DNA from: a virus
Virus record (IMG/VR): IMGVR_UViG_3300032236_001244
Location: 1 to 64,000 of that record
DNA length: 64,000 nt
Direction: 5' to 3' (one strand)
The position numbers and the translations under genes were made by a program. Numbering within the stretch: position 1 is the stretch's first letter; every line of letters starts with the position of its first letter. The notes below the pieces were generated by a model that was not told where the DNA came from, made no database searches, and saw only the letters and a list, made by a program, of their open reading frames with translations. This document shows positions 1 to 64,000 of the stretch, piece by piece.

Positions 1-2
1 GT

Positions 3-1262
3 AAGTCATTCCATTATTCAGACCTCGTTCCCTCGTTCGCCAGCGTTTTGCTGAAGGGCGACAAGGGCGGACACGAGTTTCACGGCAACCAGCACACGGG
101 CGGTATTGGCGGTGCGCCAAAAGACCCGAACCGTTGGCAAGTGTCGGCTGACCGCTATGGCTCGGAACAATCGTCGCCTTCTTCCAGCAAGCCCGAGGCT
201 TCGGAAGAAAAAATGCCCGATAGTGGTGAACACCCCAAGCGGTGGGCTGAAGCGGTTGTCGCCCAACTTGAAGCAGGGAAACAACCCAACATCAAGCCAC
301 ACGAACTAGGCATTCTTCTTGACCAAATGCGTGGCATGGGTAAAGAACACTCCACCGTGGACATTACGGAAGTTCGTATTAACGGAACCAAACTTATTGG
401 TGCTGACGGTCTTGGCTATACCCGTGACCAAATGCCCCAAATCCCAGATGACATGAGACAAAAGTTTTTTGACTACCTTGACAAAAAGGGCATTGGAAAC
501 TCGGCGGAGAAGGTAGACCCAACAACGCTTCAGCCTTCGCAAAAAGAAATAGCAGGGCCTCACACGGGTGATTTTTACCACGACATGGACGGCAAAATTC
601 CTCAAGACAAAACCATTCTGGTAACCAAGGACAACTATGTTCTTGACGGTCACCACCATTGGGCTGCTTCGGTTGCTGTTGCCCTTGATGACCCTTCGCA
701 AAAAATGTCGGTCATTCGTTTGGACGCCAACGCTAAAGACTTAATTGCCCTTGGTAATAAATTTGATGACGAAAACGGCATTGCTCGTCGTGCCATTGGA
801 AAGTCGTTCACCACCAAGGCGTTGCTTCGTGGTCAAGGCATTTACGCTGTGCTGAAGTCTGATAACGCCATTGCTCCAAGCGCTAAAGAAATTCTCCCAG
901 CGCACGAGGAAGACGAACCAAATTACAAGTCAATTTATGGTCGCCACCAAGCACTCGCCGTTGAACACATTGGGCTGGCGGACGGTCTTGACCTAAAGGC
1001 TTCGCAGTTGCGAGCGGACAACAATGGTGCTGATACCCCCAAGTCTCGTGCTTACTCCCAAGCAGCGGTTCTTAACCGACAGGCTGCTCAGGCGCACTTT
1101 ACGGCTGGAAACCAAGCGGACGAAAACTCTTACTCAACTTCCAAGGTTGAGGGTGGCTGGAAGCCAGCGGTTGGAACACCCAAGGTGAACGCCCGTTATG
1201 CCTCAAAACAAGCCTACGAAATGTCACGAACCGCTGACGAGGCAAACAAGCCATTGATGTAA
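3..1262 (+). CDS. Tagged protein with ParB-like domain (5' end outside window)
   Basis: The frame is open to the left window edge, so the gene probably starts outside; a TTG at 48 is the first start-type codon inside but cuts a continuous frame. The tag KGDKGGHEFHGNQ follows at once. The middle holds a motif of ParB/sulfiredoxin-like domains (ILVTKDNYVLDGHHHWAA, encoded near 625-680), a fold that binds or hydrolyses nucleotides or DNA. After it comes SFTTKALLRG, which resembles the N-termini of the two next genes and the small tagged genes, then an Ala/His-rich helical C-terminal domain. The protein thus looks like two fused modules. Function is unknown; a DNA- or nucleotide-directed accessory role is inferred. 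Confidence 0.7.
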   Translation, partial: KSFHYSDLVPSFASVLLKGDKGGHEFHGNQHTGGIGGAPKDPNRWQVSADRYGSEQSSPSSSKPEASEEKMPDSGEHPKRWAEAVVAQLEAGKQPNIKPHELGILLDQMRGMGKEHSTVDITEVRINGTKLIGADGLGYTRDQMPQIPDDMRQKFFDYLDKKGIGNSAEKVDPTTLQPSQKEIAGPHTGDFYHDMDGKIPQDKTILVTKDNYVLDGHHHWAASVAVALDDPSQKMSVIRLDANAKDLIALGNKFDDENGIARRAIGKSFTTKALLRGQGIYAVLKSDNAIAPSAKEILPAHEEDEPNYKSIYGRHQALAVEHIGLADGLDLKASQLRADNNGADTPKSRAYSQAAVLNRQAAQAHFTAGNQADENSYSTSKVEGGWKPAVGTPKVNARYASKQAYEMSRTADEANKPLM

Positions 1263-1266
1263 CGAA

Positions 1267-1294
1267 AAACCCCCCAGCCGTAGCCGAGGGGTTT
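1267..1294 (+). terminator. Hairpin terminator candidate
   Basis: A 7-bp stem (AAACCCC / GGGGTTT) starts a few bases after the stop at 1262. There is no long U-tract after it, so strength is uncertain. Confidence 0.45.
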
Positions 1295-1404
1295 CCGCTC
1301 CAGCGTTTGTCGTGTCGGACAACAATTGCTGTTCTAATTGCTTTGCCACACCTACTTGATGTGGTCGGCTGAATGGTAGCACACCCAAACGGGGTAAAAC
1401 AACC

Positions 1405-1424
1405 GGAATTTCCAAAGTCTGGTG
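1405..1424 (+). promoter_or_regulatory. Upstream element TTTCCAAAGTC
   Basis: The 11-mer TTTCCAAAGTC followed by a C/T and GGTGT lies about 40 nt before the start at 1458 and recurs near 7295 upstream of another gene. It may be a regulator site or part of a promoter. The rest of the 1263-1457 gap shows only the hairpin above. Confidence 0.25.
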
Positions 1425-1457
1425 TAGATTTAGTGCTAGAACACACGAAGGACAACC

Positions 1458-2003
1458 ATGGACAAGAACCGTTTTGAAGCCAATGAACTCCTAAAGGGTT
1501 CCGGCGACTACAACTACCGCCCCTCGCTCGTTCCATTTGGCGTTGCTGTAAACAACGACTTTGAGGTTCGTTCCGCTGACCTTTTCCGCCGTGCCGGTGA
1601 CATCATTGACACCCACGAAGCGGCTGCTTTTGGAAACACCGCTCCCTTGACCAAGGACGACTACGCTGAACTGTGCGAAGCGCACAAGGGCATTGCTGAC
1701 GGTCACATGGCGCTCGCACTCGCTCTTAAGGCGACCGATTTTGCTGGCAACATTCAGGCTATCTCCGCCCACGAAGCAGCCGGTGAAGCCCACCGCTCCG
1801 CTTCCAAGATTGCGGAAATGATGTTGGACAGCGAATTTCCTGCTGAATACAACAAGTTGTACCCCAACATGAGTTCCAACTCGTCACGGCTTGGTCGTAA
1901 TGCTGCTTGGGATAACGAGCCCAAGAATTGGAACTCAGCACACCGTGCGTTTGTGCTTTCTCGTCAGGCTTACAACAACACGGTATTTGACACGGGAATG
2001 TAG
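1458..2003 (+). CDS. Helical Ala/His-rich protein with FxxxxLLKG N-terminus
   Basis: This is a 181-residue protein with a good Shine-Dalgarno (GAAGGA) upstream of ATG. The N-terminus RFEANELLKGSGD resembles the FTxxxLL...KGD start of the tagged genes. The body is helical with repeated HxxA/AH patterns (SAHEAAGEAH, AHKGIADGH, SAHRAFVLSRQAY). The same pattern occurs in the next gene (AHDEAGEAH) and at the C-terminus of the first gene, so the three share one domain type. No known function recognised. It begins a plus-strand operon with the next two genes (gaps of 2 and 4 nt). Confidence 0.75.
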   Translation: MDKNRFEANELLKGSGDYNYRPSLVPFGVAVNNDFEVRSADLFRRAGDIIDTHEAAAFGNTAPLTKDDYAELCEAHKGIADGHMALALALKATDFAGNIQAISAHEAAGEAHRSASKIAEMMLDSEFPAEYNKLYPNMSSNSSRLGRNAAWDNEPKNWNSAHRAFVLSRQAYNNTVFDTGM

Positions 2004-2005
2004 TC

Positions 2006-2329
2006 GTGGAAGGTCACGACTTTACTAACAAGGCGTTGCTGAAGTCCTCACCGCTCATGCCCGTTTCCAAAGCAGCGACCGCCCGTGGTCACCGTGCCAA
2101 GGCTCAATGGCACCGTAATCGTGGTGCTGTTTTGATTAGCCACGGCTACCTTCCCCTCGCCAACCTTCACTACACCGCTGCTATGGCGCACGACGAGGCT
2201 GGTGAAGCGCATGAGGATAACTCCGACAACGGCTCAGAGCCCGTTTCGGCGTCCAGCGTGGCAAATACCGCCTCGGCTGTTGCTTCAAACGCTGAAGCCT
2301 CTGCTGGGGCTTCTAGCGTGGGCTCGTAG
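2006..2329 (+). CDS. Small Ala/His-rich protein, paralogue of preceding gene
   Basis: The 107-residue protein starts at a GTG two bases after the previous stop, so it is probably translationally coupled. The N-terminus DFTNKALLKSSP matches the FTxxxLL start signature of the tagged genes, but the KGD/GHEFHGNQ tag is absent. A short helical region with AHDEAGEAH follows, then an Ala/Ser-rich tail. Function unknown. Confidence 0.65.
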   Translation: MEGHDFTNKALLKSSPLMPVSKAATARGHRAKAQWHRNRGAVLISHGYLPLANLHYTAAMAHDEAGEAHEDNSDNGSEPVSASSVANTASAVASNAEASAGASSVGS

Positions 2330-2333
2330 CCCC

Positions 2334-3086
2334 ATGGCGTCCGGCTTTACCAACGCCGAACTTCTTTATCCGCTCACCAAGGGTGACAAAGAAGGACACG
2401 AGTTTCACGGCAACCAATGGCGCACTGTGGGTGGTGAAGCAAAGACCCCCTCTTCACGCCCACCTGTAGGAACATTCCAATTTTCAGACAACGAAATCAA
2501 GACACTTGCTGAATTGGTGTCTAAGGAATACAACACTTCGGGCGAAAAAATTGACGCCATTGCTGTCAATGTTTCCAAAATGTTGGGAATGGACAAACCG
2601 GCAACTGTTGTCACTTCATCTCCCAATGGGGAAAAGCCAGATTTTTACCGTGGTTGCGACCAAGAGGGCGCTGAAAGTTTGAAGTACGAATTGGAGCATT
2701 ACGGCGGTGCTGGAGTTGGCAAATCAGGCGGAGCGATTTCTGGTGCTGGTGTTTACGCCAGCAGGGACATCAATGTTGCCAATGAATACGCAAACAATAA
2801 AAACGACGGCGTAGTTGTACAAATGTGGGTAGACCCAGAAGCCAAAATTTGCTCTGGCGAAGAAGCCGGTCGTTTGCTTTACGATTTAAACACTAAGTTT
2901 TCTGAAGCCAATGCCCGTGGCGACATTGACAGCCAGCAATTAAAACAATTGCGTATCCTTACCTTGTCTCCAAGTTTTGCTGCTATGTCTTATGGTTATC
3001 AGGCTGTTCATACGCCCGATTTTCAGGGTGGTGAATTGGTTGTTTTAGACCGCTCAATTCTTAAAGTTAAATTGCCGAAATCCTAA
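2334..3086 (+). CDS. Tagged ADP-ribosyltransferase-like protein
   Basis: I chose the ATG at 2334 (250 residues) over the longer frame from 2202 because it begins exactly with the conserved start SGFTNAELLYPLTKGD, followed by GHEFHGNQW. The remaining ~210 residues carry an ADP-ribosyltransferase-like layout: an Arg in DFYRG, a Ser-containing strand followed by GVYASRDINVANEYA, and an acidic residue near the end (GGELVVLDRS). In this family the fold transfers ADP-ribose from NAD+ to a protein. The target cannot be read from sequence; host proteins are inferred. The stop codon lies inside a 22-nt tandem repeat. Confidence 0.65.
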   Translation: MASGFTNAELLYPLTKGDKEGHEFHGNQWRTVGGEAKTPSSRPPVGTFQFSDNEIKTLAELVSKEYNTSGEKIDAIAVNVSKMLGMDKPATVVTSSPNGEKPDFYRGCDQEGAESLKYELEHYGGAGVGKSGGAISGAGVYASRDINVANEYANNKNDGVVVQMWVDPEAKICSGEEAGRLLYDLNTKFSEANARGDIDSQQLKQLRILTLSPSFAAMSYGYQAVHTPDFQGGELVVLDRSILKVKLPKS

Positions 3087-3112
3087 AGTTAAATTGCCAA
3101 AATCCTAAAGTT
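3062..3112 (+). repeat. 22-nt direct tandem repeat across a stop codon
   Basis: Two full copies (3062-3083 and 3084-3105, differing at one base) and the first 7 nt of a third. The TAA stop of the ART-like gene is the first codon of copy 2. Confidence 0.8.
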
Positions 3113-3138
3113 GGCGAAGGCAACGAAACCTCAGCGCC

Positions 3139-3462
3139 CTAGATTTCGCTAGGCAAATTTGGAGCCACACCCCACACAACTGCTTTGCGACCCGAGCGCA
3201 CAATGCGACGCTCTCCGGTGTCCACGACATAGCCTTTCTTGACCAGAGAAACACGGCACGGGCGTTCGCTGTTTCCTTCCATGTTCATGGCGGTACACAG
3301 TTCTTCGTCGGTCAGTGCGCCTTGCTTGAGGACATTGAGCATTTTGATTTGAAGCGCAGGAAACTTGTGAGCCACCGACAAAGCAGCCGCTCGTGAGGTG
3401 TCGCTATGGCGTTGGTGCGCTGGGATTTCGTAGTTGCTATCAAAGAATGTTGTTTGGGTCAT
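3139..3462 (-). CDS. Winged-helix-like small protein
   Basis: The 107-residue protein follows the helicase by 3 nt with the Shine-Dalgarno inside the helicase end (AGAGAGGAA), so the two are co-translated. It shows a helix-turn-helix-like middle (ALTDEELCTAMN) followed by a basic strand-rich C-terminus, as in winged-helix DNA-binding proteins. Its last residues carry a SGRKAVVWG strand. A role in DNA binding near the helicase is inferred only from context. Confidence 0.7.
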   Translation of the reverse strand: MTQTTFFDSNYEIPAHQRHSDTSRAAALSVAHKFPALQIKMLNVLKQGALTDEELCTAMNMEGNSERPCRVSLVKKGYVVDTGERRIVRSGRKAVVWGVAPNLPSEI

Positions 3463-3465
3463 TTC

Positions 3466-6400
3466 CTATTCCTCTCTTAAGGTTTCCATTCCTCGCTCAG
3501 CGAGGCTTACGATTAGGTCGCCAATCATGGAGTTAACTTCCTCTTCGTCATCTAGCGAACCGTCAATGGCACGGTTTACAATAGAACGCTTGTGGTCAAT
3601 CAGCATGGCAATGTCTTCGTCAATGGTGTTTGCCGTGAGCATGAGCCATGCGGTCACGCTGTCCTTTTGACCAATGCGGTGGCAGCGGTCTGCGCCTTGC
3701 TCCATGTCGCTGGGCGTCCAGCCTTGCTCTAGGAAAAGAACATCACTCGCTGCTGTTAGGGTCAGACCCACTCCGGCTGCTTTGATGTTACAGGCGATTA
3801 CCTTTTGGTCGTCGGAGTTTTGGAAAAGGTCTACCGCTTGCTGGCGCTTATCTCCGGTCAAACCACCTTGGATTTTTACGCCGTTGCTGAACTTATCCGC
3901 AACCATGTCTACGACATCACGGTGCCAACCAAACACGACCAACTTCTTGTCTTGCTCTAGGAAATTGTCAATCCATTCCTGAGCCGACTTCATTTTCGCC
4001 TTAGCAGCGAGTTGCTTCAAGGTGGTGATTGAAACCAACTGCTCGGCGCCACGGGCTCGCATGGCTTTGCGCCACGCTTCGTTTTGGGCTTCTTTGTCGG
4101 TCGCACCGCTTTCACGGGCAAGTTCCAAGGCAAGTTGGGCAAGATACTTAATAATGTCCGCCTCAGCCTTTTTGTATTCCTTCATAATTGTGGGGTCACC
4201 CTCAACGAGGACGGTACTCCAAATCTTGGGTGGTAATTCGGTAAGGACTTCCGCTTTGCGTCGGCGCACATAACAACTTGAGCGTAACTTTCGGTTAAGC
4301 GAAGCAAGGCTCTTGGCGTTGGCACGACCATAGGTTCCACGGAATGCTGTTGCCCCACCAAATTCGTCCAAGCGATTAATAACCCGAAGTTGGGTGATTA
4401 TTTCGGTTGGCGTATTAACAATTGCTGTTCCGGAAAGGCATACACGAACTCCGCCCTCAACAACCTTGTCGCTTAACTTTACGCAAGCCTTAGAGCGTTG
4501 TGCTGAACCGTTTTTGATGTAGTGGCTCTCGTCAAGAACAATTCCCTTAAGGGGTGGCAGTTTTTCAACCCAATGGGTCAAGATGTCGTAATTGACAACA
4601 TAAACATCTGCGTCGGGCGTGTTCCCCGTTGTTCCGCTGATTACCTTGACACGAGCGTGTGGTATCCAACGGTTAATTTCACGCTCCCAATTCAACTTCA
4701 GCGAGGCTGGGCAAACAACAACCGCTGGGAAGGCTTGCGCTGCTTGGAGAACGCCGATACCTTGGACGGTGTTGTGAGTGACCAAGTAATGCTCAATTAC
4801 ATACAAATGGTCTGGTGCGTCTACGGAAATACAGGTCACGGGTGCGTCGCCCATGGGTTCAATGCTTTTGATGTTTCGGCTGGGGGTGTATTTGGTCGGC
4901 TTTTTCCATGCCTCTACTTTGCGAGGCAGTAGAAAGGGGCAGTCCATAAGTTTGATGTTTACACGGTAAGCCAATTCTCCGTATGGTTCACCGTTTTTTG
5001 TTGGTTGCTTAGTGTTTCGTCGCACCACCCCACCAAGGCTAAGAACCAACTCCGCAACTCCGTCCGCCAAGTCTTTGCTAATACTGACATACTCATTAGT
5101 TCCTTCAGCCCCAGCGTGACCGTCGGTGTCCATAAGACCCCGAAGCAAGGCTAAGCGGTCTTGCGCTGATGAGCGTAAGTACTTTTCGGGAATAAACTTA
5201 CTGCCGGACTTTTGGCGCAATCCCATAGCGTCAAGTGTGCGTCGTAAGACATTTGGTGAACCAGCGTGTTGGGAGATAATTGCGTAATCATAATTGCCCA
5301 AATGCTTCACAGAAAGTGTTGAAGGAATACGCTTGGAAACTTCTTGAACAATAAAACTGTCTGCTGAGGAAATGTGGACTTTCGCTCCACCAATTGCTCC
5401 GTCGCCCAAAAGTAGCCCGAGAAGGTACGGGTCAATTGGCAAAGGTTCGTTTTGCCCCTCAAATTCAACGGGCTGAACTAATGGAATTCGCCACTTCAAG
5501 TTTCCGGCACCGTCAATCAATTGATTGGCAAGGTCTTTAGTTTCCTTGACGAGCCACTTATCTGGGTTTCGGTGACCATTTTGGACAGACTGAACAGCCC
5601 AAAGATGTTCGCCGTCTACAATCGTTTCCGAACCGTCATTGAACGAAACACGGTAAGTGGGAATTACGCCACGAGGGAAAACACCCGTTATGGTTGTAGC
5701 CCTACCGTTGGAACCGATAACCGTATCGCCAACGGCAAGGTTTTCAATGTTTGTCCAACCCTTGGGAGTTAGAACTTTGGTTCCGTGAACATTGCCCTTG
5801 CCCAGTCCCATTTCGTCGCCAATCAACACGCCACCCGTGGTTGGTTCGGTTTGCGTCCAATTGCCCTCGTGGTGTTCGTATCCCATTGAGCGCATGGCGT
5901 AGGCAATACCGGCTCGCTGGAAGGGAAACGGCTGAAAGGTGTCGTTGCCCAAACCATTGACCCAAATTTGAGCGTCTTTTGCTTGCGAAGCGTCAATTAC
6001 CGCTTGAACGCCCTCGGCTTCGTGAAGCAACTCTTTGGCTTCTTCGGACAAACGAGCCTTGTGCTGTTCTGCGAACTTCAGAACCTCATCTGAACTCTCA
6101 ATTGGAACAAGCCACGCACGAATTGGTGGTGACCAAACCGAACCAGGCATTTGTCGGACTTGGCTAATCATCTCGCTGTCGTAGTTAAATGACAGTGCGA
6201 AATTGCGCCCGTGTACCGCAATGGTCGGAGTGGTGATTACCTCAACATCAGGCAAACGCTGGACATCAAGGCTCATAAAAATTTGGTGTTCTTCGGCAAT
6301 ACGGCGCAACAAAGTTACGCTCGTTTTTGGAATGACCCAAGTTTTGTCGGTAGCGTTCCAACGGCGCCCCTGAATGGTGCGAACAGCGTCAAGAATTATT

Positions 6401-6954
6401 GGGTTGTAATCAAACTTGATTACAATCTCGCCCTTCTCCAACACTGCTGAACCAGCCCACTCTTTTTTATCGGGCGTTGGTGCTGATGAAAGGATTGCCT
6501 TGGCACGGTCGGTAACGGGAATTTTGTTTCGTTCAGCCCATTGGAGAACGGAACCATACTTGGCGACGGAAACTTGCCAGCCCTTAACGGGGCTGTTCCA
6601 AAAAGCGCCAAGCGCAACTTTGGGGTAAGCGCTGTCTCCCCATGGAAGGAAAACGAGGACGGCGCCATTCCGAACATCTACGCAACGGACGCCACGAAGT
6701 TTGTTTGACGCTTTGGGCTCGGTGATTGCGCTGTAGTCAATGCCAACGGAAGCAAGTTGGGTTTTGTACTTGGCAAGCATTTCCCATACTTCACGCTGAA
6801 CTTCGGGTTGCCACGCTTCTGCTGGCACTTTCGCAATAGCATTGCCAAACTTTGTATCAGACCCGTTAAAACCAACGCCGTCCTGTGTCACCGCACCGTC
6901 ATCTACGCTGGCAAGCGCAAGGACTGCTTGAACGAGTAACGGGTCAGTTGGCAT
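3466..6954 (-). CDS. HARP-SNF2 type helicase precursor with class 3 intein
   Basis: The 1162-residue precursor has three N-terminal HARP-like repeats (about residues 85-155, 170-225, 245-300; pattern W..P...W.VP) and then a SNF2-type ATPase core with GDEMGLGK|T Walker A, DESH box (VLDESHYIKNG) and helicase C motifs (HRIGQKD). HARP plus SNF2 is the architecture of SMARCAL1, which rewinds single-stranded DNA; a fork-remodelling or recombination role is inferred. The Walker A Lys386 and Thr729 are split by a 342-residue intein, so the ATPase is inactive until splicing yields an 820-residue protein. The start at 6954 lies 8 nt after a TATTAT -10 box. Confidence 0.9.
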   Translation of the reverse strand: MPTDPLLVQAVLALASVDDGAVTQDGVGFNGSDTKFGNAIAKVPAEAWQPEVQREVWEMLAKYKTQLASVGIDYSAITEPKASNKLRGVRCVDVRNGAVLVFLPWGDSAYPKVALGAFWNSPVKGWQVSVAKYGSVLQWAERNKIPVTDRAKAILSSAPTPDKKEWAGSAVLEKGEIVIKFDYNPIILDAVRTIQGRRWNATDKTWVIPKTSVTLLRRIAEEHQIFMSLDVQRLPDVEVITTPTIAVHGRNFALSFNYDSEMISQVRQMPGSVWSPPIRAWLVPIESSDEVLKFAEQHKARLSEEAKELLHEAEGVQAVIDASQAKDAQIWVNGLGNDTFQPFPFQRAGIAYAMRSMGYEHHEGNWTQTEPTTGGVLIGDEMGLGKGNVHGTKVLTPKGWTNIENLAVGDTVIGSNGRATTITGVFPRGVIPTYRVSFNDGSETIVDGEHLWAVQSVQNGHRNPDKWLVKETKDLANQLIDGAGNLKWRIPLVQPVEFEGQNEPLPIDPYLLGLLLGDGAIGGAKVHISSADSFIVQEVSKRIPSTLSVKHLGNYDYAIISQHAGSPNVLRRTLDAMGLRQKSGSKFIPEKYLRSSAQDRLALLRGLMDTDGHAGAEGTNEYVSISKDLADGVAELVLSLGGVVRRNTKQPTKNGEPYGELAYRVNIKLMDCPFLLPRKVEAWKKPTKYTPSRNIKSIEPMGDAPVTCISVDAPDHLYVIEHYLVTHNTVQGIGVLQAAQAFPAVVVCPASLKLNWEREINRWIPHARVKVISGTTGNTPDADVYVVNYDILTHWVEKLPPLKGIVLDESHYIKNGSAQRSKACVKLSDKVVEGGVRVCLSGTAIVNTPTEIITQLRVINRLDEFGGATAFRGTYGRANAKSLASLNRKLRSSCYVRRRKAEVLTELPPKIWSTVLVEGDPTIMKEYKKAEADIIKYLAQLALELARESGATDKEAQNEAWRKAMRARGAEQLVSITTLKQLAAKAKMKSAQEWIDNFLEQDKKLVVFGWHRDVVDMVADKFSNGVKIQGGLTGDKRQQAVDLFQNSDDQKVIACNIKAAGVGLTLTAASDVLFLEQGWTPSDMEQGADRCHRIGQKDSVTAWLMLTANTIDEDIAMLIDHKRSIVNRAIDGSLDDEEEVNSMIGDLIVSLAERGMETLREE
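4771..5796 (-). mobile_element. Class 3 intein with LAGLIDADG homing endonuclease
   Basis: Residues 387-728 of the helicase interrupt the P-loop between Lys and Thr. Block A begins with Gly (GNVHGTKVLTPKG) rather than Cys or Ser. The class 3 W-C-T signature is present: Trp452 in GEHLWAV (block B), Cys708 in VTCISVD (block F:4), Thr729 at +1; the intein ends YLVTHN. Two dodecapeptide motifs (LLGLLLGDGAIGG, LLRGLMDTDGHAG) mark an apparently intact DOD endonuclease. Class 3 inteins use the block F Cys to start splicing because residue 1 is not a nucleophile. Confidence 0.9.
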
Positions 6955-6962
6955 ACCGTCTT

Positions 6963-6991
6963 ATAATAGCACGGTTTAGTGGTGAAGTGAA
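6963..6991 (-). promoter_or_regulatory. Promoter of helicase gene, leaderless layout
   Basis: TTCACT, 17 nt, TATTAT, then 8 nt to the ATG at 6954. The stretch ACTAAACCGTGCTA in the spacer and -10 recurs in the plus-strand promoter before the Gam gene (14131-14145). Confidence 0.55.
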
Positions 6992-6994
6992 GAA

Positions 6995-7258
6995 CTACTT
7001 ATCTCGGTTGTGGTGCTTGTAAAGGGCTTGGTCGGTCGTGCCAGCCCATTCAGCAATCTTGCGCCAAGTCACGCCGTGGTCACGAAGGCGAGTAACGGTC
7101 TGACGACGCTCACGACCCAACTCCACGACCTCTTGCTCGTGCTTACGCATTTGAGCGCAAATGTCCTTGATGTGGGTCAGCAACGAGGCAACCTCGGGGG
7201 AAAAATCGGCTTCCAATTCCTTGCGACTTGGCAGTGGGGTAATGGGTTCTTTAGACAT
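6995..7258 (-). CDS. Small helix-turn-helix protein
   Basis: I chose the ATG at 7258 (87 residues) because AAGGAGA lies upstream; the longer frame to 7390 has no ribosome site. The N-terminal half is a predicted coiled helix; the C-terminal half (RLRDHGVTWRKIAEWAGTT) is a helix-turn-helix of the sigma-70 region 4/Sigma-like or resolvase type. Probably a small DNA-binding regulator. It lies before the helicase in the same direction, separated by the helicase promoter. Confidence 0.75.
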   Translation of the reverse strand: MSKEPITPLPSRKELEADFSPEVASLLTHIKDICAQMRKHEQEVVELGRERRQTVTRLRDHGVTWRKIAEWAGTTDQALYKHHNRDK

Positions 7259-7276
7259 TGTGGTGTTCTCCTTGTA

Positions 7277-7312
7277 AGTCACAGTGTAGTGGGGTTTCCA
7301 AAGTCCGGTGTT
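7277..7312 (-). promoter_or_regulatory. -10 box with GGACTTTGGAAA element
   Basis: Minus strand shows GGACTTTGGAAA and then TACACT about 25 nt before the ribosome site of the HTH gene. The first element is the reverse complement of the motif found before 1458. No convincing -35 box is seen. Confidence 0.3.
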
Positions 7313-7456
7313 GTGTAACGGGGTTGGTCGCAGTATCACCAATAAATTTACGGAAATAAAACTTTTGTCGTATTGGCTTCTGTACGCCAAATTTTACACC
7401 CAATACTAAGTATTGGAAACCAATCTTTACCGTGCTACGAGGAAGGTGGGTGCTGT

Positions 7457-7630
7457 TTAGTTTTTGTTGAAGTCCGGGTTGGAAGGGTGGCGGAGCCGTG
7501 CCTTCCGTTCTTCGTTGATGTGCTGTTCATGGAACCATTCGCCGGAAACAAAAAAACCACGGACACGACAAATAAGGCAATGACCGTAATCGTCGGGGCT
7601 AGACGAGTTTTCAAATTCGTGTTTTTCCAT
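7457..7630 (-). CDS. Small hypothetical protein with CxxC
   Basis: This 57-residue frame starts 7 nt after a consensus promoter and contains HCLICRVRG, a possible metal site, in an acidic-to-basic protein. It fills what would otherwise be a 440-nt gap. A different overlapping frame (7435-7647) was rejected. Function unknown. Confidence 0.6.
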   Translation of the reverse strand: MEKHEFENSSSPDDYGHCLICRVRGFFVSGEWFHEQHINEERKARLRHPSNPDFNKN

Positions 7631-7637
7631 AAACGAC

Positions 7638-7665
7638 AGTCTATCAACTATTGTTTAGTTGTCAA
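7638..7665 (-). promoter_or_regulatory. Consensus sigma-70-type promoter, leaderless
   Basis: TTGACA, 16 nt, TAGACT, then 7 nt to ATG at 7630. There is no room for a Shine-Dalgarno, so the mRNA would start at or next to the start codon. Confidence 0.7.
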
Positions 7666-7697
7666 GGGTTTTCCAATGTACTCGTGAAGGTACTTGA

Positions 7698-8072
7698 TTA
7701 GCAATCTTGTATTGGTGTGATTGTCAATTCCAATGCGTCCTTGCCGTACAAAGGGGCTAGGAAGGTCAGTTTGAGGACGATACCAGCATGGTCGTCTATC
7801 AGCACCCCAGCGTCTACCAAGCCGTCAATTCCGGCTTTGGCTAGTGGGAAACACGCACCAACATCTTGCCTGTATCTGGCGTTCAGCACATAAGGTTGGA
7901 CAACAACTTCTATTTGCTCCATGTGTGGAACCATGGCTTCTTGAGCAAGGTCGCAAAACGCTTGTCGCCACTCTTTGGTCTTTTTTGCCCTGACCATGTG
8001 GTGAACCGTTCGCTCTTTGTTGAGCGTAAAGTCGGGGCGTTCCTCGTAAGTCAATGTGTACGAGTTTTCCAT
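7698..8072 (-). CDS. rusA: RusA-type Holliday junction resolvase
   Basis: The 124-residue protein has the RusA family length and pattern: an aspartate in RYRQDVGACFPLAKAGIDGLVDAGVLIDDHAGIV, with the D..N/D.....K...D.L...G...DD spacing that forms the metal site of this dimeric junction-cutting nuclease. It would resolve branched DNA made during recombination-dependent replication before packaging. It starts a few nt after the preceding stop, so it belongs to one operon with the proteasome-like gene. A RusA role is well supported; junction specificity is taken from the family. Confidence 0.8.
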   Translation of the reverse strand: MENSYTLTYEERPDFTLNKERTVHHMVRAKKTKEWRQAFCDLAQEAMVPHMEQIEVVVQPYVLNARYRQDVGACFPLAKAGIDGLVDAGVLIDDHAGIVLKLTFLAPLYGKDALELTITPIQDC

Positions 8073-8077
8073 GGTAA

Positions 8078-8566
8078 TTACAAACTAATTACTTTAAACG
8101 GCGCACGGACTTGGGTTGTGTGATACGCAGTCGCTTTTAATGCGGTGGTGAGCCGGTCTTTGCCACTCATGTTTACCCCTTGTAGGGCAAACAAAGCAGA
8201 CATTGCTGATAGACCGCCTGCTCCAACCGCACCATAAGTTTCACGGCAACGAACTACGGAAAAATCATTTCCAATAATCCAAACGCCAGATGTGCTGATG
8301 ACAAGTATCTGCGTGTCATTTTCTGCTTGCGACGAAGAGTTTTCGTTCCACCATGCTTCCAAGTGGTCACGCAGTTTGTGGGGGTCGCCAATTGCGCTTT
8401 CGTACGCAACTTCAGCGAGGCGAAAACCGCCCGAGGCTCCGAGCAGGTAATCGTCGGTTTTCCAAACCTTGATTTCGGTCAAAACAACGCTGTCCTCATC
8501 AAAGGCTCCGCTGTCGCCACCTATCCACGCTTCTTTAGCGTTGTGCCAACCAGCAATTACCGTCAT
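8078..8566 (-). CDS. HslV/proteasome beta-like Ntn hydrolase
   Basis: The 162-residue protein begins MTVIAGWHN. If Met is removed, Thr1 is followed by Asp17 in GGDSGA and Lys32 in EIKVWK, the catalytic set of proteasome beta/HslV peptidases, then GASGG and GAVGAGGLSAMSALFAL, which match the conserved glycine-rich strands and helix of HslV. The family forms ring-shaped threonine proteases. No ATPase partner (HslU/ARC) is seen here, so it may use a host partner or act on its own. Start is 6 nt after TAATCT. Confidence 0.7.
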   Translation of the reverse strand: MTVIAGWHNAKEAWIGGDSGAFDEDSVVLTEIKVWKTDDYLLGASGGFRLAEVAYESAIGDPHKLRDHLEAWWNENSSSQAENDTQILVISTSGVWIIGNDFSVVRCRETYGAVGAGGLSAMSALFALQGVNMSGKDRLTTALKATAYHTTQVRAPFKVISL

Positions 8567-8572
8567 ACAAAA

Positions 8573-8578
8573 AGATTA
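8573..8578 (-). promoter_or_regulatory. -10 box, leaderless layout
   Basis: TAATCT lies 6 nt before the ATG at 8566. No clear -35. Confidence 0.4.
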
Positions 8579-8606
8579 CTAGCCATTTTGACTAAACGGG
8601 AGTTTG

Positions 8607-8804
8607 CTACAAAACGGACGGATTTGTAGTGTGGGCTTTTGCTACCCCGAGGGCTTGGTTTTTGCTGAAGTATCTGCCGTCTGACCAGCCACACGAACAT
8701 TGAGGTTCGTACAGGGTACGGTTCATCATTGCTGATTTGTACTCAATAACTTTGACTTCGTGATTTGACGGAGCCGTTGGTGAAGCCTTTTTCTTGGGTG
8801 GCAT
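8607..8804 (-). CDS. Small zinc-binding-like protein
   Basis: The 65-residue protein has a basic N-terminus (MPPKKKA) and CSCGWSDGRYFSK...AKAH, a short Cys/His pattern that could bind one zinc. Its ATG overlaps the previous stop (TAATG), so it is coupled. Unknown function. Confidence 0.7.
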   Translation of the reverse strand: MPPKKKASPTAPSNHEVKVIEYKSAMMNRTLYEPQCSCGWSDGRYFSKNQALGVAKAHTTNPSVL

Positions 8805-9118
8805 TAGATGTTGCGCTTAAATAGTTCCCAATACCGTGTGCCACGGTTGTAAGCGACAATCCATTGGTCGTAGCACAAACGACCGTTGCGGTAGCCGTGG
8901 CACTCCCAAATCGTTCCAATTGGTGTTTCCCACGGGTCGGGCAAATCGCATGGGTGAGGTTCGTAAATAAACGAGCCGGTAGGACGCTTGGTCTCTTCAG
9001 CAACTGCTTCTACCTTGGACTTGTGATACTCCAAGTTTTTCTTTTTGCTTTGGCTATAAAGTGCCTCTGCCTCGTTCTTACGAGCCATGTACTTTTTGTA
9101 AGTGCTGTCGCTTAACAT
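8804..9118 (-). CDS. Hypothetical protein
   Basis: The 104-residue protein starts with a charged helix and ends with an aromatic-rich region (RLCYDQWIVAYNRGTRYWELF). AGAAGGA precedes the ATG. It is coupled by TAATG to the next gene. No family recognised. Confidence 0.7.
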   Translation of the reverse strand: MLSDSTYKKYMARKNEAEALYSQSKKKNLEYHKSKVEAVAEETKRPTGSFIYEPHPCDLPDPWETPIGTIWECHGYRNGRLCYDQWIVAYNRGTRYWELFKRNI

Positions 9119-9254
9119 TGGTTTTCCTTCTAACTGCGCTGCGTTCGGTATTGTGAATACTAACCGCTAAACCCTCGTTACGCAAGTACTTTTCTGACAA
9201 ATTTGCTCTTGCGACCATTTCTGCGTACATTTCTAACCTTTCATCACCAGCCAT
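9078..9254 (-). CDS. Possible small basic protein
   Basis: A 58-residue frame beginning MAGDERLEMYAEMV fills the gap between the neighbouring genes. It overlaps the upstream gene by 22 nt and the downstream one by 41 nt, which is more than usual here, so it may be spurious. Confidence 0.3.
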   Translation of the reverse strand: MAGDERLEMYAEMVARANLSEKYLRNEGLAVSIHNTERSAVRRKTNVKRQHLQKVHGS

Positions 9255-9745
9255 AATCCCGTGGGGGTTACGGTGTAGATGTCCTTCCAATCTACGAACC
9301 AACCAGCATAGCGGAGCGCCTCGGCGGTCAAAGCGGAGCAAATCCAAGTCCCGTTACGACGGGTGCTGATGAACCATTCTGGGGTCAGAATGTCCAAGCC
9401 GATACACGCAATGCTCATCAATCCGTAGGGGCTTCCCAATTGGCTCAGGGCAAAGAGGGCAATTTTTTTGGGGTCGGCTTCTTCGGGTGGGTGGACGAGG
9501 TGAAGTTCCTCGGCGTCGGGGAAAAGCGACGATAGGCGGTCAAGGCGAACGCCCCTGAGCGTTGCTTGAACAATCAAAACTTCTTCGTAGGTTGCGCCCG
9601 TGCTGACAACAATGAAGGTGTGATTGAAATCACACGAACGGAATTTTAAGTATTCGCCATACCGAATGAGGTGACCCATTGCTCCATTGGTACGAGCAAA
9701 ACCAATGTCGCCAATTTTAATTTCGTTGGGTTTTAGATTTATCAC
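9233..9745 (-). CDS. Permuted NlpC/P60-like papain-fold hydrolase
   Basis: I chose GTG at 9745 (170 residues) because AAAGGCG lies upstream. The order is GDIGFAR at the start, His in FNHTFIVV, and a late Cys in WICSALTAEALRYAG, which is the His-before-Cys order of permuted papain-fold (YiiX/YebB-like) enzymes. Such enzymes cleave amide or ester bonds in peptidoglycan peptides or lipids. It has no signal peptide, and it lies among replication-side genes rather than next to the holin-like genes, so a lysis role is not certain. Confidence 0.65.
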   Translation of the reverse strand: MINLKPNEIKIGDIGFARTNGAMGHLIRYGEYLKFRSCDFNHTFIVVSTGATYEEVLIVQATLRGVRLDRLSSLFPDAEELHLVHPPEEADPKKIALFALSQLGSPYGLMSIACIGLDILTPEWFISTRRNGTWICSALTAEALRYAGWFVDWKDIYTVTPTGLWLVMKG

Positions 9746-9813
9746 GAAACGCCTTTCGCACAAAAGAGGATTACTTCAATTGTACGAAGCGTTTGGTGAT
9801 TTTAAAATCTTGG

Positions 9814-9966
9814 CTACTCGGCGTCGTCGCTTCCGCCAATGAACTTCAGCGTCGCTTGCCACATGGCTTTATTGTGCTGTAGTTCTTCCGGCGTCATCTT
9901 CGCTTCAACCTCACGGCGAATTGCGTCATAATCAATGTTGTCAATGTCTATGTTGCGTTCTGTCAT
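9814..9966 (-). CDS. Small acidic protein coupled to GNAT-like gene
   Basis: A 50-residue frame beginning MTERNIDIDNIDYD overlaps the upstream stop by ATGA, the usual coupling in this genome, which supports it as real. It has a helical, acidic composition (AKMTPEELQHNKAMW). Function unknown. Confidence 0.65.
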   Translation of the reverse strand: MTERNIDIDNIDYDAIRREVEAKMTPEELQHNKAMWQATLKFIGGSDDAE

Positions 9967-10484
9967 TTTGCCAATCTCATTGTGTAGTAACTAGGTGTTC
10001 CAAATTCTTTGTAGTTCCAATTATCCGGTGCGTAGTCTGGGTTCCAAGGTGAAACACTCTCAACTTGAAATCCCAACTTGCCATACAGGGCAGGTAGGAA
10101 GTTACCGAAGCATTCTACATAGTTCACGCCGTACTTGTCAATAGCGTGGTTTAGTATTTTTAGACCTGCGCCCTTTACCTTGCTGTCGCTGAACAAGGCG
10201 GTTGCTTCAACCCGACCGTCCCCGTGGTCGTGAACGAGAACTCCGGTTTTCCCGTCTTTAGAAATTACTGCGGTCATTTTTCCGGACTTCATGTCATTCA
10301 TGGTGTAGTGATTTACAAAAGCGGAGTACTTGCTTCCCTTAAACGCTTTTTCAAACTGTTTTTTAAAATCACCATACGAAGCCACGCCAAACGAAATGTA
10401 TTGGTTTCCCCTGAATGGGTGACCCTTAAAATCGCCTTTTGTAATTGGGTACAAAAGTTCGGTGGTGGTGAAGCCGGAAGTCAT
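9963..10484 (-). CDS. Tagged GNAT-like acetyltransferase
   Basis: The 173-residue protein begins SGFTTTELLYPITKGD followed by GHPFRGNQY, the shared start and tag. The body has the layout of GNAT N-acetyltransferases: a GVLVHDHGDGRVEATALF strand pair, KGAGLKILNHAIDKYG (acetyl-CoA loop and helix) and FLPALYGKLGFQVES, the typical final Y..LGF motif. Substrate is unknown; by analogy with the tagged modules of the giant proteins a host protein is inferred. The gene has its own -10 box 6 nt before ATG. Confidence 0.7.
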   Translation of the reverse strand: MTSGFTTTELLYPITKGDFKGHPFRGNQYISFGVASYGDFKKQFEKAFKGSKYSAFVNHYTMNDMKSGKMTAVISKDGKTGVLVHDHGDGRVEATALFSDSKVKGAGLKILNHAIDKYGVNYVECFGNFLPALYGKLGFQVESVSPWNPDYAPDNWNYKEFGTPSYYTMRLAK

Positions 10485-10490
10485 AATCCC

Positions 10491-10519
10491 AGATTACTAT
10501 TGCTCCCAAGAATTCTTGG
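10491..10519 (-). promoter_or_regulatory. Leaderless -10 box with upstream palindrome
   Basis: TAATCT lies 6 nt before the ATG at 10484. A perfect 14-bp palindrome (CCAAGAATTCTTGG, 10506-10519) occupies the -35 position and could be an operator, though it also encodes the end of the HNH gene. Confidence 0.4.
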
Positions 10520-10979
10520 TTAAGCCAAGTTCGTGTGCTTTTTTGGGGTTATCTTCAATCCAGCCGTTTAACCAATCGCAAAGAAGAATTATTCCGCTCA
10601 TGTCTAAGAGGTTGGCGTCAGTGCGACCGGCTCTTGAGCGTGAGGTGATTTCGTGACCGTTGATTGCCCCAAAACATTTATGAGGGAAAATTTTTTGCCC
10701 TTGGCACTTCCAAGTTTCACGCTTTCCAAAATGGGCGAGCATGGCTTCTTTGCGTTGCTGATTGACCGATTTGCGCCTGTCGCTCATTGGTTTTAACGGC
10801 GTTCGCTTCAAAGTGCTGGGCTTGCGCTCAATCGGCTTGCGCTGAAGCGTCTTGGTCTTTTGAGCCGAAGCCCGACAAGACTTACAACGGGGCAAGTACT
10901 TGTCGGGCTTGTCTCTACGGGCAATGAACTCGCTGAGGGGAAGTATCTCCCGACACGCCCCACAGCGTTTGTTGTTCAT
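10497..10979 (-). CDS. HNH-type endonuclease-like protein
   Basis: The 160-residue protein has an N-terminal zinc pattern (CGACRE...CKSCRA), a basic linker and a C-terminal HNH-like core: NGHEITSRSRAGRTD, then LLDMSGIILLCDWLNGWIEDNP. HNH enzymes cut or nick DNA using a beta-beta-alpha metal finger. The second half resembles recombination endonuclease-like HNH proteins. Its final His is replaced (LCDWLN where many have CxxCH), so activity is uncertain. Coupled to the upstream gene by TAATG. Confidence 0.65.
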   Translation of the reverse strand: MNNKRCGACREILPLSEFIARRDKPDKYLPRCKSCRASAQKTKTLQRKPIERKPSTLKRTPLKPMSDRRKSVNQQRKEAMLAHFGKRETWKCQGQKIFPHKCFGAINGHEITSRSRAGRTDANLLDMSGIILLCDWLNGWIEDNPKKAHELGLTKNSWEQ

Positions 10980-11566
10980 TAGTTGCTGTTAGCAATGGCA
11001 ATGTCGTTTGCCAAGGTGTTGGTGTCGGTGTTGTACTGCTGACACGCTTGTGAGAAGGCGGTCAGGTCGTAACTGTTTAGCGCCTGAAGCCCCGTGGTAG
11101 CAATGTTCTGAAGGTCGTTTCCAACCGTCTGAATGTCGTTGTTCACCGCACTTGACGGCGAGTTGGCGTTGTTAATCCAATCGGTTGCGTCCTGAGACAA
11201 AGTTGCGAAGTCAGAGGTCGCTGCTACTTGGTCGCCGTTCGTCAAGTCAGCAGCCGTCGTGGTGTAGTCACTTTGCGTCTGAGAAATAATTGGCAAGAAA
11301 GTTGGCTTCCAAGCGCTCCACTGCTCGGAAAAACTTTGCGTCGAAGTGGTGATTGTTCCACCACCGCCGTTTCCGCCCGAGTTGTTGTTGTTGTTGTTGC
11401 CACCGCCACCGCTACTTGCGATTGCGATAACAATTACGACCAGCACAACGCCAATGGCAATCTTGGCGTTCTTGGAAAGTGAGTTCCAAAAACCGGCGAG
11501 GTGTTCGCTTGACTTTGGCTCCACTGTTGGGGTTTGGTTATCTGTCATTGCTTGCTTTCTGTTCAT
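10979..11566 (-). CDS. Membrane-anchored protein with Gly/Asn linker
   Basis: The 195-residue protein has a cytoplasmic N-terminus, one transmembrane helix (IAIGVVLVVIVIAIA), a Gly/Asn-rich low-complexity linker, and a helical C-terminal domain outside the membrane. It overlaps the previous gene by ATGA. Possible roles are superinfection exclusion or a periplasmic or wall-side accessory protein; neither can be shown from sequence. Confidence 0.7.
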   Translation of the reverse strand: MNRKQAMTDNQTPTVEPKSSEHLAGFWNSLSKNAKIAIGVVLVVIVIAIASSGGGGNNNNNNSGGNGGGGTITTSTQSFSEQWSAWKPTFLPIISQTQSDYTTTAADLTNGDQVAATSDFATLSQDATDWINNANSPSSAVNNDIQTVGNDLQNIATTGLQALNSYDLTAFSQACQQYNTDTNTLANDIAIANSN

Positions 11567-12093
11567 GCCCGAAGGCTTGGTGTTTCAGACTGTAGCACAG
11601 TTGAGTATGGCAAAGCAACACTTCCTGCGCCTAATTCAAAACTTTTTTGAAGGACGATTTCGCTGTCTTCTTTTTCTTTTAACTCGTTGTACATCTTGTT
11701 AAATTGCGCTCGCACGGTGGTGATGTTTTCAGTTTGACAAATGTGTTGGTAACCGAGCGCTTTAACCGTTTTGCGAATAAGTGGGTGCGACCAACTTGGT
11801 CGGTTTTCGGCGTAGATACCGTAGCGGTCGCAAACATCATTTACTTCCGCCCACGCTTCGCTCGCAGTTGGTGATAGCACACCAGAAACTTCAGCGCACT
11901 TTTTGCGTATGCCAGCAATCGTTGGAAACTTCTCCGAGGTCAAGACCCAATCTTGTACCGCACGCATTGCGACCTCAACGGGAATGTCTTGAAGCATTGC
12001 GTGGTACATCTCAATGGTTTCTGGCGTGGTGTTCCAAACCGGAAACGCCGACTTCAAAATGGCGCAAATGGTTGCTGTTTCTTTTCTGTTCAT
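11563..12093 (-). CDS. Replicative helicase loader/inhibitor (G39P-like)
   Basis: I use the ATG at 12093 (176 residues; Shine-Dalgarno GGAGA) that overlaps the upstream stop by one base. The N-terminus (ILKSAFPVWN...YHAMLQDIPVEVAMRAVQDWV...FPTIAGIRKKC) matches the G39P/DnaI-like loader family, which brings the DnaB-type helicase to the origin. The C-terminal HPLIRKTVKALGYQHIC...RAQFNKMYNEL pattern is also typical of these proteins. It follows the initiator-like HTH gene, as in many phage replication operons. Confidence 0.75.
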   Translation of the reverse strand: MNRKETATICAILKSAFPVWNTTPETIEMYHAMLQDIPVEVAMRAVQDWVLTSEKFPTIAGIRKKCAEVSGVLSPTASEAWAEVNDVCDRYGIYAENRPSWSHPLIRKTVKALGYQHICQTENITTVRAQFNKMYNELKEKEDSEIVLQKSFELGAGSVALPYSTVLQSETPSLRA

Positions 12094-12899
12094 CAATTAT
12101 CTCCGTTCATCAAAAACTTTTCAATGTCGCTGAATTGGCGTGACACCCGTGGCTGTTCCGCTTCCGCAACTCCAGCGCCTTCACTTAGGTAGTCCTCGTA
12201 TCGCAAAGACGAGCCGTAGAAGGTTTGACCATGAAGCGTGTACTTGCTGTCCTCGCCACGGCGAGCCTCGGCGTAGTTCTTGGTTGCTTCCAAAAGGGTT
12301 TCAAGCGATACGCCAGCACGGAGCCGAGCGACGACCTGCTTGTACGCTGAAGTACGCCCGACCTTGCGTGGGTACTGCGACCACAGGATTTGAAATTCCT
12401 TAGCAAAGGGTTGGGTTTTCGTGGTGATACCGTCTGCCGAATTTTCGGCTGACGAAGAGTTACTCACATCAGTACTTTCTTCATTCAGTACTTTCTCTAA
12501 TTCAGTACTTACTATGTCTACGGGTTTGCCGTTCACGGTTGAGCCGGATACGGTTGAGCCGTTTACGGCTAAGCCGGAAGCGGTGATGTCATCAAAAGGC
12601 ACAGTGCTGACCTCATGGACAATGCGCTCCACCTGAACAAACTGACCCGTTTCGTCGTGCGATTGCTCTCTGGTGATGTAGCCAGCGTCCTCAATCTCGT
12701 TGAGAATGCGATACACGGCGTCACGCTTCGCCTTTGTCTCTTTGACAAGCGCCTTTACAATCACCTTCCAATGGTCTGGCTTGCTAAGCAAATACGCCAG
12801 CATTCCACGGGCTTCCCATGAAAGTCGGGGGTCGTTCAGCACAGCATTTGGCAAAACTGTGTAGTTACTGCGAATAGCGGACGGTGTTCTGCGTATCAA
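12093..12899 (-). CDS. HTH replication initiator-like protein (DnaD-type context)
   Basis: The start is TTG at 12899 with AAGGAG six bases upstream. The 268-residue protein has an N-terminal winged helix (VLPNAVLNDPRLSWEARGMLAYLLSKPD; RDAVYRILNEIEDAGYI), a disordered Ser/Thr-rich linker, and a C-terminal region (FQILWSQYPRKVGRTSAYKQVVARLRAG) found in phage replication proteins. It likely binds the phage origin and recruits the loader encoded next. Confidence 0.75.
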   Translation of the reverse strand: MIRRTPSAIRSNYTVLPNAVLNDPRLSWEARGMLAYLLSKPDHWKVIVKALVKETKAKRDAVYRILNEIEDAGYITREQSHDETGQFVQVERIVHEVSTVPFDDITASGLAVNGSTVSGSTVNGKPVDIVSTELEKVLNEESTDVSNSSSAENSADGITTKTQPFAKEFQILWSQYPRKVGRTSAYKQVVARLRAGVSLETLLEATKNYAEARRGEDSKYTLHGQTFYGSSLRYEDYLSEGAGVAEAEQPRVSRQFSDIEKFLMNGDN

Positions 12900-12987
12900 G
12901 GTCGCTCCTTGGCGGTTGTCTATTGGGGTCGTGAGGATACACCATTCATGGTGGTGAAGTTAGGACGCTTTATAACGCCCTGTACGC

Positions 12988-13032
12988 TCAAACCCCGTCC
13001 ATACCATGGCTAGGTACTCGGACGGGGTTTGA
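12988..13032. terminator. Long hairpin after Sak4-like gene
   Basis: A perfect 13-bp stem (12988-13000 with 13020-13032; TCAAACCCCGTCC) with a 19-nt loop that can form a further TACC/GGTA pair. It lies between the Sak4-like stop and the next start. No U-tract is seen, so it may act as an attenuator or RNA processing site. The rest of this 170-nt gap shows nothing else. Confidence 0.5.
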
Positions 13033-13070
13033 ACGCTCAAAACGGGCTGATTTGACCGTCTGAGGGCAGA

Positions 13071-13985
13071 TTACGAGGGGGCAACCTCGCCCGTTTCCTC
13101 AACCTCTTCAATCTCAGCAATTTGACCCACCAAATTGGTGGCTTCGTTGAGACGAGCCTTGGTGAGGCTGTTCACCTTTGGCAATCCAGCCTCACCCCAA
13201 GCCTTTGCCAATTCACGGCGCTGGGCTGGGCTGAGCGAGCGAATACGACCGTCAAGAACATCACGCTCGGTGTCGCTGATGATTGGGTCGCCGGACTTCA
13301 GCCAGAGACGGAACTGATTGGCTGCTTCCATTGCCTTGTTGGGGGCGAACACTTGGTCAGCCAAAGCCTCGCAACGGGTCTTTCCAATAATCGTTCGGTG
13401 GTCGGTGTCCATTTCAAGAACGAGGGTGAACTCGTACTCAATGCCGTCACGCTGTTGCGGAGCCATTCCGACTTTCTTGGGGGCGGTGCGACCACGCTCG
13501 TCCTTCTCCAGCGAGTACTCCGTCTTGGAGCGCATGGTGGTGATGATGTGACCGTTGAAGGCGAGGATTGCGTCCACCATTCGTTGCTGAATGGGAGTAG
13601 CGGTGCGCCAGCCAGCGAAGGAGTTGCCCTTTGAGGCTGCTCCGGCTTGCTCAACAATCTCCAGCAAGCCACCCTGTCCGTTGTAGAAGTGGGTGAGGCT
13701 GTCAATCACGAGGACTGCGTAGCCCTCTTGCTCAGCGACCTTCAGAACCTCAACGAGGCGGTCGGGGTGATACGGGGCTGACATTGACAGAGCGTCAAAG
13801 TCAAATCGGTCTGCGTATAACTTTGCGCTATCACGCTCGGTGTCCACAACCGCAATCTTGCCACCTTCAGCAAGTTCGGTTGCCCATGCCAGAGCCGAGT
13901 AAGTCTTACCCGAACCTGAAGGGCCTGTTACGGCAATGCGAGCCTTTGCTTCGGCTTTCGTTGCTTTGGTGAATAATGAACTCAC
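13071..13985 (-). CDS. Sak4-like RecA-fold ATPase (recombination)
   Basis: The first start in the frame (14033) would overlap the -10 box, so I chose GTG at 13985 (SSLFTKATKAEAKA; AGCAGGT upstream), giving 304 residues. Walker A is TGPSGSGKTYSALAW, Walker B is AVLVIDSLTHFYN. The short RecA-like core matches phage Sak4/AAA_24 proteins, which pair single strands. Next to Gam and RusA it suggests recombination-dependent replication. Transcribed divergently from Gam. Confidence 0.75.
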   Translation of the reverse strand: MSSLFTKATKAEAKARIAVTGPSGSGKTYSALAWATELAEGGKIAVVDTERDSAKLYADRFDFDALSMSAPYHPDRLVEVLKVAEQEGYAVLVIDSLTHFYNGQGGLLEIVEQAGAASKGNSFAGWRTATPIQQRMVDAILAFNGHIITTMRSKTEYSLEKDERGRTAPKKVGMAPQQRDGIEYEFTLVLEMDTDHRTIIGKTRCEALADQVFAPNKAMEAANQFRLWLKSGDPIISDTERDVLDGRIRSLSPAQRRELAKAWGEAGLPKVNSLTKARLNEATNLVGQIAEIEEVEETGEVAPS

Positions 13986-14031
13986 AGTGTTACCTGCTTT
14001 CTGTCTAACCATTATCGGTATCGTCGGGTTC

Positions 14032-14060
14032 ACTATAGCAACTCGCTCAACCCCTGTCCA
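14032..14060 (-). promoter_or_regulatory. Promoter of Sak4-like gene
   Basis: TGGACA, 17 nt, TATAGT; the start codon at 13985 is about 46 nt further on, leaving room for a ribosome site. Confidence 0.65.
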
Positions 14061-14119
14061 CCATTTTCAAAAAAATTTGAAAAGGCTTGTCACACCCCGT
14101 TCGTACACTTTGGTGAAGT

Positions 14120-14149
14120 TTGGTATTGGTTACTAAACCGTGCTACACT
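14120..14149 (+). promoter_or_regulatory. Promoter of Gam-like gene
   Basis: TTGGTA, 18 nt, TACACT, 25 nt before the ATG at 14175. The spacer shares ACTAAACCGTGCTA with the helicase promoter at 6963-6991, suggesting common control. Confidence 0.5.
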
Positions 14150-14174
14150 TTCGCACCAACAAAGGAGAATGAAA

Positions 14175-14750
14175 ATGACTGATGAACTCACCACCCTTAT
14201 CGACTACCTTGCTGACGCCGGACAACCAACTTCATTTGTAGACATTGCTGATACAAAGTTTGCTATCAACAATGACGACGAAGCGTTTTGGGCTATGCGC
14301 CGTCTCGCCATTGCCCAGCGTCGTATTGACGAGGTGAAGCGACAGGCGCAGATTGAACTTGACCGTATCAACCGCTGGGTCGCTGAGAACTCCGCTTCTG
14401 CTGAGCGTGAGATTTCTTACTTTGACAAGGTGCTGGGAAACTACCTTGTTCGTGTTCGTGAAAACGACACTGACGGTCGCAAGAAGTTGGACTTCCCCGA
14501 CGGCACGATTACGAGCCGTGTCACTCCCGACAAGGTAACCGTTGAGGACGCCGACGCTTTCCTTGCGTGGGCTGAAGCAAACGGTCACGCTGATTGGGTT
14601 CGTGTAAAGCGTGAGGCTGATGTTGCCACAATCAAGAAGGTTGTGGACTTTAGCGACGGAGCGGTGATTGACCCAATGACGGGTCAGATTGTCGCTGGTC
14701 TTTCCCGTGTTGAAGGTGGCGTGTCGGTTACGGTCAAGGTGAACGAATAG
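14175..14750 (+). CDS. gam: Gam-like host nuclease inhibitor
   Basis: I chose the ATG at 14175 over 14169 because AGGAG is 7 nt upstream of the former and only 1 nt from the latter (191 residues). A long coiled-coil helix (LAIAQRRIDEVKRQAQIEL) is followed by FDKVLGNYLVRV and LDFPDGTITSRVTPDKVTVED, the pattern of Mu Gam-like proteins, which dimerise on DNA ends and block RecBCD/AddAB-type nucleases. It is the only rightward gene in the middle of the window, with its own promoter and terminator. Confidence 0.8.
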   Translation: MTDELTTLIDYLADAGQPTSFVDIADTKFAINNDDEAFWAMRRLAIAQRRIDEVKRQAQIELDRINRWVAENSASAEREISYFDKVLGNYLVRVRENDTDGRKKLDFPDGTITSRVTPDKVTVEDADAFLAWAEANGHADWVRVKREADVATIKKVVDFSDGAVIDPMTGQIVAGLSRVEGGVSVTVKVNE

Positions 14751-14784
14751 CCAAAGGTTGTGGTGCGGACGACAGCACTACAAA

Positions 14785-14828
14785 GCGAAACCCCCACCAG
14801 CCCTTAGTTGGGTCGGTGGGGGTTTCGC
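14785..14828. terminator. Strong bidirectional terminator
   Basis: A perfect 14-bp stem (GCGAAACCCCCACC with GGTGGGGGTTTCGC) between the converging Gam and holin-like genes. Confidence 0.85.
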
Positions 14829-14861
14829 AATTTGGACGGCGAACCGCCTGCGTGGTGAATG

Positions 14862-15140
14862 CTACTTAGTCAGCGAGGCTGGCTTGCTGGCTCCGAGAAC
14901 CTTGTTCAGCACGGGAAACTTGGCTTCCAAGACATGAGCGAGGGTGCTGTATCCGGTAGCGACCGCTGGCGCAATGTAAGCGTACGCCTGCGTAGCGTCC
15001 AACTTAAAACCAACCTTAGCAGCGACCGAAACCGCTAGACCAACGAGGGCAGGAACAACATAACGAATGACCGTCGCACTGACAGCCTTGGGGTCAATCT
15101 TGGGGGCGGAAAGTGGGGAATTGGTTTGTGGGGTTGTCAC
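14862..15140 (-). CDS. Holin-like membrane protein
   Basis: The 92-residue protein starts at GTG and has two hydrophobic segments (YVVPALVGLAVSVAAKVG; AYIAPAVATGYSTLAHVL) with short charged ends, the size and layout of actinophage holins. It overlaps the upstream membrane protein by 47 nt. The Rpf-like hydrolase, the likely partner, is far away at 50594. A pore-forming role is inferred. Confidence 0.65.
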   Translation of the reverse strand: MTTPQTNSPLSAPKIDPKAVSATVIRYVVPALVGLAVSVAAKVGFKLDATQAYAYIAPAVATGYSTLAHVLEAKFPVLNKVLGASKPASLTK

Positions 15141-15465
15141 TTTTTGCTTCTTTCTTTAGAGTTTGCTCTAATTTTTCCTCGGCTTCGGCACGGTGCCACC
15201 CAAGGTGTCTTTCAACATTATCTTCAATCGTATCAAAGCGCAAGTCCATGCGAGCAAAAGCGAGGTCAATTTTTTCAAAGCGAGTTTCAATGCGGTCAAA
15301 CTTTTCCTCAAAAGAACCAATGTGCTGTTCAATTTTGGAAGTGTCGTCGTGACCTTCTTTGCGACCACGGTGCGCTGAATACCAACCAGCCGAAGCAGCG
15401 AGCGTTGCTGGTATAGCGGTAATAATCGCACCAATTACATACGGTGGTGTTGAACTCGCTGGCAT
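15094..15465 (-). CDS. Membrane protein with coiled coil (DUF2746-like)
   Basis: The 123-residue protein has one N-terminal transmembrane helix (YVIGAIITAIPATLAASAGWY) followed by a long heptad coil (FEEKFDRIETRFEKIDLAFAR...). This is the layout of actinophage DUF2746-like proteins found beside holins. Leaderless-type -10 box upstream (TAAAAT, 6 nt). Confidence 0.65.
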   Translation of the reverse strand: MPASSTPPYVIGAIITAIPATLAASAGWYSAHRGRKEGHDDTSKIEQHIGSFEEKFDRIETRFEKIDLAFARMDLRFDTIEDNVERHLGWHRAEAEEKLEQTLKKEAKSDNPTNQFPTFRPQD

Positions 15466-15471
15466 ACCCCG

Positions 15472-15477
15472 ATTTTA
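15472..15477 (-). promoter_or_regulatory. -10 box, leaderless layout
   Basis: TAAAAT lies 6 nt before the ATG at 15465; no clear -35. Confidence 0.4.
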
Positions 15478-15501
15478 GGGCATGGTTTAAAAACGGCGGT
15501 G

Positions 15502-16491
15502 CTAGTTGGCAATTCCAAGGTCGTGGATAACCACTCTTTGGAAAATGCCCGTAGCGGTTGGTGGGGTTCCACCCGTTGCTGAAACTTTGGCAGCGAAATA
15601 CCAAACAAATTGTGCGTTGGGATAGGTTCCCGTCCAACTGTATGGATAAGTTCCGCTGGTGTTGGAGTTAGACCAAATTGTTTGACCGCTTGCGGTATAA
15701 GTTCCGTTGTTTACCGTTCTGCTGTTCATTTCATAAAAGCCAGAGGGCGTTATAAAACCACACGACAATTGGTGGCTGGCAGTAAAAATAATTGGGGTTC
15801 CTGAAGATTGCGTTTTGTAAGTGTTTTGCGACAAAGTGATTGTCTGGGTTCCGGCTGAGTAGGTTCCAACTGCGGTAACGGTTGTTCCGCCGGTAATCCC
15901 GTCAGCAGTTACGGAAGCGCCGACGCCGACACCCGAAGCACCCGTCAATCCTGTCAATGTGACAGTTGTGGAGTTATTCGCAAAGGTTCCGCCAAAAACA
16001 TCAGACGGTTCAGCGTTGGTGATGTTGAAGGAGAAGGAGCATTCTGCTTTGTAAATCCGATTGGGCAAAAGTTGCGTGGTGATTGCGGTTCCGTTTAATT
16101 GCGTGACAACATTTGGAACCGAAATAACAGTGGTGTCGGTAAAGGCGCCATGACCAATAACGGTGTTGGCGGTCGGAACTCGGTGTCCGTCATTTCCGTT
16201 TACGGCGTCAGCCAGCTTGGAAACAACAAAACCGTCTTCTCCCGACATTGAAACCCAAACGGTGTCGCCAAGATTTGGCGTGTAGGTGTCTACAAAGCGA
16301 ATTCCGTGAACGGGCGCCTCGTCACCAGCCAAGTTAATGCTCAGCGTCGGTGCGTCGTGAGAGTTGCCGTTCCAATTTGGGTCATAGCCAATAACCGTTC
16401 CTTGGCGCAAAACATCATTGGGGGGAAGGTGAAACTGACCATTTCCCACCATTGAATTGGCAAGGTCACGGAAGTTAAAGTTGCCCGACAT
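15502..16491 (-). CDS. Minor tail / tail-tip structural protein
   Basis: The 329-residue beta-rich protein begins with a domain resembling actinophage minor tail proteins (VRQGTVIGY-like; PNLGDTVWVSMSGEDGFVVSKL). The C-terminal half holds a beta module (TVTLTGLTGASGVGVGASV...TITLSQNTY) that recurs in the 3416-residue and other structural proteins, and an Ig-like end. It is coupled to the previous gene (overlap at 16491). Likely at the tail tip. Confidence 0.6.
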   Translation of the reverse strand: MSGNFNFRDLANSMVGNGQFHLPPNDVLRQGTVIGYDPNWNGNSHDAPTLSINLAGDEAPVHGIRFVDTYTPNLGDTVWVSMSGEDGFVVSKLADAVNGNDGHRVPTANTVIGHGAFTDTTVISVPNVVTQLNGTAITTQLLPNRIYKAECSFSFNITNAEPSDVFGGTFANNSTTVTLTGLTGASGVGVGASVTADGITGGTTVTAVGTYSAGTQTITLSQNTYKTQSSGTPIIFTASHQLSCGFITPSGFYEMNSRTVNNGTYTASGQTIWSNSNTSGTYPYSWTGTYPNAQFVWYFAAKVSATGGTPPTATGIFQRVVIHDLGIAN

Positions 16492-18101
16492 TAGTAGCCC
16501 TGACTGTACTCAGCGACACGGATAGCGTCCTGACGACTACCGACACGGCGAACTCGTGCGGTGATGTTCATAGGCGTTTCCAAATCCAAAGGAATGGTCA
16601 TTTGGTCAATGTAGTGCGAAATAGAGCCAGCGTTGCTGGCGTCCGCTGGGTCTAGCACAATGGTGTTTTTGCGATACTGACGCTTGGGCTTGAAGGGCTG
16701 AACCGAAATTGTCGTTGAGCCTTGCGGTGCGGTGTGCGACAAAACAACAACTTCTTGCTCATTGTTGGTGTACAAAACCATTTGCGAACCAGCAGGGTAC
16801 GACTTCTTCAAAGGCGTGACCGTTATTTTGTTAATCACGGTTGTAGCGGTGATAATTGGAAAGTCTGCTGATAGTTCGGTTACAACGCTTTCGGGTCGGT
16901 AAATGCCAATGCGCTTGCGTCGCACACGAATAACATCACCCGTGTCCAAAGCAGGATTAACAACGCCTTCCATGGTCGTTGCTTCTTCTCCACCAACAAA
17001 CCAATTCAAATAAGTATCCGCTGCGTTTTGTACTTCCGCTTGTGTCGTAAGTTTTTTGCGACCGCTTTCACGACCGACCACACGACCAAACTCGCCCTTG
17101 TAATAAGTTGGTGAAGCAGGGTCGCCGTCATAAGCGACAGCCTTAACCGGAGTTTTGGTTCCGGTGTTTTCTCCCGTCGCAATGACATAGTTCACAGCCT
17201 TGCTGTCATTTAGTTTGCGGTTGGCGGTTATAAGAAGTCCGCCTTCGCCGTCAAAAAAGTCCCAAACGGGACTAATGGTGTTTGGGTCGGGAATTGGTTG
17301 AAGTCGGAAAGAACCGTCGGCGTCCACAAAAAGTTCGGCGCCAATACTTGCTGCTAAACCCGTGATGTCCGTCCACGGAGAATTGGAACCCGTGGTGCTG
17401 ATAGTCATAGAGCCCATAATGACGGGTTTGGTCAGGGGCTTATTGGCGACGCCACCAAATTCAAATCGTGGCTCACCAAATACAGACTTTCTCCCATTGC
17501 CCCAGCGGTCGTTAATGAGAAGTTTGATTGCTTCGTGTACGCCCGTCGCAATGTAGGTTTGCTCGGGGGTGGTTGCTGAAGCCGAAACGGGAACGGTGTA
17601 CTTTGACTTCCAAACAGTTACCGGAGAAGTCCAAGCGTTTTTGGCAATGTTGGAAGAAATGTCAGAGCCGTCCACGCTAATGGTGATTTGTCCGTCCGCC
17701 TGTTCATCAATAGAAACCGAATTAATGCGGAAAACCCCAAGTGGCACAATTTCGTAAGCGCCCGAACTCGGCGCCATAATTTCACGAGAAAGCGGTGGCG
17801 GAGTGTTCGCCAAATCGGTTCCAATGTTGTCAATGTTCCAGAGAACACCACGGTATGCGTAAATGTGGTTTCCGTAAATACTCAGTGCGTCCGTAGATTT
17901 GGTCGGAACCAAAGTTGCGTCGTTGGTGGTGAAAGAAATTGTGCGCCGAACATCTTGGCTGGTTCGGTCAATTTTAACTTCGCCACTCGTAACCGGAATG
18001 TTTCGGAAGGTTCCGTCAATAGAAAGCGCCTTCAAAATCACCATGGGTCGGTGAGAGCCTTGAAGCGATTGTAAAAATTTTTGACTGACGGGGGAGTACA
18101 T
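16491..18101 (-). CDS. Minor tail protein (DUF5047-like baseplate hub)
   Basis: The 536-residue protein begins YSPVSQKFLQSLQGSHRP and continues VTSGEVKIDRTSQDVRRTISFTT, as in actinophage DUF5047-like tail proteins. These sit after the tape measure and distal tail genes and are thought to form the tail-tip hub. Beta-rich throughout. It follows the giant tail gene by 2 nt. Confidence 0.65.
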   Translation of the reverse strand: MYSPVSQKFLQSLQGSHRPMVILKALSIDGTFRNIPVTSGEVKIDRTSQDVRRTISFTTNDATLVPTKSTDALSIYGNHIYAYRGVLWNIDNIGTDLANTPPPLSREIMAPSSGAYEIVPLGVFRINSVSIDEQADGQITISVDGSDISSNIAKNAWTSPVTVWKSKYTVPVSASATTPEQTYIATGVHEAIKLLINDRWGNGRKSVFGEPRFEFGGVANKPLTKPVIMGSMTISTTGSNSPWTDITGLAASIGAELFVDADGSFRLQPIPDPNTISPVWDFFDGEGGLLITANRKLNDSKAVNYVIATGENTGTKTPVKAVAYDGDPASPTYYKGEFGRVVGRESGRKKLTTQAEVQNAADTYLNWFVGGEEATTMEGVVNPALDTGDVIRVRRKRIGIYRPESVVTELSADFPIITATTVINKITVTPLKKSYPAGSQMVLYTNNEQEVVVLSHTAPQGSTTISVQPFKPKRQYRKNTIVLDPADASNAGSISHYIDQMTIPLDLETPMNITARVRRVGSRQDAIRVAEYSQGY

Positions 18102-18103
18102 AA

Positions 18104-21100
18104 CTAACTTCCGTAAGTGTAGCCAAAGTTCGGTGGCGCAGCCTCTACATAGTTAATGGTGATTTCACGGTACGGCGAAGCAGCGGCGTTGTGAACAATG
18201 CTGACATCTTGGTTGATGAAGATGTACATACGAGTACTTTCAACGGGGTTGGTAAGAATGAGCGTTTCGCCCTTATTGACAAGCGACATGAAGTTGTCAA
18301 AGTTTGCGTTGTCAGTCCAAACAACCGTAATACTTCCGTCTCGTCCTTGAACAATTCCCGACAAGGTGATTGGACGGCTGGAACCAAGTGGGTAGAACAC
18401 GCCAGCAGGGTGCTTTTGCGTGTCCGTGTAGCCCGTCTTGACAATCATTGGGTAGCGGAGCGTGTCATCACTCGTGCTGGCAAGCCACCAAGTTGCGCTC
18501 GTCAGGTTTGGCGCAAGGGTCGGCTGGGTGGTGACACCGCCAATGGTGTAGTTGTTTGCGGTCGGGTCGCTCGTGAGCGAAGCGGTCGCACGGTAATAGG
18601 TGACCTTATTCGGGATTGCTTCGTAGTCGGTAATGGTGGCTTTGCCGGACTTGTCCGCAATCACAGAAGCGCCGTTGCGAAGGGTCGTCCAAGTCAGCCC
18701 GTTGTCTTCGCTACGCTCAATGCGGTAGGTGTACGAACTGTGCGAGGCGCCAATGTAGCCGTCCTCGCCCCAATTGAATACCGCAACAGGAGTTCCGGCT
18801 GATTGGCTGGTTTGGAGTTCATCTCCAAGACCGGCGGTAAGCGAGTAGACACGAACGCCAGAAGCGTGAGCCTTGGTAAAACCAGGTGCGCTTACAGTCA
18901 CAGTGTTTCCACCCGTCCACGACGGGCTGACCGTAATCGTTTCAGCGTTGGAGCCTTGGTACTCAATGGTTAGTTGCGAGCCAACCCCCAAGCCTGCGAT
19001 TGAGGCAAGGGTAATGGTCGTGTCGCCAGCCTTGATTGCTGAAAGAGTGTTCGTCCAAAGGGTGTTGTTGCCACTTCCATAATGAACTTCACGAGTTCCA
19101 AAGTCGCCCACGGGGTCAAAGACATACAAACTGTCGCTTCCAGCAATTGGCGTCGTCGCTGGCACCGAGAAGGAAGAAACTGCGTGGTTTGGTGAAACAG
19201 TAATGCTTGTGCCAAGCGTGGGGATTTCCGTTGAAGCAACCGAGTTGTTTGCGCTGAGCGTAGGAACCGTCAAAGCCTTGAACATGACACCCGACAGACC
19301 GTAGGCGTCTCCCGAGTTTGCGTACTTCCATTGGAACGAGCAAACAGCACGGGTTGCGCTGATTGTCAAAGTGTTGTTGGTTGGGACAACCAAACCGTCA
19401 ATGAAACGCACGGGTACAGATGTTGCGTTTACCGAAACGGCGCTGGTGGTGGTGAACGCAACCCCTTGAGAGTTGTACAAAACCGTACCGGCGTTCAACG
19501 GAATGGTTACGCCACTTCCGCCAATCGTAAATGTTCCGGTTGAGGTGGACAGCGAGGTGAAGTTGGTCGTTGTTCCGATAACTTGATTGAGCGGAGCGGT
19601 AGCGACCATGGCAACGGGCGTCCAACCCTGACCCCATGCGCTCGTGGTGGTGTTTAGGGGTGCGCCAATCGTGACAGAGTTGGTTGCTCCAGCAGTGTGA
19701 CCATTGGCTCCAAGGCTCTGGTTACCGTACGACGACTTCAAAAGGTTTCCGATTTCGTCATACCAATCAATGCGAGGTGCGAAGGTTGGCGTACCCGTTC
19801 CGGTGATTACCTTGGAGAAGCCAGCCAAGCCATAAGTGGTGCCAGCGTTTACGAGGATTGGATTTTGGTCGGTTATAGACCAATTGGTTGGGTAGGTGCT
19901 GATTTCCGCAATGTCGGTACCCGTACCCGTACCCGTAGTGGGGTCAGCGAGCAGTACATTTTCGCCAAAAATCGTTGGGTATTGGAAGCGAACGGGAGTG
20001 TAGGCAGGGAACGAAAGTTTTGGCGAGAAAGGCTTGACGGGAATGCTCGTTGAGCCAGCAGGAATAACCATGTTGGCGTAGGGCGTAAATGTTGCGCTGA
20101 TGTTTGTAAGGATTGGCGAAGAAGGCGTGGTACCCGTTCCGCCCGTAGCGCTTGAGTATTGGGTCGCTCCGGAAATTTGCGCTCCCGTGTTGTCGCTAAA
20201 GGTGATTGCGTAGCCACCCGTAACACTGGTCTTGCCAAGGACGGTGGTGTTGGGCGAAAGTCCAATGGCGGTCACGAGCGAGCCGGTAACAGAACCAGGG
20301 TCGCTTGCGAAAAACAGGGCGTTAAAGGTTGATTGCGTGGTGTTCGCCGTAAAGGTCGTACCCGTCAAGTTTCCAATTACGCCACCCGTAGCGGTCGTTG
20401 GCTGGGTTACAAAGTCCACAACGACCGATTGCTGGGTATCAACATCTGTAGTTTTGCTGTGTGGTGTTACTACGGTGCGAGTGTATTGACCGGAAGAAGT
20501 TGGGGCGACCGCAGGAGTAGTTCGGGTCTTCTTAACCCAGAGGTAGTCGCCGTTTTGAAGTTTCTGGTGAGAAAAACCCTTCTTGTCGGTGTACTTGCCC
20601 TTGAAGTGAACAATCTTGCGACCCGTGTACTGAACGGGTGGCTTGTAACCAATCATGGTGTTAGCCGGAATGATGAAAGAACTTCCGTCGCCAACTTGCC
20701 AACCGTGAGCAACGCCAATTGGCTTGATGTTAATTGTGCTGTCGCCCTTGTGCCAAGCCTTGGTAAGTGTGACATAAAGCCATGGTGGGGTGATTGTCTT
20801 GTTCTTGATTGGGTCTTGGAAACTGTCGGTAGCGAGGATTAATTGCGTTCCTTCGGGAATGTAGTTCAATGAAACGCAAGCATTCGCACTGTCCATTTGA
20901 ATTGACAAGTTGCTCAGAGACTTGTTTACCGAAAGTTGGCTGACGGGCAAAGACTTAGAACCAGCAATTTGCTTATTGGTGTAGCCAGCGGTAAGCGTGG
21001 TTGCGTTGTGTGCGGTGGTGTCCCAGACATCAGTAACGCCGGAAATCACCATTTCCACCGTGGCGGGCCCGATTGTGTGAGCAAGGTCAAGCGTTTTTGC

Positions 21101-24100
21101 TGTCGTTTGGGTGACGGTGGTGCCGTCCGCCGAAATCTGGTTTGCGCCACCAGCAACACGCCAATGGTTGAACTGAAGAACAACCGTTGAGCCAATGTCT
21201 TTCTTGGACAAAAGGCGGTTGGGGTCGTAGACAATACAGTGATTGGTGTTGTCCTTGTCTGCGCCTTGCGTTTGCGTGTAAACAACAAGTTGCCCGTTTA
21301 CGGGTGCTGAAACAGCAGGACTTCCGCCATTACTCCAACGCACAACCGAAGGCGAGGTGGTTGTCCAATTTGTCGTGACTTGGTGCTTCCAATCAATGGT
21401 TGCGGTTGAACCAACATAAAGGTCGTCTTGGAGCCCGAAGGTTACCGTTGAGCCGACAGCGTGAGATGTTGCGGTGGTTCCCTTGTAGCCACGGGTAACA
21501 ATGGTGAAGGTGTCGCCATTGTTGTTGCCGTCCATGTTGTTAGTGACAAGGATTTTTTCCGTTCCAATAGTCACCCAGAATTTTCCGGAAGTTGGGAAAC
21601 CAAGTGCGTCAGAAGCCTTGCTTGCTGAACCGGAAACTTTAAATGTTCCAAGACCCGTGCCGGAAAGCGCACCTTGCGTTAGAACATAACCAACCGAGCC
21701 AATGGGCAACGAATTGATAATTACATTTTGCGTAAGTGGTGATGACAGGGCGTTACCACCAATGAGCGCCTTTACGGTTGTTGAAGTCGTGTCATTTGAG
21801 GTGACGCCCCACTGACCAAGACCGCCAGCGAAACCGCCGTTGTTGGCACCGAGCAGATTGTCGGTGCTTTGAACTACCAAGGTGTTTACAGCGTTGGTTC
21901 CGTCTGCGTAGATTGACATGATTGGCGCAGACGGTTGTTTTGTCGTAACAATAAGCGACTTGTTTTGCCAATCGCCCCACCATTGCTTCTGGTGAAACTG
22001 TTTTGCTACACGGACAAAAACCCAATAAGTCTGACCATTGACCCACGGGGAAATGGTGTTGCCGTTTGCGTCGGTAAGGACAAGGGAAACTTCCGAACCG
22101 TTGTCATTTCCAGACGAGTTCCAAACTGGAGTGGATTGGTCGGGTGAGAAATCCGCAAGGTTGTAGGTGAAGTCGTCAAAAATCTTTACTTCCCAACCCG
22201 TTTGAGGTTCGTTGTCCATGTCCGAGTAGTTCCAGAAAATGGAGTTTGTCGTGTCTGGCGAAATGATGAGGTTGTCACTTGGCGAAAAGTGGATACTGCT
22301 AACCGTTGGTGCTGATTTGAATTCGGCACGAAGGGCAATTGAGCGGTAGGCAACCGACTTGCCCTGTGGAACTTTAACCTTGAAATGGAATTGAGCCCGA
22401 GAAACGCTTTCAGCAGTCCACTCGTTTCCGCTTGGGTCTACCGAGCGACTTCCACCAAAGTAGTTAGAGAAACTTGTTGAAGACGAGCCCGTAAAGGTGT
22501 CGGGAGCCGTTTCCTTGCCCGTAGTCGGGTCAATCAAGGTGATGTTGCTCAGGTCGCCACCGTTTACCGCTCCAAGGATTGAGTAAATTCCCTGAACATT
22601 ATTAATGCGAGCAGTGCGCCACGATTGACCGTCAAACATTACAAACTTGTCAAGTTCAGGTCGGTAAGTGGTGTCACCAATTTGAAGGCTTGAGGGGTAC
22701 TTGTAGTAAACCAAACTCTCGCCGGAGTTGTGCTGATACACGGTTGGCTCAGAAAGGTTTACGGTGTAGTAGCCGTTGGCTGACGCTGGGGTTGAAATTG
22801 GGTAAACAATTTCTTGGGTGGTTCCACTGCCAAGCGCCATTGGGTACGAGGAAGTGAAGAGTGTGCTGTAAACCGAGAAGGTTGATGAGGCATTTGTGGT
22901 GTTCGCAAAACCGGAAAGAACAACCGTCGTGCCGGAAATGCTCTTTACAAAGTAGGACTGCGTTTGGATTAGGTCGTTACTAAAGACCTGCTGACCAACG
23001 GTCAAACCGGATACCGAACCAGAGAGGGTAATGGTGTTGGAGAAAACGGTGGTTGAAGCGGTGAAGGAAAAGCCAACCGTCTGACCGTCAAAGGCATAGT
23101 TAGGAACAAAAGGTTCCACCTCAATGGTGATTGCGTCTTTACGGGTGTAGCCAGCGGTTGTTATTTGTAGCGTTTTGGTTGGGTCTGAGTTTGCGCTCAA
23201 AATTAATACTTGATTTGGTGAAAGGTCGTTGGCAAGACCGACCCCAATGACTGCGCCAAGGGCGTAACTACCGTCCGCATTAACCGGAACGCCGTTGGTG
23301 GTGCTGGTAGCCAAATAATTGTAGCGAGGCACAAACGAATTGACAGCAATGCTCGTGTCGCCAGCGTTAGCGTTTGCTGATGTCGTTAGCGTTTGCTTGT
23401 AATCGCCAAACATGATGTTGAGCGTCGTCCCCGAGGGAATGTAACAAGGCAACGGCGTGGTTGAGAATGAGTTGTAGGTGTTTCCCGTAGCCAAGTTGCC
23501 AGCCACCGTAAAACTTTGTGAAGTCTGTGGCGTGGTGTTCGTTAGGTTCTGGGAAAGAGTAATACTTGACGAGCCCACAGCGGTAATTGTTGCCCCAGCA
23601 GGAATGTAGGGGTTACCGGAAACCACAGCACCAACCGTAAGGTTTGCGACCGAAGGCATGGCGGTAATGGTGTTTCCAACAATGGTCGTACCCGTAAAAG
23701 TGTTGCTGAGCGTTACGGTCTGGCTTGACCAAGGAGTGGTCGTAGCAATAGCCTTGTTAAGCAAAACCTCGTATGTGTTTCCGCCAGCACCGGCTGGTTG
23801 AACGGTGGTGATTGTGGTTCCCGACTGAATGTACGCATTGGAAGCGTTGTCAGAGACGGTAACGCCCGTCGTAAACAACTTGTCAATTTCGGTGTTGTTG
23901 GCGTAGGGGACAATGATTGAGCGCCCCGTGTCAGCGGTAAAGCCAATTGCCGAGGTGATTGTTGCGCCGGTCGCAGCGGTAATGCCGGTCGTCGTTCCCG
24001 AAACAACAAAGGTTCCAGCGGAAGCACTGACCGAAGCAACATAACGCCCAGCAATACCGCCACCCGAGGCGGTGGTGATTGGCGCCTGAACCTTGATGTA

Positions 24101-27100
24101 GTAATCAATTGTGTGACCGTTCCAAGTTGGGTTTGTGGTTCCGACCTTGGAATAAGTCGTTCCGTTGCTCGTTACGGAAACAAGGGTTACGGTGGTGTTC
24201 GTTGCCGTCGTGGTAGCAGTAAAAGTAAGCGTTGAGGTTAGGGCTGGGCTTCCAAAACTCGTCGGGTTGGCGCTAACGGTAATTCGGTTATTGGTGGCGT
24301 CTACTGCGCTCAAATAGGTGGGCGAAGCCATGCCCGTACCCGTTACAACCGAGCCAGCGGAAGGAAGGACGCCAATTGCTGGCGTTCCTGCTGAAGCGGT
24401 GTACGAGCGTGACGAGTTGATAACCGTTTGAGCCGATTGACTGTTGGCGTAGTTGTACTTGTTGGTGAAGGTGTCACCGGCTGGCACAAATGCCGTTACA
24501 TCATTTGAAAGCGTAACCGTTCCCAAGGAACCATTGGCGGTGTGCGAAGCAACCGTCGTGTTGGCTGGCACTCCGGTACCCGTAACCGTCTGACCCGTAC
24601 CCAGCGAAGTCGGAACCGTGCTGGTCGCAATGTTTCGGGTGCTGAAAGTTCCGGTGCGAGAAGTGTCGCCCGTCAAGTAAAAGCGTGGAACCGAAATGCT
24701 CCGATACCGAACATTAGTCGGTAGGGAGTTGAGGTGAATTGGCGTGAAGTTCGCATGAGCGGATTGGGTTGCGCTCGCCAGCGTTAGTACTTGGTTGTAT
24801 TGCGTCGTGCTTCCAGCAATCAACTGTTGGTCAATGCTGGTGACCTGTACAATCTCTGAACCGACACGAACGAAGAACGGAACCGCTGGGGGCATTTCGC
24901 CCGTCATAGCAATTGGCAATGAGGTGACGCCCGAATTTACGCTTCCAATCAAGCGACCAAGTTCTGGTGGCAAGTAGGAAATTCCGGCTTGGAAAACACT
25001 TGGGTAGGAAGTTCCAAATCCGCTGTTGTCAGCAATAGTCAGCGTTGAACCGCCAGCAATGGTTGCGCTGGTCAGGGTCGTAGCAATGTTTGGTTGCCCT
25101 TGGTTACCAGAAGCAAGCCAAGGTTGTCCAACGCCAATTTGGGTTTCAGCAATAACAGAAAGGTCGCTCGTCAAGTTTGAAGCGACAATTGCTGAAGTTG
25201 CCTTGTAATTGGTTTGTCCCGTGGTGCCGTCGTAAACATTGCTACCGTCGGGGGTGCCAAGAACGGGAGTATTTTTGGCGTGATTTACCGAACTTGCTGA
25301 AGCGTAAATAAAGTTTGGCGAGTAAACGGGTTCGCCAGCAATGTGGTCGTATTGGAAAGATTGGTCGGTGTCAAGGAACCAAATCATGGGCGCCTCGGTG
25401 GTGTCGCTTCCGTCCACGGTGCGACCAATTGATGTTCCGGTGTTTACCTGCGTGTTTGCTGGGCGAACAATACGCACCATTTCTTGCGTTTCGCCCGTTC
25501 CAATTACAACAATGCCACGCTGAACCGTGTCGTAAGTATTTGGGTAAATGACCCATGGGGTCAAGTTGGCAAAACCAGCGTAAGCAAGCGTGTCAAAGGT
25601 GTAGTTGCCGTATTGGTTTTTGTCGGTGCTAGACCAATTTCCAAGAACCGCAGTGTTTGGCAAAGGATTGGCTATGAAGGCTTGCGAGGTCTGAGCCGTA
25701 ATGTCGGAAGCAAGCGTTGTTCCAATTGCTGAACCCAAGGAGTAAGGAATAACTACCTCTTGGTCGCCAACCGAGGTACTTCCAATGTATCGTCCGCCGG
25801 TAAGGTAGGAACCAGCAACGGTGTTGATGTCGTGCCAAGTAATTGGTGAACTTAAACCTACGACACCGGCTCCCGTACCCGTGGTGTTAATTGTGTCAAT
25901 CGTGTTTCCGTCAAAGAACTGATTGTCGTATTGGTAAATGTAATTCTTGCTGTCACCATTGGCATAAGAAGAGTTGGAGTATGTGTAGGTTCCAACACTG
26001 CTAAAAATTTCAAAAGTGTTATTGAGTGGATTGACCGAATAAACCTGCCACGACTTTTGACCGGAAGTTCCCTGTGTGAGGCGAATGTTAAATGGCGTCG
26101 CTTGGGTGGTGATACCCGAAGAACTGTCAAGCGTGATTGTCGTGTCGGTAAAGGCGGTGACATAGTGACCAGCGGTTCCGTACCCACCAGCACTGATGTA
26201 CTGACCAACCTTGATTGGAAGGTTCAATACACCGCCACCAGAAACGGTCAAAACCGCAGAACCAGCAACACTCGTGACACCAGCAATGCTGGGCGTATGA
26301 CCCGTTACCGTCCAAGTCCAAGGAACCGTGCTACTCCAATACGGAGTGTAGTCATCACGGAAGGTAAGCGTTTGACCAGCATAAATGTTGCTGACATCAT
26401 CTACCGAAACCGTATAAGCGTTTGACCATTTGCTGTTCAAGGTCGCCTTGGCGTTAGCCAACTGACCGGCGCTTGGGGTTCCGTAGTTGTTTGTGTTGGC
26501 AATTGTAAAACTGCTTGTACTTGGTGAAGTTGCGACAACCCATGTTCCGTTATAGCCCGTTAAACCCGTCACATTTTCAATGGTGACTTTTTGCCCAACA
26601 ACCAAACTGTCACTCGCAGTTCCAATCGTTACCGTCCACGCCGTTCCATTGGAAGTGATGTTGGTAATGGTGTATTGATACGCAGTTTCGTATGCGTCAA
26701 TTGTGGTTGGCGTCATGTTTTTAAATTTGGCTACCGGCTGATTACGGTAGTGGGCAACATTGACGGGGAAAATTAAATCACGACCGTAACGGGAGTGTAA
26801 ATCGTCAGTCGGGGTGTAGACAGCGGAGTTTGCCGGAAATGAAAAGTTGGGAGTGAAGGCGTTTACCGAAAGCGTCGTTGTCGTAGCAGGGTTAAAAACG
26901 GTTCCGGAAGCAACCGTAACTTCTTGATAGTTATCACCATAAACCAGCGCAATTTTGTCTCCGGTGTTTACGGAGCCCAAACCCCACCAATCTTGGTTGT
27001 AAATACTTAACGAAGAAACGGTGGAGCCTGCTGTAAGTCCCGTTCCCAGCATTACCTGACTTGGAACGGCGTAGTACGGGGTGGTGAAGTAGGAGCAATC

Positions 27101-28354
27101 GTACTGATTGGCTTCTTGGTTTAAACGAACCAATTGGTTGGTAAGCGTCGCACCATACGCCGTTACAAACGGGTCTGTGTAGATTGCTGAAAGAGACGAG
27201 TAGGAACCTGCGGTTTGCGCCGTGTCAAGCGTCAAAACAGCATTGACGCCCGTACCCGTTATCGCCGTGATAATGGCATTGGTGAAACCAGCGCCCGAAA
27301 TGGTTTGACCGACAGCCAAGCCATAGTTGGCTGGGTCGGAAAAAGCGGTTACGGTTACTTGGTAAAGGTTGCCAGAAGACACAATTCCGTTAAAAACAAC
27401 GGCTTGGTTAAGCGTACCAGGCAACGCACGAGCAGTAGTCGTGCCAGCAACCGTTAGGTCGGTGGTGATGACGGTGTTGCCACCCGAAATGCCGGTAATT
27501 TTTCCGGCGTACCAACCCACAGCAGAGTTGCCGTACAAACTGTGCGAAACAAAAGTGGTGATACCAGAGCCATTTGTTACAACGGTAACTGTTTGACCCA
27601 CCGCAAAAGAAGCGTTGGCTGAAGAAAGCGTTATTGCCGTTGATGATGTTCCAACGACAACTTTGGAAACAAGACCTGCGTTGGCGGTGAAGTCGGGCAA
27701 AAGGTTTGTAAGTTGAGCGAGCGCCTCGTCTGAACCACAGGCGTTTACATACCAATTAGAAGCGCCACCGTTGAGGTTGTCCGGAGTTGGAACATTTACA
27801 TTCCCATAAGTATCCGTGTATTGCGGTGCTTCCAAGGAAGTTGAAATGCTGTTTACATTGTTTGGAAAAGCAAGAGCCAAATTGCTGTTGTCTTGGGCAA
27901 AAGGCTTGGTAGGGATTAGACCAGCGTTGCGAACCGACGACCATTCGCTTTTTCCGTTGTCCGTGGTGATTGCGTTAAAAGAAAAAGCAGGATAGCCAGA
28001 CTTTTGACCTTCCAAAGCAACAAAAGCGTCGCCGTTGGAGAAACCGCTGATGTCATTGACATAGGCGGAAGTTTCGCCTATTTGCGCTTGAGGAACACCA
28101 GACACAATTCCCGTGTTTCGGGCGCCGAGAGATTGCTTAGTCAGGTACGACCAGCCCTTCATAAGACGGCTTAAATCTTCAACATTCGCAGCGTAATAAC
28201 CAGAGGTTGAGCCGGAAGTTGGTGAAAGAACGGTTCCTACCGAAAGTTTGGTGAGGTCATTGAGCGCCGTCTCTTGGGCGCTGGCGTTTACTATTTCCCA
28301 ATAAGGATTGCTGTTTGCGTTTGAGTAGTCGGGGTTCGCAAAGTACGCTTTCAT
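18104..28354 (-). CDS. Giant minor tail protein (3416 residues)
   Basis: One frame of 10.25 kb. It is composed of many Thr/Ser/Gly-rich beta repeats of the form VGQxVxG..I..GTxIxxI....TLS, with two fibronectin-III-like regions (about residues 2010-2150 and 3170-3240) and a Dit-like C-terminus (RPITLSGIVQGRDGSITVVW...YVEAAPP). It follows the tape measure, where distal-tail and central-fibre proteins are encoded. A role in host recognition and tail-tip assembly is inferred. Low complexity makes repeat counts uncertain. Confidence 0.75.
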   Translation of the reverse strand: MKAYFANPDYSNANSNPYWEIVNASAQETALNDLTKLSVGTVLSPTSGSTSGYYAANVEDLSRLMKGWSYLTKQSLGARNTGIVSGVPQAQIGETSAYVNDISGFSNGDAFVALEGQKSGYPAFSFNAITTDNGKSEWSSVRNAGLIPTKPFAQDNSNLALAFPNNVNSISTSLEAPQYTDTYGNVNVPTPDNLNGGASNWYVNACGSDEALAQLTNLLPDFTANAGLVSKVVVGTSSTAITLSSANASFAVGQTVTVVTNGSGITTFVSHSLYGNSAVGWYAGKITGISGGNTVITTDLTVAGTTTARALPGTLNQAVVFNGIVSSGNLYQVTVTAFSDPANYGLAVGQTISGAGFTNAIITAITGTGVNAVLTLDTAQTAGSYSSLSAIYTDPFVTAYGATLTNQLVRLNQEANQYDCSYFTTPYYAVPSQVMLGTGLTAGSTVSSLSIYNQDWWGLGSVNTGDKIALVYGDNYQEVTVASGTVFNPATTTTLSVNAFTPNFSFPANSAVYTPTDDLHSRYGRDLIFPVNVAHYRNQPVAKFKNMTPTTIDAYETAYQYTITNITSNGTAWTVTIGTASDSLVVGQKVTIENVTGLTGYNGTWVVATSPSTSSFTIANTNNYGTPSAGQLANAKATLNSKWSNAYTVSVDDVSNIYAGQTLTFRDDYTPYWSSTVPWTWTVTGHTPSIAGVTSVAGSAVLTVSGGGVLNLPIKVGQYISAGGYGTAGHYVTAFTDTTITLDSSSGITTQATPFNIRLTQGTSGQKSWQVYSVNPLNNTFEIFSSVGTYTYSNSSYANGDSKNYIYQYDNQFFDGNTIDTINTTGTGAGVVGLSSPITWHDINTVAGSYLTGGRYIGSTSVGDQEVVIPYSLGSAIGTTLASDITAQTSQAFIANPLPNTAVLGNWSSTDKNQYGNYTFDTLAYAGFANLTPWVIYPNTYDTVQRGIVVIGTGETQEMVRIVRPANTQVNTGTSIGRTVDGSDTTEAPMIWFLDTDQSFQYDHIAGEPVYSPNFIYASASSVNHAKNTPVLGTPDGSNVYDGTTGQTNYKATSAIVASNLTSDLSVIAETQIGVGQPWLASGNQGQPNIATTLTSATIAGGSTLTIADNSGFGTSYPSVFQAGISYLPPELGRLIGSVNSGVTSLPIAMTGEMPPAVPFFVRVGSEIVQVTSIDQQLIAGSTTQYNQVLTLASATQSAHANFTPIHLNSLPTNVRYRSISVPRFYLTGDTSRTGTFSTRNIATSTVPTSLGTGQTVTGTGVPANTTVASHTANGSLGTVTLSNDVTAFVPAGDTFTNKYNYANSQSAQTVINSSRSYTASAGTPAIGVLPSAGSVVTGTGMASPTYLSAVDATNNRITVSANPTSFGSPALTSTLTFTATTTATNTTVTLVSVTSNGTTYSKVGTTNPTWNGHTIDYYIKVQAPITTASGGGIAGRYVASVSASAGTFVVSGTTTGITAATGATITSAIGFTADTGRSIIVPYANNTEIDKLFTTGVTVSDNASNAYIQSGTTITTVQPAGAGGNTYEVLLNKAIATTTPWSSQTVTLSNTFTGTTIVGNTITAMPSVANLTVGAVVSGNPYIPAGATITAVGSSSITLSQNLTNTTPQTSQSFTVAGNLATGNTYNSFSTTPLPCYIPSGTTLNIMFGDYKQTLTTSANANAGDTSIAVNSFVPRYNYLATSTTNGVPVNADGSYALGAVIGVGLANDLSPNQVLILSANSDPTKTLQITTAGYTRKDAITIEVEPFVPNYAFDGQTVGFSFTASTTVFSNTITLSGSVSGLTVGQQVFSNDLIQTQSYFVKSISGTTVVLSGFANTTNASSTFSVYSTLFTSSYPMALGSGTTQEIVYPISTPASANGYYTVNLSEPTVYQHNSGESLVYYKYPSSLQIGDTTYRPELDKFVMFDGQSWRTARINNVQGIYSILGAVNGGDLSNITLIDPTTGKETAPDTFTGSSSTSFSNYFGGSRSVDPSGNEWTAESVSRAQFHFKVKVPQGKSVAYRSIALRAEFKSAPTVSSIHFSPSDNLIISPDTTNSIFWNYSDMDNEPQTGWEVKIFDDFTYNLADFSPDQSTPVWNSSGNDNGSEVSLVLTDANGNTISPWVNGQTYWVFVRVAKQFHQKQWWGDWQNKSLIVTTKQPSAPIMSIYADGTNAVNTLVVQSTDNLLGANNGGFAGGLGQWGVTSNDTTSTTVKALIGGNALSSPLTQNVIINSLPIGSVGYVLTQGALSGTGLGTFKVSGSASKASDALGFPTSGKFWVTIGTEKILVTNNMDGNNNGDTFTIVTRGYKGTTATSHAVGSTVTFGLQDDLYVGSTATIDWKHQVTTNWTTTSPSVVRWSNGGSPAVSAPVNGQLVVYTQTQGADKDNTNHCIVYDPNRLLSKKDIGSTVVLQFNHWRVAGGANQISADGTTVTQTTAKTLDLAHTIGPATVEMVISGVTDVWDTTAHNATTLTAGYTNKQIAGSKSLPVSQLSVNKSLSNLSIQMDSANACVSLNYIPEGTQLILATDSFQDPIKNKTITPPWLYVTLTKAWHKGDSTINIKPIGVAHGWQVGDGSSFIIPANTMIGYKPPVQYTGRKIVHFKGKYTDKKGFSHQKLQNGDYLWVKKTRTTPAVAPTSSGQYTRTVVTPHSKTTDVDTQQSVVVDFVTQPTTATGGVIGNLTGTTFTANTTQSTFNALFFASDPGSVTGSLVTAIGLSPNTTVLGKTSVTGGYAITFSDNTGAQISGATQYSSATGGTGTTPSSPILTNISATFTPYANMVIPAGSTSIPVKPFSPKLSFPAYTPVRFQYPTIFGENVLLADPTTGTGTGTDIAEISTYPTNWSITDQNPILVNAGTTYGLAGFSKVITGTGTPTFAPRIDWYDEIGNLLKSSYGNQSLGANGHTAGATNSVTIGAPLNTTTSAWGQGWTPVAMVATAPLNQVIGTTTNFTSLSTSTGTFTIGGSGVTIPLNAGTVLYNSQGVAFTTTSAVSVNATSVPVRFIDGLVVPTNNTLTISATRAVCSFQWKYANSGDAYGLSGVMFKALTVPTLSANNSVASTEIPTLGTSITVSPNHAVSSFSVPATTPIAGSDSLYVFDPVGDFGTREVHYGSGNNTLWTNTLSAIKAGDTTITLASIAGLGVGSQLTIEYQGSNAETITVSPSWTGGNTVTVSAPGFTKAHASGVRVYSLTAGLGDELQTSQSAGTPVAVFNWGEDGYIGASHSSYTYRIERSEDNGLTWTTLRNGASVIADKSGKATITDYEAIPNKVTYYRATASLTSDPTANNYTIGGVTTQPTLAPNLTSATWWLASTSDDTLRYPMIVKTGYTDTQKHPAGVFYPLGSSRPITLSGIVQGRDGSITVVWTDNANFDNFMSLVNKGETLILTNPVESTRMYIFINQDVSIVHNAAASPYREITINYVEAAPPNFGYTYGS

Positions 28355-28390
28355 AAGGCTCCGTACCGATACTATCCGAGTTTTGGAAAA

Positions 28391-30847
28391 TTACCTACCC
28401 ATTGACTTCAAGGTGCGGTGAAGTTCTTTGAACTGCGCTTCAACATGGGTCTTGATTTGAGCCGTAGTCGCAGCGTCAGCATTGCCGTGAATGACAATGT
28501 TTACGGCGTTGGGGTGAACATTGAGGGTGTTTCCGCCACGGTTGTTCATGCCCTTCAGTTGGTTAGCGGTCAGCACAGCCTCGCCAGCCTGAAGAATGGC
28601 TGGGACTTCACGCCCAGCAAGACCAGGCACGATACCGCCGTTGTGACGCTTTACGGGGGTCTTGGGGTTGCCACCAATGTGTTGAATGGTGCTGATGTGG
28701 ACTGCCGAGCCAAGACCTGGTATCCAGCCGGTGGCGTCGTTCCAAATACGAACAAGCAGATTTACTGCGTCAATAAACCCATTGACCAAACCGTTCCAAA
28801 TGGTCTTTCCAAGATTGGTGATTGAGCGCCATAGCCCCATAAACAAACCAACAAGCCAATTAATACCAGCCGAGATTTTGTCCCACACCCACTTGAAACC
28901 TTCGTAAACGCCCTTCCATGCCAACTTCGCAGCGTCTACGATTGTGTTCCAAACGGCTTTCATTATTGTGACAAAACCCTTCCAATGCTTGACTAGCAAG
29001 TAAATAAGGGCAGCAATAGCAGCCACAATTGCGGTGATTGCCAAGACGATTGGGTTTGCCATGATAAAAGCAAACATTGTGGAGAGTGCCGGAATAATCG
29101 TTTCGGTGATTACCGTCACAAAAGCGGTTCCAACGGTGCGAATAATCATAATGAAGTTTGACCCAAACGCTTTGACCAAGGAGCCAGCCTTGCTGAGCGC
29201 CGAGCCAAACTTGCCTATGTACTGTTCCGCTTTAAGGAAGAAGGCGCCAAACTGTGAACCAAAACCACCACGCTGGGCAAGGACGCCAGCCAACTTACTG
29301 ACAATGTTGCCACCCGTGCTGATTTTTGACATCAACATAATTTCTTTTAGCGCCTTAAACTTTCCAATCAATCCGGTAACCATTTCTGAAGCCATGGTGA
29401 TTGGCGTAAGGAAAAGTTTGCGAGTGAACCATACTGCTGCGAGGGCAACCAGCACCGGCTTAAGAGGCCCTAGATTTTGGACAATCTTGGTAATGCCCGT
29501 TAGCAACATGGTGATGAGCGGAGCAAGACCCCTCACAAGTTCGGCAAAAACCTTGACAAGGTACACAATGTCCGGAAGGGCAGCGACCAGCAGTGGTGTT
29601 AATGCGATTAACAACTTTGCGGTAGCGGTTGCCAAATCTGGAAGGATTGGTGCGAGGGTTACAAATGCCTGAACAAGGTTGTTCATCAACTCGCCAAGTT
29701 TGCCGTTCTTAGCCATGTCATTGAAGGACTGAGCAATGCTGTTTACAGCCTTCATGAGGTTGGCGTTAATGGCGTCTCCAATCTTTTGGAAGATAAGAGC
29801 GAGGGGGCCTAACTTGTCTTTGGTACCCACCAACTTTTCAAACGCCTTGGAAAGTGGCGTTAATACAGCCTCTACCAACTTAACAAGTGGCGTAATGATG
29901 TTAAGAAGGGCAGGAATGACCGAGTTGGTCATCAGGGTAAACAACGGAATAAGGTCTTTAAAGATGTTACCGAGTGCTGAACCGAGGGTTGAAGCAACGG
30001 TCGCAATGGTGGTTCCCATGAACTGAAGAACCGGCATAAGAGCCTTGACGGGCTCAATAATTGCCTTAGCCAACTCATCAAGAATTGGTAGCAAACCCAA
30101 TCCAAGCGACTGCCATACGAGCGCCACTTCGTTCTTCAGCAAGTCCACGGGGCTCTGGGCAGCGGCAGCAATTCCCTGCGTGTGCTTTCCAATTAACTGA
30201 ATGGTCAAGTCCTGAGCCTTCAGCAAACCACCCGACTTTTCCAAAGCCTTAATACGGGCTTGTTCGGCTTGCGACAACTGAAAGCCCATGCGCCTCATTG
30301 AAGACATTGACTTTGCTGGGTCAGCCAGCATTCGGGTCAGCATTCGGGTGGTTGAGGTTATGTTGCCACCCGTAATCTCGGCAATGTTAGCAGCGTCGCT
30401 CAAAACGGTTTTCATTCCGTTCTTCATACTGCTGGTCATGGTCACCAAGTCCTGATTGGACATGATGAAAGTTTGCGCCTGAACGATTGAAGCCTTATTA
30501 ATACCGTTCTGGAGCGACAACTCCGTTGCCATGTTGTCAAGTCGCTGTGAGTACCAACGAGTTGCGTTGGCGTCACCCGTCAATTGGTATTGCTTTTGAA
30601 TACCTTGGTTCTTGATAAGTTGCGACTGAACCTTTTGAAGGTTTACAAGTTTGGAAGCACTGTCTACAGCCTGCTCAATACCGACGCCGACCGCTGTTAA
30701 GCCAATGGTTGTCTTAAGGAAGTTGCTTACATGAAAGAAGGACTGCTTGACTTTGCCAGCAGTAATTTCCGCAATGCGCTCAACATCAGACATTGACGAT
30801 TTGAAGTTGGAGACATCACCTAGAACCTTTACTCTGATGTTGCTCAT
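28391..30847 (-). CDS. Tape measure protein
   Basis: The 818-residue protein has a charged N-terminus with long helices, several hydrophobic segments (LIYLLVKHWKGFVTIMK region; long Leu/Val/Ile-rich helices in the middle) and Trp-rich repeats (KLAWKGVYEGFKWVWDKI), as in phage tape measures with a TP901-type core. It lies after the frameshifted chaperone, the standard position. At about 0.15 nm per residue the tail would be near 120 nm; that factor is general knowledge. C-terminal Gly-rich end. Confidence 0.85.
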   Translation of the reverse strand: MSNIRVKVLGDVSNFKSSMSDVERIAEITAGKVKQSFFHVSNFLKTTIGLTAVGVGIEQAVDSASKLVNLQKVQSQLIKNQGIQKQYQLTGDANATRWYSQRLDNMATELSLQNGINKASIVQAQTFIMSNQDLVTMTSSMKNGMKTVLSDAANIAEITGGNITSTTRMLTRMLADPAKSMSSMRRMGFQLSQAEQARIKALEKSGGLLKAQDLTIQLIGKHTQGIAAAAQSPVDLLKNEVALVWQSLGLGLLPILDELAKAIIEPVKALMPVLQFMGTTIATVASTLGSALGNIFKDLIPLFTLMTNSVIPALLNIITPLVKLVEAVLTPLSKAFEKLVGTKDKLGPLALIFQKIGDAINANLMKAVNSIAQSFNDMAKNGKLGELMNNLVQAFVTLAPILPDLATATAKLLIALTPLLVAALPDIVYLVKVFAELVRGLAPLITMLLTGITKIVQNLGPLKPVLVALAAVWFTRKLFLTPITMASEMVTGLIGKFKALKEIMLMSKISTGGNIVSKLAGVLAQRGGFGSQFGAFFLKAEQYIGKFGSALSKAGSLVKAFGSNFIMIIRTVGTAFVTVITETIIPALSTMFAFIMANPIVLAITAIVAAIAALIYLLVKHWKGFVTIMKAVWNTIVDAAKLAWKGVYEGFKWVWDKISAGINWLVGLFMGLWRSITNLGKTIWNGLVNGFIDAVNLLVRIWNDATGWIPGLGSAVHISTIQHIGGNPKTPVKRHNGGIVPGLAGREVPAILQAGEAVLTANQLKGMNNRGGNTLNVHPNAVNIVIHGNADAATTAQIKTHVEAQFKELHRTLKSMGR

Positions 30848-30869
30848 TTCTCACCGCCTTTCTCTAATG

Positions 30870-31411
30870 CTATCCGCCGTTTTGCGCCTCTCTCATTGCT
30901 TGCTCTTGCTCGTAAGCCCGTAACTTCCAAACTGCTTGCCACTCCACTACCTCTAACGAGGAAATGGGGCGGTGTGCTGGGGAGCCTTCTAGTAACTCGC
31001 CAACGGTACGACCTAACTTCTCTGCTAGTTCAAAGAGGAAGCGACGGTCGGGGTTGGCGAGAAATCTTTTCCCATTTCGTCCACGGCGTCCTCGGTCATA
31101 CCGCTCAACTTCATTGCGATACTCGCAATGGTTTCTACGGCGGCTGCTGACTTTGCCATAAGAGCGTCACGGTCGCCCTCGTTGAATACCTGCTCGCCCG
31201 TGTCGGGGTCAAAGGTACACAGAATTACGAGGTCGGGGAGAACTTCGTTCAGGTTGAACTCTCCGTTTGCTGATACAGCGTTAGCAATCATCTTGGAGCG
31301 AGCCTTGGCGGTCATTGACTTGACCATAACGCTCACGCCCCACTGCTTGACTTCAACGAGTTCGCTCTCAATGTCGTCAGCAGCGAAGATGATGTTTGAA
31401 AGATTTGACAT
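30870..31411 (-). CDS. Tail assembly chaperone, -1 frameshift product (G-T type)
   Basis: A -1 shift at GGGAAAA (31067-31073) joins codon 115 of the upstream frame to a 65-residue extension ending at 30870, giving 180 residues. The extension (RFLFELAEKLGRTVGELLEG...EVVEWQAVWKLRAYE) has no start of its own and matches the helical T-part of such chaperones, which coat the tape measure during tail assembly. Position just before the tape measure supports the call. Confidence 0.8.
31025..31411 (-). CDS. Tail assembly chaperone, unshifted product (G type)
   Basis: The 128-residue zero-frame product shares its first 115 residues with the shifted form and then ends after 13 more. It has VKQWGVSVMVKSMTAKARSKM...LCTFDPDTGEQVF, typical of the XkdN/gpG-like chaperones. 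The two forms are normally made at a fixed ratio. Confidence 0.85.
   Translation of the reverse strand: MSNLSNIIFAADDIESELVEVKQWGVSVMVKSMTAKARSKMIANAVSANGEFNLNEVLPDLVILCTFDPDTGEQVFNEGDRDALMAKSAAAVETIASIAMKLSGMTEDAVDEMGKDFSPTPTVASSLN
31067..31073 (-). promoter_or_regulatory. -1 ribosomal slippery site GGGAAAA
   Basis: In frame the heptamer reads G GGA AAA, a canonical X XXY YYZ site located 13 codons before the upstream stop. Confidence 0.85.
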
Positions 31412-31459
31412 CTGGTGTTGTTTCTCCTAACTAGGGTTTACCTAGAGTGTAGTCGCTAA

Positions 31460-32140
31460 TTAGAGAGAAGAACGAGTAACCGCACCCGTGACCTGAAGTT
31501 CAGCGTCAAAGGTGATAACACCCGAAACAGACGACTTGAGGTCGTACTTGGTAAGAATGGCGTTACCGTAGTACTTGACCGAAGCGTTGGCGGTTGAGCC
31601 CGTCTGGAACGCACCAGGGTCGCTGACGCCGTACACAAACGGCACAAAGTTGCCAGCGGTGTTCTGGTAAGTCTCAATGTCAGCCATAACCTTGTCAATA
31701 CCCGTGGCGGTGCCGTCGTAGTGACCGGAGAAGGTGACCGTGTAGGACTTCAGACCCACAATGAAGGTCTTAACGCCAGCCTGCGAGAACGAGGTCGTTT
31801 CGGCGCTCTCAATGGCGGTTGGGAAGCCAATGTCGTTGATGTAGGGCGACAAGTTCACCATGGGAAGGCAAATGCCCGAAGAAACCACCTGCGAGGTAAG
31901 AAGCGTCGCAGCCGTCGTGCTGGGCGCACCGGCAACAACAAGGGGAATACCGCTCACAAACAGACCGTAGGTGCTGGCACCAATGGCAGGCTCGCCAGAG
32001 ATGTTCGCATTACCGTTGGTGATTACCAGCGAGGTCGTCGCTACCGTACCCGAAGTCGCAGCCGTTGCGAGGGTTGAGGTCGTGTCATAGCCGACAGCAA
32101 GAAATGAATTCTTACCGTGCTGGAAAATTGGGGTAGCCAT
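31460..32140 (-). CDS. Major tail protein paralogue 1
   Basis: The 226-residue protein shares its core with the next gene: PIFQHGKN, LSPYINDIGFPTAIESAETTSF, VKTFIVGL, YDGTATGID and ILTKYDLKSSVSGVITFDAELQ. It carries an inserted beta module (TTSLVITNGNANISG...) before the core. Major tail proteins form the tail tube as stacked hexamers. Which of the two paralogues makes the tube cannot be told. Confidence 0.75.
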   Translation of the reverse strand: MATPIFQHGKNSFLAVGYDTTSTLATAATSGTVATTSLVITNGNANISGEPAIGASTYGLFVSGIPLVVAGAPSTTAATLLTSQVVSSGICLPMVNLSPYINDIGFPTAIESAETTSFSQAGVKTFIVGLKSYTVTFSGHYDGTATGIDKVMADIETYQNTAGNFVPFVYGVSDPGAFQTGSTANASVKYYGNAILTKYDLKSSVSGVITFDAELQVTGAVTRSSL

Positions 32141-32153
32141 TATGGTTCCTTCC

Positions 32154-32906
32154 TTAGTATCGGGCGAACCCGAAGTAGATTGTCGCTGAATTGCTGGTTG
32201 AGCCCAGCGGATAATACAGTCTTGTGTACTGCTTAATTGTACCCGTCAAAACCAAAACGCTGGTTCCGACGGAAGTTACAGGGGTGCCGAGGTCTACCCA
32301 CGAAACGCCGTCATCAGAGTGCTGAAGGCGAGCCGAGATAGTTCCCGAAAGCGTAAGAAGTCCAATAACAACCAATCCACCATTGTTGGTGGAAGAGGTG
32401 TGCGCCCGTGCTGGGGTCGCAAGGGTCGTGGAGCCGGTCGCAATGGACGAAGGAATGTATTGACCCTTGCCGTGCCAAACGCCACCGTCGGCTTGAATTT
32501 CGGCGTCAATAGCAACAACACCGGAAACGGGCGACTTCAGGTCGTACTTGGTTTCCAATCCACGAGCCATGTAGCAACGGGCGTCGGGATAGGTCGTGCT
32601 GGTTGCTGTTCCACCGTCAGGAAAAGCCACCACAGCGTCGTCCTTGTCGCTGGCAAAGGCTTCGTTCATGATTGCGTCAATACCCGTTGCTGAACCTTCG
32701 TACATACCGGACATTGAAAGGGTGCCTTCGCTCAAGCCGACAATGTAGGTCTTGACGCCACCGTTTTGGAAAGCGGTGGTTTCGGTCGCTTCGGTCGCAC
32801 GGCTAATTCCGAGGTCGTTAAAGAAGGGCGAAAGGTCGTAAGTGGTGTTTGCCGTGGGGTTGGCAAAAAGAACCCGTGTGTTCTTACCGTGAAGGAAAGT
32901 GGGCAT
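32154..32906 (-). CDS. Major tail protein paralogue 2
   Basis: The 250-residue protein begins PTFLHGKNTRVLFANP and has the same core as the preceding entry (LSPFFNDLGISRATEATETTAF, VKTYIVGL, YEGSATGID, ETKYDLKSPVSGVVAIDAEIQ). It has a C-terminal extension of about 80 residues (LQHSDDGVSWVDLGT...) resembling an Ig-like or carbohydrate-binding beta domain that may decorate the tube surface. Confidence 0.75.
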   Translation of the reverse strand: MPTFLHGKNTRVLFANPTANTTYDLSPFFNDLGISRATEATETTAFQNGGVKTYIVGLSEGTLSMSGMYEGSATGIDAIMNEAFASDKDDAVVAFPDGGTATSTTYPDARCYMARGLETKYDLKSPVSGVVAIDAEIQADGGVWHGKGQYIPSSIATGSTTLATPARAHTSSTNNGGLVVIGLLTLSGTISARLQHSDDGVSWVDLGTPVTSVGTSVLVLTGTIKQYTRLYYPLGSTSNSATIYFGFARY

Positions 32907-33121
32907 TAGTTAGCCACTTCCTCGCTGGGTGCTGAAGCGTCGCTCTGGGCAGGGGCTTCAAACGGGGCGTCGGAAGGAATGATGTAGCCGTCGGCAAGCA
33001 ACCAAGAAATGCTCTCACCAGGCAGGTCGCTGACAACGCTACCCATTGGGGCAGTCTTGCCCGAGTAGGTGATGTCAGACTTGTCGGTGACAAGGTACGA
33101 TTGCGTCTGTGCCTTAGCCAT
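32906..33121 (-). CDS. Small structural or assembly protein
   Basis: I chose the ATG at 33121 (71 residues, MAKAQTQSYLV) since AAAGG is upstream and the longer frame runs through a terminator. It contains PGESISWLLADGYI, similar in feel to short actinophage proteins found before the major tail gene, and an acidic Ala/Ser-rich tail. It overlaps the next start by one base. Function unknown. Confidence 0.65.
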   Translation of the reverse strand: MAKAQTQSYLVTDKSDITYSGKTAPMGSVVSDLPGESISWLLADGYIIPSDAPFEAPAQSDASAPSEEVAN

Positions 33122-33135
33122 GTATACCTTTCCAA

Positions 33136-33167
33136 GTACGATTGGGCTTACTACCCAAAAATCGTAC
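33136..33167 (-). promoter_or_regulatory. Inverted repeat before major tail operon
   Basis: GTACGATT ... AATCGTAC (8-bp arms) encloses a smaller GGG/CCC stem, just upstream of the ribosome site at 33121. It may stabilise the transcript start or be an operator. Confidence 0.35.
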
Positions 33168-33171
33168 CATT

Positions 33172-33209
33172 GAAAAACAAAAACTCCCCCTCTTACGAAG
33201 GGGAGTGTT
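33172..33209 (-). terminator. Rho-independent terminator
   Basis: Stem ACTCCCC/GGGGAGT followed on the minus strand by TTTTTGTTTTT, after the stop at 33231. Confidence 0.85.
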
Positions 33210-33230
33210 TGCTGGTTTTGTGCTGAACGA

Positions 33231-33533
33231 CTACTCGTCGTCGCTTTCTTCGGACGGGTCTGGTTCAAAGTTGGGCTTGCGAGGACGCTTCTTCGGAGCC
33301 TTGGTCACTCGGTCGGGGTAGAAGAACCGAGTGGTGCGGTTGCCCTCAATGCCACCGTAGACGCCGACCGCAATGACGGTGCCTTCCTGAACATGGACTT
33401 CGTTGAAGGTGAACGAACCACGCTCGTCCTTGACCTTGACCGGCTCACCAACTTCAATGCCGTTCCATTCAAAAACCCGTGTCCACTTGGGGGTGTGGTT
33501 TGGGGTGGTGATTGTTGATGTCCTGCTAGTCAA
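33231..33533 (-). CDS. Hypothetical basic-tailed protein
   Basis: The 100-residue protein has a small beta barrel-like centre (GEPVKVKDERGSFTFNEVHV...GTVIAVGVYGG) and a KKRPRKP basic patch followed by an acidic end. It forms a single-gene unit between a consensus promoter and a terminator within the tail gene block, so it is probably an accessory gene expressed separately from the structural genes. Function unknown. Confidence 0.7.
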   Translation of the reverse strand: MTSRTSTITTPNHTPKWTRVFEWNGIEVGEPVKVKDERGSFTFNEVHVQEGTVIAVGVYGGIEGNRTTRFFYPDRVTKAPKKRPRKPNFEPDPSEESDDE

Positions 33534-33565
33534 TTGCTCTCCTTGGTCAGTTTTCTTACATAAAA

Positions 33566-33594
33566 ACTATACCATGTTTTAGTATCAATGTCAA
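33566..33594 (-). promoter_or_regulatory. Consensus sigma-70-type promoter
   Basis: TTGACA, 17 nt, TATAGT; the best promoter match in the window. It drives the gene at 33533, 32 nt downstream. Confidence 0.8.
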
Positions 33595-33827
33595 ATCGTG
33601 AATTGTTCACCACATTCGCAAATGCGGTACTCGCCCGTTAGCGTTGATACTTCAATGGCATTTTCGTGGCTACAGCCCTGTTGCTCTTCTTGCTCTTCAA
33701 CATCAGCAACCTGCTCTTCGTTCGCACTCATAAGCATTTGCTCCACAGCGGTAAGGGCGTGAAGCGCTGCTTGATTGGCAGACTTTGCTGATTGAATGCT
33801 CTTGATAACGAGGTCTAGTTGGTTCAC
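33591..33827 (-). CDS. Small protein with zinc-ribbon-like end
   Basis: The 78-residue protein has an N-terminal helix and a C-terminal CSHE...CECGEQF pattern that could hold zinc. It is coupled to the tail terminator gene by an ATGA-type overlap. Function unknown. Confidence 0.7.
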   Translation of the reverse strand: MNQLDLVIKSIQSAKSANQAALHALTAVEQMLMSANEEQVADVEEQEEQQGCSHENAIEVSTLTGEYRICECGEQFTI

Positions 33828-34276
33828 GGTTGTGGCGTACCGTCGCTCATGGCGTTCAGGGTGACCTGAAAGTTCATGGTGAAGATTGGTCGCTCTACGG
33901 CGTCGTACGGCATTGGGTTCGGCACACCAAGCGGTTCAATGCGAATGACATTTGGAAAGGCGGAGTTTGGAAGACGCAAACCAGCCAAGGTGTTCCGAAT
34001 TAATACAGCCCACGCATAAGCATTGGGATAGTCCTCACGCAAACCACGAAGATAAACCTGAATGCGAGGGTGTTCCATTGCGGACACAGCGGTACCCATG
34101 GTGAATGTGGGTGGCTGACCTTCGTATTGCTGGACGACCACTACGGCGTCGGGCGCTTCGGCTGGAATGCGACCAAGGAATAAATTTGCGCCAAGGGTAA
34201 GACCTTGCGCCCCGTGGGTTGTTGGTGGGAGCGCCGTTGGTAGGTAGGCGCCAAATGCGTCTAGAAGTGTTGTCAT
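33824..34276 (-). CDS. Tail terminator protein
   Basis: The 150-residue protein follows the order adaptor, stopper, gp10-like, terminator seen in siphoviruses. It has LLDAFGAYLPT at the start and a beta-rich centre (VVVVQQYEGQPPTFT...HPRIQVYLRG, ...NVIRIEPLGVPNPM), like minor capsid/tail terminator proteins that cap the tail tube. Four-base overlaps on both sides indicate coupled translation. Confidence 0.75.
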   Translation of the reverse strand: MTTLLDAFGAYLPTALPPTTHGAQGLTLGANLFLGRIPAEAPDAVVVVQQYEGQPPTFTMGTAVSAMEHPRIQVYLRGLREDYPNAYAWAVLIRNTLAGLRLPNSAFPNVIRIEPLGVPNPMPYDAVERPIFTMNFQVTLNAMSDGTPQP

Positions 34277-34668
34277 TGTCGGCTCATCAATTCGTTTAGT
34301 TTGTTTTGAATGTGATTTTGTAAAACACCAATGCTTCGGGAAAATGGAATTTCCAAATACTTCGCCTGCGTTGGTGATTTGTGTCGTGCGTTCAAATCTT
34401 CATGAACGATTAAAGCGTAGTCTACGGCACCACCGCCATACTCAATTTCTGCTTGCGGTGGCTGATTGGCTCCGAGTTGTGGGTGGGTGAATTTCCCCGA
34501 GGCTCGTAGCATTCCCGTATCCACGGGAACGAGACGCTGGCTTTCCTGAAAAACCTGCGACATGACATCATTAATCGCTTGCTGAACCGTGATGTTTACC
34601 TGCGTTGGAAGTAGTAAGAGTTTCTTGACATCAGTTAAGTCAATGTCCACGGTGACATCTAAAGACAT
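34273..34668 (-). CDS. HK97 gp10-like neck/tail completion protein
   Basis: The 131-residue protein contains LVPVDTGMLRASGKF and YGGGAVDYALIVHEDLNARHK...KYLEIPF, the hallmark of the HK97 gp10 family. These proteins join tail to head. Overlaps the terminator gene by 4 nt. The start context is TATCACC ATG, without a Shine-Dalgarno. Confidence 0.85.
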   Translation of the reverse strand: MSLDVTVDIDLTDVKKLLLLPTQVNITVQQAINDVMSQVFQESQRLVPVDTGMLRASGKFTHPQLGANQPPQAEIEYGGGAVDYALIVHEDLNARHKSPTQAKYLEIPFSRSIGVLQNHIQNKLNELMSRQ

Positions 34669-34676
34669 GGTGATAC

Positions 34677-35096
34677 CTACTCAAAGTGAAGCGTCGTGTT
34701 GTGCGCTCCAAATTGGTCGTTGTCGGTGGTCACATCAATCAACACGGGGTGGCGCTGGGCTGGCTGAACCTCGGGAACGGTCACACGACTTTCGGTGGTG
34801 ATTTCTGGAAAAACCCCCATGAGGTAGGCACGACCAGAACTAACAACATTCCGCCCTTCGGCGTCCGTCAAAATTTTGGCGCTGTATTCCAAACGGCAAC
34901 GGTAGGTAACGGGGGCGCCCCATTCCGCTGCTGAGGTGACATTGTGCCGACCGTATGCGTCAAGAACGGGCTCACCCACGGCGTGGGGTGGCATTTGTCC
35001 GTCGTTGCCCACGGGGGTGTAGGTGTTGATTGGCGCTGGGTTTTCGCAAATAACGGTTTGCCCAAACAGTTCGTAAAGGTCGGGGTCAATAGGCAT
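34677..35096 (-). CDS. Head-to-tail stopper-like protein
   Basis: I chose ATG at 35096 (139 residues, MPIDPDLYELFGQ), overlapping the adaptor stop, rather than the longer frame. AAEWGAPVTYRCRLEYSAKILTDAEGRNVVS and AYLMGVFPEITTESRVTVPE match actinophage stopper proteins, which close the head after DNA packaging. Confidence 0.75.
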   Translation of the reverse strand: MPIDPDLYELFGQTVICENPAPINTYTPVGNDGQMPPHAVGEPVLDAYGRHNVTSAAEWGAPVTYRCRLEYSAKILTDAEGRNVVSSGRAYLMGVFPEITTESRVTVPEVQPAQRHPVLIDVTTDNDQFGAHNTTLHFE

Positions 35097-35611
35097 TAGA
35101 CCTCGCTGATTTCTTCGCCAGCGGTGGTCATACCTTCGCCCTGACCCTGATAACCAGGCTCGTAGCCCGTTCCGTAGGTCGTCGTGGTGCCAAGCACCGA
35201 ACCAGAAGGCCACTCATTGGAGACAGCCCAATAACGGTCAAACTTGCCAATTGTAAGTTCGGCACCAAGGGCATTGGGGTCGGCATTGACCATGGGTGGT
35301 GATACTCGGCGTGAACGAGCAAGCAAGTCCTTCGCCAAACGCTCGTAGCGTGAAGCCTTGTCGCCAAGCGACTTGCTGATTGACAAGCCACCAACCGACT
35401 TGCTGGTGCTTTGGGCTTCGCCCGTAAACCGAGCAGCAAGGTTGTAGCAGGTGTTTGAGCCAGCACGGTAGATGTTTTGATTGACTTCAGAAAGGTTGAA
35501 GTAAATTTCTTCGTCTTGGATTAAGGGGTTCGTTTCGTCCGTATCGCCAATCAAAAAGCGAACTGCGTCCTTTGCCGAAGAGGTTGGGTCTGCTGAATAA
35601 GTCCATGTCAT
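35096..35611 (-). CDS. Head-to-tail adaptor protein
   Basis: The 171-residue protein begins with TSSAKDAVRFLIGDTDETNPLIQDEEIYFNLSE, the conserved N-terminus of connector proteins (HK97 gp6 / DnaT-like helical fold) that bind beneath the portal. The C-terminus is Gly/Thr-rich and probably flexible. Confidence 0.85.
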   Translation of the reverse strand: MTWTYSADPTSSAKDAVRFLIGDTDETNPLIQDEEIYFNLSEVNQNIYRAGSNTCYNLAARFTGEAQSTSKSVGGLSISKSLGDKASRYERLAKDLLARSRRVSPPMVNADPNALGAELTIGKFDRYWAVSNEWPSGSVLGTTTTYGTGYEPGYQGQGEGMTTAGEEISEV

Positions 35612-35613
35612 AA

Positions 35614-35964
35614 TTAAGCCTCGGCAATCTTGGCAGCGTCAAACATCATTGAACCGTTAAGAATTCGCTGTTTTCCCGTGGCGGTTTGCGTTGCGGTGAT
35701 TTGGAAGTACCAACGACCGGCGCTCAGGTTTGTCAATTCGTTGCTATCCCACGAGACAATAAGGTTGCCCGACCCGTTTGCCCCGTTGGTTCCACTAATT
35801 CCGCTGACCTTAATAATTTTTGCGACATTGGGTGGTTGCGAAATGGTCATGCGAAACGACCAGCCGGTGCTGAAGTCAATTGGGTTGTCGCCAGCGTCAA
35901 GCCAGCGAAACACGGCGTCGGGAAGCGACGAAGCAGGAGTGGGGTAGGTGATTGAAGTGGTCAT
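35614..35964 (-). CDS. Beta-rich structural protein (fibre N-terminal-like)
   Basis: The 116-residue protein has an immunoglobulin-like pattern (AVFRWLDAGDNPIDFSTGWSF...AGRWYFQITATQ) resembling the N-terminal domain of receptor-binding/BppU-like proteins. AAGGAAGG precedes its ATG. It sits next to the repeat-fibre gene; a virion role is inferred. Confidence 0.65.
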   Translation of the reverse strand: MTTSITYPTPASSLPDAVFRWLDAGDNPIDFSTGWSFRMTISQPPNVAKIIKVSGISGTNGANGSGNLIVSWDSNELTNLSAGRWYFQITATQTATGKQRILNGSMMFDAAKIAEA

Positions 35965-35967
35965 TGA

Positions 35968-36903
35968 TTAGTTTCCTTCCTTGTAAGAGGATACTGCGTC
36001 CTCTATAAAAACGGTTGTGGTGTTTGGCTCAACCAGCGTCTCTGTTGTACCCGTCTCGTTAAAACCCGAAAATGTAGGCTCGGCGTTGAGCGTGTTTTGT
36101 TTTGCTTCAATAAACAGGGTTGGATAGTTGGTGATTATTTTGTAGATGTACTGCCATACGGACAAGTACTGCTTCAAAAGACTTTCGCCGTCTCTGCTGA
36201 GACTAATGCTTCGCAAAGCGGAAACACTTTGAGTGAGGGCGGAGTATGCGGAACTAATAAAGGAAACTGATTTTGGCGCTGTTGCGCTTTGGGTCAAATT
36301 GGAAGCGTTGCTTCGTGTACGACTTGACGATTTGGAGCCGTTGGCGAATTGAGATTGCTTAAGCGAAGCAAAACGATTTGCTGAAAGGGTTTTTGCGCTA
36401 CTGACCGCCTGAACCGCTTTGGCGTATGCCGAAGTGATGTAAGAAACGCTTTTGGCATTTTGGGTGACTTGCGTTTCGCTTACCGAGCCAGAACGAGTTT
36501 GCGTTGCGGTTTTTGAGTTATTTGTGCTTTGCGTTTCCGTTGCTGAACTGTAACGAATTTCCGCAACACTTTTGGCATTGCGGACAAATTGCGAAGCGTT
36601 CACAGCATTTGAGCGAACCCGAGAATTTTGGTTTGAGTTCTGTACAAATTGAACTTCGGTAGAAGCGTTTGAATGAACCGTAGCGGTTACTTTGGCTCCA
36701 CTGGTGAATTGGAATGTAGCAACGGCTCCAACATTTTCTTCTTGGCGAGATTTGGCGTTGGTGATGTTTTCAAAAAGAATGGCTGTGCCACTGACAACAT
36801 AGACAGTTGATGTTTGCCCAAGGTATAAACCGGCAAAGGAAGTCGTACCACCGCCGTTATAAAGCGTGGCAAATACTGTATAAGTAGGATTGCTGGTGGG
36901 CAT
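35968..36903 (-). CDS. Fibre protein with ten 20-residue repeats
   Basis: The 311-residue protein has a beta-rich head (residues 1-45), ten tandem repeats of exactly 20 residues (46-245), and a C-terminal helix plus short tail. Each repeat has Ala/Ser-Lys at positions 5-6 and a Gln at position 20. Such regular short repeats suit a beta-helical or trimeric shaft. It lies among tail and head fibre genes. No known family recognised. Confidence 0.7.
   Translation of the reverse strand: MPTSNPTYTVFATLYNGGGTTSFAGLYLGQTSTVYVVSGTAILFENITNAKSRQEENVGAVATFQFTSGAKVTATVHSNASTEVQFVQNSNQNSRVRSNAVNASQFVRNAKSVAEIRYSSATETQSTNNSKTATQTRSGSVSETQVTQNAKSVSYITSAYAKAVQAVSSAKTLSANRFASLKQSQFANGSKSSSRTRSNASNLTQSATAPKSVSFISSAYSALTQSVSALRSISLSRDGESLLKQYLSVWQYIYKIITNYPTLFIEAKQNTLNAEPTFSGFNETGTTETLVEPNTTTVFIEDAVSSYKEGN
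36169..36768 (-). repeat. Ten 20-residue coding repeats (60 nt period)
   Basis: Covers residues 46-245 of the fibre protein; register is kept without gaps. DNA copies have diverged, so selection appears to act on protein pattern. Confidence 0.75.
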
Positions 36904-36918
36904 AGCCCCTTACCAGCC

Positions 36919-37566
36919 TTAGTTGCTCATCACCCAAGTGGGAGTGACCTTCAGGGTGTCGTTGGGCGAAAGGGTGGGCGAAGAACCGTCGGAGAACGAC
37001 GAAGCGTACAGTGCTGTTCCACCCGTTGAAGCGGTCGCAATGAAGAAACCGTACGAAGCCGACCAAGTTCCCGTGGCAATACCGAAGGTGACCTGCGTTC
37101 CAACGGTCTTTTCTCCGTTAGCAGCGTCTCCAGCGGTAACCGTCGCACCGTTGCTTTGGTTAGAAGCAAGTGCTGATGAAAGAAGCACCTGATTTCCACC
37201 AGGCAGACCAATAACAACTTTCGCAGCCTCAGTTCCAACAACAATGGTCATGCCGACGACAAGACCCGTGGTTGAAGTGAGCGTCACAAGTTGCGAACCC
37301 GAAGAAGCAGCGCCGTTCAGCGTCGTGGTCAAAATAGGTGCGGTGAGGTACGAGTACGCACGGGTGGGTGCGCCAAACGAAGCAATCTGCCGTGAATAAC
37401 CGGCGCCCGTCTGTTCGGTGATACCCGAACCAATGGTTGCCGTCGCCGTTGGGAAAGAACTGTCGGTAAAAAGACCGACATACAGGTTTGAGTAAGTCGT
37501 TGGCGTAGCGGTGATTACCTGATTGAGCATGATAACCAGACCGCTGTTAAGAAAAACCTGTGACAC
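36919..37566 (-). CDS. Tail-associated structural protein
   Basis: The 215-residue protein starts at GTG with AGGAG upstream. It has a YVGLFTDSSFP...GAGYSRQ pattern found in phage tail fibre-associated proteins, a central beta module (SQLVTLTSTTGLVVGMTIVVG) shared with the giant tail protein, and a final SYGFFIATASTGGTALYASSF. Structural role inferred. Confidence 0.65.
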   Translation of the reverse strand: MSQVFLNSGLVIMLNQVITATPTTYSNLYVGLFTDSSFPTATATIGSGITEQTGAGYSRQIASFGAPTRAYSYLTAPILTTTLNGAASSGSQLVTLTSTTGLVVGMTIVVGTEAAKVVIGLPGGNQVLLSSALASNQSNGATVTAGDAANGEKTVGTQVTFGIATGTWSASYGFFIATASTGGTALYASSFSDGSSPTLSPNDTLKVTPTWVMSN

Positions 37567-37619
37567 GCTTCGCTCCTAGGGACTATTGACTAGCCCAAAT
37601 CTATCACAGGGTTTTAAAA

Positions 37620-37856
37620 CTACTGCTGGGGAGCAGGCGCAGGTAGTGCGTCCAATTCATTCTGGTGAACCTCAATTGCCTTGGCAAGAGTGTCAAGGTT
37701 TGCCTGATTGGTCGCAATTGTTCCTTCGTCGCCATTGTTCTCGGTGAGAACCTTCTGGTTCAAAGAAATTTGGTACGCCTCTGAAGCAAACTGCTGAATA
37801 CGACCAACAAGGATTTCTCGCTTCTGGTCGTCGGTGAGTAGGGTGCTGTAGTCCAT
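37620..37856 (-). CDS. Small helical protein
   Basis: The 78-residue protein is helical (DDQKREILVGRIQQFASEAYQ) with a Pro/Ala end. It lies between two fibre genes and has its own leaderless-type -10 box; it may be an assembly helper. Confidence 0.65.
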   Translation of the reverse strand: MDYSTLLTDDQKREILVGRIQQFASEAYQISLNQKVLTENNGDEGTIATNQANLDTLAKAIEVHQNELDALPAPAPQQ

Positions 37857-37862
37857 GGGGAA

Positions 37863-37868
37863 ACTATA
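37863..37868 (-). promoter_or_regulatory. -10 box, leaderless layout
   Basis: TATAGT lies 6 nt before the ATG at 37856; no -35 match. Confidence 0.45.
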
Positions 37869-37878
37869 CCAGAGTTTG

Positions 37879-40767
37879 TTACAGAATGCCCAGCCACGGC
37901 AATGTTGTTGAGGAAGTGGTCACAACGCTTGATGTGTTGAGGTTCGTCCAAGGTGCGCCAGAGTTGTCTGCTGAAGTGTTGGCTCGTCCATACAGGGTTC
38001 CCGTCGCACCAGCCTGAGAGTTGATGTTAATAATCGCTGCTGTGGTTTGGTTTGCCTTCACAATGGTCGGTAGCGTGGTTGAAGCACGAGCCGAGTACGC
38101 CAGCCAATAAACACCAGGCGAGGGAATTGTGTAAGAAGTTCCTGCTACAAGGTTTGAACCGTTCCAAACATTGACAATCGCAATGTTATTTTGACCCACC
38201 GAGCCACCCGTGGTTGAGGTGGAGTTACCCCACGCCAACAATTGTCGCCCGTCGGTTGAGTAAAGACCCATGAAGGTTCCGCTTACTCCCGAACCCAAGG
38301 TGTTGAGGTAGAAAGTGAAGAAACTAAACGAAACCGGATAACCAATGTAAATGGCTGTGTAGTAAACAGTTCCGTTCGCAACCAACTGCGTCACCGTCGG
38401 GGTGATAGCAGGGTCAAATGTCCACCCCAAAAGCGGAAGGGCAAAACCGTTAAGGTGTTGTTTTGTCGGGACGGGTTGGTAAAAGTCACCGACACGGGAA
38501 GGTGCGTACTGAACAATTGGTGAACCAATGGCACCACTATCCTTAAATTGGAAAACCGAGGCGTTGAAAGCGTTGTTGATGAGTTCAAGCCCACCACCGC
38601 TACTGTTTGTTGCTGAACGAAGCGAAATTGAGCCGGAACTAGACCTATCGGTAAAGGTGAGGGCGTCGGTTGAACTGCCAACCGAGGAAGTGCTGATAGA
38701 CAAACCATAAACTCCGGAAATTTTGTTGGAGTTAAGGTTCAGGTTTCCAGCCGAAGTAACGCTAAGCAACGGTGTCGCAGCGGAGTTCTGAATTTGAAGC
38801 AAATCGGCGCTTTGCGAAGCCTGACCCTTGATAATCAGTCCAATGTTGGTGGTTGCTGAAGGGCTAAAGGTCGGGGTTTGCGAAAGAACAACCGAGCCGG
38901 TTCCCGTTGAGGTCGTGGTTCCCGTTCCGCCATAGCCAACGCCAAGAGTTCCTGACAGAGATACGGCACCCGAAGTTGCTGAACTTGGGAGTAAGCCCGT
39001 AGAACCGCCAGAGAAGGTAGTCACGCCCGTCGTAGAGGTTAGGTAGGTGTTTGTGTCTACCGACAGGTTTCCGGAAGCGTCGCTCTTGACAAAGCCAGCA
39101 GAGGAAAGACCAACCTTTGTCAATGCTGAAGAGGTTGAGGCACTAGTCAAAAGGGTGGCTGACGAGGGAATGCTTGTGCCATTTACGGTTGTAAGGCTCG
39201 GGAGAGAGGTCGTAGCCGTGGTGACCAAGGTTGCCGAAGCAGGAATGCTCGTTCCGTTTACCGTCGTGAGACTTGGAAGGGAAGTGGTGGCGGTGGTCAC
39301 CAAAGTAGAACTCGCAGGAATGGTGGTTCCATTGACGCTCGTGACGCTCGGAAGTGAGGTCACATTGGAAGCCATTGCGCCGAGGTTGGTAAGCGCACCA
39401 GAGGCGGTGGTTGAGCCTGTGCCACCTGCCAAAATCGGCAAAGTTCCAGCCGTAAGTGCCGAAGACGAGGTGGAGTAAAGAGCATTGTTGGCAGAGGTAA
39501 AACCCGACAATCCCGTTCCACCATTGGCGGTTGCCAAAATACCAACAAGGTGGTCGGTTCCGTTGGCGGTAGTCATGTACCATTGCCCACCGCCATAGTT
39601 GATAAATGAGTAAGCCTCATTTGGATTGACGGTGTAGTTGGTGACACCCGTTCCGCTACCAAGTGGAACCATTGAGTTGGTTCCAAAACCAAGCGTCACA
39701 TTGTTGGTTGAGCGATTGATGAACGACCACATAGCACCGTCTTGCGGATTGGGGGGTGCGGTGATTGTTTGACCCGTGCTACTTCCCGTAAAAATGGTGA
39801 CTTCGTTCACCTTTGCCGTAGCGTTGGCAGAGCGAAGGGCAAGGTGGTTGGAAATAGTAGACCACCAAGTTCCTGGCGTTCCAGCAGTCGTACAAACCCA
39901 AATAGTTGCCGTTTGGTCAATAACAAAGTCACCAACGGCGAAAGTTCCCGTTGTAGGTGCGCCATTGACGGTTCCGCCGACATAACGAGTTCCAGCCGTA
40001 GCACCGGTCAAACCTGTTGCCTTGAAATCGGTGGCAGAGATTTCACCAGCGTAGGTAGGGGTCACATAGGTATTTGTATCTACCGTCAAGTTTCCCGAAG
40101 CGTCAGATTTAACAAAACCAGCCGAAGAAAGACCAATTTTGGTTAGTGCTGAAGTCGTTGAGGTCGTCGTTAAAAGCGTTGCCGAAGAGGGAATGCTTGT
40201 GCTGTTTACGCTAGTAACGCTGGGTAGCGAGGTGGTAGAAGTCGTAACCAAGGTTGCCGACGAGGGGATTGTCGTACCGTTAATTGATGTTGCGGTAGCA
40301 ACTCCGAGCGACGGCGTGGTGAAACTTGGGCTAACCAGAGGGGCGTAAGTTGTGGCAATCGTTGAGATTGCCGAGAAAATAGACGCAAACTCCGCTCCAC
40401 CAATCATTGGGAAGCAGTTGTAGGTTCCTGCTGAACCTGCTGAGTGGGCAAACTTTGGAGTTGAGTAGCCTCGCCCGTTGCGAGTTCCGTCCGTCCAAAT
40501 GGTAACGACACCCGTTGAGGTGTTTACCGCCGAGCAAAGTATGTGTTCTTCGGTGGCGGTTCCAAAATCAACAACAACCGTAAAAGTTCCCGAGGTTCCA
40601 AGCGGATTAGCGGTCGCTTGACCGTCGGTTCCCGTTTCAAGCCAAGTAGAGGCATTGGCAACGGTGAAGGTTGTCTCTACATAAGTGCTAGAAAGCGTTG
40701 TGGTTGGGTACGAGGGCTTTGCCGAACCACCAACAGAGCGCATTGCGGTGGAAGAAGGGTATGCCAT
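37879..40767 (-). CDS. Large tail fibre protein
   Basis: The 962-residue protein has an N-terminal attachment region (FTVANASTWLETGTDG...VVVDFGTATEEHILC), repeated modules of about 24 residues (TTVNGTSIPASATLVTTAT), internal repeats SSAGFVKSDASGNLxVDTNTY at two places, and a C-terminal beta-sandwich (about 790-962) likely to bind the receptor (FSFFTFYLNTLGSGVSGTFMGLYS). Typical of long phage tail fibres. Confidence 0.8.
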   Translation of the reverse strand: MAYPSSTAMRSVGGSAKPSYPTTTLSSTYVETTFTVANASTWLETGTDGQATANPLGTSGTFTVVVDFGTATEEHILCSAVNTSTGVVTIWTDGTRNGRGYSTPKFAHSAGSAGTYNCFPMIGGAEFASIFSAISTIATTYAPLVSPSFTTPSLGVATATSINGTTIPSSATLVTTSTTSLPSVTSVNSTSIPSSATLLTTTSTTSALTKIGLSSAGFVKSDASGNLTVDTNTYVTPTYAGEISATDFKATGLTGATAGTRYVGGTVNGAPTTGTFAVGDFVIDQTATIWVCTTAGTPGTWWSTISNHLALRSANATAKVNEVTIFTGSSTGQTITAPPNPQDGAMWSFINRSTNNVTLGFGTNSMVPLGSGTGVTNYTVNPNEAYSFINYGGGQWYMTTANGTDHLVGILATANGGTGLSGFTSANNALYSTSSSALTAGTLPILAGGTGSTTASGALTNLGAMASNVTSLPSVTSVNGTTIPASSTLVTTATTSLPSLTTVNGTSIPASATLVTTATTSLPSLTTVNGTSIPSSATLLTSASTSSALTKVGLSSAGFVKSDASGNLSVDTNTYLTSTTGVTTFSGGSTGLLPSSATSGAVSLSGTLGVGYGGTGTTTSTGTGSVVLSQTPTFSPSATTNIGLIIKGQASQSADLLQIQNSAATPLLSVTSAGNLNLNSNKISGVYGLSISTSSVGSSTDALTFTDRSSSGSISLRSATNSSGGGLELINNAFNASVFQFKDSGAIGSPIVQYAPSRVGDFYQPVPTKQHLNGFALPLLGWTFDPAITPTVTQLVANGTVYYTAIYIGYPVSFSFFTFYLNTLGSGVSGTFMGLYSTDGRQLLAWGNSTSTTGGSVGQNNIAIVNVWNGSNLVAGTSYTIPSPGVYWLAYSARASTTLPTIVKANQTTAAIININSQAGATGTLYGRANTSADNSGAPWTNLNTSSVVTTSSTTLPWLGIL

Positions 40768-40769
40768 AG

Positions 40770-40784
40770 CCGTATTCTATACGG
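40770..40784 (-). promoter_or_regulatory. -10 box inside a 15-bp palindrome
   Basis: TAGAAT lies 6 nt before the fibre ATG at 40767 and is the centre of CCGTAT-TCT-ATACGG. The palindrome could be a repressor site on a leaderless promoter. Confidence 0.4.
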
Positions 40785-40793
40785 TGTTTTTTG

Positions 40794-41303
40794 TTACTTC
40801 GTTTCGTCGTACAGGATTTTGCTGATAACAATGTGGTTGGCGAGGTCAATAAAACTGTCGCTCACACCCTCGTGTCTTAAAATTTTCCCGTTGAATGCGT
40901 TGGTTAAACGCTGAACCTTCTCCAAAGCACGGATAAAGCACGACTTCCACGCAGGAATACCGATTGCTTCCGCTGAACGGTAGTTGGCGTAGATGTCCGA
41001 GCCTGTGCCGTAGTCGCTGGACTTGCTGATGTGGATACGGAGCATTTCCGCAAGGACGGCACGGAAACGAGGGTCGCCACCGTCGGGGAACTCCGGCTGG
41101 ACATACGGCGTTCCGTCGGGGTTCACACGACGACGACCCGAACCGGCTCGCACGACCTTAATTTCCGGTGACGGATTGGACAAATTAATTTGTCGCTCTT
41201 CTTCAACGAGATACTTATTGATTTCGTTGTAATTCATTCCTGTTGGGGAATAAACCTGACCAATAAAGTCGTTGTAGTGCCAAGAGTTGTTGTTTTTAGT
41301 CAT
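40794..41303 (-). CDS. Nucleotide-modification-associated (DUF1599-like) protein
   Basis: The 169-residue protein has LAEMLRIHISKSSDYGTGSD, then RALEKVQRLTNAF and VSDSFIDLANHIVISKIL, the pattern of small helical proteins linked to phage nucleotide metabolism (DUF1599/DUF6378, distant from MazG). A nucleotide-related role is inferred from family resemblance only. Overlaps the upstream gene by 8 nt. Confidence 0.55.
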   Translation of the reverse strand: MTKNNNSWHYNDFIGQVYSPTGMNYNEINKYLVEEERQINLSNPSPEIKVVRAGSGRRRVNPDGTPYVQPEFPDGGDPRFRAVLAEMLRIHISKSSDYGTGSDIYANYRSAEAIGIPAWKSCFIRALEKVQRLTNAFNGKILRHEGVSDSFIDLANHIVISKILYDETK

Positions 41304-41772
41304 GTTCTTTCTTTTCGTATTCCAATAATTTGTGAATTTCGGTCGCTATGTTTCTGACCATGCTGATTTCCCTGCGAACTTCTCTTATTAACTCACCGCT
41401 GGTTTGCGAAATGGTCAAGTGCGAGAGCGCCTGTTCAGCAGCGATTGCGTCCGCTCGTTTTGCTGCGATTAGAAGAATTGCTCCTTGAAGCCCAGCCAGC
41501 ATAGACAGGAAAAGGTTAAGGAGAATGAAAGGGTAGGGGTCAAACCCACGGTTGTTGAGCCACACAACATTGGTGATTGCCCAAAGCACCATAAAGCCAA
41601 CGAATGAGGCTACAAAACCCCACGAGCCCATGACCTTGCGGACATTATCCGCTGCTCTTTCTCCACGGGTTAATTCAGCGCCCGTACGAACGCCTGGTAG
41701 TGGCGTCCACGGATTGGAAGGGTCAAACCAATCCTCGTTTTCAATTCCGTCAGTCCAATCGTTGCTAACCAC
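41296..41772 (-). CDS. DUF1003-like membrane protein
   Basis: The 158-residue protein starts at GTG and carries GERAADNVRKVMGSWGF, two transmembrane helices and FDPYPFILLNLFLSMLAGLQG, the signature of bacterial DUF1003 membrane proteins. It is probably host-derived. The function of the family is unknown. A phage role in membrane change or exclusion is speculation. Confidence 0.8.
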   Translation of the reverse strand: MVSNDWTDGIENEDWFDPSNPWTPLPGVRTGAELTRGERAADNVRKVMGSWGFVASFVGFMVLWAITNVVWLNNRGFDPYPFILLNLFLSMLAGLQGAILLIAAKRADAIAAEQALSHLTISQTSGELIREVRREISMVRNIATEIHKLLEYEKKEHD

Positions 41773-42136
41773 CGATTACCTCGGCACGGGTAACAATTTT
41801 GACCGTTGAAAGAATTTCAATTACCTGAGCCTCTGGGCGGTGGTGATGATAAGCGTGAATTGGAAGACCAATTGAACGGGCTACGGCTACCTCAATCTTC
41901 GCACCTTCGCTACGACCCCACGCTGGAAGAACCATAACTGCTTCACAGTTCAACAATTGCCCCAAGTGGTTACGCATTGCTGAATTGAACGATTGGTCGC
42001 TGGCTGGCTCGCTCGCACCTTCGGCTGGGTTGTAAACCTCGTGACCCAATTTACGGAGCCGTTCGGTTGCTTCGTTAAAGGCTGAGAAGTTGCTGTTTGG
42101 CAAGCCACGCATAGGGCCGCTTAGGTAATACTTCAT
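41765..42136 (-). CDS. DUF4406 / nucleoside deoxyribosyltransferase-like
   Basis: I chose ATG at 42136 (123 residues), overlapping the upstream stop as ATGA. MKYYLSGPMRGLPNSNFSAFN...LRKLGHEVYNP...VMVLPAWGRSEGAKIEVAVARSIGLPIHAY matches DUF4406, a fold related to nucleoside 2-deoxyribosyltransferases. Nucleotide salvage is likely; the exact substrate cannot be told. Confidence 0.75.
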   Translation of the reverse strand: MKYYLSGPMRGLPNSNFSAFNEATERLRKLGHEVYNPAEGASEPASDQSFNSAMRNHLGQLLNCEAVMVLPAWGRSEGAKIEVAVARSIGLPIHAYHHHRPEAQVIEILSTVKIVTRAEVIGG

Positions 42137-43365
42137 GAGAAAATCGCCAAATCTCCCCACGGGCGTTCCCCGTAGGCGCTTCCAATTCCAACTACCAACA
42201 TTCCGGCAGCGGCGTGTTTTCCTGCTCGTTGCTGAAACCACTCGGAGCCACCGTCCATTGCTGGGCATTGGAACACATAGCGTTCTTGCTCCGACGCAAC
42301 AAAGTGGTGATAGTGACCCGTAAACAAAATCTTGGCGTCACCCAAAGGGTTGTTTCCCGTCCATTGGTTCTTCCACCAAGTGTGAATACGCTGGGTGCTT
42401 TCCGAACCGTTACGACCAAATTGGTGACCGTGCGCCCAGCCGACATCAACGCCAGAGATGTTGAGCGTTAGCGTCATGTCTTGGCGCTCGTCCTCGCTGA
42501 GGTGGTGAAAAATAACCGCCCCGTTGCCATAGCGGTCGGGGTTTTGGGCGCAAGCAAAAGCAACATAACGGAACACCTGAACATCTGCGTTATCGTCAAA
42601 ATTTGTCACCGACTTGCCGTCCATGCGGACTTCTCCGTGATTACCAGGTACGGCTGCGACATGAACGGGAATGTCCAATTTGTCCACGCACAAGTTCACG
42701 AAGCGCATGATGAGGCGCACCGCAATCTCCATTTGCTCGTGGAAGTTTCGGTCGGTGGTGAATAATTGTTGGGCGTAGTAGCCAGCAAAGTTTTCAATAA
42801 TGTCGCCAACGCCTACGAGGTAGATAGCCTCGGGGCGTCGTCCGCACTTAACGAGAAACTTGACATACTCAATAAATTGGTCTTGCGCTCGTTCAATACG
42901 AGCCACGGTAGCGTCGGTACCGCCCCCTTCCCCCTTCCCGATTTGCCAATCAGCAAGGTTTGCGATAAGGGAAAAGCCCGTCTTTTCTTTTGAAACGGGT
43001 AGGCGTGAGGGCTTTAACTTTGCGTATCGCTTAGCAACCTCTTCGGGGTCAAGGACATCATTCCATAAGGTGAATACATTGGCTTTCCACGACTTTGAAG
43101 TAGTGGATACCCCGTCCTTCGTTACGGTCTTGACTTCCAAAGTAACGGAAGTGGGGTCAATGTGGTGAAGGGCTGGGTTGCCGTTCAATTCCTTTAGAAG
43201 TTCGTTCCACTCCGCACGGGTGGGTGGGGTGTCTCGCTCACCGCTGGTGATTGAGCCTCGGGCGGAGCCGGAGCCCTTGCGAGCCTTTCCAATTACGAGC
43301 GTTGGCTCCAAACCAGAAGGTTTCTTGGGGGCGTTGGCTCTATCAGCACTTTCACGCAAACTCAT
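42133..43365 (-). CDS. Calcineurin-like metallophosphoesterase
   Basis: I chose the ATG at 43365 (410 residues) because it overlaps the previous stop (ATGA). Metal-binding motifs appear in order: LADWQIGKGEGG, YLVGVGDIIENF, AVPGNHGEVR, and late histidines GWAHGHQFG and FTGHYHHF. These fit a two-metal phosphoesterase of the SbcD/Mre11 superfamily. A nuclease or nucleotide phosphatase role is likely. An N-terminal basic Ser/Arg/Gly-rich stretch precedes the core. Confidence 0.8.
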   Translation of the reverse strand: MSLRESADRANAPKKPSGLEPTLVIGKARKGSGSARGSITSGERDTPPTRAEWNELLKELNGNPALHHIDPTSVTLEVKTVTKDGVSTTSKSWKANVFTLWNDVLDPEEVAKRYAKLKPSRLPVSKEKTGFSLIANLADWQIGKGEGGGTDATVARIERAQDQFIEYVKFLVKCGRRPEAIYLVGVGDIIENFAGYYAQQLFTTDRNFHEQMEIAVRLIMRFVNLCVDKLDIPVHVAAVPGNHGEVRMDGKSVTNFDDNADVQVFRYVAFACAQNPDRYGNGAVIFHHLSEDERQDMTLTLNISGVDVGWAHGHQFGRNGSESTQRIHTWWKNQWTGNNPLGDAKILFTGHYHHFVASEQERYVFQCPAMDGGSEWFQQRAGKHAAAGMLVVGIGSAYGERPWGDLAIFS

Positions 43366-43613
43366 GCGTATGCGCCCTTCCACTTTTCATTGTTGGAGCA
43401 GTTACAAAGCCCGTCTAGGTGACGCTTAACGGTTTTTTCGCCACAGGCGATACCTTCCGACATCAGTACACGGGAAATCCAATTGGACGCCTTACGAGCC
43501 TCAATCCATTCACCAAGCACAGCAAGGTCGTCCTTGTCTAGTGCGGAAATGACGGTAAGAAACTTACAAGCCGACCCTTGTTCTAGGCGTTCTTGCGCCT
43601 GTCGTAGTGACAT
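43362..43613 (-). CDS. Small helix-turn-helix-like protein
   Basis: The 83-residue protein (LDKDDLAVLGEWIEARKASNWISRVLMSEGIACGEKTVKRHLDGLCNC) looks like a small DNA-binding protein; similar short proteins in actinophages end in a Cys-x-Cys. A small terminase or regulator role is possible but not shown. Start context TTTCACC ATG. Confidence 0.6.
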   Translation of the reverse strand: MSLRQAQERLEQGSACKFLTVISALDKDDLAVLGEWIEARKASNWISRVLMSEGIACGEKTVKRHLDGLCNCSNNEKWKGAYA

Positions 43614-43648
43614 GGTGAAACAATAGCACTACATTCCGTAATCGGCAA

Positions 43649-43981
43649 CTACTTTTCTTCGGACTTTGTAACCGTCTTCGGAGCCGTCTTTTTTGCCGGA
43701 GCCTTTTTTGCTGGCGCTTTCTTGGCTGGAGCCTTCTTCGCAACAACCTTCTTTACGGGCTTTTCCAATTCTGGCTTTGCTGGCTCAACGGGTGCTGAAA
43801 CGGGTGCGTTAAGACTTGCCATTTCCTCGGGGGTGAGGGCAACAATAAATTCACCACTTTCTAGGGCGACAATGTTGCCGGTGTGAATTTTGGTACCGTC
43901 CAAAAGGGTTCCGACCTCAACAAAAGTGTCATTGGGGGCTGGAATGGCACGGATTACACGGTGGGTGAATGTGTCTGTCAT
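43649..43981 (-). CDS. Protein with histone H1-like Lys/Ala/Pro tail
   Basis: I chose ATG at 43981 (110 residues). Residues 1-60 form a small beta domain (VEVGTLLDGTKIHTGNIVAL). Residues 65-110 are a tail of AKKAPAKK repeats like histone H1 and actinobacterial nucleoid proteins. The tail may bind DNA or anionic polymers. It lies between capsid and small regulatory genes. Leaderless-type promoter, 7 nt from TACGCT. Confidence 0.7.
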   Translation of the reverse strand: MTDTFTHRVIRAIPAPNDTFVEVGTLLDGTKIHTGNIVALESGEFIVALTPEEMASLNAPVSAPVEPAKPELEKPVKKVVAKKAPAKKAPAKKAPAKKTAPKTVTKSEEK

Positions 43982-43988
43982 ACGGTTT

Positions 43989-43994
43989 AGCGTA
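43989..43994 (-). promoter_or_regulatory. -10 box, leaderless layout
   Basis: TACGCT, 7 nt before ATG, preceded by CCGTGC as in two other promoters here. Confidence 0.4.
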
Positions 43995-44007
43995 GCACGG
44001 ACAAAGC

Positions 44008-44038
44008 AAAACCCCCCCACCCGAAGGTGAGGGGGTTT
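44008..44038. terminator. Terminator after major capsid gene
   Basis: Hairpin with AAACCCCC/GGGGGTTT arms plus CACC/GGTG inner pairs, 24 nt after the capsid stop in the minus direction. Confidence 0.75.
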
Positions 44039-44061
44039 CGCAAGACTGCGGTACTTCTGGA

Positions 44062-45042
44062 TTAGATAATGCTTGACCAGAAGTAGCCAAGGTCGGCAGC
44101 GACAACCTTGTTGTCAAAGGCGATTTCGCCTTCAACACGGTCAGCCTTCAACTCTTCCATGCGGAAGCGAGAAACACCGACGGTCGTGCCAAGACCACCC
44201 GAAACGCCCGTCCACATGAAGGTGTAGCCAGCCGAGGGGGTCATAAGACCAGGGTTGGGAGCCGTGTAGCACAGCAGGGCGTTGATACCCGTGGTGTACG
44301 AGTACGAGCCCGTGGCGCCTTCAACAGCCGAGTTGTAGACCGACTTGGCAACGAGAACACGGTCTACGCCGAACAGCGCAGCAAGCAAGTCCTCGGTCAC
44401 AATCGCACCGGCTTGGGTGTACTTGTAACGGTCTACGAGCGTGGGGTGAGCCTTCAACTTCTGGAAGACAGCGTACGAGAGAACCAAGGTGTTGGGCTCG
44501 TAGCCGGTCGTCTGAAGAATACGGGTCTTGGCGTTCTCAACATCAACAATCGGCGTTGAGTTCACATAGTCCGACCACTTAATCGTCTGCGTGGTCGCAG
44601 GCGAGGTTGAGGTCGTACCCGTGATGTCGGTACCCCAAACGCCCGTGGTGAAGTAGTCCGAAGCCCACTGAATTTCACGACGGAGAAGGAGACGCTGAGT
44701 AACAAACTGCGTCGCTTCCATGTCGGGGTTGAGGGGGTTGTCGGCGTTCGCACGGGTCTGGTCACCAATGTCCTTGTGGAAGGCGAACACATCAGTCATG
44801 TAACTGTCGGTCGTCAAGCCGTAGCCGGAGCCAGCCGAAGCCGTACCGTCAGCACGACGCTGAGCCTCGTCACGGAACCAATCGTCCTTCGTGTACTTGA
44901 AGTACAGGTTGGACTTCTTGTCCACGGGAATGGTGGGGAACACCTTGTCAGCAATGAAGTTGTTGGTGTTCTGAAGGTAAGCAACCGAGATGTTGGTCAA
45001 GATTGCGTCAATGTGAACATTGTTCACTGAGGGCTGTGGCAT
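44062..45042 (-). CDS. Major capsid protein
   Basis: The 326-residue protein has features of HK97-fold capsid proteins of this type: FIADKVFPTIPVDKKSNLYF, KDDWFRDEAQRRADG, FAFHKDIGDQTRANAD...ATQFVTQRLLLRREIQWA, a middle LVLSYAVFQKLKAHPTLVDRYKY, and a C-terminal FRMEELKADRVEGEIAFDNKV. AAAGGA precedes the ATG. It follows scaffold-like and decoration genes and is followed by a terminator, as expected for high expression. Confidence 0.85.
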   Translation of the reverse strand: MPQPSVNNVHIDAILTNISVAYLQNTNNFIADKVFPTIPVDKKSNLYFKYTKDDWFRDEAQRRADGTASAGSGYGLTTDSYMTDVFAFHKDIGDQTRANADNPLNPDMEATQFVTQRLLLRREIQWASDYFTTGVWGTDITGTTSTSPATTQTIKWSDYVNSTPIVDVENAKTRILQTTGYEPNTLVLSYAVFQKLKAHPTLVDRYKYTQAGAIVTEDLLAALFGVDRVLVAKSVYNSAVEGATGSYSYTTGINALLCYTAPNPGLMTPSAGYTFMWTGVSGGLGTTVGVSRFRMEELKADRVEGEIAFDNKVVAADLGYFWSSII

Positions 45043-45061
45043 GATTTATCCTTTCTATGCC

Positions 45062-45475
45062 TTAAGCGCCACGACCGGCGTTTGCGAACGAAACGGCAGC
45101 GGTGATGATTTCGCCAGCGTTGTTACAAGCCGTCAGAGCGGTGCCAATGATGTACTTCGTGGTGTCGGTACCAAAAGCAGCGGTAACGACCTGACCGGAA
45201 CCGTCCGTCATCAGAGGGGCGCCGACAGCAACGCCAGCACCGGCACGAACCTTACAAACACCCGAAACCGTAACTTCGGCTTCAAAGTTTGCCTTGGGCG
45301 TGTTCTGAAGGACACCGATACAACGGTCAGTAGCAGCCGCCGAAAGCGTAGCGCCAGGCGTGCCAGCGACAGGCGACGACAACTTGACCAACTTGAATTG
45401 GTTAGAAAGGTCGGAGTAGTCGGCAGCAGCGACGAGCGAAATCTTTACAGCGTATGGGTTCTGTTCAAAAGCCAT
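45062..45475 (-). CDS. Capsid decoration/cement protein (DUF2190-like)
   Basis: The 137-residue beta-rich protein has VRAGAGVAVGAPLMTDGSG and KYIIGTALTACNNAGEIITA, as in DUF2190 cement proteins that bind capsid three-fold sites. Lies directly before the capsid gene in the operon. Confidence 0.75.
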   Translation of the reverse strand: MAFEQNPYAVKISLVAAADYSDLSNQFKLVKLSSPVAGTPGATLSAAATDRCIGVLQNTPKANFEAEVTVSGVCKVRAGAGVAVGAPLMTDGSGQVVTAAFGTDTTKYIIGTALTACNNAGEIITAAVSFANAGRGA

Positions 45476-45477
45476 GA

Positions 45478-46263
45478 TTAACGACCCTTCTCGTTGAGGT
45501 AAGTGGTGTAGAGGTCAGGGTTCGCCTGAGCGACGCTCATAAGAGCAGCCTCAAACGAAGGAGCCGTACCTTCAGCAACAGCAGCCTTAGCGAGGTTGCT
45601 CATCTTGCTGTAGGCGTCGTCGGTCGCTACGGGAGCGTCCGAACCAACCTCGGAGAAAACGACATTGGTTTCCACGAGAGCGTTGGCGCTGTCCAGAGCC
45701 TTGACGATTTCGCCAGCGAGAACGCTGTCGGCTTCGGCAACACGGCGAAGGGCAGGGCCCACAATCGTGGGGTCAATGTTGAGGTGCGTCCAGCCAGCAG
45801 CCTTGACAACCGCAGCCTCATCAGCACGAGCGTCACGCTCGGCAATGAGGGCAGCCTCGGAAGCAGCAGCCTTACGAAGGGCAGCGTCGGCGTTAGCCGA
45901 AGCCTCGGACAACATCTTGCGGATTTGCTCAGGCATAGCCTTGATGATGTCAGCCTCGCTCGCACTCTCGGGAATGATAACTACCTCGGGGGCAGTCTCT
46001 TCTGAGAATTCAGGCATAATTTCCTCCTGGAAATTAGTGAGGGTTTCCAAACCAGCGGTTGCTGATTTGGTTGTGTCCATAGCCTCGGTTACTACTGTCT
46101 CAGCGACAGGGGCTTCTCCGGCTTCCGGACGAAGTTCGTCAAGAACCGCAGAGGCTTCAGCAGGGGTAGCCGACTTCATTACAACCCAACCGTCGTGAAG
46201 GTGAGCAGGACGGTCTACACCGCTTGTCTCCTTGATGTTGAGGCGTACTAACTTTCGTGCCAC
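45478..46263 (-). CDS. Scaffold-like protein with XkdF-like N-terminus
   Basis: The 261-residue protein starts at GTG. Its N-terminus (LVRLNIKETSGVDRPAHLHDGWVVMKS) resembles the start of XkdF-like/prohead proteins. The rest is acidic and helical with a coiled coil (EASANADAALRKAAASEAALI) and ends ANPDLYTTYLNEKG, as in capsid scaffolds. No clear protease triad is visible, so it is probably a scaffold rather than an active prohead protease. Confidence 0.7.
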   Translation of the reverse strand: MARKLVRLNIKETSGVDRPAHLHDGWVVMKSATPAEASAVLDELRPEAGEAPVAETVVTEAMDTTKSATAGLETLTNFQEEIMPEFSEETAPEVVIIPESASEADIIKAMPEQIRKMLSEASANADAALRKAAASEAALIAERDARADEAAVVKAAGWTHLNIDPTIVGPALRRVAEADSVLAGEIVKALDSANALVETNVVFSEVGSDAPVATDDAYSKMSNLAKAAVAEGTAPSFEAALMSVAQANPDLYTTYLNEKGR

Positions 46264-46324
46264 GCTTGCTTCTTTCTCTACGACTTGACCTATGAAAAAT
46301 TACAAAGGTCTTGACATAGAGAAG

Positions 46325-46351
46325 AGTAGAGGCACTTTTGGAATTGTCAAG
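46325..46351 (-). promoter_or_regulatory. Possible promoter for head operon
   Basis: TTGACA (46346-46351) with TACTCT 16 nt further; the -10 is weak. It lies 62 nt before the scaffold-like gene. Confidence 0.3.
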
Positions 46352-46369
46352 TGTTGAACTTGAGAATTG

Positions 46370-47185
46370 CTAAAAGGGGTAATCGTCCTCGTTGGTGAAG
46401 AGTGGGCAAATGTCCTTGAAGGAACACCAATTTTCGCAAAGATTGTTGCGAATAGGCGGAAAATAGCCATTTTCGTACCAATTTTCAATCTTCGCCCATG
46501 CCTTACGGACACGCTCTTCGGCGTATCGGACATCTTCATCAGTGACATCAATCACCAAAGTTTTTCCGAACTGAACATAGAGAAGGCGAATTTGGGTCGG
46601 GCGCTCGCCCAAAACCTTCTCGCAAAGGTAGGCGTAAATCTTGGCTGGAAGGATTGCTGAAGCCTTGTATTTATCTTGGGGAACCTTGCCCGTCTTGTAG
46701 TCCACAATGATGAGGTTGCCGTTTTCGTCACGGTCTAATCGGTCAAGAATGCCACGCAAGGTGAAGCCACCCATGTCAAAGTCGTACTTGATTTCAATCC
46801 CCTCGCTCTTAACTTCTTGGGGGTTCTCCATAGTGAAGTAAGTGCGAATGTATTTGGAAAGGTCACGGGCAAAAGTTTGGACGCCCATGCTGTCCAATTC
46901 CATTTCTTGGGCAATCTCTTCGCTGACCAAGGTGGGCATTAGTTCACGCATTATCTCAAGGGCGAGTTCTGGTGTGCGCTCGTGTGGTGTTTCCATGGTG
47001 CGTAGAAACATGGTTTCCAAGATTTCGTGGAATACGGTGCCACGGTAGGTAGCCATTTTCTTGCGCTCGGGCAAGCGTTCAATGGTGGTGTATTGGTATT
47101 GGCGTGGGCAAGTCTCAATCTGACCAACACGACTAGGTGATACTCCGTACGGCTTCTCGCCTAGGTATACAGGGGTTGAGTTCAT
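46370..47185 (-). CDS. PD-(D/E)XK nuclease with Cys cluster (RecB/Cas4-like)
   Basis: I chose ATG at 47185 (271 residues). The core has GTVFHEILE, LRGILDRLDRDENGNLIIVDYKTGK (Asp...Asp-x-Lys catalytic set) and a C-terminal CENWCSFKDICP which with Cys near the N-terminus (ETCPRQYQY) matches the 4Fe-4S cluster of Cas4/AddB-type exonucleases. A 5' or 3' exonuclease role in recombination is likely. Confidence 0.8.
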   Translation of the reverse strand: MNSTPVYLGEKPYGVSPSRVGQIETCPRQYQYTTIERLPERKKMATYRGTVFHEILETMFLRTMETPHERTPELALEIMRELMPTLVSEEIAQEMELDSMGVQTFARDLSKYIRTYFTMENPQEVKSEGIEIKYDFDMGGFTLRGILDRLDRDENGNLIIVDYKTGKVPQDKYKASAILPAKIYAYLCEKVLGERPTQIRLLYVQFGKTLVIDVTDEDVRYAEERVRKAWAKIENWYENGYFPPIRNNLCENWCSFKDICPLFTNEDDYPF

Positions 47186-47224
47186 TCGCAAACCTTATCA
47201 GGTGCGTGTGACTAAAGCAAGTGT

Positions 47225-47494
47225 TTAAAACAAAGTTTTAAAGGTGTTGTACTTCCGTGACTTACGCAACGCCTTGTTAATCTTTTCGGCAAGGCGCATG
47301 GCGCTGTCAATGTCACGGCAGTACACGCTGAAGTCATCAATTGGAACAATTATTCCGCCCTCGTTGGAGCGACGGATAATGCGAAGTTCACCATAGTTTT
47401 TGTTTGACCACGCAATGTAGCGGTATGGCAAATCGTTGGCTTCTACCTGACCAAAATCGTCGGGTGCTGACCACTGAAGGCGACGGTGAAACAT
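47225..47494 (-). CDS. Hypothetical protein
   Basis: The 89-residue protein is strand-rich with a helical basic C-terminus (AEKINKALRKSRKYN). It overlaps the upstream stop by one base (TAATG). No family recognised. Confidence 0.65.
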   Translation of the reverse strand: MFHRRLQWSAPDDFGQVEANDLPYRYIAWSNKNYGELRIIRRSNEGGIIVPIDDFSVYCRDIDSAMRLAEKINKALRKSRKYNTFKTLF

Positions 47495-47730
47495 TAAGCG
47501 TTTTCCTCAGCGTATTGCGAGAGGTGGCTGAATGGCTCCAACTCGTCAATCTTCTTGCCTGCGATTTCCAAAGCCTTGGTCAAACGCTCGTTGTCGCTTG
47601 CCAACTGCTCAATTGTCTCCTGCTGACGCAAGGCAATGTCAATCAATCTGGTGATGTCGTTCGTGTCGTAGGCGTCGTGAACTAACGCCTTGTGAACACG
47701 CTCGGTCAATTCGTTTAGGGATACTGTCAT
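47494..47730 (-). CDS. Small coiled-coil protein
   Basis: The 78-residue protein is helical with a heptad stretch (RQQETIEQLASDNERLTKALE). CAGGAG lies upstream of its ATG. Probably a dimer; function unknown. Confidence 0.7.
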   Translation of the reverse strand: MTVSLNELTERVHKALVHDAYDTNDITRLIDIALRQQETIEQLASDNERLTKALEIAGKKIDELEPFSHLSQYAEENA

Positions 47731-47788
47731 TATTTCAACTCCTGTGTAGGGGGGTTGCCTAACTGTAGGTTATCACGCTTTATCAGGT

Positions 47789-48181
47789 TCAACGCACTTC
47801 TCCGGTGTATTTGAGAAGTTCCGTAAATGGGCAATCCTTTTCTGGGCTGTACTCAACCTCGGTTTTTCGCCCACAATCAGCACACTCAATCTTGAGGGGG
47901 TTGGAGACTTTGCGAACTCGCCAATCATGCTCGCAATAACGAGCGTCACCATTGTTGATGACACGAACGGTTTTCTTGTGGGGGTCACGGATAACCCGAC
48001 CTTGGCGTTCCAAGTTGATAAGAAGGCGCTGAACGGTTGAGGTGGACTTGATGTCCATTGCTTTTCCAATGACCCGATACGACGGTGGGAAGCCGTAGGA
48101 CTGCCAAAATTTGCTGATGAAACGAACCGTCTCGTCGGCTTTAGTTTCAATGAATGAAGTGCCTTGGGCTTTTCCTGTCAT
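47789..48181 (-). CDS. LexA-like DNA-binding domain with zinc ribbon, no peptidase
   Basis: I chose ATG at 48181 (130 residues), 7 nt after a -10 box. Residues ~15-75 resemble the LexA winged helix (FPPSYRVIGKAMDIKSTSTVQRLLINLERQGRVI). Instead of the S24 peptidase there is a short zinc-ribbon-like region (EHDWRV...ECADCGRKTE). It should bind an operator but cannot self-cleave. The palindrome over its own promoter (48202-48216) is a likely target. Confidence 0.7.
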   Translation of the reverse strand: MTGKAQGTSFIETKADETVRFISKFWQSYGFPPSYRVIGKAMDIKSTSTVQRLLINLERQGRVIRDPHKKTVRVINNGDARYCEHDWRVRKVSNPLKIECADCGRKTEVEYSPEKDCPFTELLKYTGEVR

Positions 48182-48183
48182 GG

Positions 48184-48221
48184 TGATGACCATAGCAGAA
48201 AGCGAACAGTGTTCGCAAGTT
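48184..48221. repeat. Direct repeat copy 1 (operator-promoter repeat)
   Basis: Shares an exact 18-nt core (GAACAGTGTTCGCAAGTT) and the TGATGACC end with copy 2 at 48859-48893. It directly follows the stop of the tagged gene at 48224. Confidence 0.75.
48189..48218 (-). promoter_or_regulatory. Promoter and 15-bp operator of LexA-like gene
   Basis: TTGCGA, 18 nt, TATGGT, 7 nt to ATG. The palindrome GCGAACAGTGTTCGC (48202-48216) overlaps the -35. It is close to, but one base shorter in the spacer than, the CGAACN4GTTCG SOS box of Gram-positive bacteria. Confidence 0.65.
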
Positions 48222-48223
48222 TT

Positions 48224-48790
48224 TTACCAATTGGATTGGCGAATTGGTTTGTACTGACCACTAATGGCTAGTTTGAAGGAAGGGTAGTCTCTCGTACCAT
48301 ACGAGAGCGTAATGGGGGAGACTTCGCACAAGTAGCCCTTAGAAGCAAGCGTATCCGCTACTGCCACAAGTTGAACTCTTGTTTTTTCTGCGTCCTGCGG
48401 TTGTTGTGGCTCAAAGCCCAATCTAAATCTGAAGTGATTGTCCGTCACAACAAGGTGATTGTCGTCGGACTTCATCATCTTCCAATTTGTCGTCATTGTG
48501 CGCCCCGTGGCATGGTTGCGAGCGGTTTGTACACTTCCGTACCAACCAACTTGGCTACCAAATTTTGAGGCTCCGTTGCTGATAAGGATTTCTTCAATTT
48601 TCTTACCCAGCAATTTTCCGGAAGACATTGCGTTTGATTTGTCGTACTTTGTAAGACGGTACTTTTTTCTGTTTAAAAACTTCTCCGGTAACGCAGGAAT
48701 GTGCGTCCATTGGTTTCCGTGAAAGTCATGTCCTAGGACATCACCCTTGGATAAGGGGTACAGGAGTTCATTGGTGGTGAAGCCGGACAT
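48224..48790 (-). CDS. Tagged protein of unknown function (188 residues)
   Basis: I chose ATG at 48790, which gives the shared start SGFTTNELLYPLSKGD and tag GHDFHGNQW. The rest is a mixed alpha/beta domain (GWYGSVQTARNHATGRTMTTNWK; NHFRFRLGFEPQQ) that I do not recognise. It is bounded by two copies of a direct repeat and has its own leaderless-type promoter, so it looks like an independent cassette. Confidence 0.75.
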   Translation of the reverse strand: MSGFTTNELLYPLSKGDVLGHDFHGNQWTHIPALPEKFLNRKKYRLTKYDKSNAMSSGKLLGKKIEEILISNGASKFGSQVGWYGSVQTARNHATGRTMTTNWKMMKSDDNHLVVTDNHFRFRLGFEPQQPQDAEKTRVQLVAVADTLASKGYLCEVSPITLSYGTRDYPSFKLAISGQYKPIRQSNW

Positions 48791-48796
48791 AAAACA

Positions 48797-48825
48797 AGGA
48801 TACCGTACGGCAAACAAAAAAGCAA
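48797..48825 (-). promoter_or_regulatory. Leaderless-type promoter of tagged gene
   Basis: TTGCTT, 17 nt, TATCCT, then 6 nt to ATG. Confidence 0.5.
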
Positions 48826-48858
48826 TTATGCGCCTCAGCGAAGGGTCGCTACTAGAAG

Positions 48859-48893
48859 TGATGACCGTGGCATGAGAACAGTGTTCGCAAGTT
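48859..48893. repeat. Direct repeat copy 2
   Basis: Partner of 48184-48221. The palindrome here has one mismatch and the -10 box is not kept, so the copy looks decayed. It directly follows the stop of the tagged gene at 48892. Confidence 0.75.
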
Positions 48894-49437
48894 ACTTCTT
48901 AGCGAAGTAGGCGTATTCCTTGGCTGCTCGGTCTGCTTTATCTTGGTTGTAATCAATCAACGATTGGCGTTCTGGTGTTCCCCATGTAGCCGGTTCAACC
49001 GTTGGGTCTTTAGCACGGTCTAGGTTTTGTTGGGTCTTGTACAAGCAACTTGTACCGTGTGGTGTTGGTATTTTTGTGTTTGCCACATAAGTTTTTCCAG
49101 CCTTGCTGGTGTACAGTTCAACCTTTTCATCACACATAGCGCAACGGTCACCGTGTTCCGTTGGAACAATAACCCCATGCTTGTATAAATCGTCTTGACA
49201 GTAGGTGTTCCACTTCCCGTCACGAGACTTGAAAACACCGCCCTTGAATGCTTCCACTTTGTCACCACAAATAGCACACTTGCCTGCGTAGGAGTTGAGC
49301 CTTACATAGCGGTTTGGCTTGTCTACGGGCTGACCATTAAAGCCAATAACCTGCCACTGATTTCCGTGAAAATCGTGACCGACCACATCTCCCTTGGTCA
49401 AAGGGTAGAGCAAGGCTTCCGTGGTGAACTCTGTCAT
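48892..49437 (-). CDS. Tagged protein with Cys-rich finger repeats
   Basis: The 181-residue protein begins TEFTTEALLYPLTKGD with GHDFHGNQW. Two related Cys motifs follow (GKCAICGDKVEAF ... YCQDDLYKHGV; DRCAMCDEKVELY), suggesting zinc fingers, then a charged helical C-terminus. It might bind nucleic acid or act as a scaffold; function unknown. Leaderless-type promoter upstream. Confidence 0.75.
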   Translation of the reverse strand: MTEFTTEALLYPLTKGDVVGHDFHGNQWQVIGFNGQPVDKPNRYVRLNSYAGKCAICGDKVEAFKGGVFKSRDGKWNTYCQDDLYKHGVIVPTEHGDRCAMCDEKVELYTSKAGKTYVANTKIPTPHGTSCLYKTQQNLDRAKDPTVEPATWGTPERQSLIDYNQDKADRAAKEYAYFAKK

Positions 49438-49443
49438 GGTTAA

Positions 49444-49472
49444 ATTTTACCATGGCTACTTTGGGGTAGCAA
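49444..49472 (-). promoter_or_regulatory. Leaderless-type promoter of tagged gene
   Basis: TTGCTA, 17 nt, TAAAAT, then 6 nt to the ATG at 49437. It lies inside the end of the small zinc protein gene. Confidence 0.55.
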
Positions 49473-49608
49473 GTAATGAAGTATCGTCGTCAAGGTCGCA
49501 ACGAATTGCCAAGGTGCGCTGGTGACGGTACTTGCCGTCCTCACCTTGGGCAATAGTCGCACCACAGCAAAAGCATTTTTCCTCGGGTTTTGTCACGGAA
49601 GAAACCAT
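49456..49608 (-). CDS. Small zinc-binding-like protein
   Basis: A 50-residue frame (MVSSVTKPEEKCFCCGAT...YRHQRTLAIRC) with CFCCG and a late Cys that could bind zinc. No good ribosome site is seen. Function unknown. Confidence 0.5.
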   Translation of the reverse strand: MVSSVTKPEEKCFCCGATIAQGEDGKYRHQRTLAIRCDLDDDTSLLATPK

Positions 49609-49634
49609 ACCAGATGAAAGTTTCCAAAACTGCC

Positions 49635-49740
49635 TTGACGGGGGTTGATTGTGTGGTAGGCTTCGCCCGAATTCTTAGGGGAGAATGGACACAACGCTGA
49701 GAACTCGCAAAGACCCTCACTTCGGTGGGGGTCTTTGATT
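49635..49740 (+). ncRNA. Possible short plus-strand transcript
   Basis: TTGACG, 16 nt, TAGGCT (49635-49662) is followed about 45 nt later by a 13-bp hairpin with a TTCG loop and TTTGATTT. The RNA would be about 70 nt, opposite the local gene direction. It also holds a 17-codon frame with a GGGGAG site whose stop is inside the hairpin, so a leader peptide is an alternative. Confidence 0.35.
49708..49737. terminator. Hairpin terminator with TTCG loop
   Basis: A 13-bp stem (CAAAGACCCTCAC and its partner with G-T pairs) between the zinc protein and the next minus-strand stop; works for either strand. Confidence 0.75.
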
Positions 49741-50015
49741 TACCTAGCCGTTTTGCTTAGTTCCAATTCTTTCGCTGCTTCAAGCAAAAGTTCGGTGGTG
49801 AACTGCTTGGCAGAAAGACCGTCCTCGTGATGTGCGAGCAATCTTCCAGCGGTAATGCTGAAAGCCCATTGGTACAAATCCAATTCTTTTCGCAAATCGG
49901 TAATGACCTGCTCTTGGTTTCGTGCCGTCAATGATAAGGCGTCGTGGTATTCAATCATTGAATTAAGAGCCTTGCGTGTTTCCGCAAGTGCCTTTTTCAA
50001 TTCTGGCTTACGCAT
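49740..50015 (-). CDS. Small helical protein
   Basis: I chose ATG at 50015 (91 residues, MRKPELKKALAETRKAL), coupled to the previous gene by an 8-nt overlap. Helical with a coiled-coil stretch. Function unknown. Confidence 0.65.
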   Translation of the reverse strand: MRKPELKKALAETRKALNSMIEYHDALSLTARNQEQVITDLRKELDLYQWAFSITAGRLLAHHEDGLSAKQFTTELLLEAAKELELSKTAR

Positions 50016-50172
50016 TGTGCTGATACTTTTCTGGGACTTCGCCACGGTATTCAGCACCGTTGAACTCTGGAGAAAAAGCAAACTTTGCTGGGCAGTGGGT
50101 ACAAGTTACCCAAGTGCTTGCGCCCAAGTTCATCAGCACCCACTTGTGTCGGTTGTTTACACACTTAGCCAT
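50008..50172 (-). CDS. Small Cys-containing protein
   Basis: A 54-residue frame (MAKCVNNRHKWVLMNLGASTWVTCTHC) with Cys and His spacing suggesting zinc, coupled to both neighbours by overlaps of 8 nt. Function unknown. Confidence 0.65.
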   Translation of the reverse strand: MAKCVNNRHKWVLMNLGASTWVTCTHCPAKFAFSPEFNGAEYRGEVPEKYQHNA

Positions 50173-50344
50173 TTAGATTTCCTTTAAAGAATTGGATTAC
50201 TTCGTTGTTGAAGGCGTCTGCTTCACGCTTGGTGGCAAAGTCTGGCGACATCATGACCGAGTAGTAATAGCCGTCACCGTCACGATAGGTCTTCACATAG
50301 AAACTGTTACCCGTCCAAATGGAAACAAGTTGTGGTTTCTTCAT
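50165..50344 (-). CDS. Small hypothetical protein
   Basis: A 59-residue strand-helix protein (MKKPQLVSIWTGNSFYVKTYRDGDGYYYS) coupled to the next gene. Start context AAATCACC ATG right after the previous stop. Function unknown. Confidence 0.65.
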   Translation of the reverse strand: MKKPQLVSIWTGNSFYVKTYRDGDGYYYSVMMSPDFATKREADAFNNEVIQFFKGNLNG

Positions 50345-50350
50345 GGTGAT

Positions 50351-50557
50351 TTAGTACTCTAAATTTTCCATGGCGATAGCGTTCTCTTCCCACATTTCGG
50401 GCGTACCCAATCGCACCACATGGATACAAAAATCAACACCAACTTCAAACAGTCTGTTTTCCGTTTCGGTTGTCGGGTATCCAGCGTGGGTGTCACATAC
50501 CTGTTCGGTACAGAAACCATTTGCTACGCCAAAGGCGAGCCATTCTTCAAATGTCAT
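50351..50557 (-). CDS. Conserved small actinophage-type protein
   Basis: The 68-residue protein (EEWLAFGVANGFCTEQVCDTH...FEVGVDFCIHVVRL) resembles short proteins common in actinophages. Function unknown. -10 box TATGGT 6 nt upstream of ATG. Confidence 0.7.
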   Translation of the reverse strand: MTFEEWLAFGVANGFCTEQVCDTHAGYPTTETENRLFEVGVDFCIHVVRLGTPEMWEENAIAMENLEY

Positions 50558-50563
50558 GGTGCC

Positions 50564-50569
50564 ACCATA
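50564..50569 (-). promoter_or_regulatory. -10 box, leaderless layout
   Basis: TATGGT lies 6 nt before the ATG at 50557. Confidence 0.35.
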
Positions 50570-50593
50570 CCAAAATTGGCATGGTCGTGCTGA

Positions 50594-51040
50594 TTACCAA
50601 CTTCTACATCTACCGTCTTGGTCGGGGACATAGTTGGGAATACCACCGTGCGCCTGAATGCGACGGGCAATGAAAACCTGCTCTTCTGGTGAAGCGTTGC
50701 CAGCGGTGGCGCCAAACTGAAGACCGCCAAATCTCACCCAAACATCATTGCGGATACCTAGCGCACCGGAGTAGGAGCGCCAGCCTTGGTGAACTTGGCT
50801 CCAATTCTTGTGGCTTTCGCACTGAGCCACTCGCTCCCACAGCGCCATGGTCTGGGCGTCCACAAGCGGTGGCACGGTCACGGGAACCGTCGTGGTCGGT
50901 GGTGCTGATTGCGTGTAGTCAATGACCGTAACCGTTTTAGGTTCGGTGGTCGTCGTGGAGCCCAAAGAGGTTTTTCCGCTCGTTATGAAACCAAGCGTGA
51001 CGGTGAGGGCGAGGGCAACCCCTCGCACCACAACTAACAC
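50594..51040 (-). CDS. Rpf-like peptidoglycan hydrolase
   Basis: The 148-residue protein starts at GTG with GAGGA upstream. It has an N-terminal signal or anchor helix, a Thr/Pro-rich linker, and an Rpf-type lysozyme-like domain (ALWERVAQCESHKNW with the catalytic Glu; FGGLQFGATAGNASPEEQVFIARRI; final CRSW). Rpf domains cut actinobacterial peptidoglycan glycan strands. It may be the endolysin or a virion enzyme for entry. The family is a strong sign of an actinobacterial host. Confidence 0.85.
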   Translation of the reverse strand: MLVVVRGVALALTVTLGFITSGKTSLGSTTTTEPKTVTVIDYTQSAPPTTTVPVTVPPLVDAQTMALWERVAQCESHKNWSQVHQGWRSYSGALGIRNDVWVRFGGLQFGATAGNASPEEQVFIARRIQAHGGIPNYVPDQDGRCRSW

Positions 51041-51049
51041 GAACCGTCC

Positions 51050-51136
51050 TCAGCCGAGGAACACGACACACCGTGGTGAACACGGCTTACTGCTAATGGG
51101 TTGTTGGACACAACGCACCTTCCTTTGGTTGCCCAT
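51050..51136 (-). CDS. Possible leader peptide before Rpf-like gene
   Basis: A 28-residue basic frame with three Cys whose stop overlaps the ribosome site of the next gene. It starts 12 nt after a candidate -10 box. May be a coupled leader or chance. Confidence 0.25.
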   Translation of the reverse strand: MGNQRKVRCVQQPISSKPCSPRCVVFLG

Positions 51137-51148
51137 TGGGGTTATTAA

Positions 51149-51177
51149 AGTGTACCCCTTGAGGCTTGCCGAGGCAA
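51149..51177 (-). promoter_or_regulatory. Candidate promoter for Rpf-like gene
   Basis: TTGCCT, 17 nt, TACACT. Confidence 0.4.
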
Positions 51178-51211
51178 GTTTTTAGGCATAATGCCTGATG
51201 AGGTGGTGTTT

Positions 51212-52297
51212 TTAACCCTTAAAATCGGGCGGTAAAGCAACCTCACACACACAATTTGGGTGGAGCGGTGGAAGGGGGTCGCCAATCTGAAAGGTGGCTT
51301 CTTGAGCCAAGCATTCCTTACAGGCTCCCTCGTACGAAATCCAAACAAGTTCGGTGATACCAGCCTGTTGGAATTGGTCAAGCATGGATTGGTTGTAAGC
51401 GGTCTGGGCTTCGGTACCAATAATCATGTCCGCTCGGTCGCCACCAAAAGTTCCGGCGTTGATTGCGTCAATGATTTCTTGTGCTGATAAACCCCCGTCT
51501 AGTCCAGAGGAAATCTGGTCGGTGACGCTTCCAAGCGTGGTGTCCGTAATCCCGTTCGCTACATCAGGGCTGTTGGCAAGCAAATCGCTCATGCCACCCG
51601 TGCCATTTACAATGGCGTCTTGTGCTGATTGGGAGTTGCCCACATTCCAATTTGAGAGGGCAAGACCAGCGACGAAGGCTGCTAAACCGCCGACAAGCCA
51701 AGCCTTGGAGCCAAGGTCGCTCTGGGCTTGGTCGGTTCCATAAACCCCAGCGTCGCCGTAAATGTTGTCAAGGGCGTCTATCAGGTCGGTGTTGTCCGTG
51801 GTCAAATTGTCGCTAACCGCTTGCTGGGCAATCATTTGGTGGCTTTGCGAGTTCGTGTAGGCGTTCGGGTGGTGAACCGCACTATTTACCGCCTCGTTTA
51901 GACCCTTGATTGAGCCAGCCAAAGCGGTAGCCATAAGTGGTGAGTAGTGGCTCACGATTTTCTTGTTCATTTTGCGACCGGACATTTCCGACTTTTTGCG
52001 CTTGCTGATTTCAAGGCTTTTGGAAACGCCTTCAACCGAAGCAACAATTCCTCTTGCCCACGAGTAACCGGCGTCCCCACCCCACGCTTCCCATGCGACA
52101 CGACCGTGAGACGGGTAGCCCTTTTCGCCGTGGTGAAAGCCCTCGGCTTTTTGGTCGGGCTGGTGTCTGTCAAAATACGCCTTCATGCGCTTGACGGTTT
52201 TGTAAGAAACGGCGTGACCTGCTGCTAAATCTGAGGCTCGCTTGCGTCCGGTGTCGGTGAAGCCACCGCCTTGCTTGCCTTCCTTGAGCCATTCCAA
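51212..52297 (-). CDS. MuF-like minor head protein (frame start uncertain)
   Basis: The frame from TTG at 52297 gives 361 residues. N-terminal domain: GFTDTGRKRASDLA...VKRMKAYFDRH...GEKGYPSHGRVAWEAWGGDAG, a head-associated domain seen in phage portal/MuF-type proteins. Middle: a hydrophobic segment (AWLVGGLAAFVAGLAL). C-terminus: GTEAQTAYNQSMLDQF...YEGACKECLAQEATF...PLPPLHPNCVCEV, the Phage_Mu_F signature with its Cys/His cluster. The family domain seems to begin about 15 residues before the TTG, in a stretch with no start codon; it would be reached by a -1 shift from the upstream gene (481-residue fusion). Confidence 0.8.
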   Translation of the reverse strand: MEWLKEGKQGGGFTDTGRKRASDLAAGHAVSYKTVKRMKAYFDRHQPDQKAEGFHHGEKGYPSHGRVAWEAWGGDAGYSWARGIVASVEGVSKSLEISKRKKSEMSGRKMNKKIVSHYSPLMATALAGSIKGLNEAVNSAVHHPNAYTNSQSHQMIAQQAVSDNLTTDNTDLIDALDNIYGDAGVYGTDQAQSDLGSKAWLVGGLAAFVAGLALSNWNVGNSQSAQDAIVNGTGGMSDLLANSPDVANGITDTTLGSVTDQISSGLDGGLSAQEIIDAINAGTFGGDRADMIIGTEAQTAYNQSMLDQFQQAGITELVWISYEGACKECLAQEATFQIGDPLPPLHPNCVCEVALPPDFKG

Positions 52298-52350
52298 CGC
52301 TCTCTTGCCAGCACTTTGTACCGACTGAGGTGGGGTGAAAGTATCAGTTG

Positions 52351-52656
52351 CTACTTTTTTTTTAAGACAGAGCGCATGACGGACTTAATAATTTCCGCTT
52401 CTTTCTTGGTGACCATGGTGGTCTTGGGGTTCAAGAAAGCGTCCACTTCGTCCTTAAGTTCCTTGGGCGCTGGCTCCCACGACGGCAAAGTGGTTGCGTG
52501 GCGTACTTCTTCTTTTTGCTCAGCGACAGGCTTGTTTTCTACGCCCAATGCCCACAAGAGGTCGGGAAGGGTGGTGACCAAAGTGCCGACACGGTACAAA
52601 TCCCATGTACGGGTCTTAAGCCAATCTTCGTTGAGCGTTTCTTTGTCCATAACCAT
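52351..52656 (-). CDS. Upstream partner of the MuF-like frame
   Basis: The 101-residue protein (NEDWLKTRTWDLYRVGTLVTTLPDLLWALG) ends in LKKK with an A9 run just before its TAG. It follows the previous gene by 3 nt. On its own it has no recognised family. It is probably the N-terminal part of a fusion made by frameshifting into the MuF-like frame. Confidence 0.7.
   Translation of the reverse strand: MVMDKETLNEDWLKTRTWDLYRVGTLVTTLPDLLWALGVENKPVAEQKEEVRHATTLPSWEPAPKELKDEVDAFLNPKTTMVTKKEAEIIKSVMRSVLKKK
52354..52360 (-). promoter_or_regulatory. -1 slippery site A AAA AAG before stop
   Basis: Within an A9 run the zero-frame reading is A AAA AAG TAG, the dnaX-type -1 heptamer directly before the stop. 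After slippage the next codons are GTA GCA ACT in the MuF frame. Confidence 0.6.
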
Positions 52657-52659
52657 AGT

Positions 52660-52872
52660 TTATACACGCTTTCTTTTATTGGCTTTTGGTGCCTCGCTTT
52701 TGGTGATTGGCTCTTGTTCTTCTAGGTCGGAGAGTGGGCGAAGTTCGTTGTTGTCGTCAATGTAGTAATCGCCAACCGTGGTGAAGCCACCGAATGGTGT
52801 ATCAATCAAGCCAACACGAGCCACAAGGTTCCCGTCCTTGTCTATGTAGGTGTTTCCGCTATTGCTTGACAT
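52660..52872 (-). CDS. Small head-region protein
   Basis: The 70-residue protein (NTYIDKDGNLVARVGLIDTPFGGFTTVGDYYID) is strand-rich at the start with a basic end (NKRKRV). It lies between the giant tagged protein and the MuF pair. -10 box TACACT 6 nt upstream. Function unknown. Confidence 0.65.
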   Translation of the reverse strand: MSSNSGNTYIDKDGNLVARVGLIDTPFGGFTTVGDYYIDDNNELRPLSDLEEQEPITKSEAPKANKRKRV

Positions 52873-52878
52873 GGGTTT

Positions 52879-52884
52879 AGTGTA
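52879..52884 (-). promoter_or_regulatory. -10 box, leaderless layout
   Basis: TACACT overlaps the stop of the giant gene and lies 6 nt before ATG at 52872. Confidence 0.35.
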
Positions 52885-55800
52885 TCACTTTCCGACCGGA
52901 CGCTCTCCCCAATTAAGGGCTTTGGCAATGTTGGTCATCATTGGCGTTTCCGTGAATTGGGGCATACTCCACATTGCGTAGTTTTCCGCTACCAACTCTT
53001 GAAGTTTTCTGGAGCCATACTCCGTGGCGCCTATTGCTTGGAGCGCCTCGGATTGCTTGTCGGTAAGGGAGCAGTTTCCTCGCCCAAAACTATTGATGTA
53101 TTGCCCGTACTCGGTAGCGGTCATTGTTTTGTTATCAACCTCAATGTATTGATAGCCACGACCAAAAGCCTTGGCAAAGCGTGTGTCTGCTGAAGATACC
53201 GCCTTTTCCCAATCAATTGAACGACCCTCGTAGCCGACATCTTCCGCTGTTTGTTTTAGGGCGTCAAAGATTTCCGAGATTTTGTGACCCTCGGAATAAA
53301 AATTGCTGTGACCGATTTCGTGAAGCGTAGTTGCTTCGGCTGCTTTTTGTATGTTCTCAAAGAACGAACTCGTACTCCATACGCTCTTTATAATCTTCTC
53401 GCCCATGTAGTCAAGACCACGGCTTTGCTCGTATGGGGGAGAAATTATTTCGTCGTCTTTTGCTGTTCCGAGCGAGCGAGTAATCCATGTTGCGTATTTT
53501 CCAAAAATAATGGTGTTTGGCTCATCAGTAACAATTTTGCCAAAAGTGTTTTTGTTTATGTCTCCCGTGAAATCAACGGTTTTTCCGGTCGCTGCTCCGT
53601 CTAGGGTCTTTAATACCGTCTGAGGAATTTCCATGTCGGGGCGCCAACAGTCCCAATTTTGGTTTGCTGATGAGATTTGGTACTTAGGCAATGCTGGGTC
53701 AGTTTTTCTTGAAAAGATTGCCTTGTTACCCTTGTCTGAAACCAAGGTGATTTTTTTATCGTTTGGATTATCCGTGTCCACAACTCGTTGCCAGCCAGCA
53801 AGGAGTGGTGTTCCGTCAATCCAAGTATCTTCGGTTTGTAACTTTTCGCCACCAATACCCTTGACCCATTGATTGCCGTGGAATTCGTGACCCTTTTTGT
53901 CACCCTTGTTCACGACCTTCGTGGGCGGACTTGCCCACTTGACTTGCCACGATTGCGTTCCGCCGAGAACGACGACTTCCTTTTCAGCCAAACAACCAAA
54001 GCCGGTGGTCGGCAAGGAGAAAATTTTGCTGGCTGGAACGGTGCCTTGGATAATCACACCAGGATTTCCGGCGAAATTTGCTGCCTCGGAATAGGAACTC
54101 GCAAATGACGAAAGGGGGCGTAGCGGAACGGTCACACTTGTTCCTTCTGCGTTGGGGTTGCCAACAGCGCTTTTAGCCCAATCGGGTGCCTTGACACGGG
54201 TGTAGGGGGTGGCTTGCTCGCTCTCTGGAAGGAAACTGAAACCACGGTAGACCTGAACTGAGGTGATGTTGTTGTCCTTCAGGAACTGCTGTGTCGTGTC
54301 GTACTGAGCCTGTACAAAGGCTTTGAGGAACTCGTCATTGTTCTGTCGGTAGTAGTCAATGTCCTCTTGTGTGCTTGGGGAGATTTTCCAATCTGCGGTA
54401 TCCTTCAAGCCAAGCATTTCATTGGCAACCTGCTGAATGGCTAGAGACTTGTACGAATTGTCATTGGAACTTTGCGCCCATTGACCAATTAGTTCGGAAA
54501 TCTTGTTTTCCCGAAGTGCTTGGTCGTTGTTTTCCTTTTCTCCAATACGAGCCTCAGCGAAACCTTGCGTGTCCCCACGGGTGAAGTTTTCATCTGCGTA
54601 GTCGTTATTTGCTCCCGAAAGATACTCTTGGATTAGTGGGTCAGTGGTGTTCCCAAGGTATGTCCACATTTCCTTTTGCTCGCCGTTAGCGTCAATGTAC
54701 TGACCGGACGACCACAAGTCGTCGTGGGTGAAGCATTGAGCCAATGGCTTCGTTGGTGTTCCGTAAACATTTTGGATTGGTTCGTCCATGCGACGGATAC
54801 CAAGCCCACGGTCAAACTTGTCTCCCAAACGCTCGGCAATGTTTTTACAGACATAAGCCTTTAGGTCGCCAGATTTTGGTGCGCCCAATTGACCGACGAC
54901 AAAATCATCTTGTTGCCGAGTGCGAGTAGGGAGCGAGGCGAGGGTTTGGGCGACGGCTTCCTCTAGGGCAGCCGCTTGGTCGGGGTTTTCCCCACCGCCA
55001 ATTCCACCCGTGTACTGGTTGCCATGGAAGGAATGCCCAGATAGGTCACCTTTAGTAACGGCATTCTCACCGCTGACATTAAGAATGTTCCATTTTTCCG
55101 TACCGCCCAGAACGGTAATTTCTTGTTCGTCGTAGCACCCCACGCCTGTGCGAGAACAGGAAAGTATACGAGACACAGGAACCACACCGCTAATTACATA
55201 GCCTTTATACTCGTCGGGTTTTTCGTTATAGGCAAAATTAACCGCCATGTCACGGTCATAGGAAAACGAAGAAAGGGGGCGCAAAGGTACATCTGCTGTT
55301 TTATCAGAGCCAACCCAATCTGGCACGGCACTGCTACGCCACTCAAACCCACGGTAAACAGGAACTTCAGTGATACCAGCCTTTTGAAAAAACTCTTGAG
55401 TACTTTCGTATTGCGCTCTAACAAAGTTTCGGTACAAATCGCCGTTGGTGGAATACTCGGTTTCCACATCTGATTTAAGTGCGTCAGAAATTTTCCATTC
55501 CGCCGTACCTTTCAAGCCAAATTCGTCAATCGTTGCTTGTTGAATGGCTAACGCCACGAAGTGACTGTCATTAGAGGTGGTCGCCCATGTTGCCACCAAG
55601 TATGAGGTGGCTTGCTCTCGTAAATGTTCCATTACCCTAGGGTCGTCACCATTCATTTCAACAGAAGCCTCTGGGGGTCGGAATTGAAGAATTCCCTCTG
55701 AGTTTATTCCCCACTTATCTGTGGTTTTGGTGTGTAACAACTCGTCAATCGGTATTTTGGCAATTGAAGCAGCGTCATTTGGGTACACCATTAACAATTG

Positions 55801-58800
55801 TCGTCGTCCAAAATCAATCACCGCTTTGTCAAGAATGTTTTTGTCCATGCGCCGAGCAAGGTCTTTGGAAACAGCCTCTTTAAGTTCGGGCGCAATCACT
55901 TCTTTCATTATCCTCGGCGCACCCTGCTCTATAGCGTCCTGAACCGATTTGGTCATTGCTTTGATTTGTTCTGGTGAATAGCCATGGTCGTACTCGCTGT
56001 CTCCACCCAATTTGACCCATTGGTTACCGTGAAATTCGTGACCGCTCTTGTCTCCCTTTTTGACTTGGGTTTTAGAAAGAAGTTCAATACCCTTTGGTGT
56101 TTTCCAGAAGGGGTTGATTTCGTCAAACCAATGACTTGAAGTTGATTTGACCACAGTGGGTTCTGGGCTAGGAAGTTGTGCGATTTCTTTGACGGTATCG
56201 GCGTTCCAATACGAGGCGATTTGCGTATCGCCATTTTTCATTGACTCTTCGTCTTCTTCGTCAAATGGTTTGTCTACTTCCCTACCAATAAGTTCGTGAT
56301 AGCCAACAGCGTCCCAAAGTGCGTAAGACGAAACGGGTGTACCGTTTGCTAATTGCGCTACTCGTTCTTCAAGGGCAGTTGCTGCCCCTGCGACAATTTG
56401 AGCAGAACCCAAGTTTCCTATGTGTACCCCGTGGTCGACCTTTATCCCGTTAATACAAGCAGCAAGATTGCCGTTGGCGTCACGAGCCACAAGAAAGAAC
56501 GGCTTTACCACCGCACCCGAAGAAGGGCGGAAGTCATCTTGAGCCTGTACGCAACTCATTTTCATCTCGCTTAAACCGAGTTTTAGGCGCTCGTCGGCGG
56601 TGTCGTAAATTTTGTCTTCTAGCGTTGCCACTTCATTTAAGACCGCCTTGACCGCCTCGGTGCTTTCAACGCTTTCTATTTTTCCGCCAGCACCATAGAA
56701 CTTGCTTATTTGTCCTCGGATAAAAGAAATGTGGGGTGGTTCGTTTTTGGAACTTCCACCAATCCCACCCGTGTATTGATTACCGTGAAACTCATGCCCA
56801 CCCTTGTCGCCCTTTTGAATTGTTTGTGGTGATTGTTGAAGCGCCTTGGCAACAAACAAGTTTGCTTTGAAGTTTTGCGGAAACCAATTTGGCAAATAGT
56901 TTGGTTCGGTCTTTTTCCAATCCCTACTCTTTGCGTAGAACTGCTGTTGGGTCAAGTAAACATGGGTGGCTCCGTTGTCACGGACTTCAACTCTGTCCAC
57001 CATGAAGCGTCCGCCGGTCAAGACTTGTGGTGAAGCAGTAAATCCAGCAAGGTCTGCGCCCACGGTGCCTTCGGGGGCATGAAGCATGAGTGCTGATTGA
57101 GGATTGCGAGGGTCGTTGGTTTGCCAAACATTTTCCGCAAAGTTTTGAGCCATTTCTTCGTGATACGAATTTGTCCACGACGAAATTGGAAGGTCTACCG
57201 TTGAGCCGGTGATGAACTTGCTGGCAATGGTGTGGTCGGGGTCGTAAATGCCACGAACCATGTCAGCATGGTATGGCTTGGCAATGTCGCTAATAAGACC
57301 CATAAACTCGTCAGCGTTGGCAATGGCAAGGTCGCACTGTTCTTGGAGCGGTTCGGCTTCGGGGTCGGTAAGGCTCCGACCAGAAGTCGGGAAGTTTGCT
57401 GGCGTGACATGACCGCCTGTGTTGCGAGCAAAAAGTTCTACTTGGAATAGTTCGTGTTCGTTGTACCAATAAGGTCTGTTGCGGTCTAAAAATTCGCTGA
57501 AGTCACGGTGACGATAAGTTGATGACCATTGACTAAGAATGCGTTGTTTTTTCTCAAACGAGAATTTATCGTTGGGGCGTTCCAAGGTTGCTGTTCCGCC
57601 ACGCCCACCTGTGTATTGGTTTCCGTGGAACTCATGTCCGGAGACATCACCCTTTTCTACAGGTGATTGTGCTACGAGCCAGCCCTTTTCGGCACCAAGG
57701 TATCCGCCACCTTCGCCCAAATAGTCAGCAATGCGAATTCCCTTTGTGCCAGCCGGTAGCGATTGAACTTCACCGCCGTACTTCTTGGCAAAGTTAGAGG
57801 CGATTGATTTGCTCTCCGACCATTCGTCAAAAGGTCTGGTGAAGTTATCGTCAGACTTACTTCCACGGTACAGTTTTGGCGTATCCGTTGCGTTGTGCTG
57901 AAGTTCGTACAGAACCGAGGCGTACAGAGCCTTCGCCTTGGCTATCTGTGGTGAAGTAGCAGGCTCATCTCGCAAGCCGTAGCCAATCCCGACGGGGCTA
58001 CCCTTTAATTTCGCTAGTGCCTCACGAACCAAGTCATTGTGGTCTTGGTGCCAAGTGTATGTACCGTCAGGGTTTTGCGTGGCGTTTGGTGCGCTTCCTC
58101 GCTCTGGTCGGTATGTATAATCACCAGGCATTGAGACAGTCCATTGGTTCCCGTGGAATTCATGCCCCTTGATGTCACCCTTGGATACACCCTCAGGTGA
58201 TTGAAGGTAGATGTGCGTGTATCCGTTCATCTCTTTCTGGCTGGCAACTACGAAGTCACCGCTCACAATTTGCTCGTGGAAACGAGTAACGCCACCGTAT
58301 TGGTTAGCGTCCAAAGCCTTGGTTCCCTCTGGAAGGTGAAGGATTACTCTGAGATTGTCCCTGGGGGTGCTGTAGATGTCGTAGCCTTCTCGCTTGGAAG
58401 CGAAGTCTCTGGCGACACTTGGCTTGTCGCTGAACGAAGCAAGCGTCATGTGTAGCGTCTTGCCAACTCCGTAGCGTTCTTGAAGTTCGTCGGCTGGAAC
58501 GCTGACCCCCGAAAAAAGTTCGGACTTAGAGGGCGGTGCGTTCAGCACAGCGTCCTGAAGTTGTTGGCTCCAATCGTTGTCTAACTTGCGCCAATTTTCG
58601 GTGTGGTCGGTTATAGACCACGCCCGTACCAACTTGTCAAGTGGGTGCTTCTGTGCTGAACCGCTTTCGCCGGTTTCGTACTGATTGCCGTGAAATGGGT
58701 GACCAGCGACATCTCCCTTGGCAACGGTCTGATTGCCATTTATCTTGTCGTAGTTCCAAACTACAATCTCGCCACCCATGCGCCAGCCGTCAAACCCTGC

Positions 58801-60120
58801 TGATTTCATAGCGTCGGCAAGGCGTTCGTCAATGCCACGGTAGTAGTCAATTCCATACTGACCCCTTGGCAATGGGAAGTATTTTGAGCCGTCTGCTCTC
58901 GTGGTCGCCGGTATTCCCTCGGAATTTGCTGCTTGCTCTAGAAGGTTGTTGAAGTCTTTGTCTGTTCCAAGACCTTCCAAAATGTCAAAAGAGCCTGTCG
59001 TCAAGTCGTTGATTGCGAAAAGTTTGAACGGTTGCCCTTCGGGGGCGTTCAACTGAAGAACACCGTCGCCCCTAGGAGCGTCCTCTGGGTATTTGACGGC
59101 AAAGACACCGCCATGCCCCCACCGGCTTTCACCTTCACGGAAAACGGGCTTGTCGCCGTTGTAACCGTGATAGAGCGTAGGAACTTCCATTGTGTGGCTC
59201 TCAATGACAGATTTTGGAATGGTGATTGTTCCCTTGCCACCCGTGTACTGATTACCGTGGAATTCGTGTCCTTGAACATCTCCCTTGGCTACTTTTTGCT
59301 CGTCATACAAAGCACTAAGAAGTTGGTAGTGAATTTGCTGTGCTTTTTCTTCGTCGCCTTCGCTTTGAGCCTTTTTTTCTTCATCAAGAAGTTTTTGCCA
59401 TTTTGGTTGTTCGTTATCAACGCCTTTTGCCTTTTCAATCACGGCATAATGCGACAAGATTTGGAATGCCTTGATGAGTTTGTCAAGGTTGTCAATCATG
59501 TTCTGGTGCTGGGTGGTGAACTCAACCTCAGCGAAATCGCCCCACAGATTGACCAACTTGGGGCGGATAATTAAAAGTGCTTCAAGCGTCAAGCCATTGT
59601 TCCAAAGGCGTGAGATGAGTTCTGGTGAAGCCTCACGGGGGCGGAAATTACAGAGGGCGTGGTCAATGCCCACAATACGCCCGTCGTCGGTGTAGATGAG
59701 GTTTTTGGGGCGTCGGTCTGCGTTGGCTACGAGGTAGTCAAAGAGGCGCAAATTGTCGCCTTGGTGATTGTCGGGATAGTAATCCTCAATGCCGAGTTCC
59801 TCGCCCGTCTTTCCCTCAATGAAAGGCATAATGACCATTAGGGCGTCCTCGTCCACAAAGTGGCAGTCTCGTATAGGGGCGTTGATTGCGCCCCCTACAA
59901 GGGCAGATAGGTACTCCTGCGTGGCAAGGAGTTCTGCTGGGTAGAGGCGACCCGTCTTGTTGCCGTACCAATCCTTCAATTGCTTGGTGATACCGCCGGA
60001 GCCGTCTGCGAAAAGGACAAATTGGAACCCGTCATTCTGATTTCCCTTGAAACTACCGCCCATGGGGTAGGTTTTGGCTACCTCAAGCGAGGTGAATGTG
60101 ACGAAGTTTGGCTGGAACAC
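52885..60120 (-). CDS. Giant tagged modular protein B (2411 residues, nine modules)
   Basis: Starts at GTG 60120, 2 nt past the stop of protein A. Eight tags at residues 279, 468, 647, 823, 1103, 1355, 1690 and 2072 divide nine modules. 1: PI3/4-kinase-like (DYLVANADRRPKNL...GRIVGIDH). 2: ART-like (LYHGYNG...GGEIVVWN). 3: ART-like (LFSG...LASFSDKPSVARDFA). 4: ART-like (LYRGS...GAEKGWLV). 5: ART-like (MVRGIYDP...SSWTNS). 6: GNAT-like. 7 and 8: paralogous ARTs (YRGF, Arg1590 and Arg1959; PLRPLSSF; EQEITVL / EKEVVVL). 9: zinc metalloprotease (HEIGH at 2267-2271). Likely a polyprotein or multi-enzyme effector carried by the virion; activities are inferred from motifs. Confidence 0.8.
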   Translation of the reverse strand: MFQPNFVTFTSLEVAKTYPMGGSFKGNQNDGFQFVLFADGSGGITKQLKDWYGNKTGRLYPAELLATQEYLSALVGGAINAPIRDCHFVDEDALMVIMPFIEGKTGEELGIEDYYPDNHQGDNLRLFDYLVANADRRPKNLIYTDDGRIVGIDHALCNFRPREASPELISRLWNNGLTLEALLIIRPKLVNLWGDFAEVEFTTQHQNMIDNLDKLIKAFQILSHYAVIEKAKGVDNEQPKWQKLLDEEKKAQSEGDEEKAQQIHYQLLSALYDEQKVAKGDVQGHEFHGNQYTGGKGTITIPKSVIESHTMEVPTLYHGYNGDKPVFREGESRWGHGGVFAVKYPEDAPRGDGVLQLNAPEGQPFKLFAINDLTTGSFDILEGLGTDKDFNNLLEQAANSEGIPATTRADGSKYFPLPRGQYGIDYYRGIDERLADAMKSAGFDGWRMGGEIVVWNYDKINGNQTVAKGDVAGHPFHGNQYETGESGSAQKHPLDKLVRAWSITDHTENWRKLDNDWSQQLQDAVLNAPPSKSELFSGVSVPADELQERYGVGKTLHMTLASFSDKPSVARDFASKREGYDIYSTPRDNLRVILHLPEGTKALDANQYGGVTRFHEQIVSGDFVVASQKEMNGYTHIYLQSPEGVSKGDIKGHEFHGNQWTVSMPGDYTYRPERGSAPNATQNPDGTYTWHQDHNDLVREALAKLKGSPVGIGYGLRDEPATSPQIAKAKALYASVLYELQHNATDTPKLYRGSKSDDNFTRPFDEWSESKSIASNFAKKYGGEVQSLPAGTKGIRIADYLGEGGGYLGAEKGWLVAQSPVEKGDVSGHEFHGNQYTGGRGGTATLERPNDKFSFEKKQRILSQWSSTYRHRDFSEFLDRNRPYWYNEHELFQVELFARNTGGHVTPANFPTSGRSLTDPEAEPLQEQCDLAIANADEFMGLISDIAKPYHADMVRGIYDPDHTIASKFITGSTVDLPISSWTNSYHEEMAQNFAENVWQTNDPRNPQSALMLHAPEGTVGADLAGFTASPQVLTGGRFMVDRVEVRDNGATHVYLTQQQFYAKSRDWKKTEPNYLPNWFPQNFKANLFVAKALQQSPQTIQKGDKGGHEFHGNQYTGGIGGSSKNEPPHISFIRGQISKFYGAGGKIESVESTEAVKAVLNEVATLEDKIYDTADERLKLGLSEMKMSCVQAQDDFRPSSGAVVKPFFLVARDANGNLAACINGIKVDHGVHIGNLGSAQIVAGAATALEERVAQLANGTPVSSYALWDAVGYHELIGREVDKPFDEEDEESMKNGDTQIASYWNADTVKEIAQLPSPEPTVVKSTSSHWFDEINPFWKTPKGIELLSKTQVKKGDKSGHEFHGNQWVKLGGDSEYDHGYSPEQIKAMTKSVQDAIEQGAPRIMKEVIAPELKEAVSKDLARRMDKNILDKAVIDFGRRQLLMVYPNDAASIAKIPIDELLHTKTTDKWGINSEGILQFRPPEASVEMNGDDPRVMEHLREQATSYLVATWATTSNDSHFVALAIQQATIDEFGLKGTAEWKISDALKSDVETEYSTNGDLYRNFVRAQYESTQEFFQKAGITEVPVYRGFEWRSSAVPDWVGSDKTADVPLRPLSSFSYDRDMAVNFAYNEKPDEYKGYVISGVVPVSRILSCSRTGVGCYDEQEITVLGGTEKWNILNVSGENAVTKGDLSGHSFHGNQYTGGIGGGENPDQAAALEEAVAQTLASLPTRTRQQDDFVVGQLGAPKSGDLKAYVCKNIAERLGDKFDRGLGIRRMDEPIQNVYGTPTKPLAQCFTHDDLWSSGQYIDANGEQKEMWTYLGNTTDPLIQEYLSGANNDYADENFTRGDTQGFAEARIGEKENNDQALRENKISELIGQWAQSSNDNSYKSLAIQQVANEMLGLKDTADWKISPSTQEDIDYYRQNNDEFLKAFVQAQYDTTQQFLKDNNITSVQVYRGFSFLPESEQATPYTRVKAPDWAKSAVGNPNAEGTSVTVPLRPLSSFASSYSEAANFAGNPGVIIQGTVPASKIFSLPTTGFGCLAEKEVVVLGGTQSWQVKWASPPTKVVNKGDKKGHEFHGNQWVKGIGGEKLQTEDTWIDGTPLLAGWQRVVDTDNPNDKKITLVSDKGNKAIFSRKTDPALPKYQISSANQNWDCWRPDMEIPQTVLKTLDGAATGKTVDFTGDINKNTFGKIVTDEPNTIIFGKYATWITRSLGTAKDDEIISPPYEQSRGLDYMGEKIIKSVWSTSSFFENIQKAAEATTLHEIGHSNFYSEGHKISEIFDALKQTAEDVGYEGRSIDWEKAVSSADTRFAKAFGRGYQYIEVDNKTMTATEYGQYINSFGRGNCSLTDKQSEALQAIGATEYGSRKLQELVAENYAMWSMPQFTETPMMTNIAKALNWGERPVGK
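53867..59286 (-). repeat. Eight tag repeats in protein B
   Basis: Tag KGDxxGHxFHGNQ(W/Y) begins (minus strand) at 59286, 58719, 58182, 57654, 56814, 56058, 55053 and 53907. Core GH, FHGNQ is invariant; the two x residues and the position before F vary. Codons differ among copies, so conservation is at protein level. Confidence 0.9.
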
Positions 60121-60122
60121 GC

Positions 60123-63100
60123 TTAAATCATACCCTTATTGCTCATGTAGGTGATTGCTCCGGTTTGGAACCTAGCCAGCATTTCCCCAAAACTTTCGGT
60201 GCGGTTCATTGAGGTGAAGGTTGGCTTTAGCGCCATAAGGCTGGCGTGGATACCTTCCAATTCCTCTCGGGTTGGTGAACCAAGAAGGTTGAAGTCGGGA
60301 ACGGGAATGGAATTGTAGAAATCGCTCCCCTTTTCAGGGAAGGCAAACGAATGGTCAATTCCCACCAAAGAGCCATTGGTGGTTACCATAATGTTTCCGT
60401 GGTTGAAAAGTTCGCCGTCCATAAAACGGTCGCCATTTCCAACGAGTTGGTCAAAGAATTGAATTTTGTTAAGGTCGGCTTGCGCCTCTGGGGTGTCGGG
60501 GATTTTCGTTTCGTAGCCCGACTTGCCGTCAATCCATGGTGAAACAATCTTTCTTGATAGCCACGGCTGGTCGGCTGGGGCGTCGTTGGGTGGGTTTGCG
60601 TCAATCGCACCCATGGCTGGAACAAACTGTGCGTCACGGATTGGAATGTCAAGGGCTTTTCCGACTGCTGAAGCAAGAACTTCGTTTTGGGCTTGGGTCG
60701 TGTTGGCTGGGTCACCGTCATTAACATCTGCGCCAGCGATTGTTTTTACGCCAGCCAAAGTGCCGTCTTTCATCTCAACTTTTTGCCAACCCTCGTTGAA
60801 CGCACCGCCAAGTTTCAATTTGTTGCCAATCACCTTGGCAACAAGGTTGTCTTTCAGAGCGACAAACTTTCCTTCTTTTGCGCCGTCCTTGACGGAAGAA
60901 GCGAGCCGAGAAATACGATTTGCTTTTGGTGATTGAGACTTGGGCGCTCGTGGCTTGCGATTACCGTTGGGGTTAAAGTTTCCTTCGGCGTCAATCCATT
61001 GGTTTCCGTGAAAAACATGACCCTTTACATCACCCTTTTGAACGAGAGCCTTGGTGAGGGTTTGGTCAATTTTGGCGTTGGTGATTAATGGGTTTTTGCC
61101 CGTTGCTCCGTTCGCTCCGAAGTCCTTTGGGTCAAGCAATGGGGTGCTGTCGTACACGCCCGTCGTGGTGGTTCCTGCGGTATCCCAATACGAGGGGTCA
61201 ATCTTGGTGTAGGTGTTCGCTACCGAAACTTGTGAGCGGTCAAGAACCATGGTGTACTGACCGTATGGCGTGTCACGGGTCAGGGCAGAAACCCCACACA
61301 GCATTGCGGTGGTGTTCATGGTGCTGAGGTACCATGAAGTTTCACGGTTGCCCTTTACATCAAAATTTTTGAAGCCAGCGTCAGCAAGAAGTTGCTTTAC
61401 CCCGTCTTGGTTGTAGTCAAAAGTTCGCTCGGCTCGGTCGTAATTCATAATGATTGCGTCTGGCAAAAGTTTCATACGCAACATGGCGTTATCTTCGCCG
61501 TTGGCGTATTGACCGGAAACCGAAGGTTCCTGCGAGGTGTAGTAGGCAATTCCGTAATCTCCACCACCAAAATGCGGAACGGGATTGTACGCAAAATTGG
61601 CGACCATGTTCTCTGCGGTGACACCCTCGGCTGGGCGATTAGCACCTGGGTTATTGATTTCTGTGCCAGATGTCAGACCCTGATACAAAACGGGGCTGTC
61701 AATCTTGCTGAATGCGGAGTTGCTCACAACCTTCGGTACGCCGTTCGCACCACCAAGCATTGCGATAGCCGTGATGTCGGCACCACCAAACGAATTGTCA
61801 CCACCAGCGACCAACTCGGCTCGCAACTTCTCATAGCGTTCGGGGCTGGCGAGGATTTTGGAAAGGTTATTGGTGTAGGTTTCTACAAATTGGCTGGGAA
61901 CAAATCCCTCAGCAAAATCACGCACACGCTGACGAAGTTCCGGCGACACGGTTGGCTCACCGCTTTCGCCTTCCTTGTATTGGTTTCCATGGAATGCGTG
62001 TCCAACCTTGTCACCCTTATTGATGAGCGAGTGCTGATAGTCGTATTGCGCCCGACCACCGCCAAAGCACGGGCGAATGTCGTCCATGGACTTGGAAACG
62101 CCGTCCGTGAATGAGAGGGTTGAGGGGTCTGCCCACTGAGGTGATAGGAGCGCACCCTTTTGTTCGGGGAAGCCACCACCGAGTTGGGTCATGACAGAGT
62201 TCTGACCACGGGTAGCGGTAGTCATGGCGAGGCTGGCGAGTGGTGAATACATGGTGGAGTGGGAAGCCCACGCTGCTTCTTCGCCGTGGCGGTCAAAGTC
62301 ACGACCTGTCGCTGCGTGACCGAATGCGTCGTGGACGGCTCGGAACTCTTCAATTTCCCGATTGGAAACGAAGGGGTGTCCGCCCGTGCTATCCGCAGAG
62401 AGGACTGAGAGGTGGTGATTGTCAAGAATGTCCTGAGCCATTTCTTGCTCGTTCTTGTACGGGTCGTCCTTTACGACATCAACCTTGATACCGAGGGTCT
62501 TGGTCAGGTACTCAAACTGCTGATGAGTTTCCTTGGCGAACTGACGGTACGCAGGTCGTGCGCTCTCGTCCAACGACGGCAAGCCGACATACTCGTTGGC
62601 GATTGCCTTGGCTCGTTCGGGGTTCACCTGAACACGGGAATAGTCAATGTCTGGTCGGTTGATACCGTGGAGTTTGGCGTAGTCCGAGGCTCCCTTGGCG
62701 AGGTAGGTGTTTCCGCCCTTGCCACCCGTCCACTGATTTCCATGAAATTCATGTCCGGTTTTGTCGCCCTTGGCGACGACCTGCTCCTTGGGGATTACTG
62801 TCAAATGCTCCGCTGAAGGAACCACGGCGGAAATGTCATTGACAAGATTTCCGTTAGCGTCCACGGTAACGCCTTCGCCCTCATTGGAGTAGTAATAGCC
62901 ATTTTTGGCGTTGCCAGCACTTAGGTTTCGTGTCATTGTGCTGTTGGCACGGTCATCACTAATCGGTGCGAGTGGCGTGTTTTTCATTGAACCCGTTATA
63001 GCCACGGGGAAAAGGTTTGGCTTGCTATCCATTGGGATAGGTGAACCGTCAGAATAAATTGCTCCACGAGAGTTGTACGCCCAATTAGGATTTTCGCTCT

Positions 63101-63965
63101 TGATTTGCTGTACCTGTTCCCATGTGTATTTGTTTCCGTCAGTAATCCATTTTCCGCTTTCGTCTTTGACGGGGTGTAGGTAATACGCTGGTTCTGGCAA
63201 GCGAGGCTTTCCGTCACCGCCAACAATCATGGTTTTGCCGTACTCTTGGTCGCCGTTCCAATCCTTACCGTCTGCTCGTTTGCCAATTCGTGCTTCAAGT
63301 GCTTCTTTCGCTGCTAGGTACCCACCGACATGAACACCGTAGTTAGCGACCTTCAATCCTGCTTTACCGTTTGGTGAACCGTGCCAATAAACCTTGTGAC
63401 TAACTCCGTCAATAATGGTGTATTGATTTCCGTGAAAAGCGTGACCTTCTACATCACCCTTTGACACGCCCGTGGTCGGGTCGTAGCCGAACTCGTTGAT
63501 ACTGTCGGCGTTGGTGAATACGGTCTTGGCTGGCACCGTCATAGAGATGACCTTGCCACCGCCCACCACATTGCCCTCGGCGTGGTTTTCGGCGTAGGTC
63601 TTAGATAGCGTGACCCAATCTCCGGTGTTGATTGTGTCTACATCTTTGGGAACGCCACGATAAATGGTCACCATTGCGTCGGGATTTCCCTTGACAGCAT
63701 TGATAACCTTTAGGCTCTCCCCGTCCGCCTTGTCGTCTCCACCGGAGCCGTAGTAGCGCAATGCCTTGTCGCTGTAAATGTCTGGTGGGTAGATTTGGTC
63801 TAGGGCGTGAAGTGGAGCGCAAAACCCGTCGTTGCTCGGTGCTGAATGGTCACGGCGGTACGAGACATCTTCCGTAGCGTCCACGGTCTTGTATTGGTTT
63901 CCGTGAAACTCGTGTCCTTCTTTGTCGCCCTTGGTGACCAGACGCAAGATGTTACGGAAATCCAT
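60123..63965 (-). CDS. Giant tagged modular protein A (1280 residues, five modules)
   Basis: ATG at 63965 puts the first tag at residue 12, as in stand-alone tagged genes; the frame is open to the right edge, so a start further out is possible. Tags at 12, 169, 399, 650 and 977 precede: (a) ART-like (IYRGVPKD...VTLSKTYAE...SINEFGYDP); (b) possible ART (YWHGSPNG...GVHVGGYLAAKEAL); (c) His-rich domain (FRAVHDAFGHAATGRDFD, HGEEAAWASH) of unknown function; (d) possible ART (LYQGLTSG...GGDYGIAYYTS), with Gln at the Arg position; (e) PI3/4-kinase-like (FFDQLVGNGDRF...GSLVGIDHSFAF), related to module 1 of protein B. Confidence 0.8.
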   Translation of the reverse strand: MDFRNILRLVTKGDKEGHEFHGNQYKTVDATEDVSYRRDHSAPSNDGFCAPLHALDQIYPPDIYSDKALRYYGSGGDDKADGESLKVINAVKGNPDAMVTIYRGVPKDVDTINTGDWVTLSKTYAENHAEGNVVGGGKVISMTVPAKTVFTNADSINEFGYDPTTGVSKGDVEGHAFHGNQYTIIDGVSHKVYWHGSPNGKAGLKVANYGVHVGGYLAAKEALEARIGKRADGKDWNGDQEYGKTMIVGGDGKPRLPEPAYYLHPVKDESGKWITDGNKYTWEQVQQIKSENPNWAYNSRGAIYSDGSPIPMDSKPNLFPVAITGSMKNTPLAPISDDRANSTMTRNLSAGNAKNGYYYSNEGEGVTVDANGNLVNDISAVVPSAEHLTVIPKEQVVAKGDKTGHEFHGNQWTGGKGGNTYLAKGASDYAKLHGINRPDIDYSRVQVNPERAKAIANEYVGLPSLDESARPAYRQFAKETHQQFEYLTKTLGIKVDVVKDDPYKNEQEMAQDILDNHHLSVLSADSTGGHPFVSNREIEEFRAVHDAFGHAATGRDFDRHGEEAAWASHSTMYSPLASLAMTTATRGQNSVMTQLGGGFPEQKGALLSPQWADPSTLSFTDGVSKSMDDIRPCFGGGRAQYDYQHSLINKGDKVGHAFHGNQYKEGESGEPTVSPELRQRVRDFAEGFVPSQFVETYTNNLSKILASPERYEKLRAELVAGGDNSFGGADITAIAMLGGANGVPKVVSNSAFSKIDSPVLYQGLTSGTEINNPGANRPAEGVTAENMVANFAYNPVPHFGGGDYGIAYYTSQEPSVSGQYANGEDNAMLRMKLLPDAIIMNYDRAERTFDYNQDGVKQLLADAGFKNFDVKGNRETSWYLSTMNTTAMLCGVSALTRDTPYGQYTMVLDRSQVSVANTYTKIDPSYWDTAGTTTTGVYDSTPLLDPKDFGANGATGKNPLITNAKIDQTLTKALVQKGDVKGHVFHGNQWIDAEGNFNPNGNRKPRAPKSQSPKANRISRLASSVKDGAKEGKFVALKDNLVAKVIGNKLKLGGAFNEGWQKVEMKDGTLAGVKTIAGADVNDGDPANTTQAQNEVLASAVGKALDIPIRDAQFVPAMGAIDANPPNDAPADQPWLSRKIVSPWIDGKSGYETKIPDTPEAQADLNKIQFFDQLVGNGDRFMDGELFNHGNIMVTTNGSLVGIDHSFAFPEKGSDFYNSIPVPDFNLLGSPTREELEGIHASLMALKPTFTSMNRTESFGEMLARFQTGAITYMSNKGMI
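61000..63935 (-). repeat. Five tag repeats in protein A
   Basis: Tags begin (minus strand) near 63932, 63461, 62771, 62018 and 61037. Forms include GHEFHGNQY, GHAFHGNQY and GHVFHGNQW. Confidence 0.9.
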
Positions 63966-64000
63966 GGTGCTTATTCCGGCTTCGGAAAAGTCAGGAAGTA

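What the first reader, a model, noticed from the sequence alone, without database searches (positions are those of the whole stretch)
2334..49437. Same tag at the N-terminus of scattered single-domain genes, with a second signature before it
Seen: genes at 2334-3086, 9963-10484, 48224-48790 and 48892-49437 begin with F(T/N)xxxLLYP(L/I)(T/S)KGD then GHxFxGNQ; the gene at the left edge has the tag and an internal SFTTKALLRG. Two neighbours (1458, 2006) have only the FxxxxLL part. Their bodies are unrelated (ART-like, GNAT-like, zinc fingers, unknown). A shared N-terminal address on unrelated cargo is the expected form of a targeting signal.
Basis: partly seen in the sequence, partly recalled or inferred. 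Interest (0 to 1): 0.85.

Follow-up and report, generated by a model that had tools for sequence, protein, structure and literature searches.

The report
Repeated cargo tag in freshwater phages
A freshwater phage and many uncultured phages like it mark dozens of unrelated enzymes with the same short peptide, apparently to load them into the virus head, which would give a simple sequence label for finding proteins that phages inject into bacteria.

Summary
KGDxxGHxF(H/R)GNQ occurs 22 times in this phage contig: at the N-terminus of five genes, and as repeated junctions splitting four long ORFs (one of 2411 aa) into single-domain modules. Chance expectation is zero. Synonymous sites are saturated, so the peptide is under selection. 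AlphaFold leaves it disordered outside the folded domain in both proteins modelled. In IMG/VR, 308 copies lie in 221 ORFs; 85,000 prokaryote genomes give almost none. What lies before the tag is a short N-terminal address (five recurrent classes, e.g. F..xLLYPLT), a head protein (portal, MuF, prohead protease) or another cargo. What follows is cargo: ADP-ribosyltransferases, Zeta toxins, kinases, an alarmone-synthetase homologue. Fourteen cargo families occur both solo and inside polyproteins. In MCP-anchored relatives tags lie only on the head side of the capsid gene. Best reading: address (F..LL) plus junction (KGD..GNQ) of virion-packaged, injected effectors, the junction probably a processing site. 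Packaging is well supported by context but not shown; cleavage is inferred. It works like T4 and P1 capsid-targeting sequences and belongs with polyvalent and MuF effectors; I found no description of a shared consensus tag in the papers searched.

The parts
3..1262 (+). Left-edge ORF (5' open): address SFHYSDLVPSFASVLL (class B) at about 3-53, tag 54-92, ParB/phrog_2859-like cargo, then an internal F..LL address (SFTTKALLRG, about 804-833) and a second cargo
1458..2003 (+). Address-only protein (NRFEANELLKG), no GNQ tag; homologues in other tag phages keep an F..xLLK start
2006..2329 (+). Address-only protein (DFTNKALLKS), no GNQ tag
2334..3086 (+). Solo cargo: address MASGFTNAELLYPLT (2334-2378), tag (2379-2417), ART-like body (weak call)
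9963..10484 (-). Solo cargo: address MTSGFTTTELLYPIT (10440-10484), tag KGDFKGHPFRGNQ (10401-10439); body is embedded in a MuF polyprotein in L110
48224..48790 (-). Solo cargo: address MSGFTTNELLYPLS, tag (48710-48748), unknown body
48892..49437 (-). Solo cargo: address MTEFTTEALLYPLT, tag (49357-49395), Cys-rich body
52885..60120 (-). PP2411 polyprotein: HipA/PI3K-like kinase, then 8 tag-delimited modules (DRAT-like ART, HEIGH metallopeptidase and others)
60123..63965 (-). PP1280 polyprotein: N-terminal address MDFRNILRLVT (class D), 5 tags; phrog_2579 and phrog_3170 modules and HipA_2-like kinase
51212..52297 (-). MuF minor head protein directly downstream of the polyproteins (head operon context)
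45478..46263 (-). Scaffold-like protein (phrog_13547), resembles Ottawa gp98
44062..45042 (-). Major capsid protein, 50-55% identical to Arthrobacter phages Ottawa, Kharcho and Salgado
63971..64000 (-). Window edge. The same operon continues beyond the window in L009: PP613 (64405-66246, 3 tags, ADP-ribosyltransferase) and PP443 (66250-67581, tag plus small alarmone synthetase-like cargo)

Best explanation
A two-part loading system for head-packaged, co-injected effectors. Part 1 is a short N-terminal address (F..xLLYPLT, LxPxW..EIL, EIxxWVxxA, [FW]RxILxIL and others) that docks the protein on the assembling prohead. Part 2, KGDxxGHxF(H/R)GNQ plus a Gly-rich spacer, is the junction between any carrier (address, portal, MuF, protease or preceding module) and each cargo domain. 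I think the junction is most likely recognised during head assembly, probably cut by the head maturation protease (XkdF or S78 type), so that solo genes and polyproteins both yield separate cargo inside the head for ejection with the DNA. Shown: architecture, conservation at protein level, disorder of the tag in two AlphaFold models, phage specificity, head-operon position, association with head proteins, cargo interchange between solo and embedded forms. Inferred: packaging, injection, docking partner, cleavage.
For: The tag is invariant at nine positions in 22 copies, while third-base identity (0.479) equals that expected from codon usage (0.494), so selection acts on the peptide. N-terminal addresses are far more alike within a phage than between phages when homologous cargo is excluded (28.0 vs 15.3; 0 of 1000 shuffles). 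The H/R position of the tag is also phage-specific (z=13). Tags follow Phage_Mu_F (4 of 39 N-terminal parts scanned), Phage_portal (2), S78 and XkdF proteases. In 37 MCP-anchored loci all 56 tags lie upstream of the MCP on its strand and none in the tail genes. The probable continuation contig G001 (123 b identical end overlap) has portal, XkdF protease, then tagged genes. 302 modules form 156 families; 14 of 44 multi-member families occur both solo and embedded. PP443 cargo has a small alarmone synthetase fold (8vx3, E=1.4e-13); its homologues are fused to MuF in Streptococcus and Pasteurella phages, where (p)ppApp synthetase activity was shown for that MuF-fused type (PMC12226406). The tag has pLDDT below 50 next to folded bodies.
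Against: No virion proteomics is available. No cleavage site is shown, and residues before the tag vary, so any cut must lie inside the motif. Several address classes coexist in one phage. The closest isolates (Arthrobacter phages) lack the tag, so it is not essential for this head type. 14 full-length XkdF relatives include 3 without a tag in the locus (some are fragments).
Confidence: 0.6

Rival explanations
1. The tag is a passive flexible connector: it only keeps independently folding domains apart in polyvalent proteins and solo genes, with no recognition.
For: Disordered, Gly-rich downstream, found between domains.
Against: A passive linker would not keep nine positions invariant against saturated synonymous sites, would not be needed at N-termini of single-domain genes, and would not show a phage-specific H/R position.
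Confidence: 0.2
2. The tag acts after injection, for example in passage through the tail, in refolding, or in processing by a host protease.
For: Would also explain one tag per cargo unit.
Against: Tags sit behind portal, MuF and protease domains and lie in the head operon, which points to assembly rather than to the recipient cell; this does not exclude it.
Confidence: 0.12
3. The tag DNA is a recombination hot spot that promotes module shuffling.
For: Modules are shuffled at tag borders.
Against: DNA of the copies is randomised at third positions, so there is little homology to recombine on; conservation is at protein level.
Confidence: 0.04
4. The segment is part of the fold of each downstream domain.
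For: Always directly upstream of the domain.
Against: 156 unrelated cargo families share it; pLDDT below 50 in both models; homologous cargo exists without it.
Confidence: 0.02

Closest known systems
Capsid targeting sequences of phage T4 internal proteins (IPIII) and phage P1 DarB
   Same: Short N-terminal signals that send unrelated proteins into the head for injection; 30 residues suffice in P1 (PMC9024508).
   Different: P1 Dar proteins show no shared consensus by BLAST (PMC9024508). Here a strict consensus marks about 20 units per contig, recurs inside polyproteins and behind head proteins, and is shared across many uncultured phages.
Polyvalent proteins of phages and conjugative elements (Iyer et al. 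2017, PMC5512222)
   Same: Large multidomain proteins with ART, ParB and metallopeptidase domains near head genes, predicted to be injected.
   Different: A search of that paper for 'linker' found nothing and no GHxFxGNQ-type motif turned up among the passages shown. Here modules are separated by a conserved peptide and also occur as solo tagged genes.
MuF polymorphic toxins (PMC5576092; Apk2, PMC12226406)
   Same: Toxin domains delivered through fusion to a minor head protein; homologous alarmone-synthetase-like cargo.
   Different: Here the cargo sits behind the tag, mostly not fused to MuF; MuF is only one of several carriers.

Membership tests
Capsid targeting sequence (T4/P1 type) | N-terminal peptide shared by unrelated proteins of one phage | tested here: met
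   (sharing shown; packaging itself not testable)
Capsid targeting sequence (T4/P1 type) | Sufficient to direct a reporter into the capsid | not testable with these tools
   needs an assembly or infection system
Capsid targeting sequence (T4/P1 type) | Removed by the prohead protease (T4) | not testable with these tools
   an XkdF protease gene lies next to tagged genes in the probable continuation contig; cleavage not shown
Polyvalent proteins | Multiple effector domains in one polypeptide of a phage | tested here: met
Polyvalent proteins | Encoded with head/packaging genes, predicted injected | tested here: met
   for context; injection not tested
MuF polymorphic toxins | Toxin domain fused C-terminal to a MuF domain | tested here: not met
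   window cargo is not fused to its MuF (51212-52297); some relatives do fuse MuF-tag-cargo

The most novel reading that the evidence does not exclude
KGDxxGHxFxGNQ is a general carrier-cargo junction of tailed phages, recognised by head maturation proteases of more than one family (XkdF and S78 types), so that polyproteins are cut into single injected effectors inside the prohead; reading genomes for it would reveal hundreds of new injected effector families at once.
Probability: 0.35. Interest if true: 0.88.

Novelty: new variant of a known kind. Interest (0 to 1): 0.74.

Why it matters
If right, a 13-residue pattern identifies virion-delivered effectors directly from sequence. In about 100 contigs it already marks 156 cargo families, most without any Pfam match. 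It also turns an open question, how phages select which proteins enter the head, into a short peptide that can be mutated and fused to reporters, with possible use in protein delivery by phage.

Tried and rejected
1) The F..LL address inside the XkdF protease (FTTADLL) looked like protease self-targeting; in orthologues F becomes Y and the segment belongs to a conserved block, so I rejected it. 2) The tag as an ordinary DNA repeat or recombination site: rejected by codon saturation. 3) Tags in cellular genomes: strict pattern 0 hits, relaxed pattern 4 hits not examined further. 4) Tag in cultured phages: short tblastn queries are insensitive. The only clear case is Xanthomonas phage Rb1, a 1221-aa 'internal head protein' with GDFSGHPFRGNQH mid-protein beside DarA-N and metallopeptidase genes; plasmids gave nothing convincing. 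5) A GGPGSG...GHAGRPG linker recalled from memory gave no match. 6) Fold search of 2334-3086: best hit 6kyf (an anti-CRISPR protein), E=0.27, not significant. 7) PADLOC: no hits.

Full report
Observation. The five tagged genes and the two address-only genes are as described. A six-frame scan of the whole contig (67,582 b, of which the window is 1-64,000) finds 22 copies of KGDxxGHxF(H/R)GNQ. Seventeen lie in four long minus-strand ORFs between 52.9 and 67.6 kb: PP2411 (8), PP1280 (5), PP613 (3) and PP443 (1). In the window the DNA pattern matches 18 times against 0 in 100 shuffles. At the nine invariant positions third-base identity among copies is 0.479 against 0.494 expected from codon usage: the copies are old and the peptide, not the DNA, is conserved.

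Spread. The same pattern gave 0 hits in genome contigs (about 85,000 prokaryote species), and a relaxed one gave 4. Consensus: K-G-D-x-x-G-H-x-F-[HR]-G-N-Q-[YWHF]-T, with a KGGPGSGxxxGHPFxGNQ variant.

What precedes the tag. (i) Short N-terminal addresses: 112 from 58 contigs, 80 of them in five recurrent classes: F..xLL (followed by YP or by K..S.YPV), LxPxW..EIL, EIxxWVxxA, [FW]RxILxIL and INRFG. Within a phage they are alike even on unrelated cargo (mean score 28.0 vs 15.3 between phages; shuffles 15.5 +/- 1.15; 0 of 1000), whereas sequence before internal tags shows almost no such effect (12.7 vs 11.8). (ii) Head proteins: Phage_Mu_F, Phage_portal, Peptidase_S78 and XkdF; for example portal-tag-Zeta toxin in L035 and MuF-tag-metallopeptidase-like in L118. 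(iii) Another cargo module. The address can occur without the tag: most homologues of 1458 and the one of 2006 keep F..xLLK starts.

What follows. 302 modules fall into 156 families, 112 of them singletons. Of 44 families with at least two members, 14 occur both as solo genes and inside polyproteins, with the alignment starting at the tag. Recognised domains include ADPrib_exo_Tox, ART-PolyVal, DRAT, Zeta toxin, PI3/PI4-kinase and HipA-like kinases, GNAT, RelA_SpoT and pentapeptide repeats. Conserved HExxH occurs in all six homologues checked of the last PP2411 module. PP443 is the clearest cargo: residues 157-360 model at pLDDT about 90 and match the Streptomyces exported small alarmone synthetase 8vx3 (Foldseek E=1.4e-13, TM 0.81 on the target; sequence E=4e-14). 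Its homologues are fused directly to MuF, without a tag, in Streptococcus and Pasteurella phages. Members of that MuF-fused type from S. pneumoniae, M. haemolytica and P. multocida phages are toxic (p)ppApp synthetases (Apk2, PMC12226406).

Structure of the tag. In AlphaFold models the tag has pLDDT below 50 both in the solo gene 2334-3086 (residues 11-39, body about 80) and between the two parts of PP443 (121-156). The PP443 N-terminal part is itself only moderately confident (about 35-65), so only its cargo side is a clearly folded neighbour.

Genome context. Contig G001 (46,311 b) begins with 123 b identical to the end of this contig and carries the genes missing here: terminase, Mu-type portal and an XkdF protease, followed by tagged genes. 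The order along the transcript would be portal, XkdF protease, tagged genes, PP443, PP613, PP1280, PP2411, MuF, two tagged genes, scaffold, MCP. That the two contigs are one virus is likely, not proven. In 37 loci found by MCP similarity (76-87% identity), independent of the tag, 20 have tags; all 56 lie upstream of the MCP on its strand, none in the tail region; eight more distant relatives (63-67%) have none. Among XkdF-anchored loci 11 of 14 full-length relatives have tags, against 0 of 27 loci with only part of the protease in common. This follows lineage and does not by itself show that the protease acts on the tag. The nearest isolates, Arthrobacter phages Ottawa and Salgado, have the portal, MuF, scaffold and MCP but no tag in the stretches read.

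Mechanism. The simplest reading of 'carrier - KGD..GNQ - cargo' is a two-part signal. The F..LL-type segment is the address; the GNQ motif is a junction recognised during head assembly and probably cut by the head maturation protease, as T4 capsid-targeting sequences are removed (own knowledge). Packaging is supported by four lines (head-operon position, fusion to head proteins, cargo shared with MuF toxins, phage specificity). Cleavage rests on the equivalence of solo and embedded modules and on motif conservation, and remains an inference; variation before the tag means that a cut would have to lie inside it.

Known and new. T4 and P1 capsid-targeting sequences, polyvalent proteins and MuF toxins are the nearest systems. 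The searches made found no description of a shared consensus tag or of tag-delimited modules, but the paper library is incomplete. I class this as a new variant of a known kind.

Noticed in passing
window 3466-6954 (-): SNF2-type helicase with an intein-like insert (Hint and LAGLIDADG matches) at the nucleotide-binding motif.
   Followed up: partly
L100/L138 1-123 and window contig 67460-67582: Contig IMGVR_UViG_3300032236_001318 begins with 123 bases identical to the end of this contig and holds the terminase, portal and XkdF protease missing here; probably the same phage, genome over 110 kb.
   Followed up: partly
L138 2599-3033 (-): Ferritin/Dps-like gene inside the tagged gene cluster.
   Followed up: no
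L295 6802-10467 (+): Cultured Xanthomonas phage Rb1 has GDFSGHPFRGNQH in the middle of a 1221-aa polyvalent 'internal head protein', next to DarA-N and metallopeptidase genes.
   Followed up: partly
window 50594-51040 (-): Transglycosylase-like domain (PF06737, Rpf-like), which with the Arthrobacter-like capsid suggests an actinobacterial host.
   Followed up: no
L111 3943-5022 (+): A different linker, EARDVHGRWTAGG, precedes a GNAT domain just before a KGD..GNQ tag, suggesting other tag families of the same kind.
   Followed up: no
L138 3980-5752 (-): XkdF protease with long poly-serine/aspartate stretches before the protease domain.
   Followed up: no
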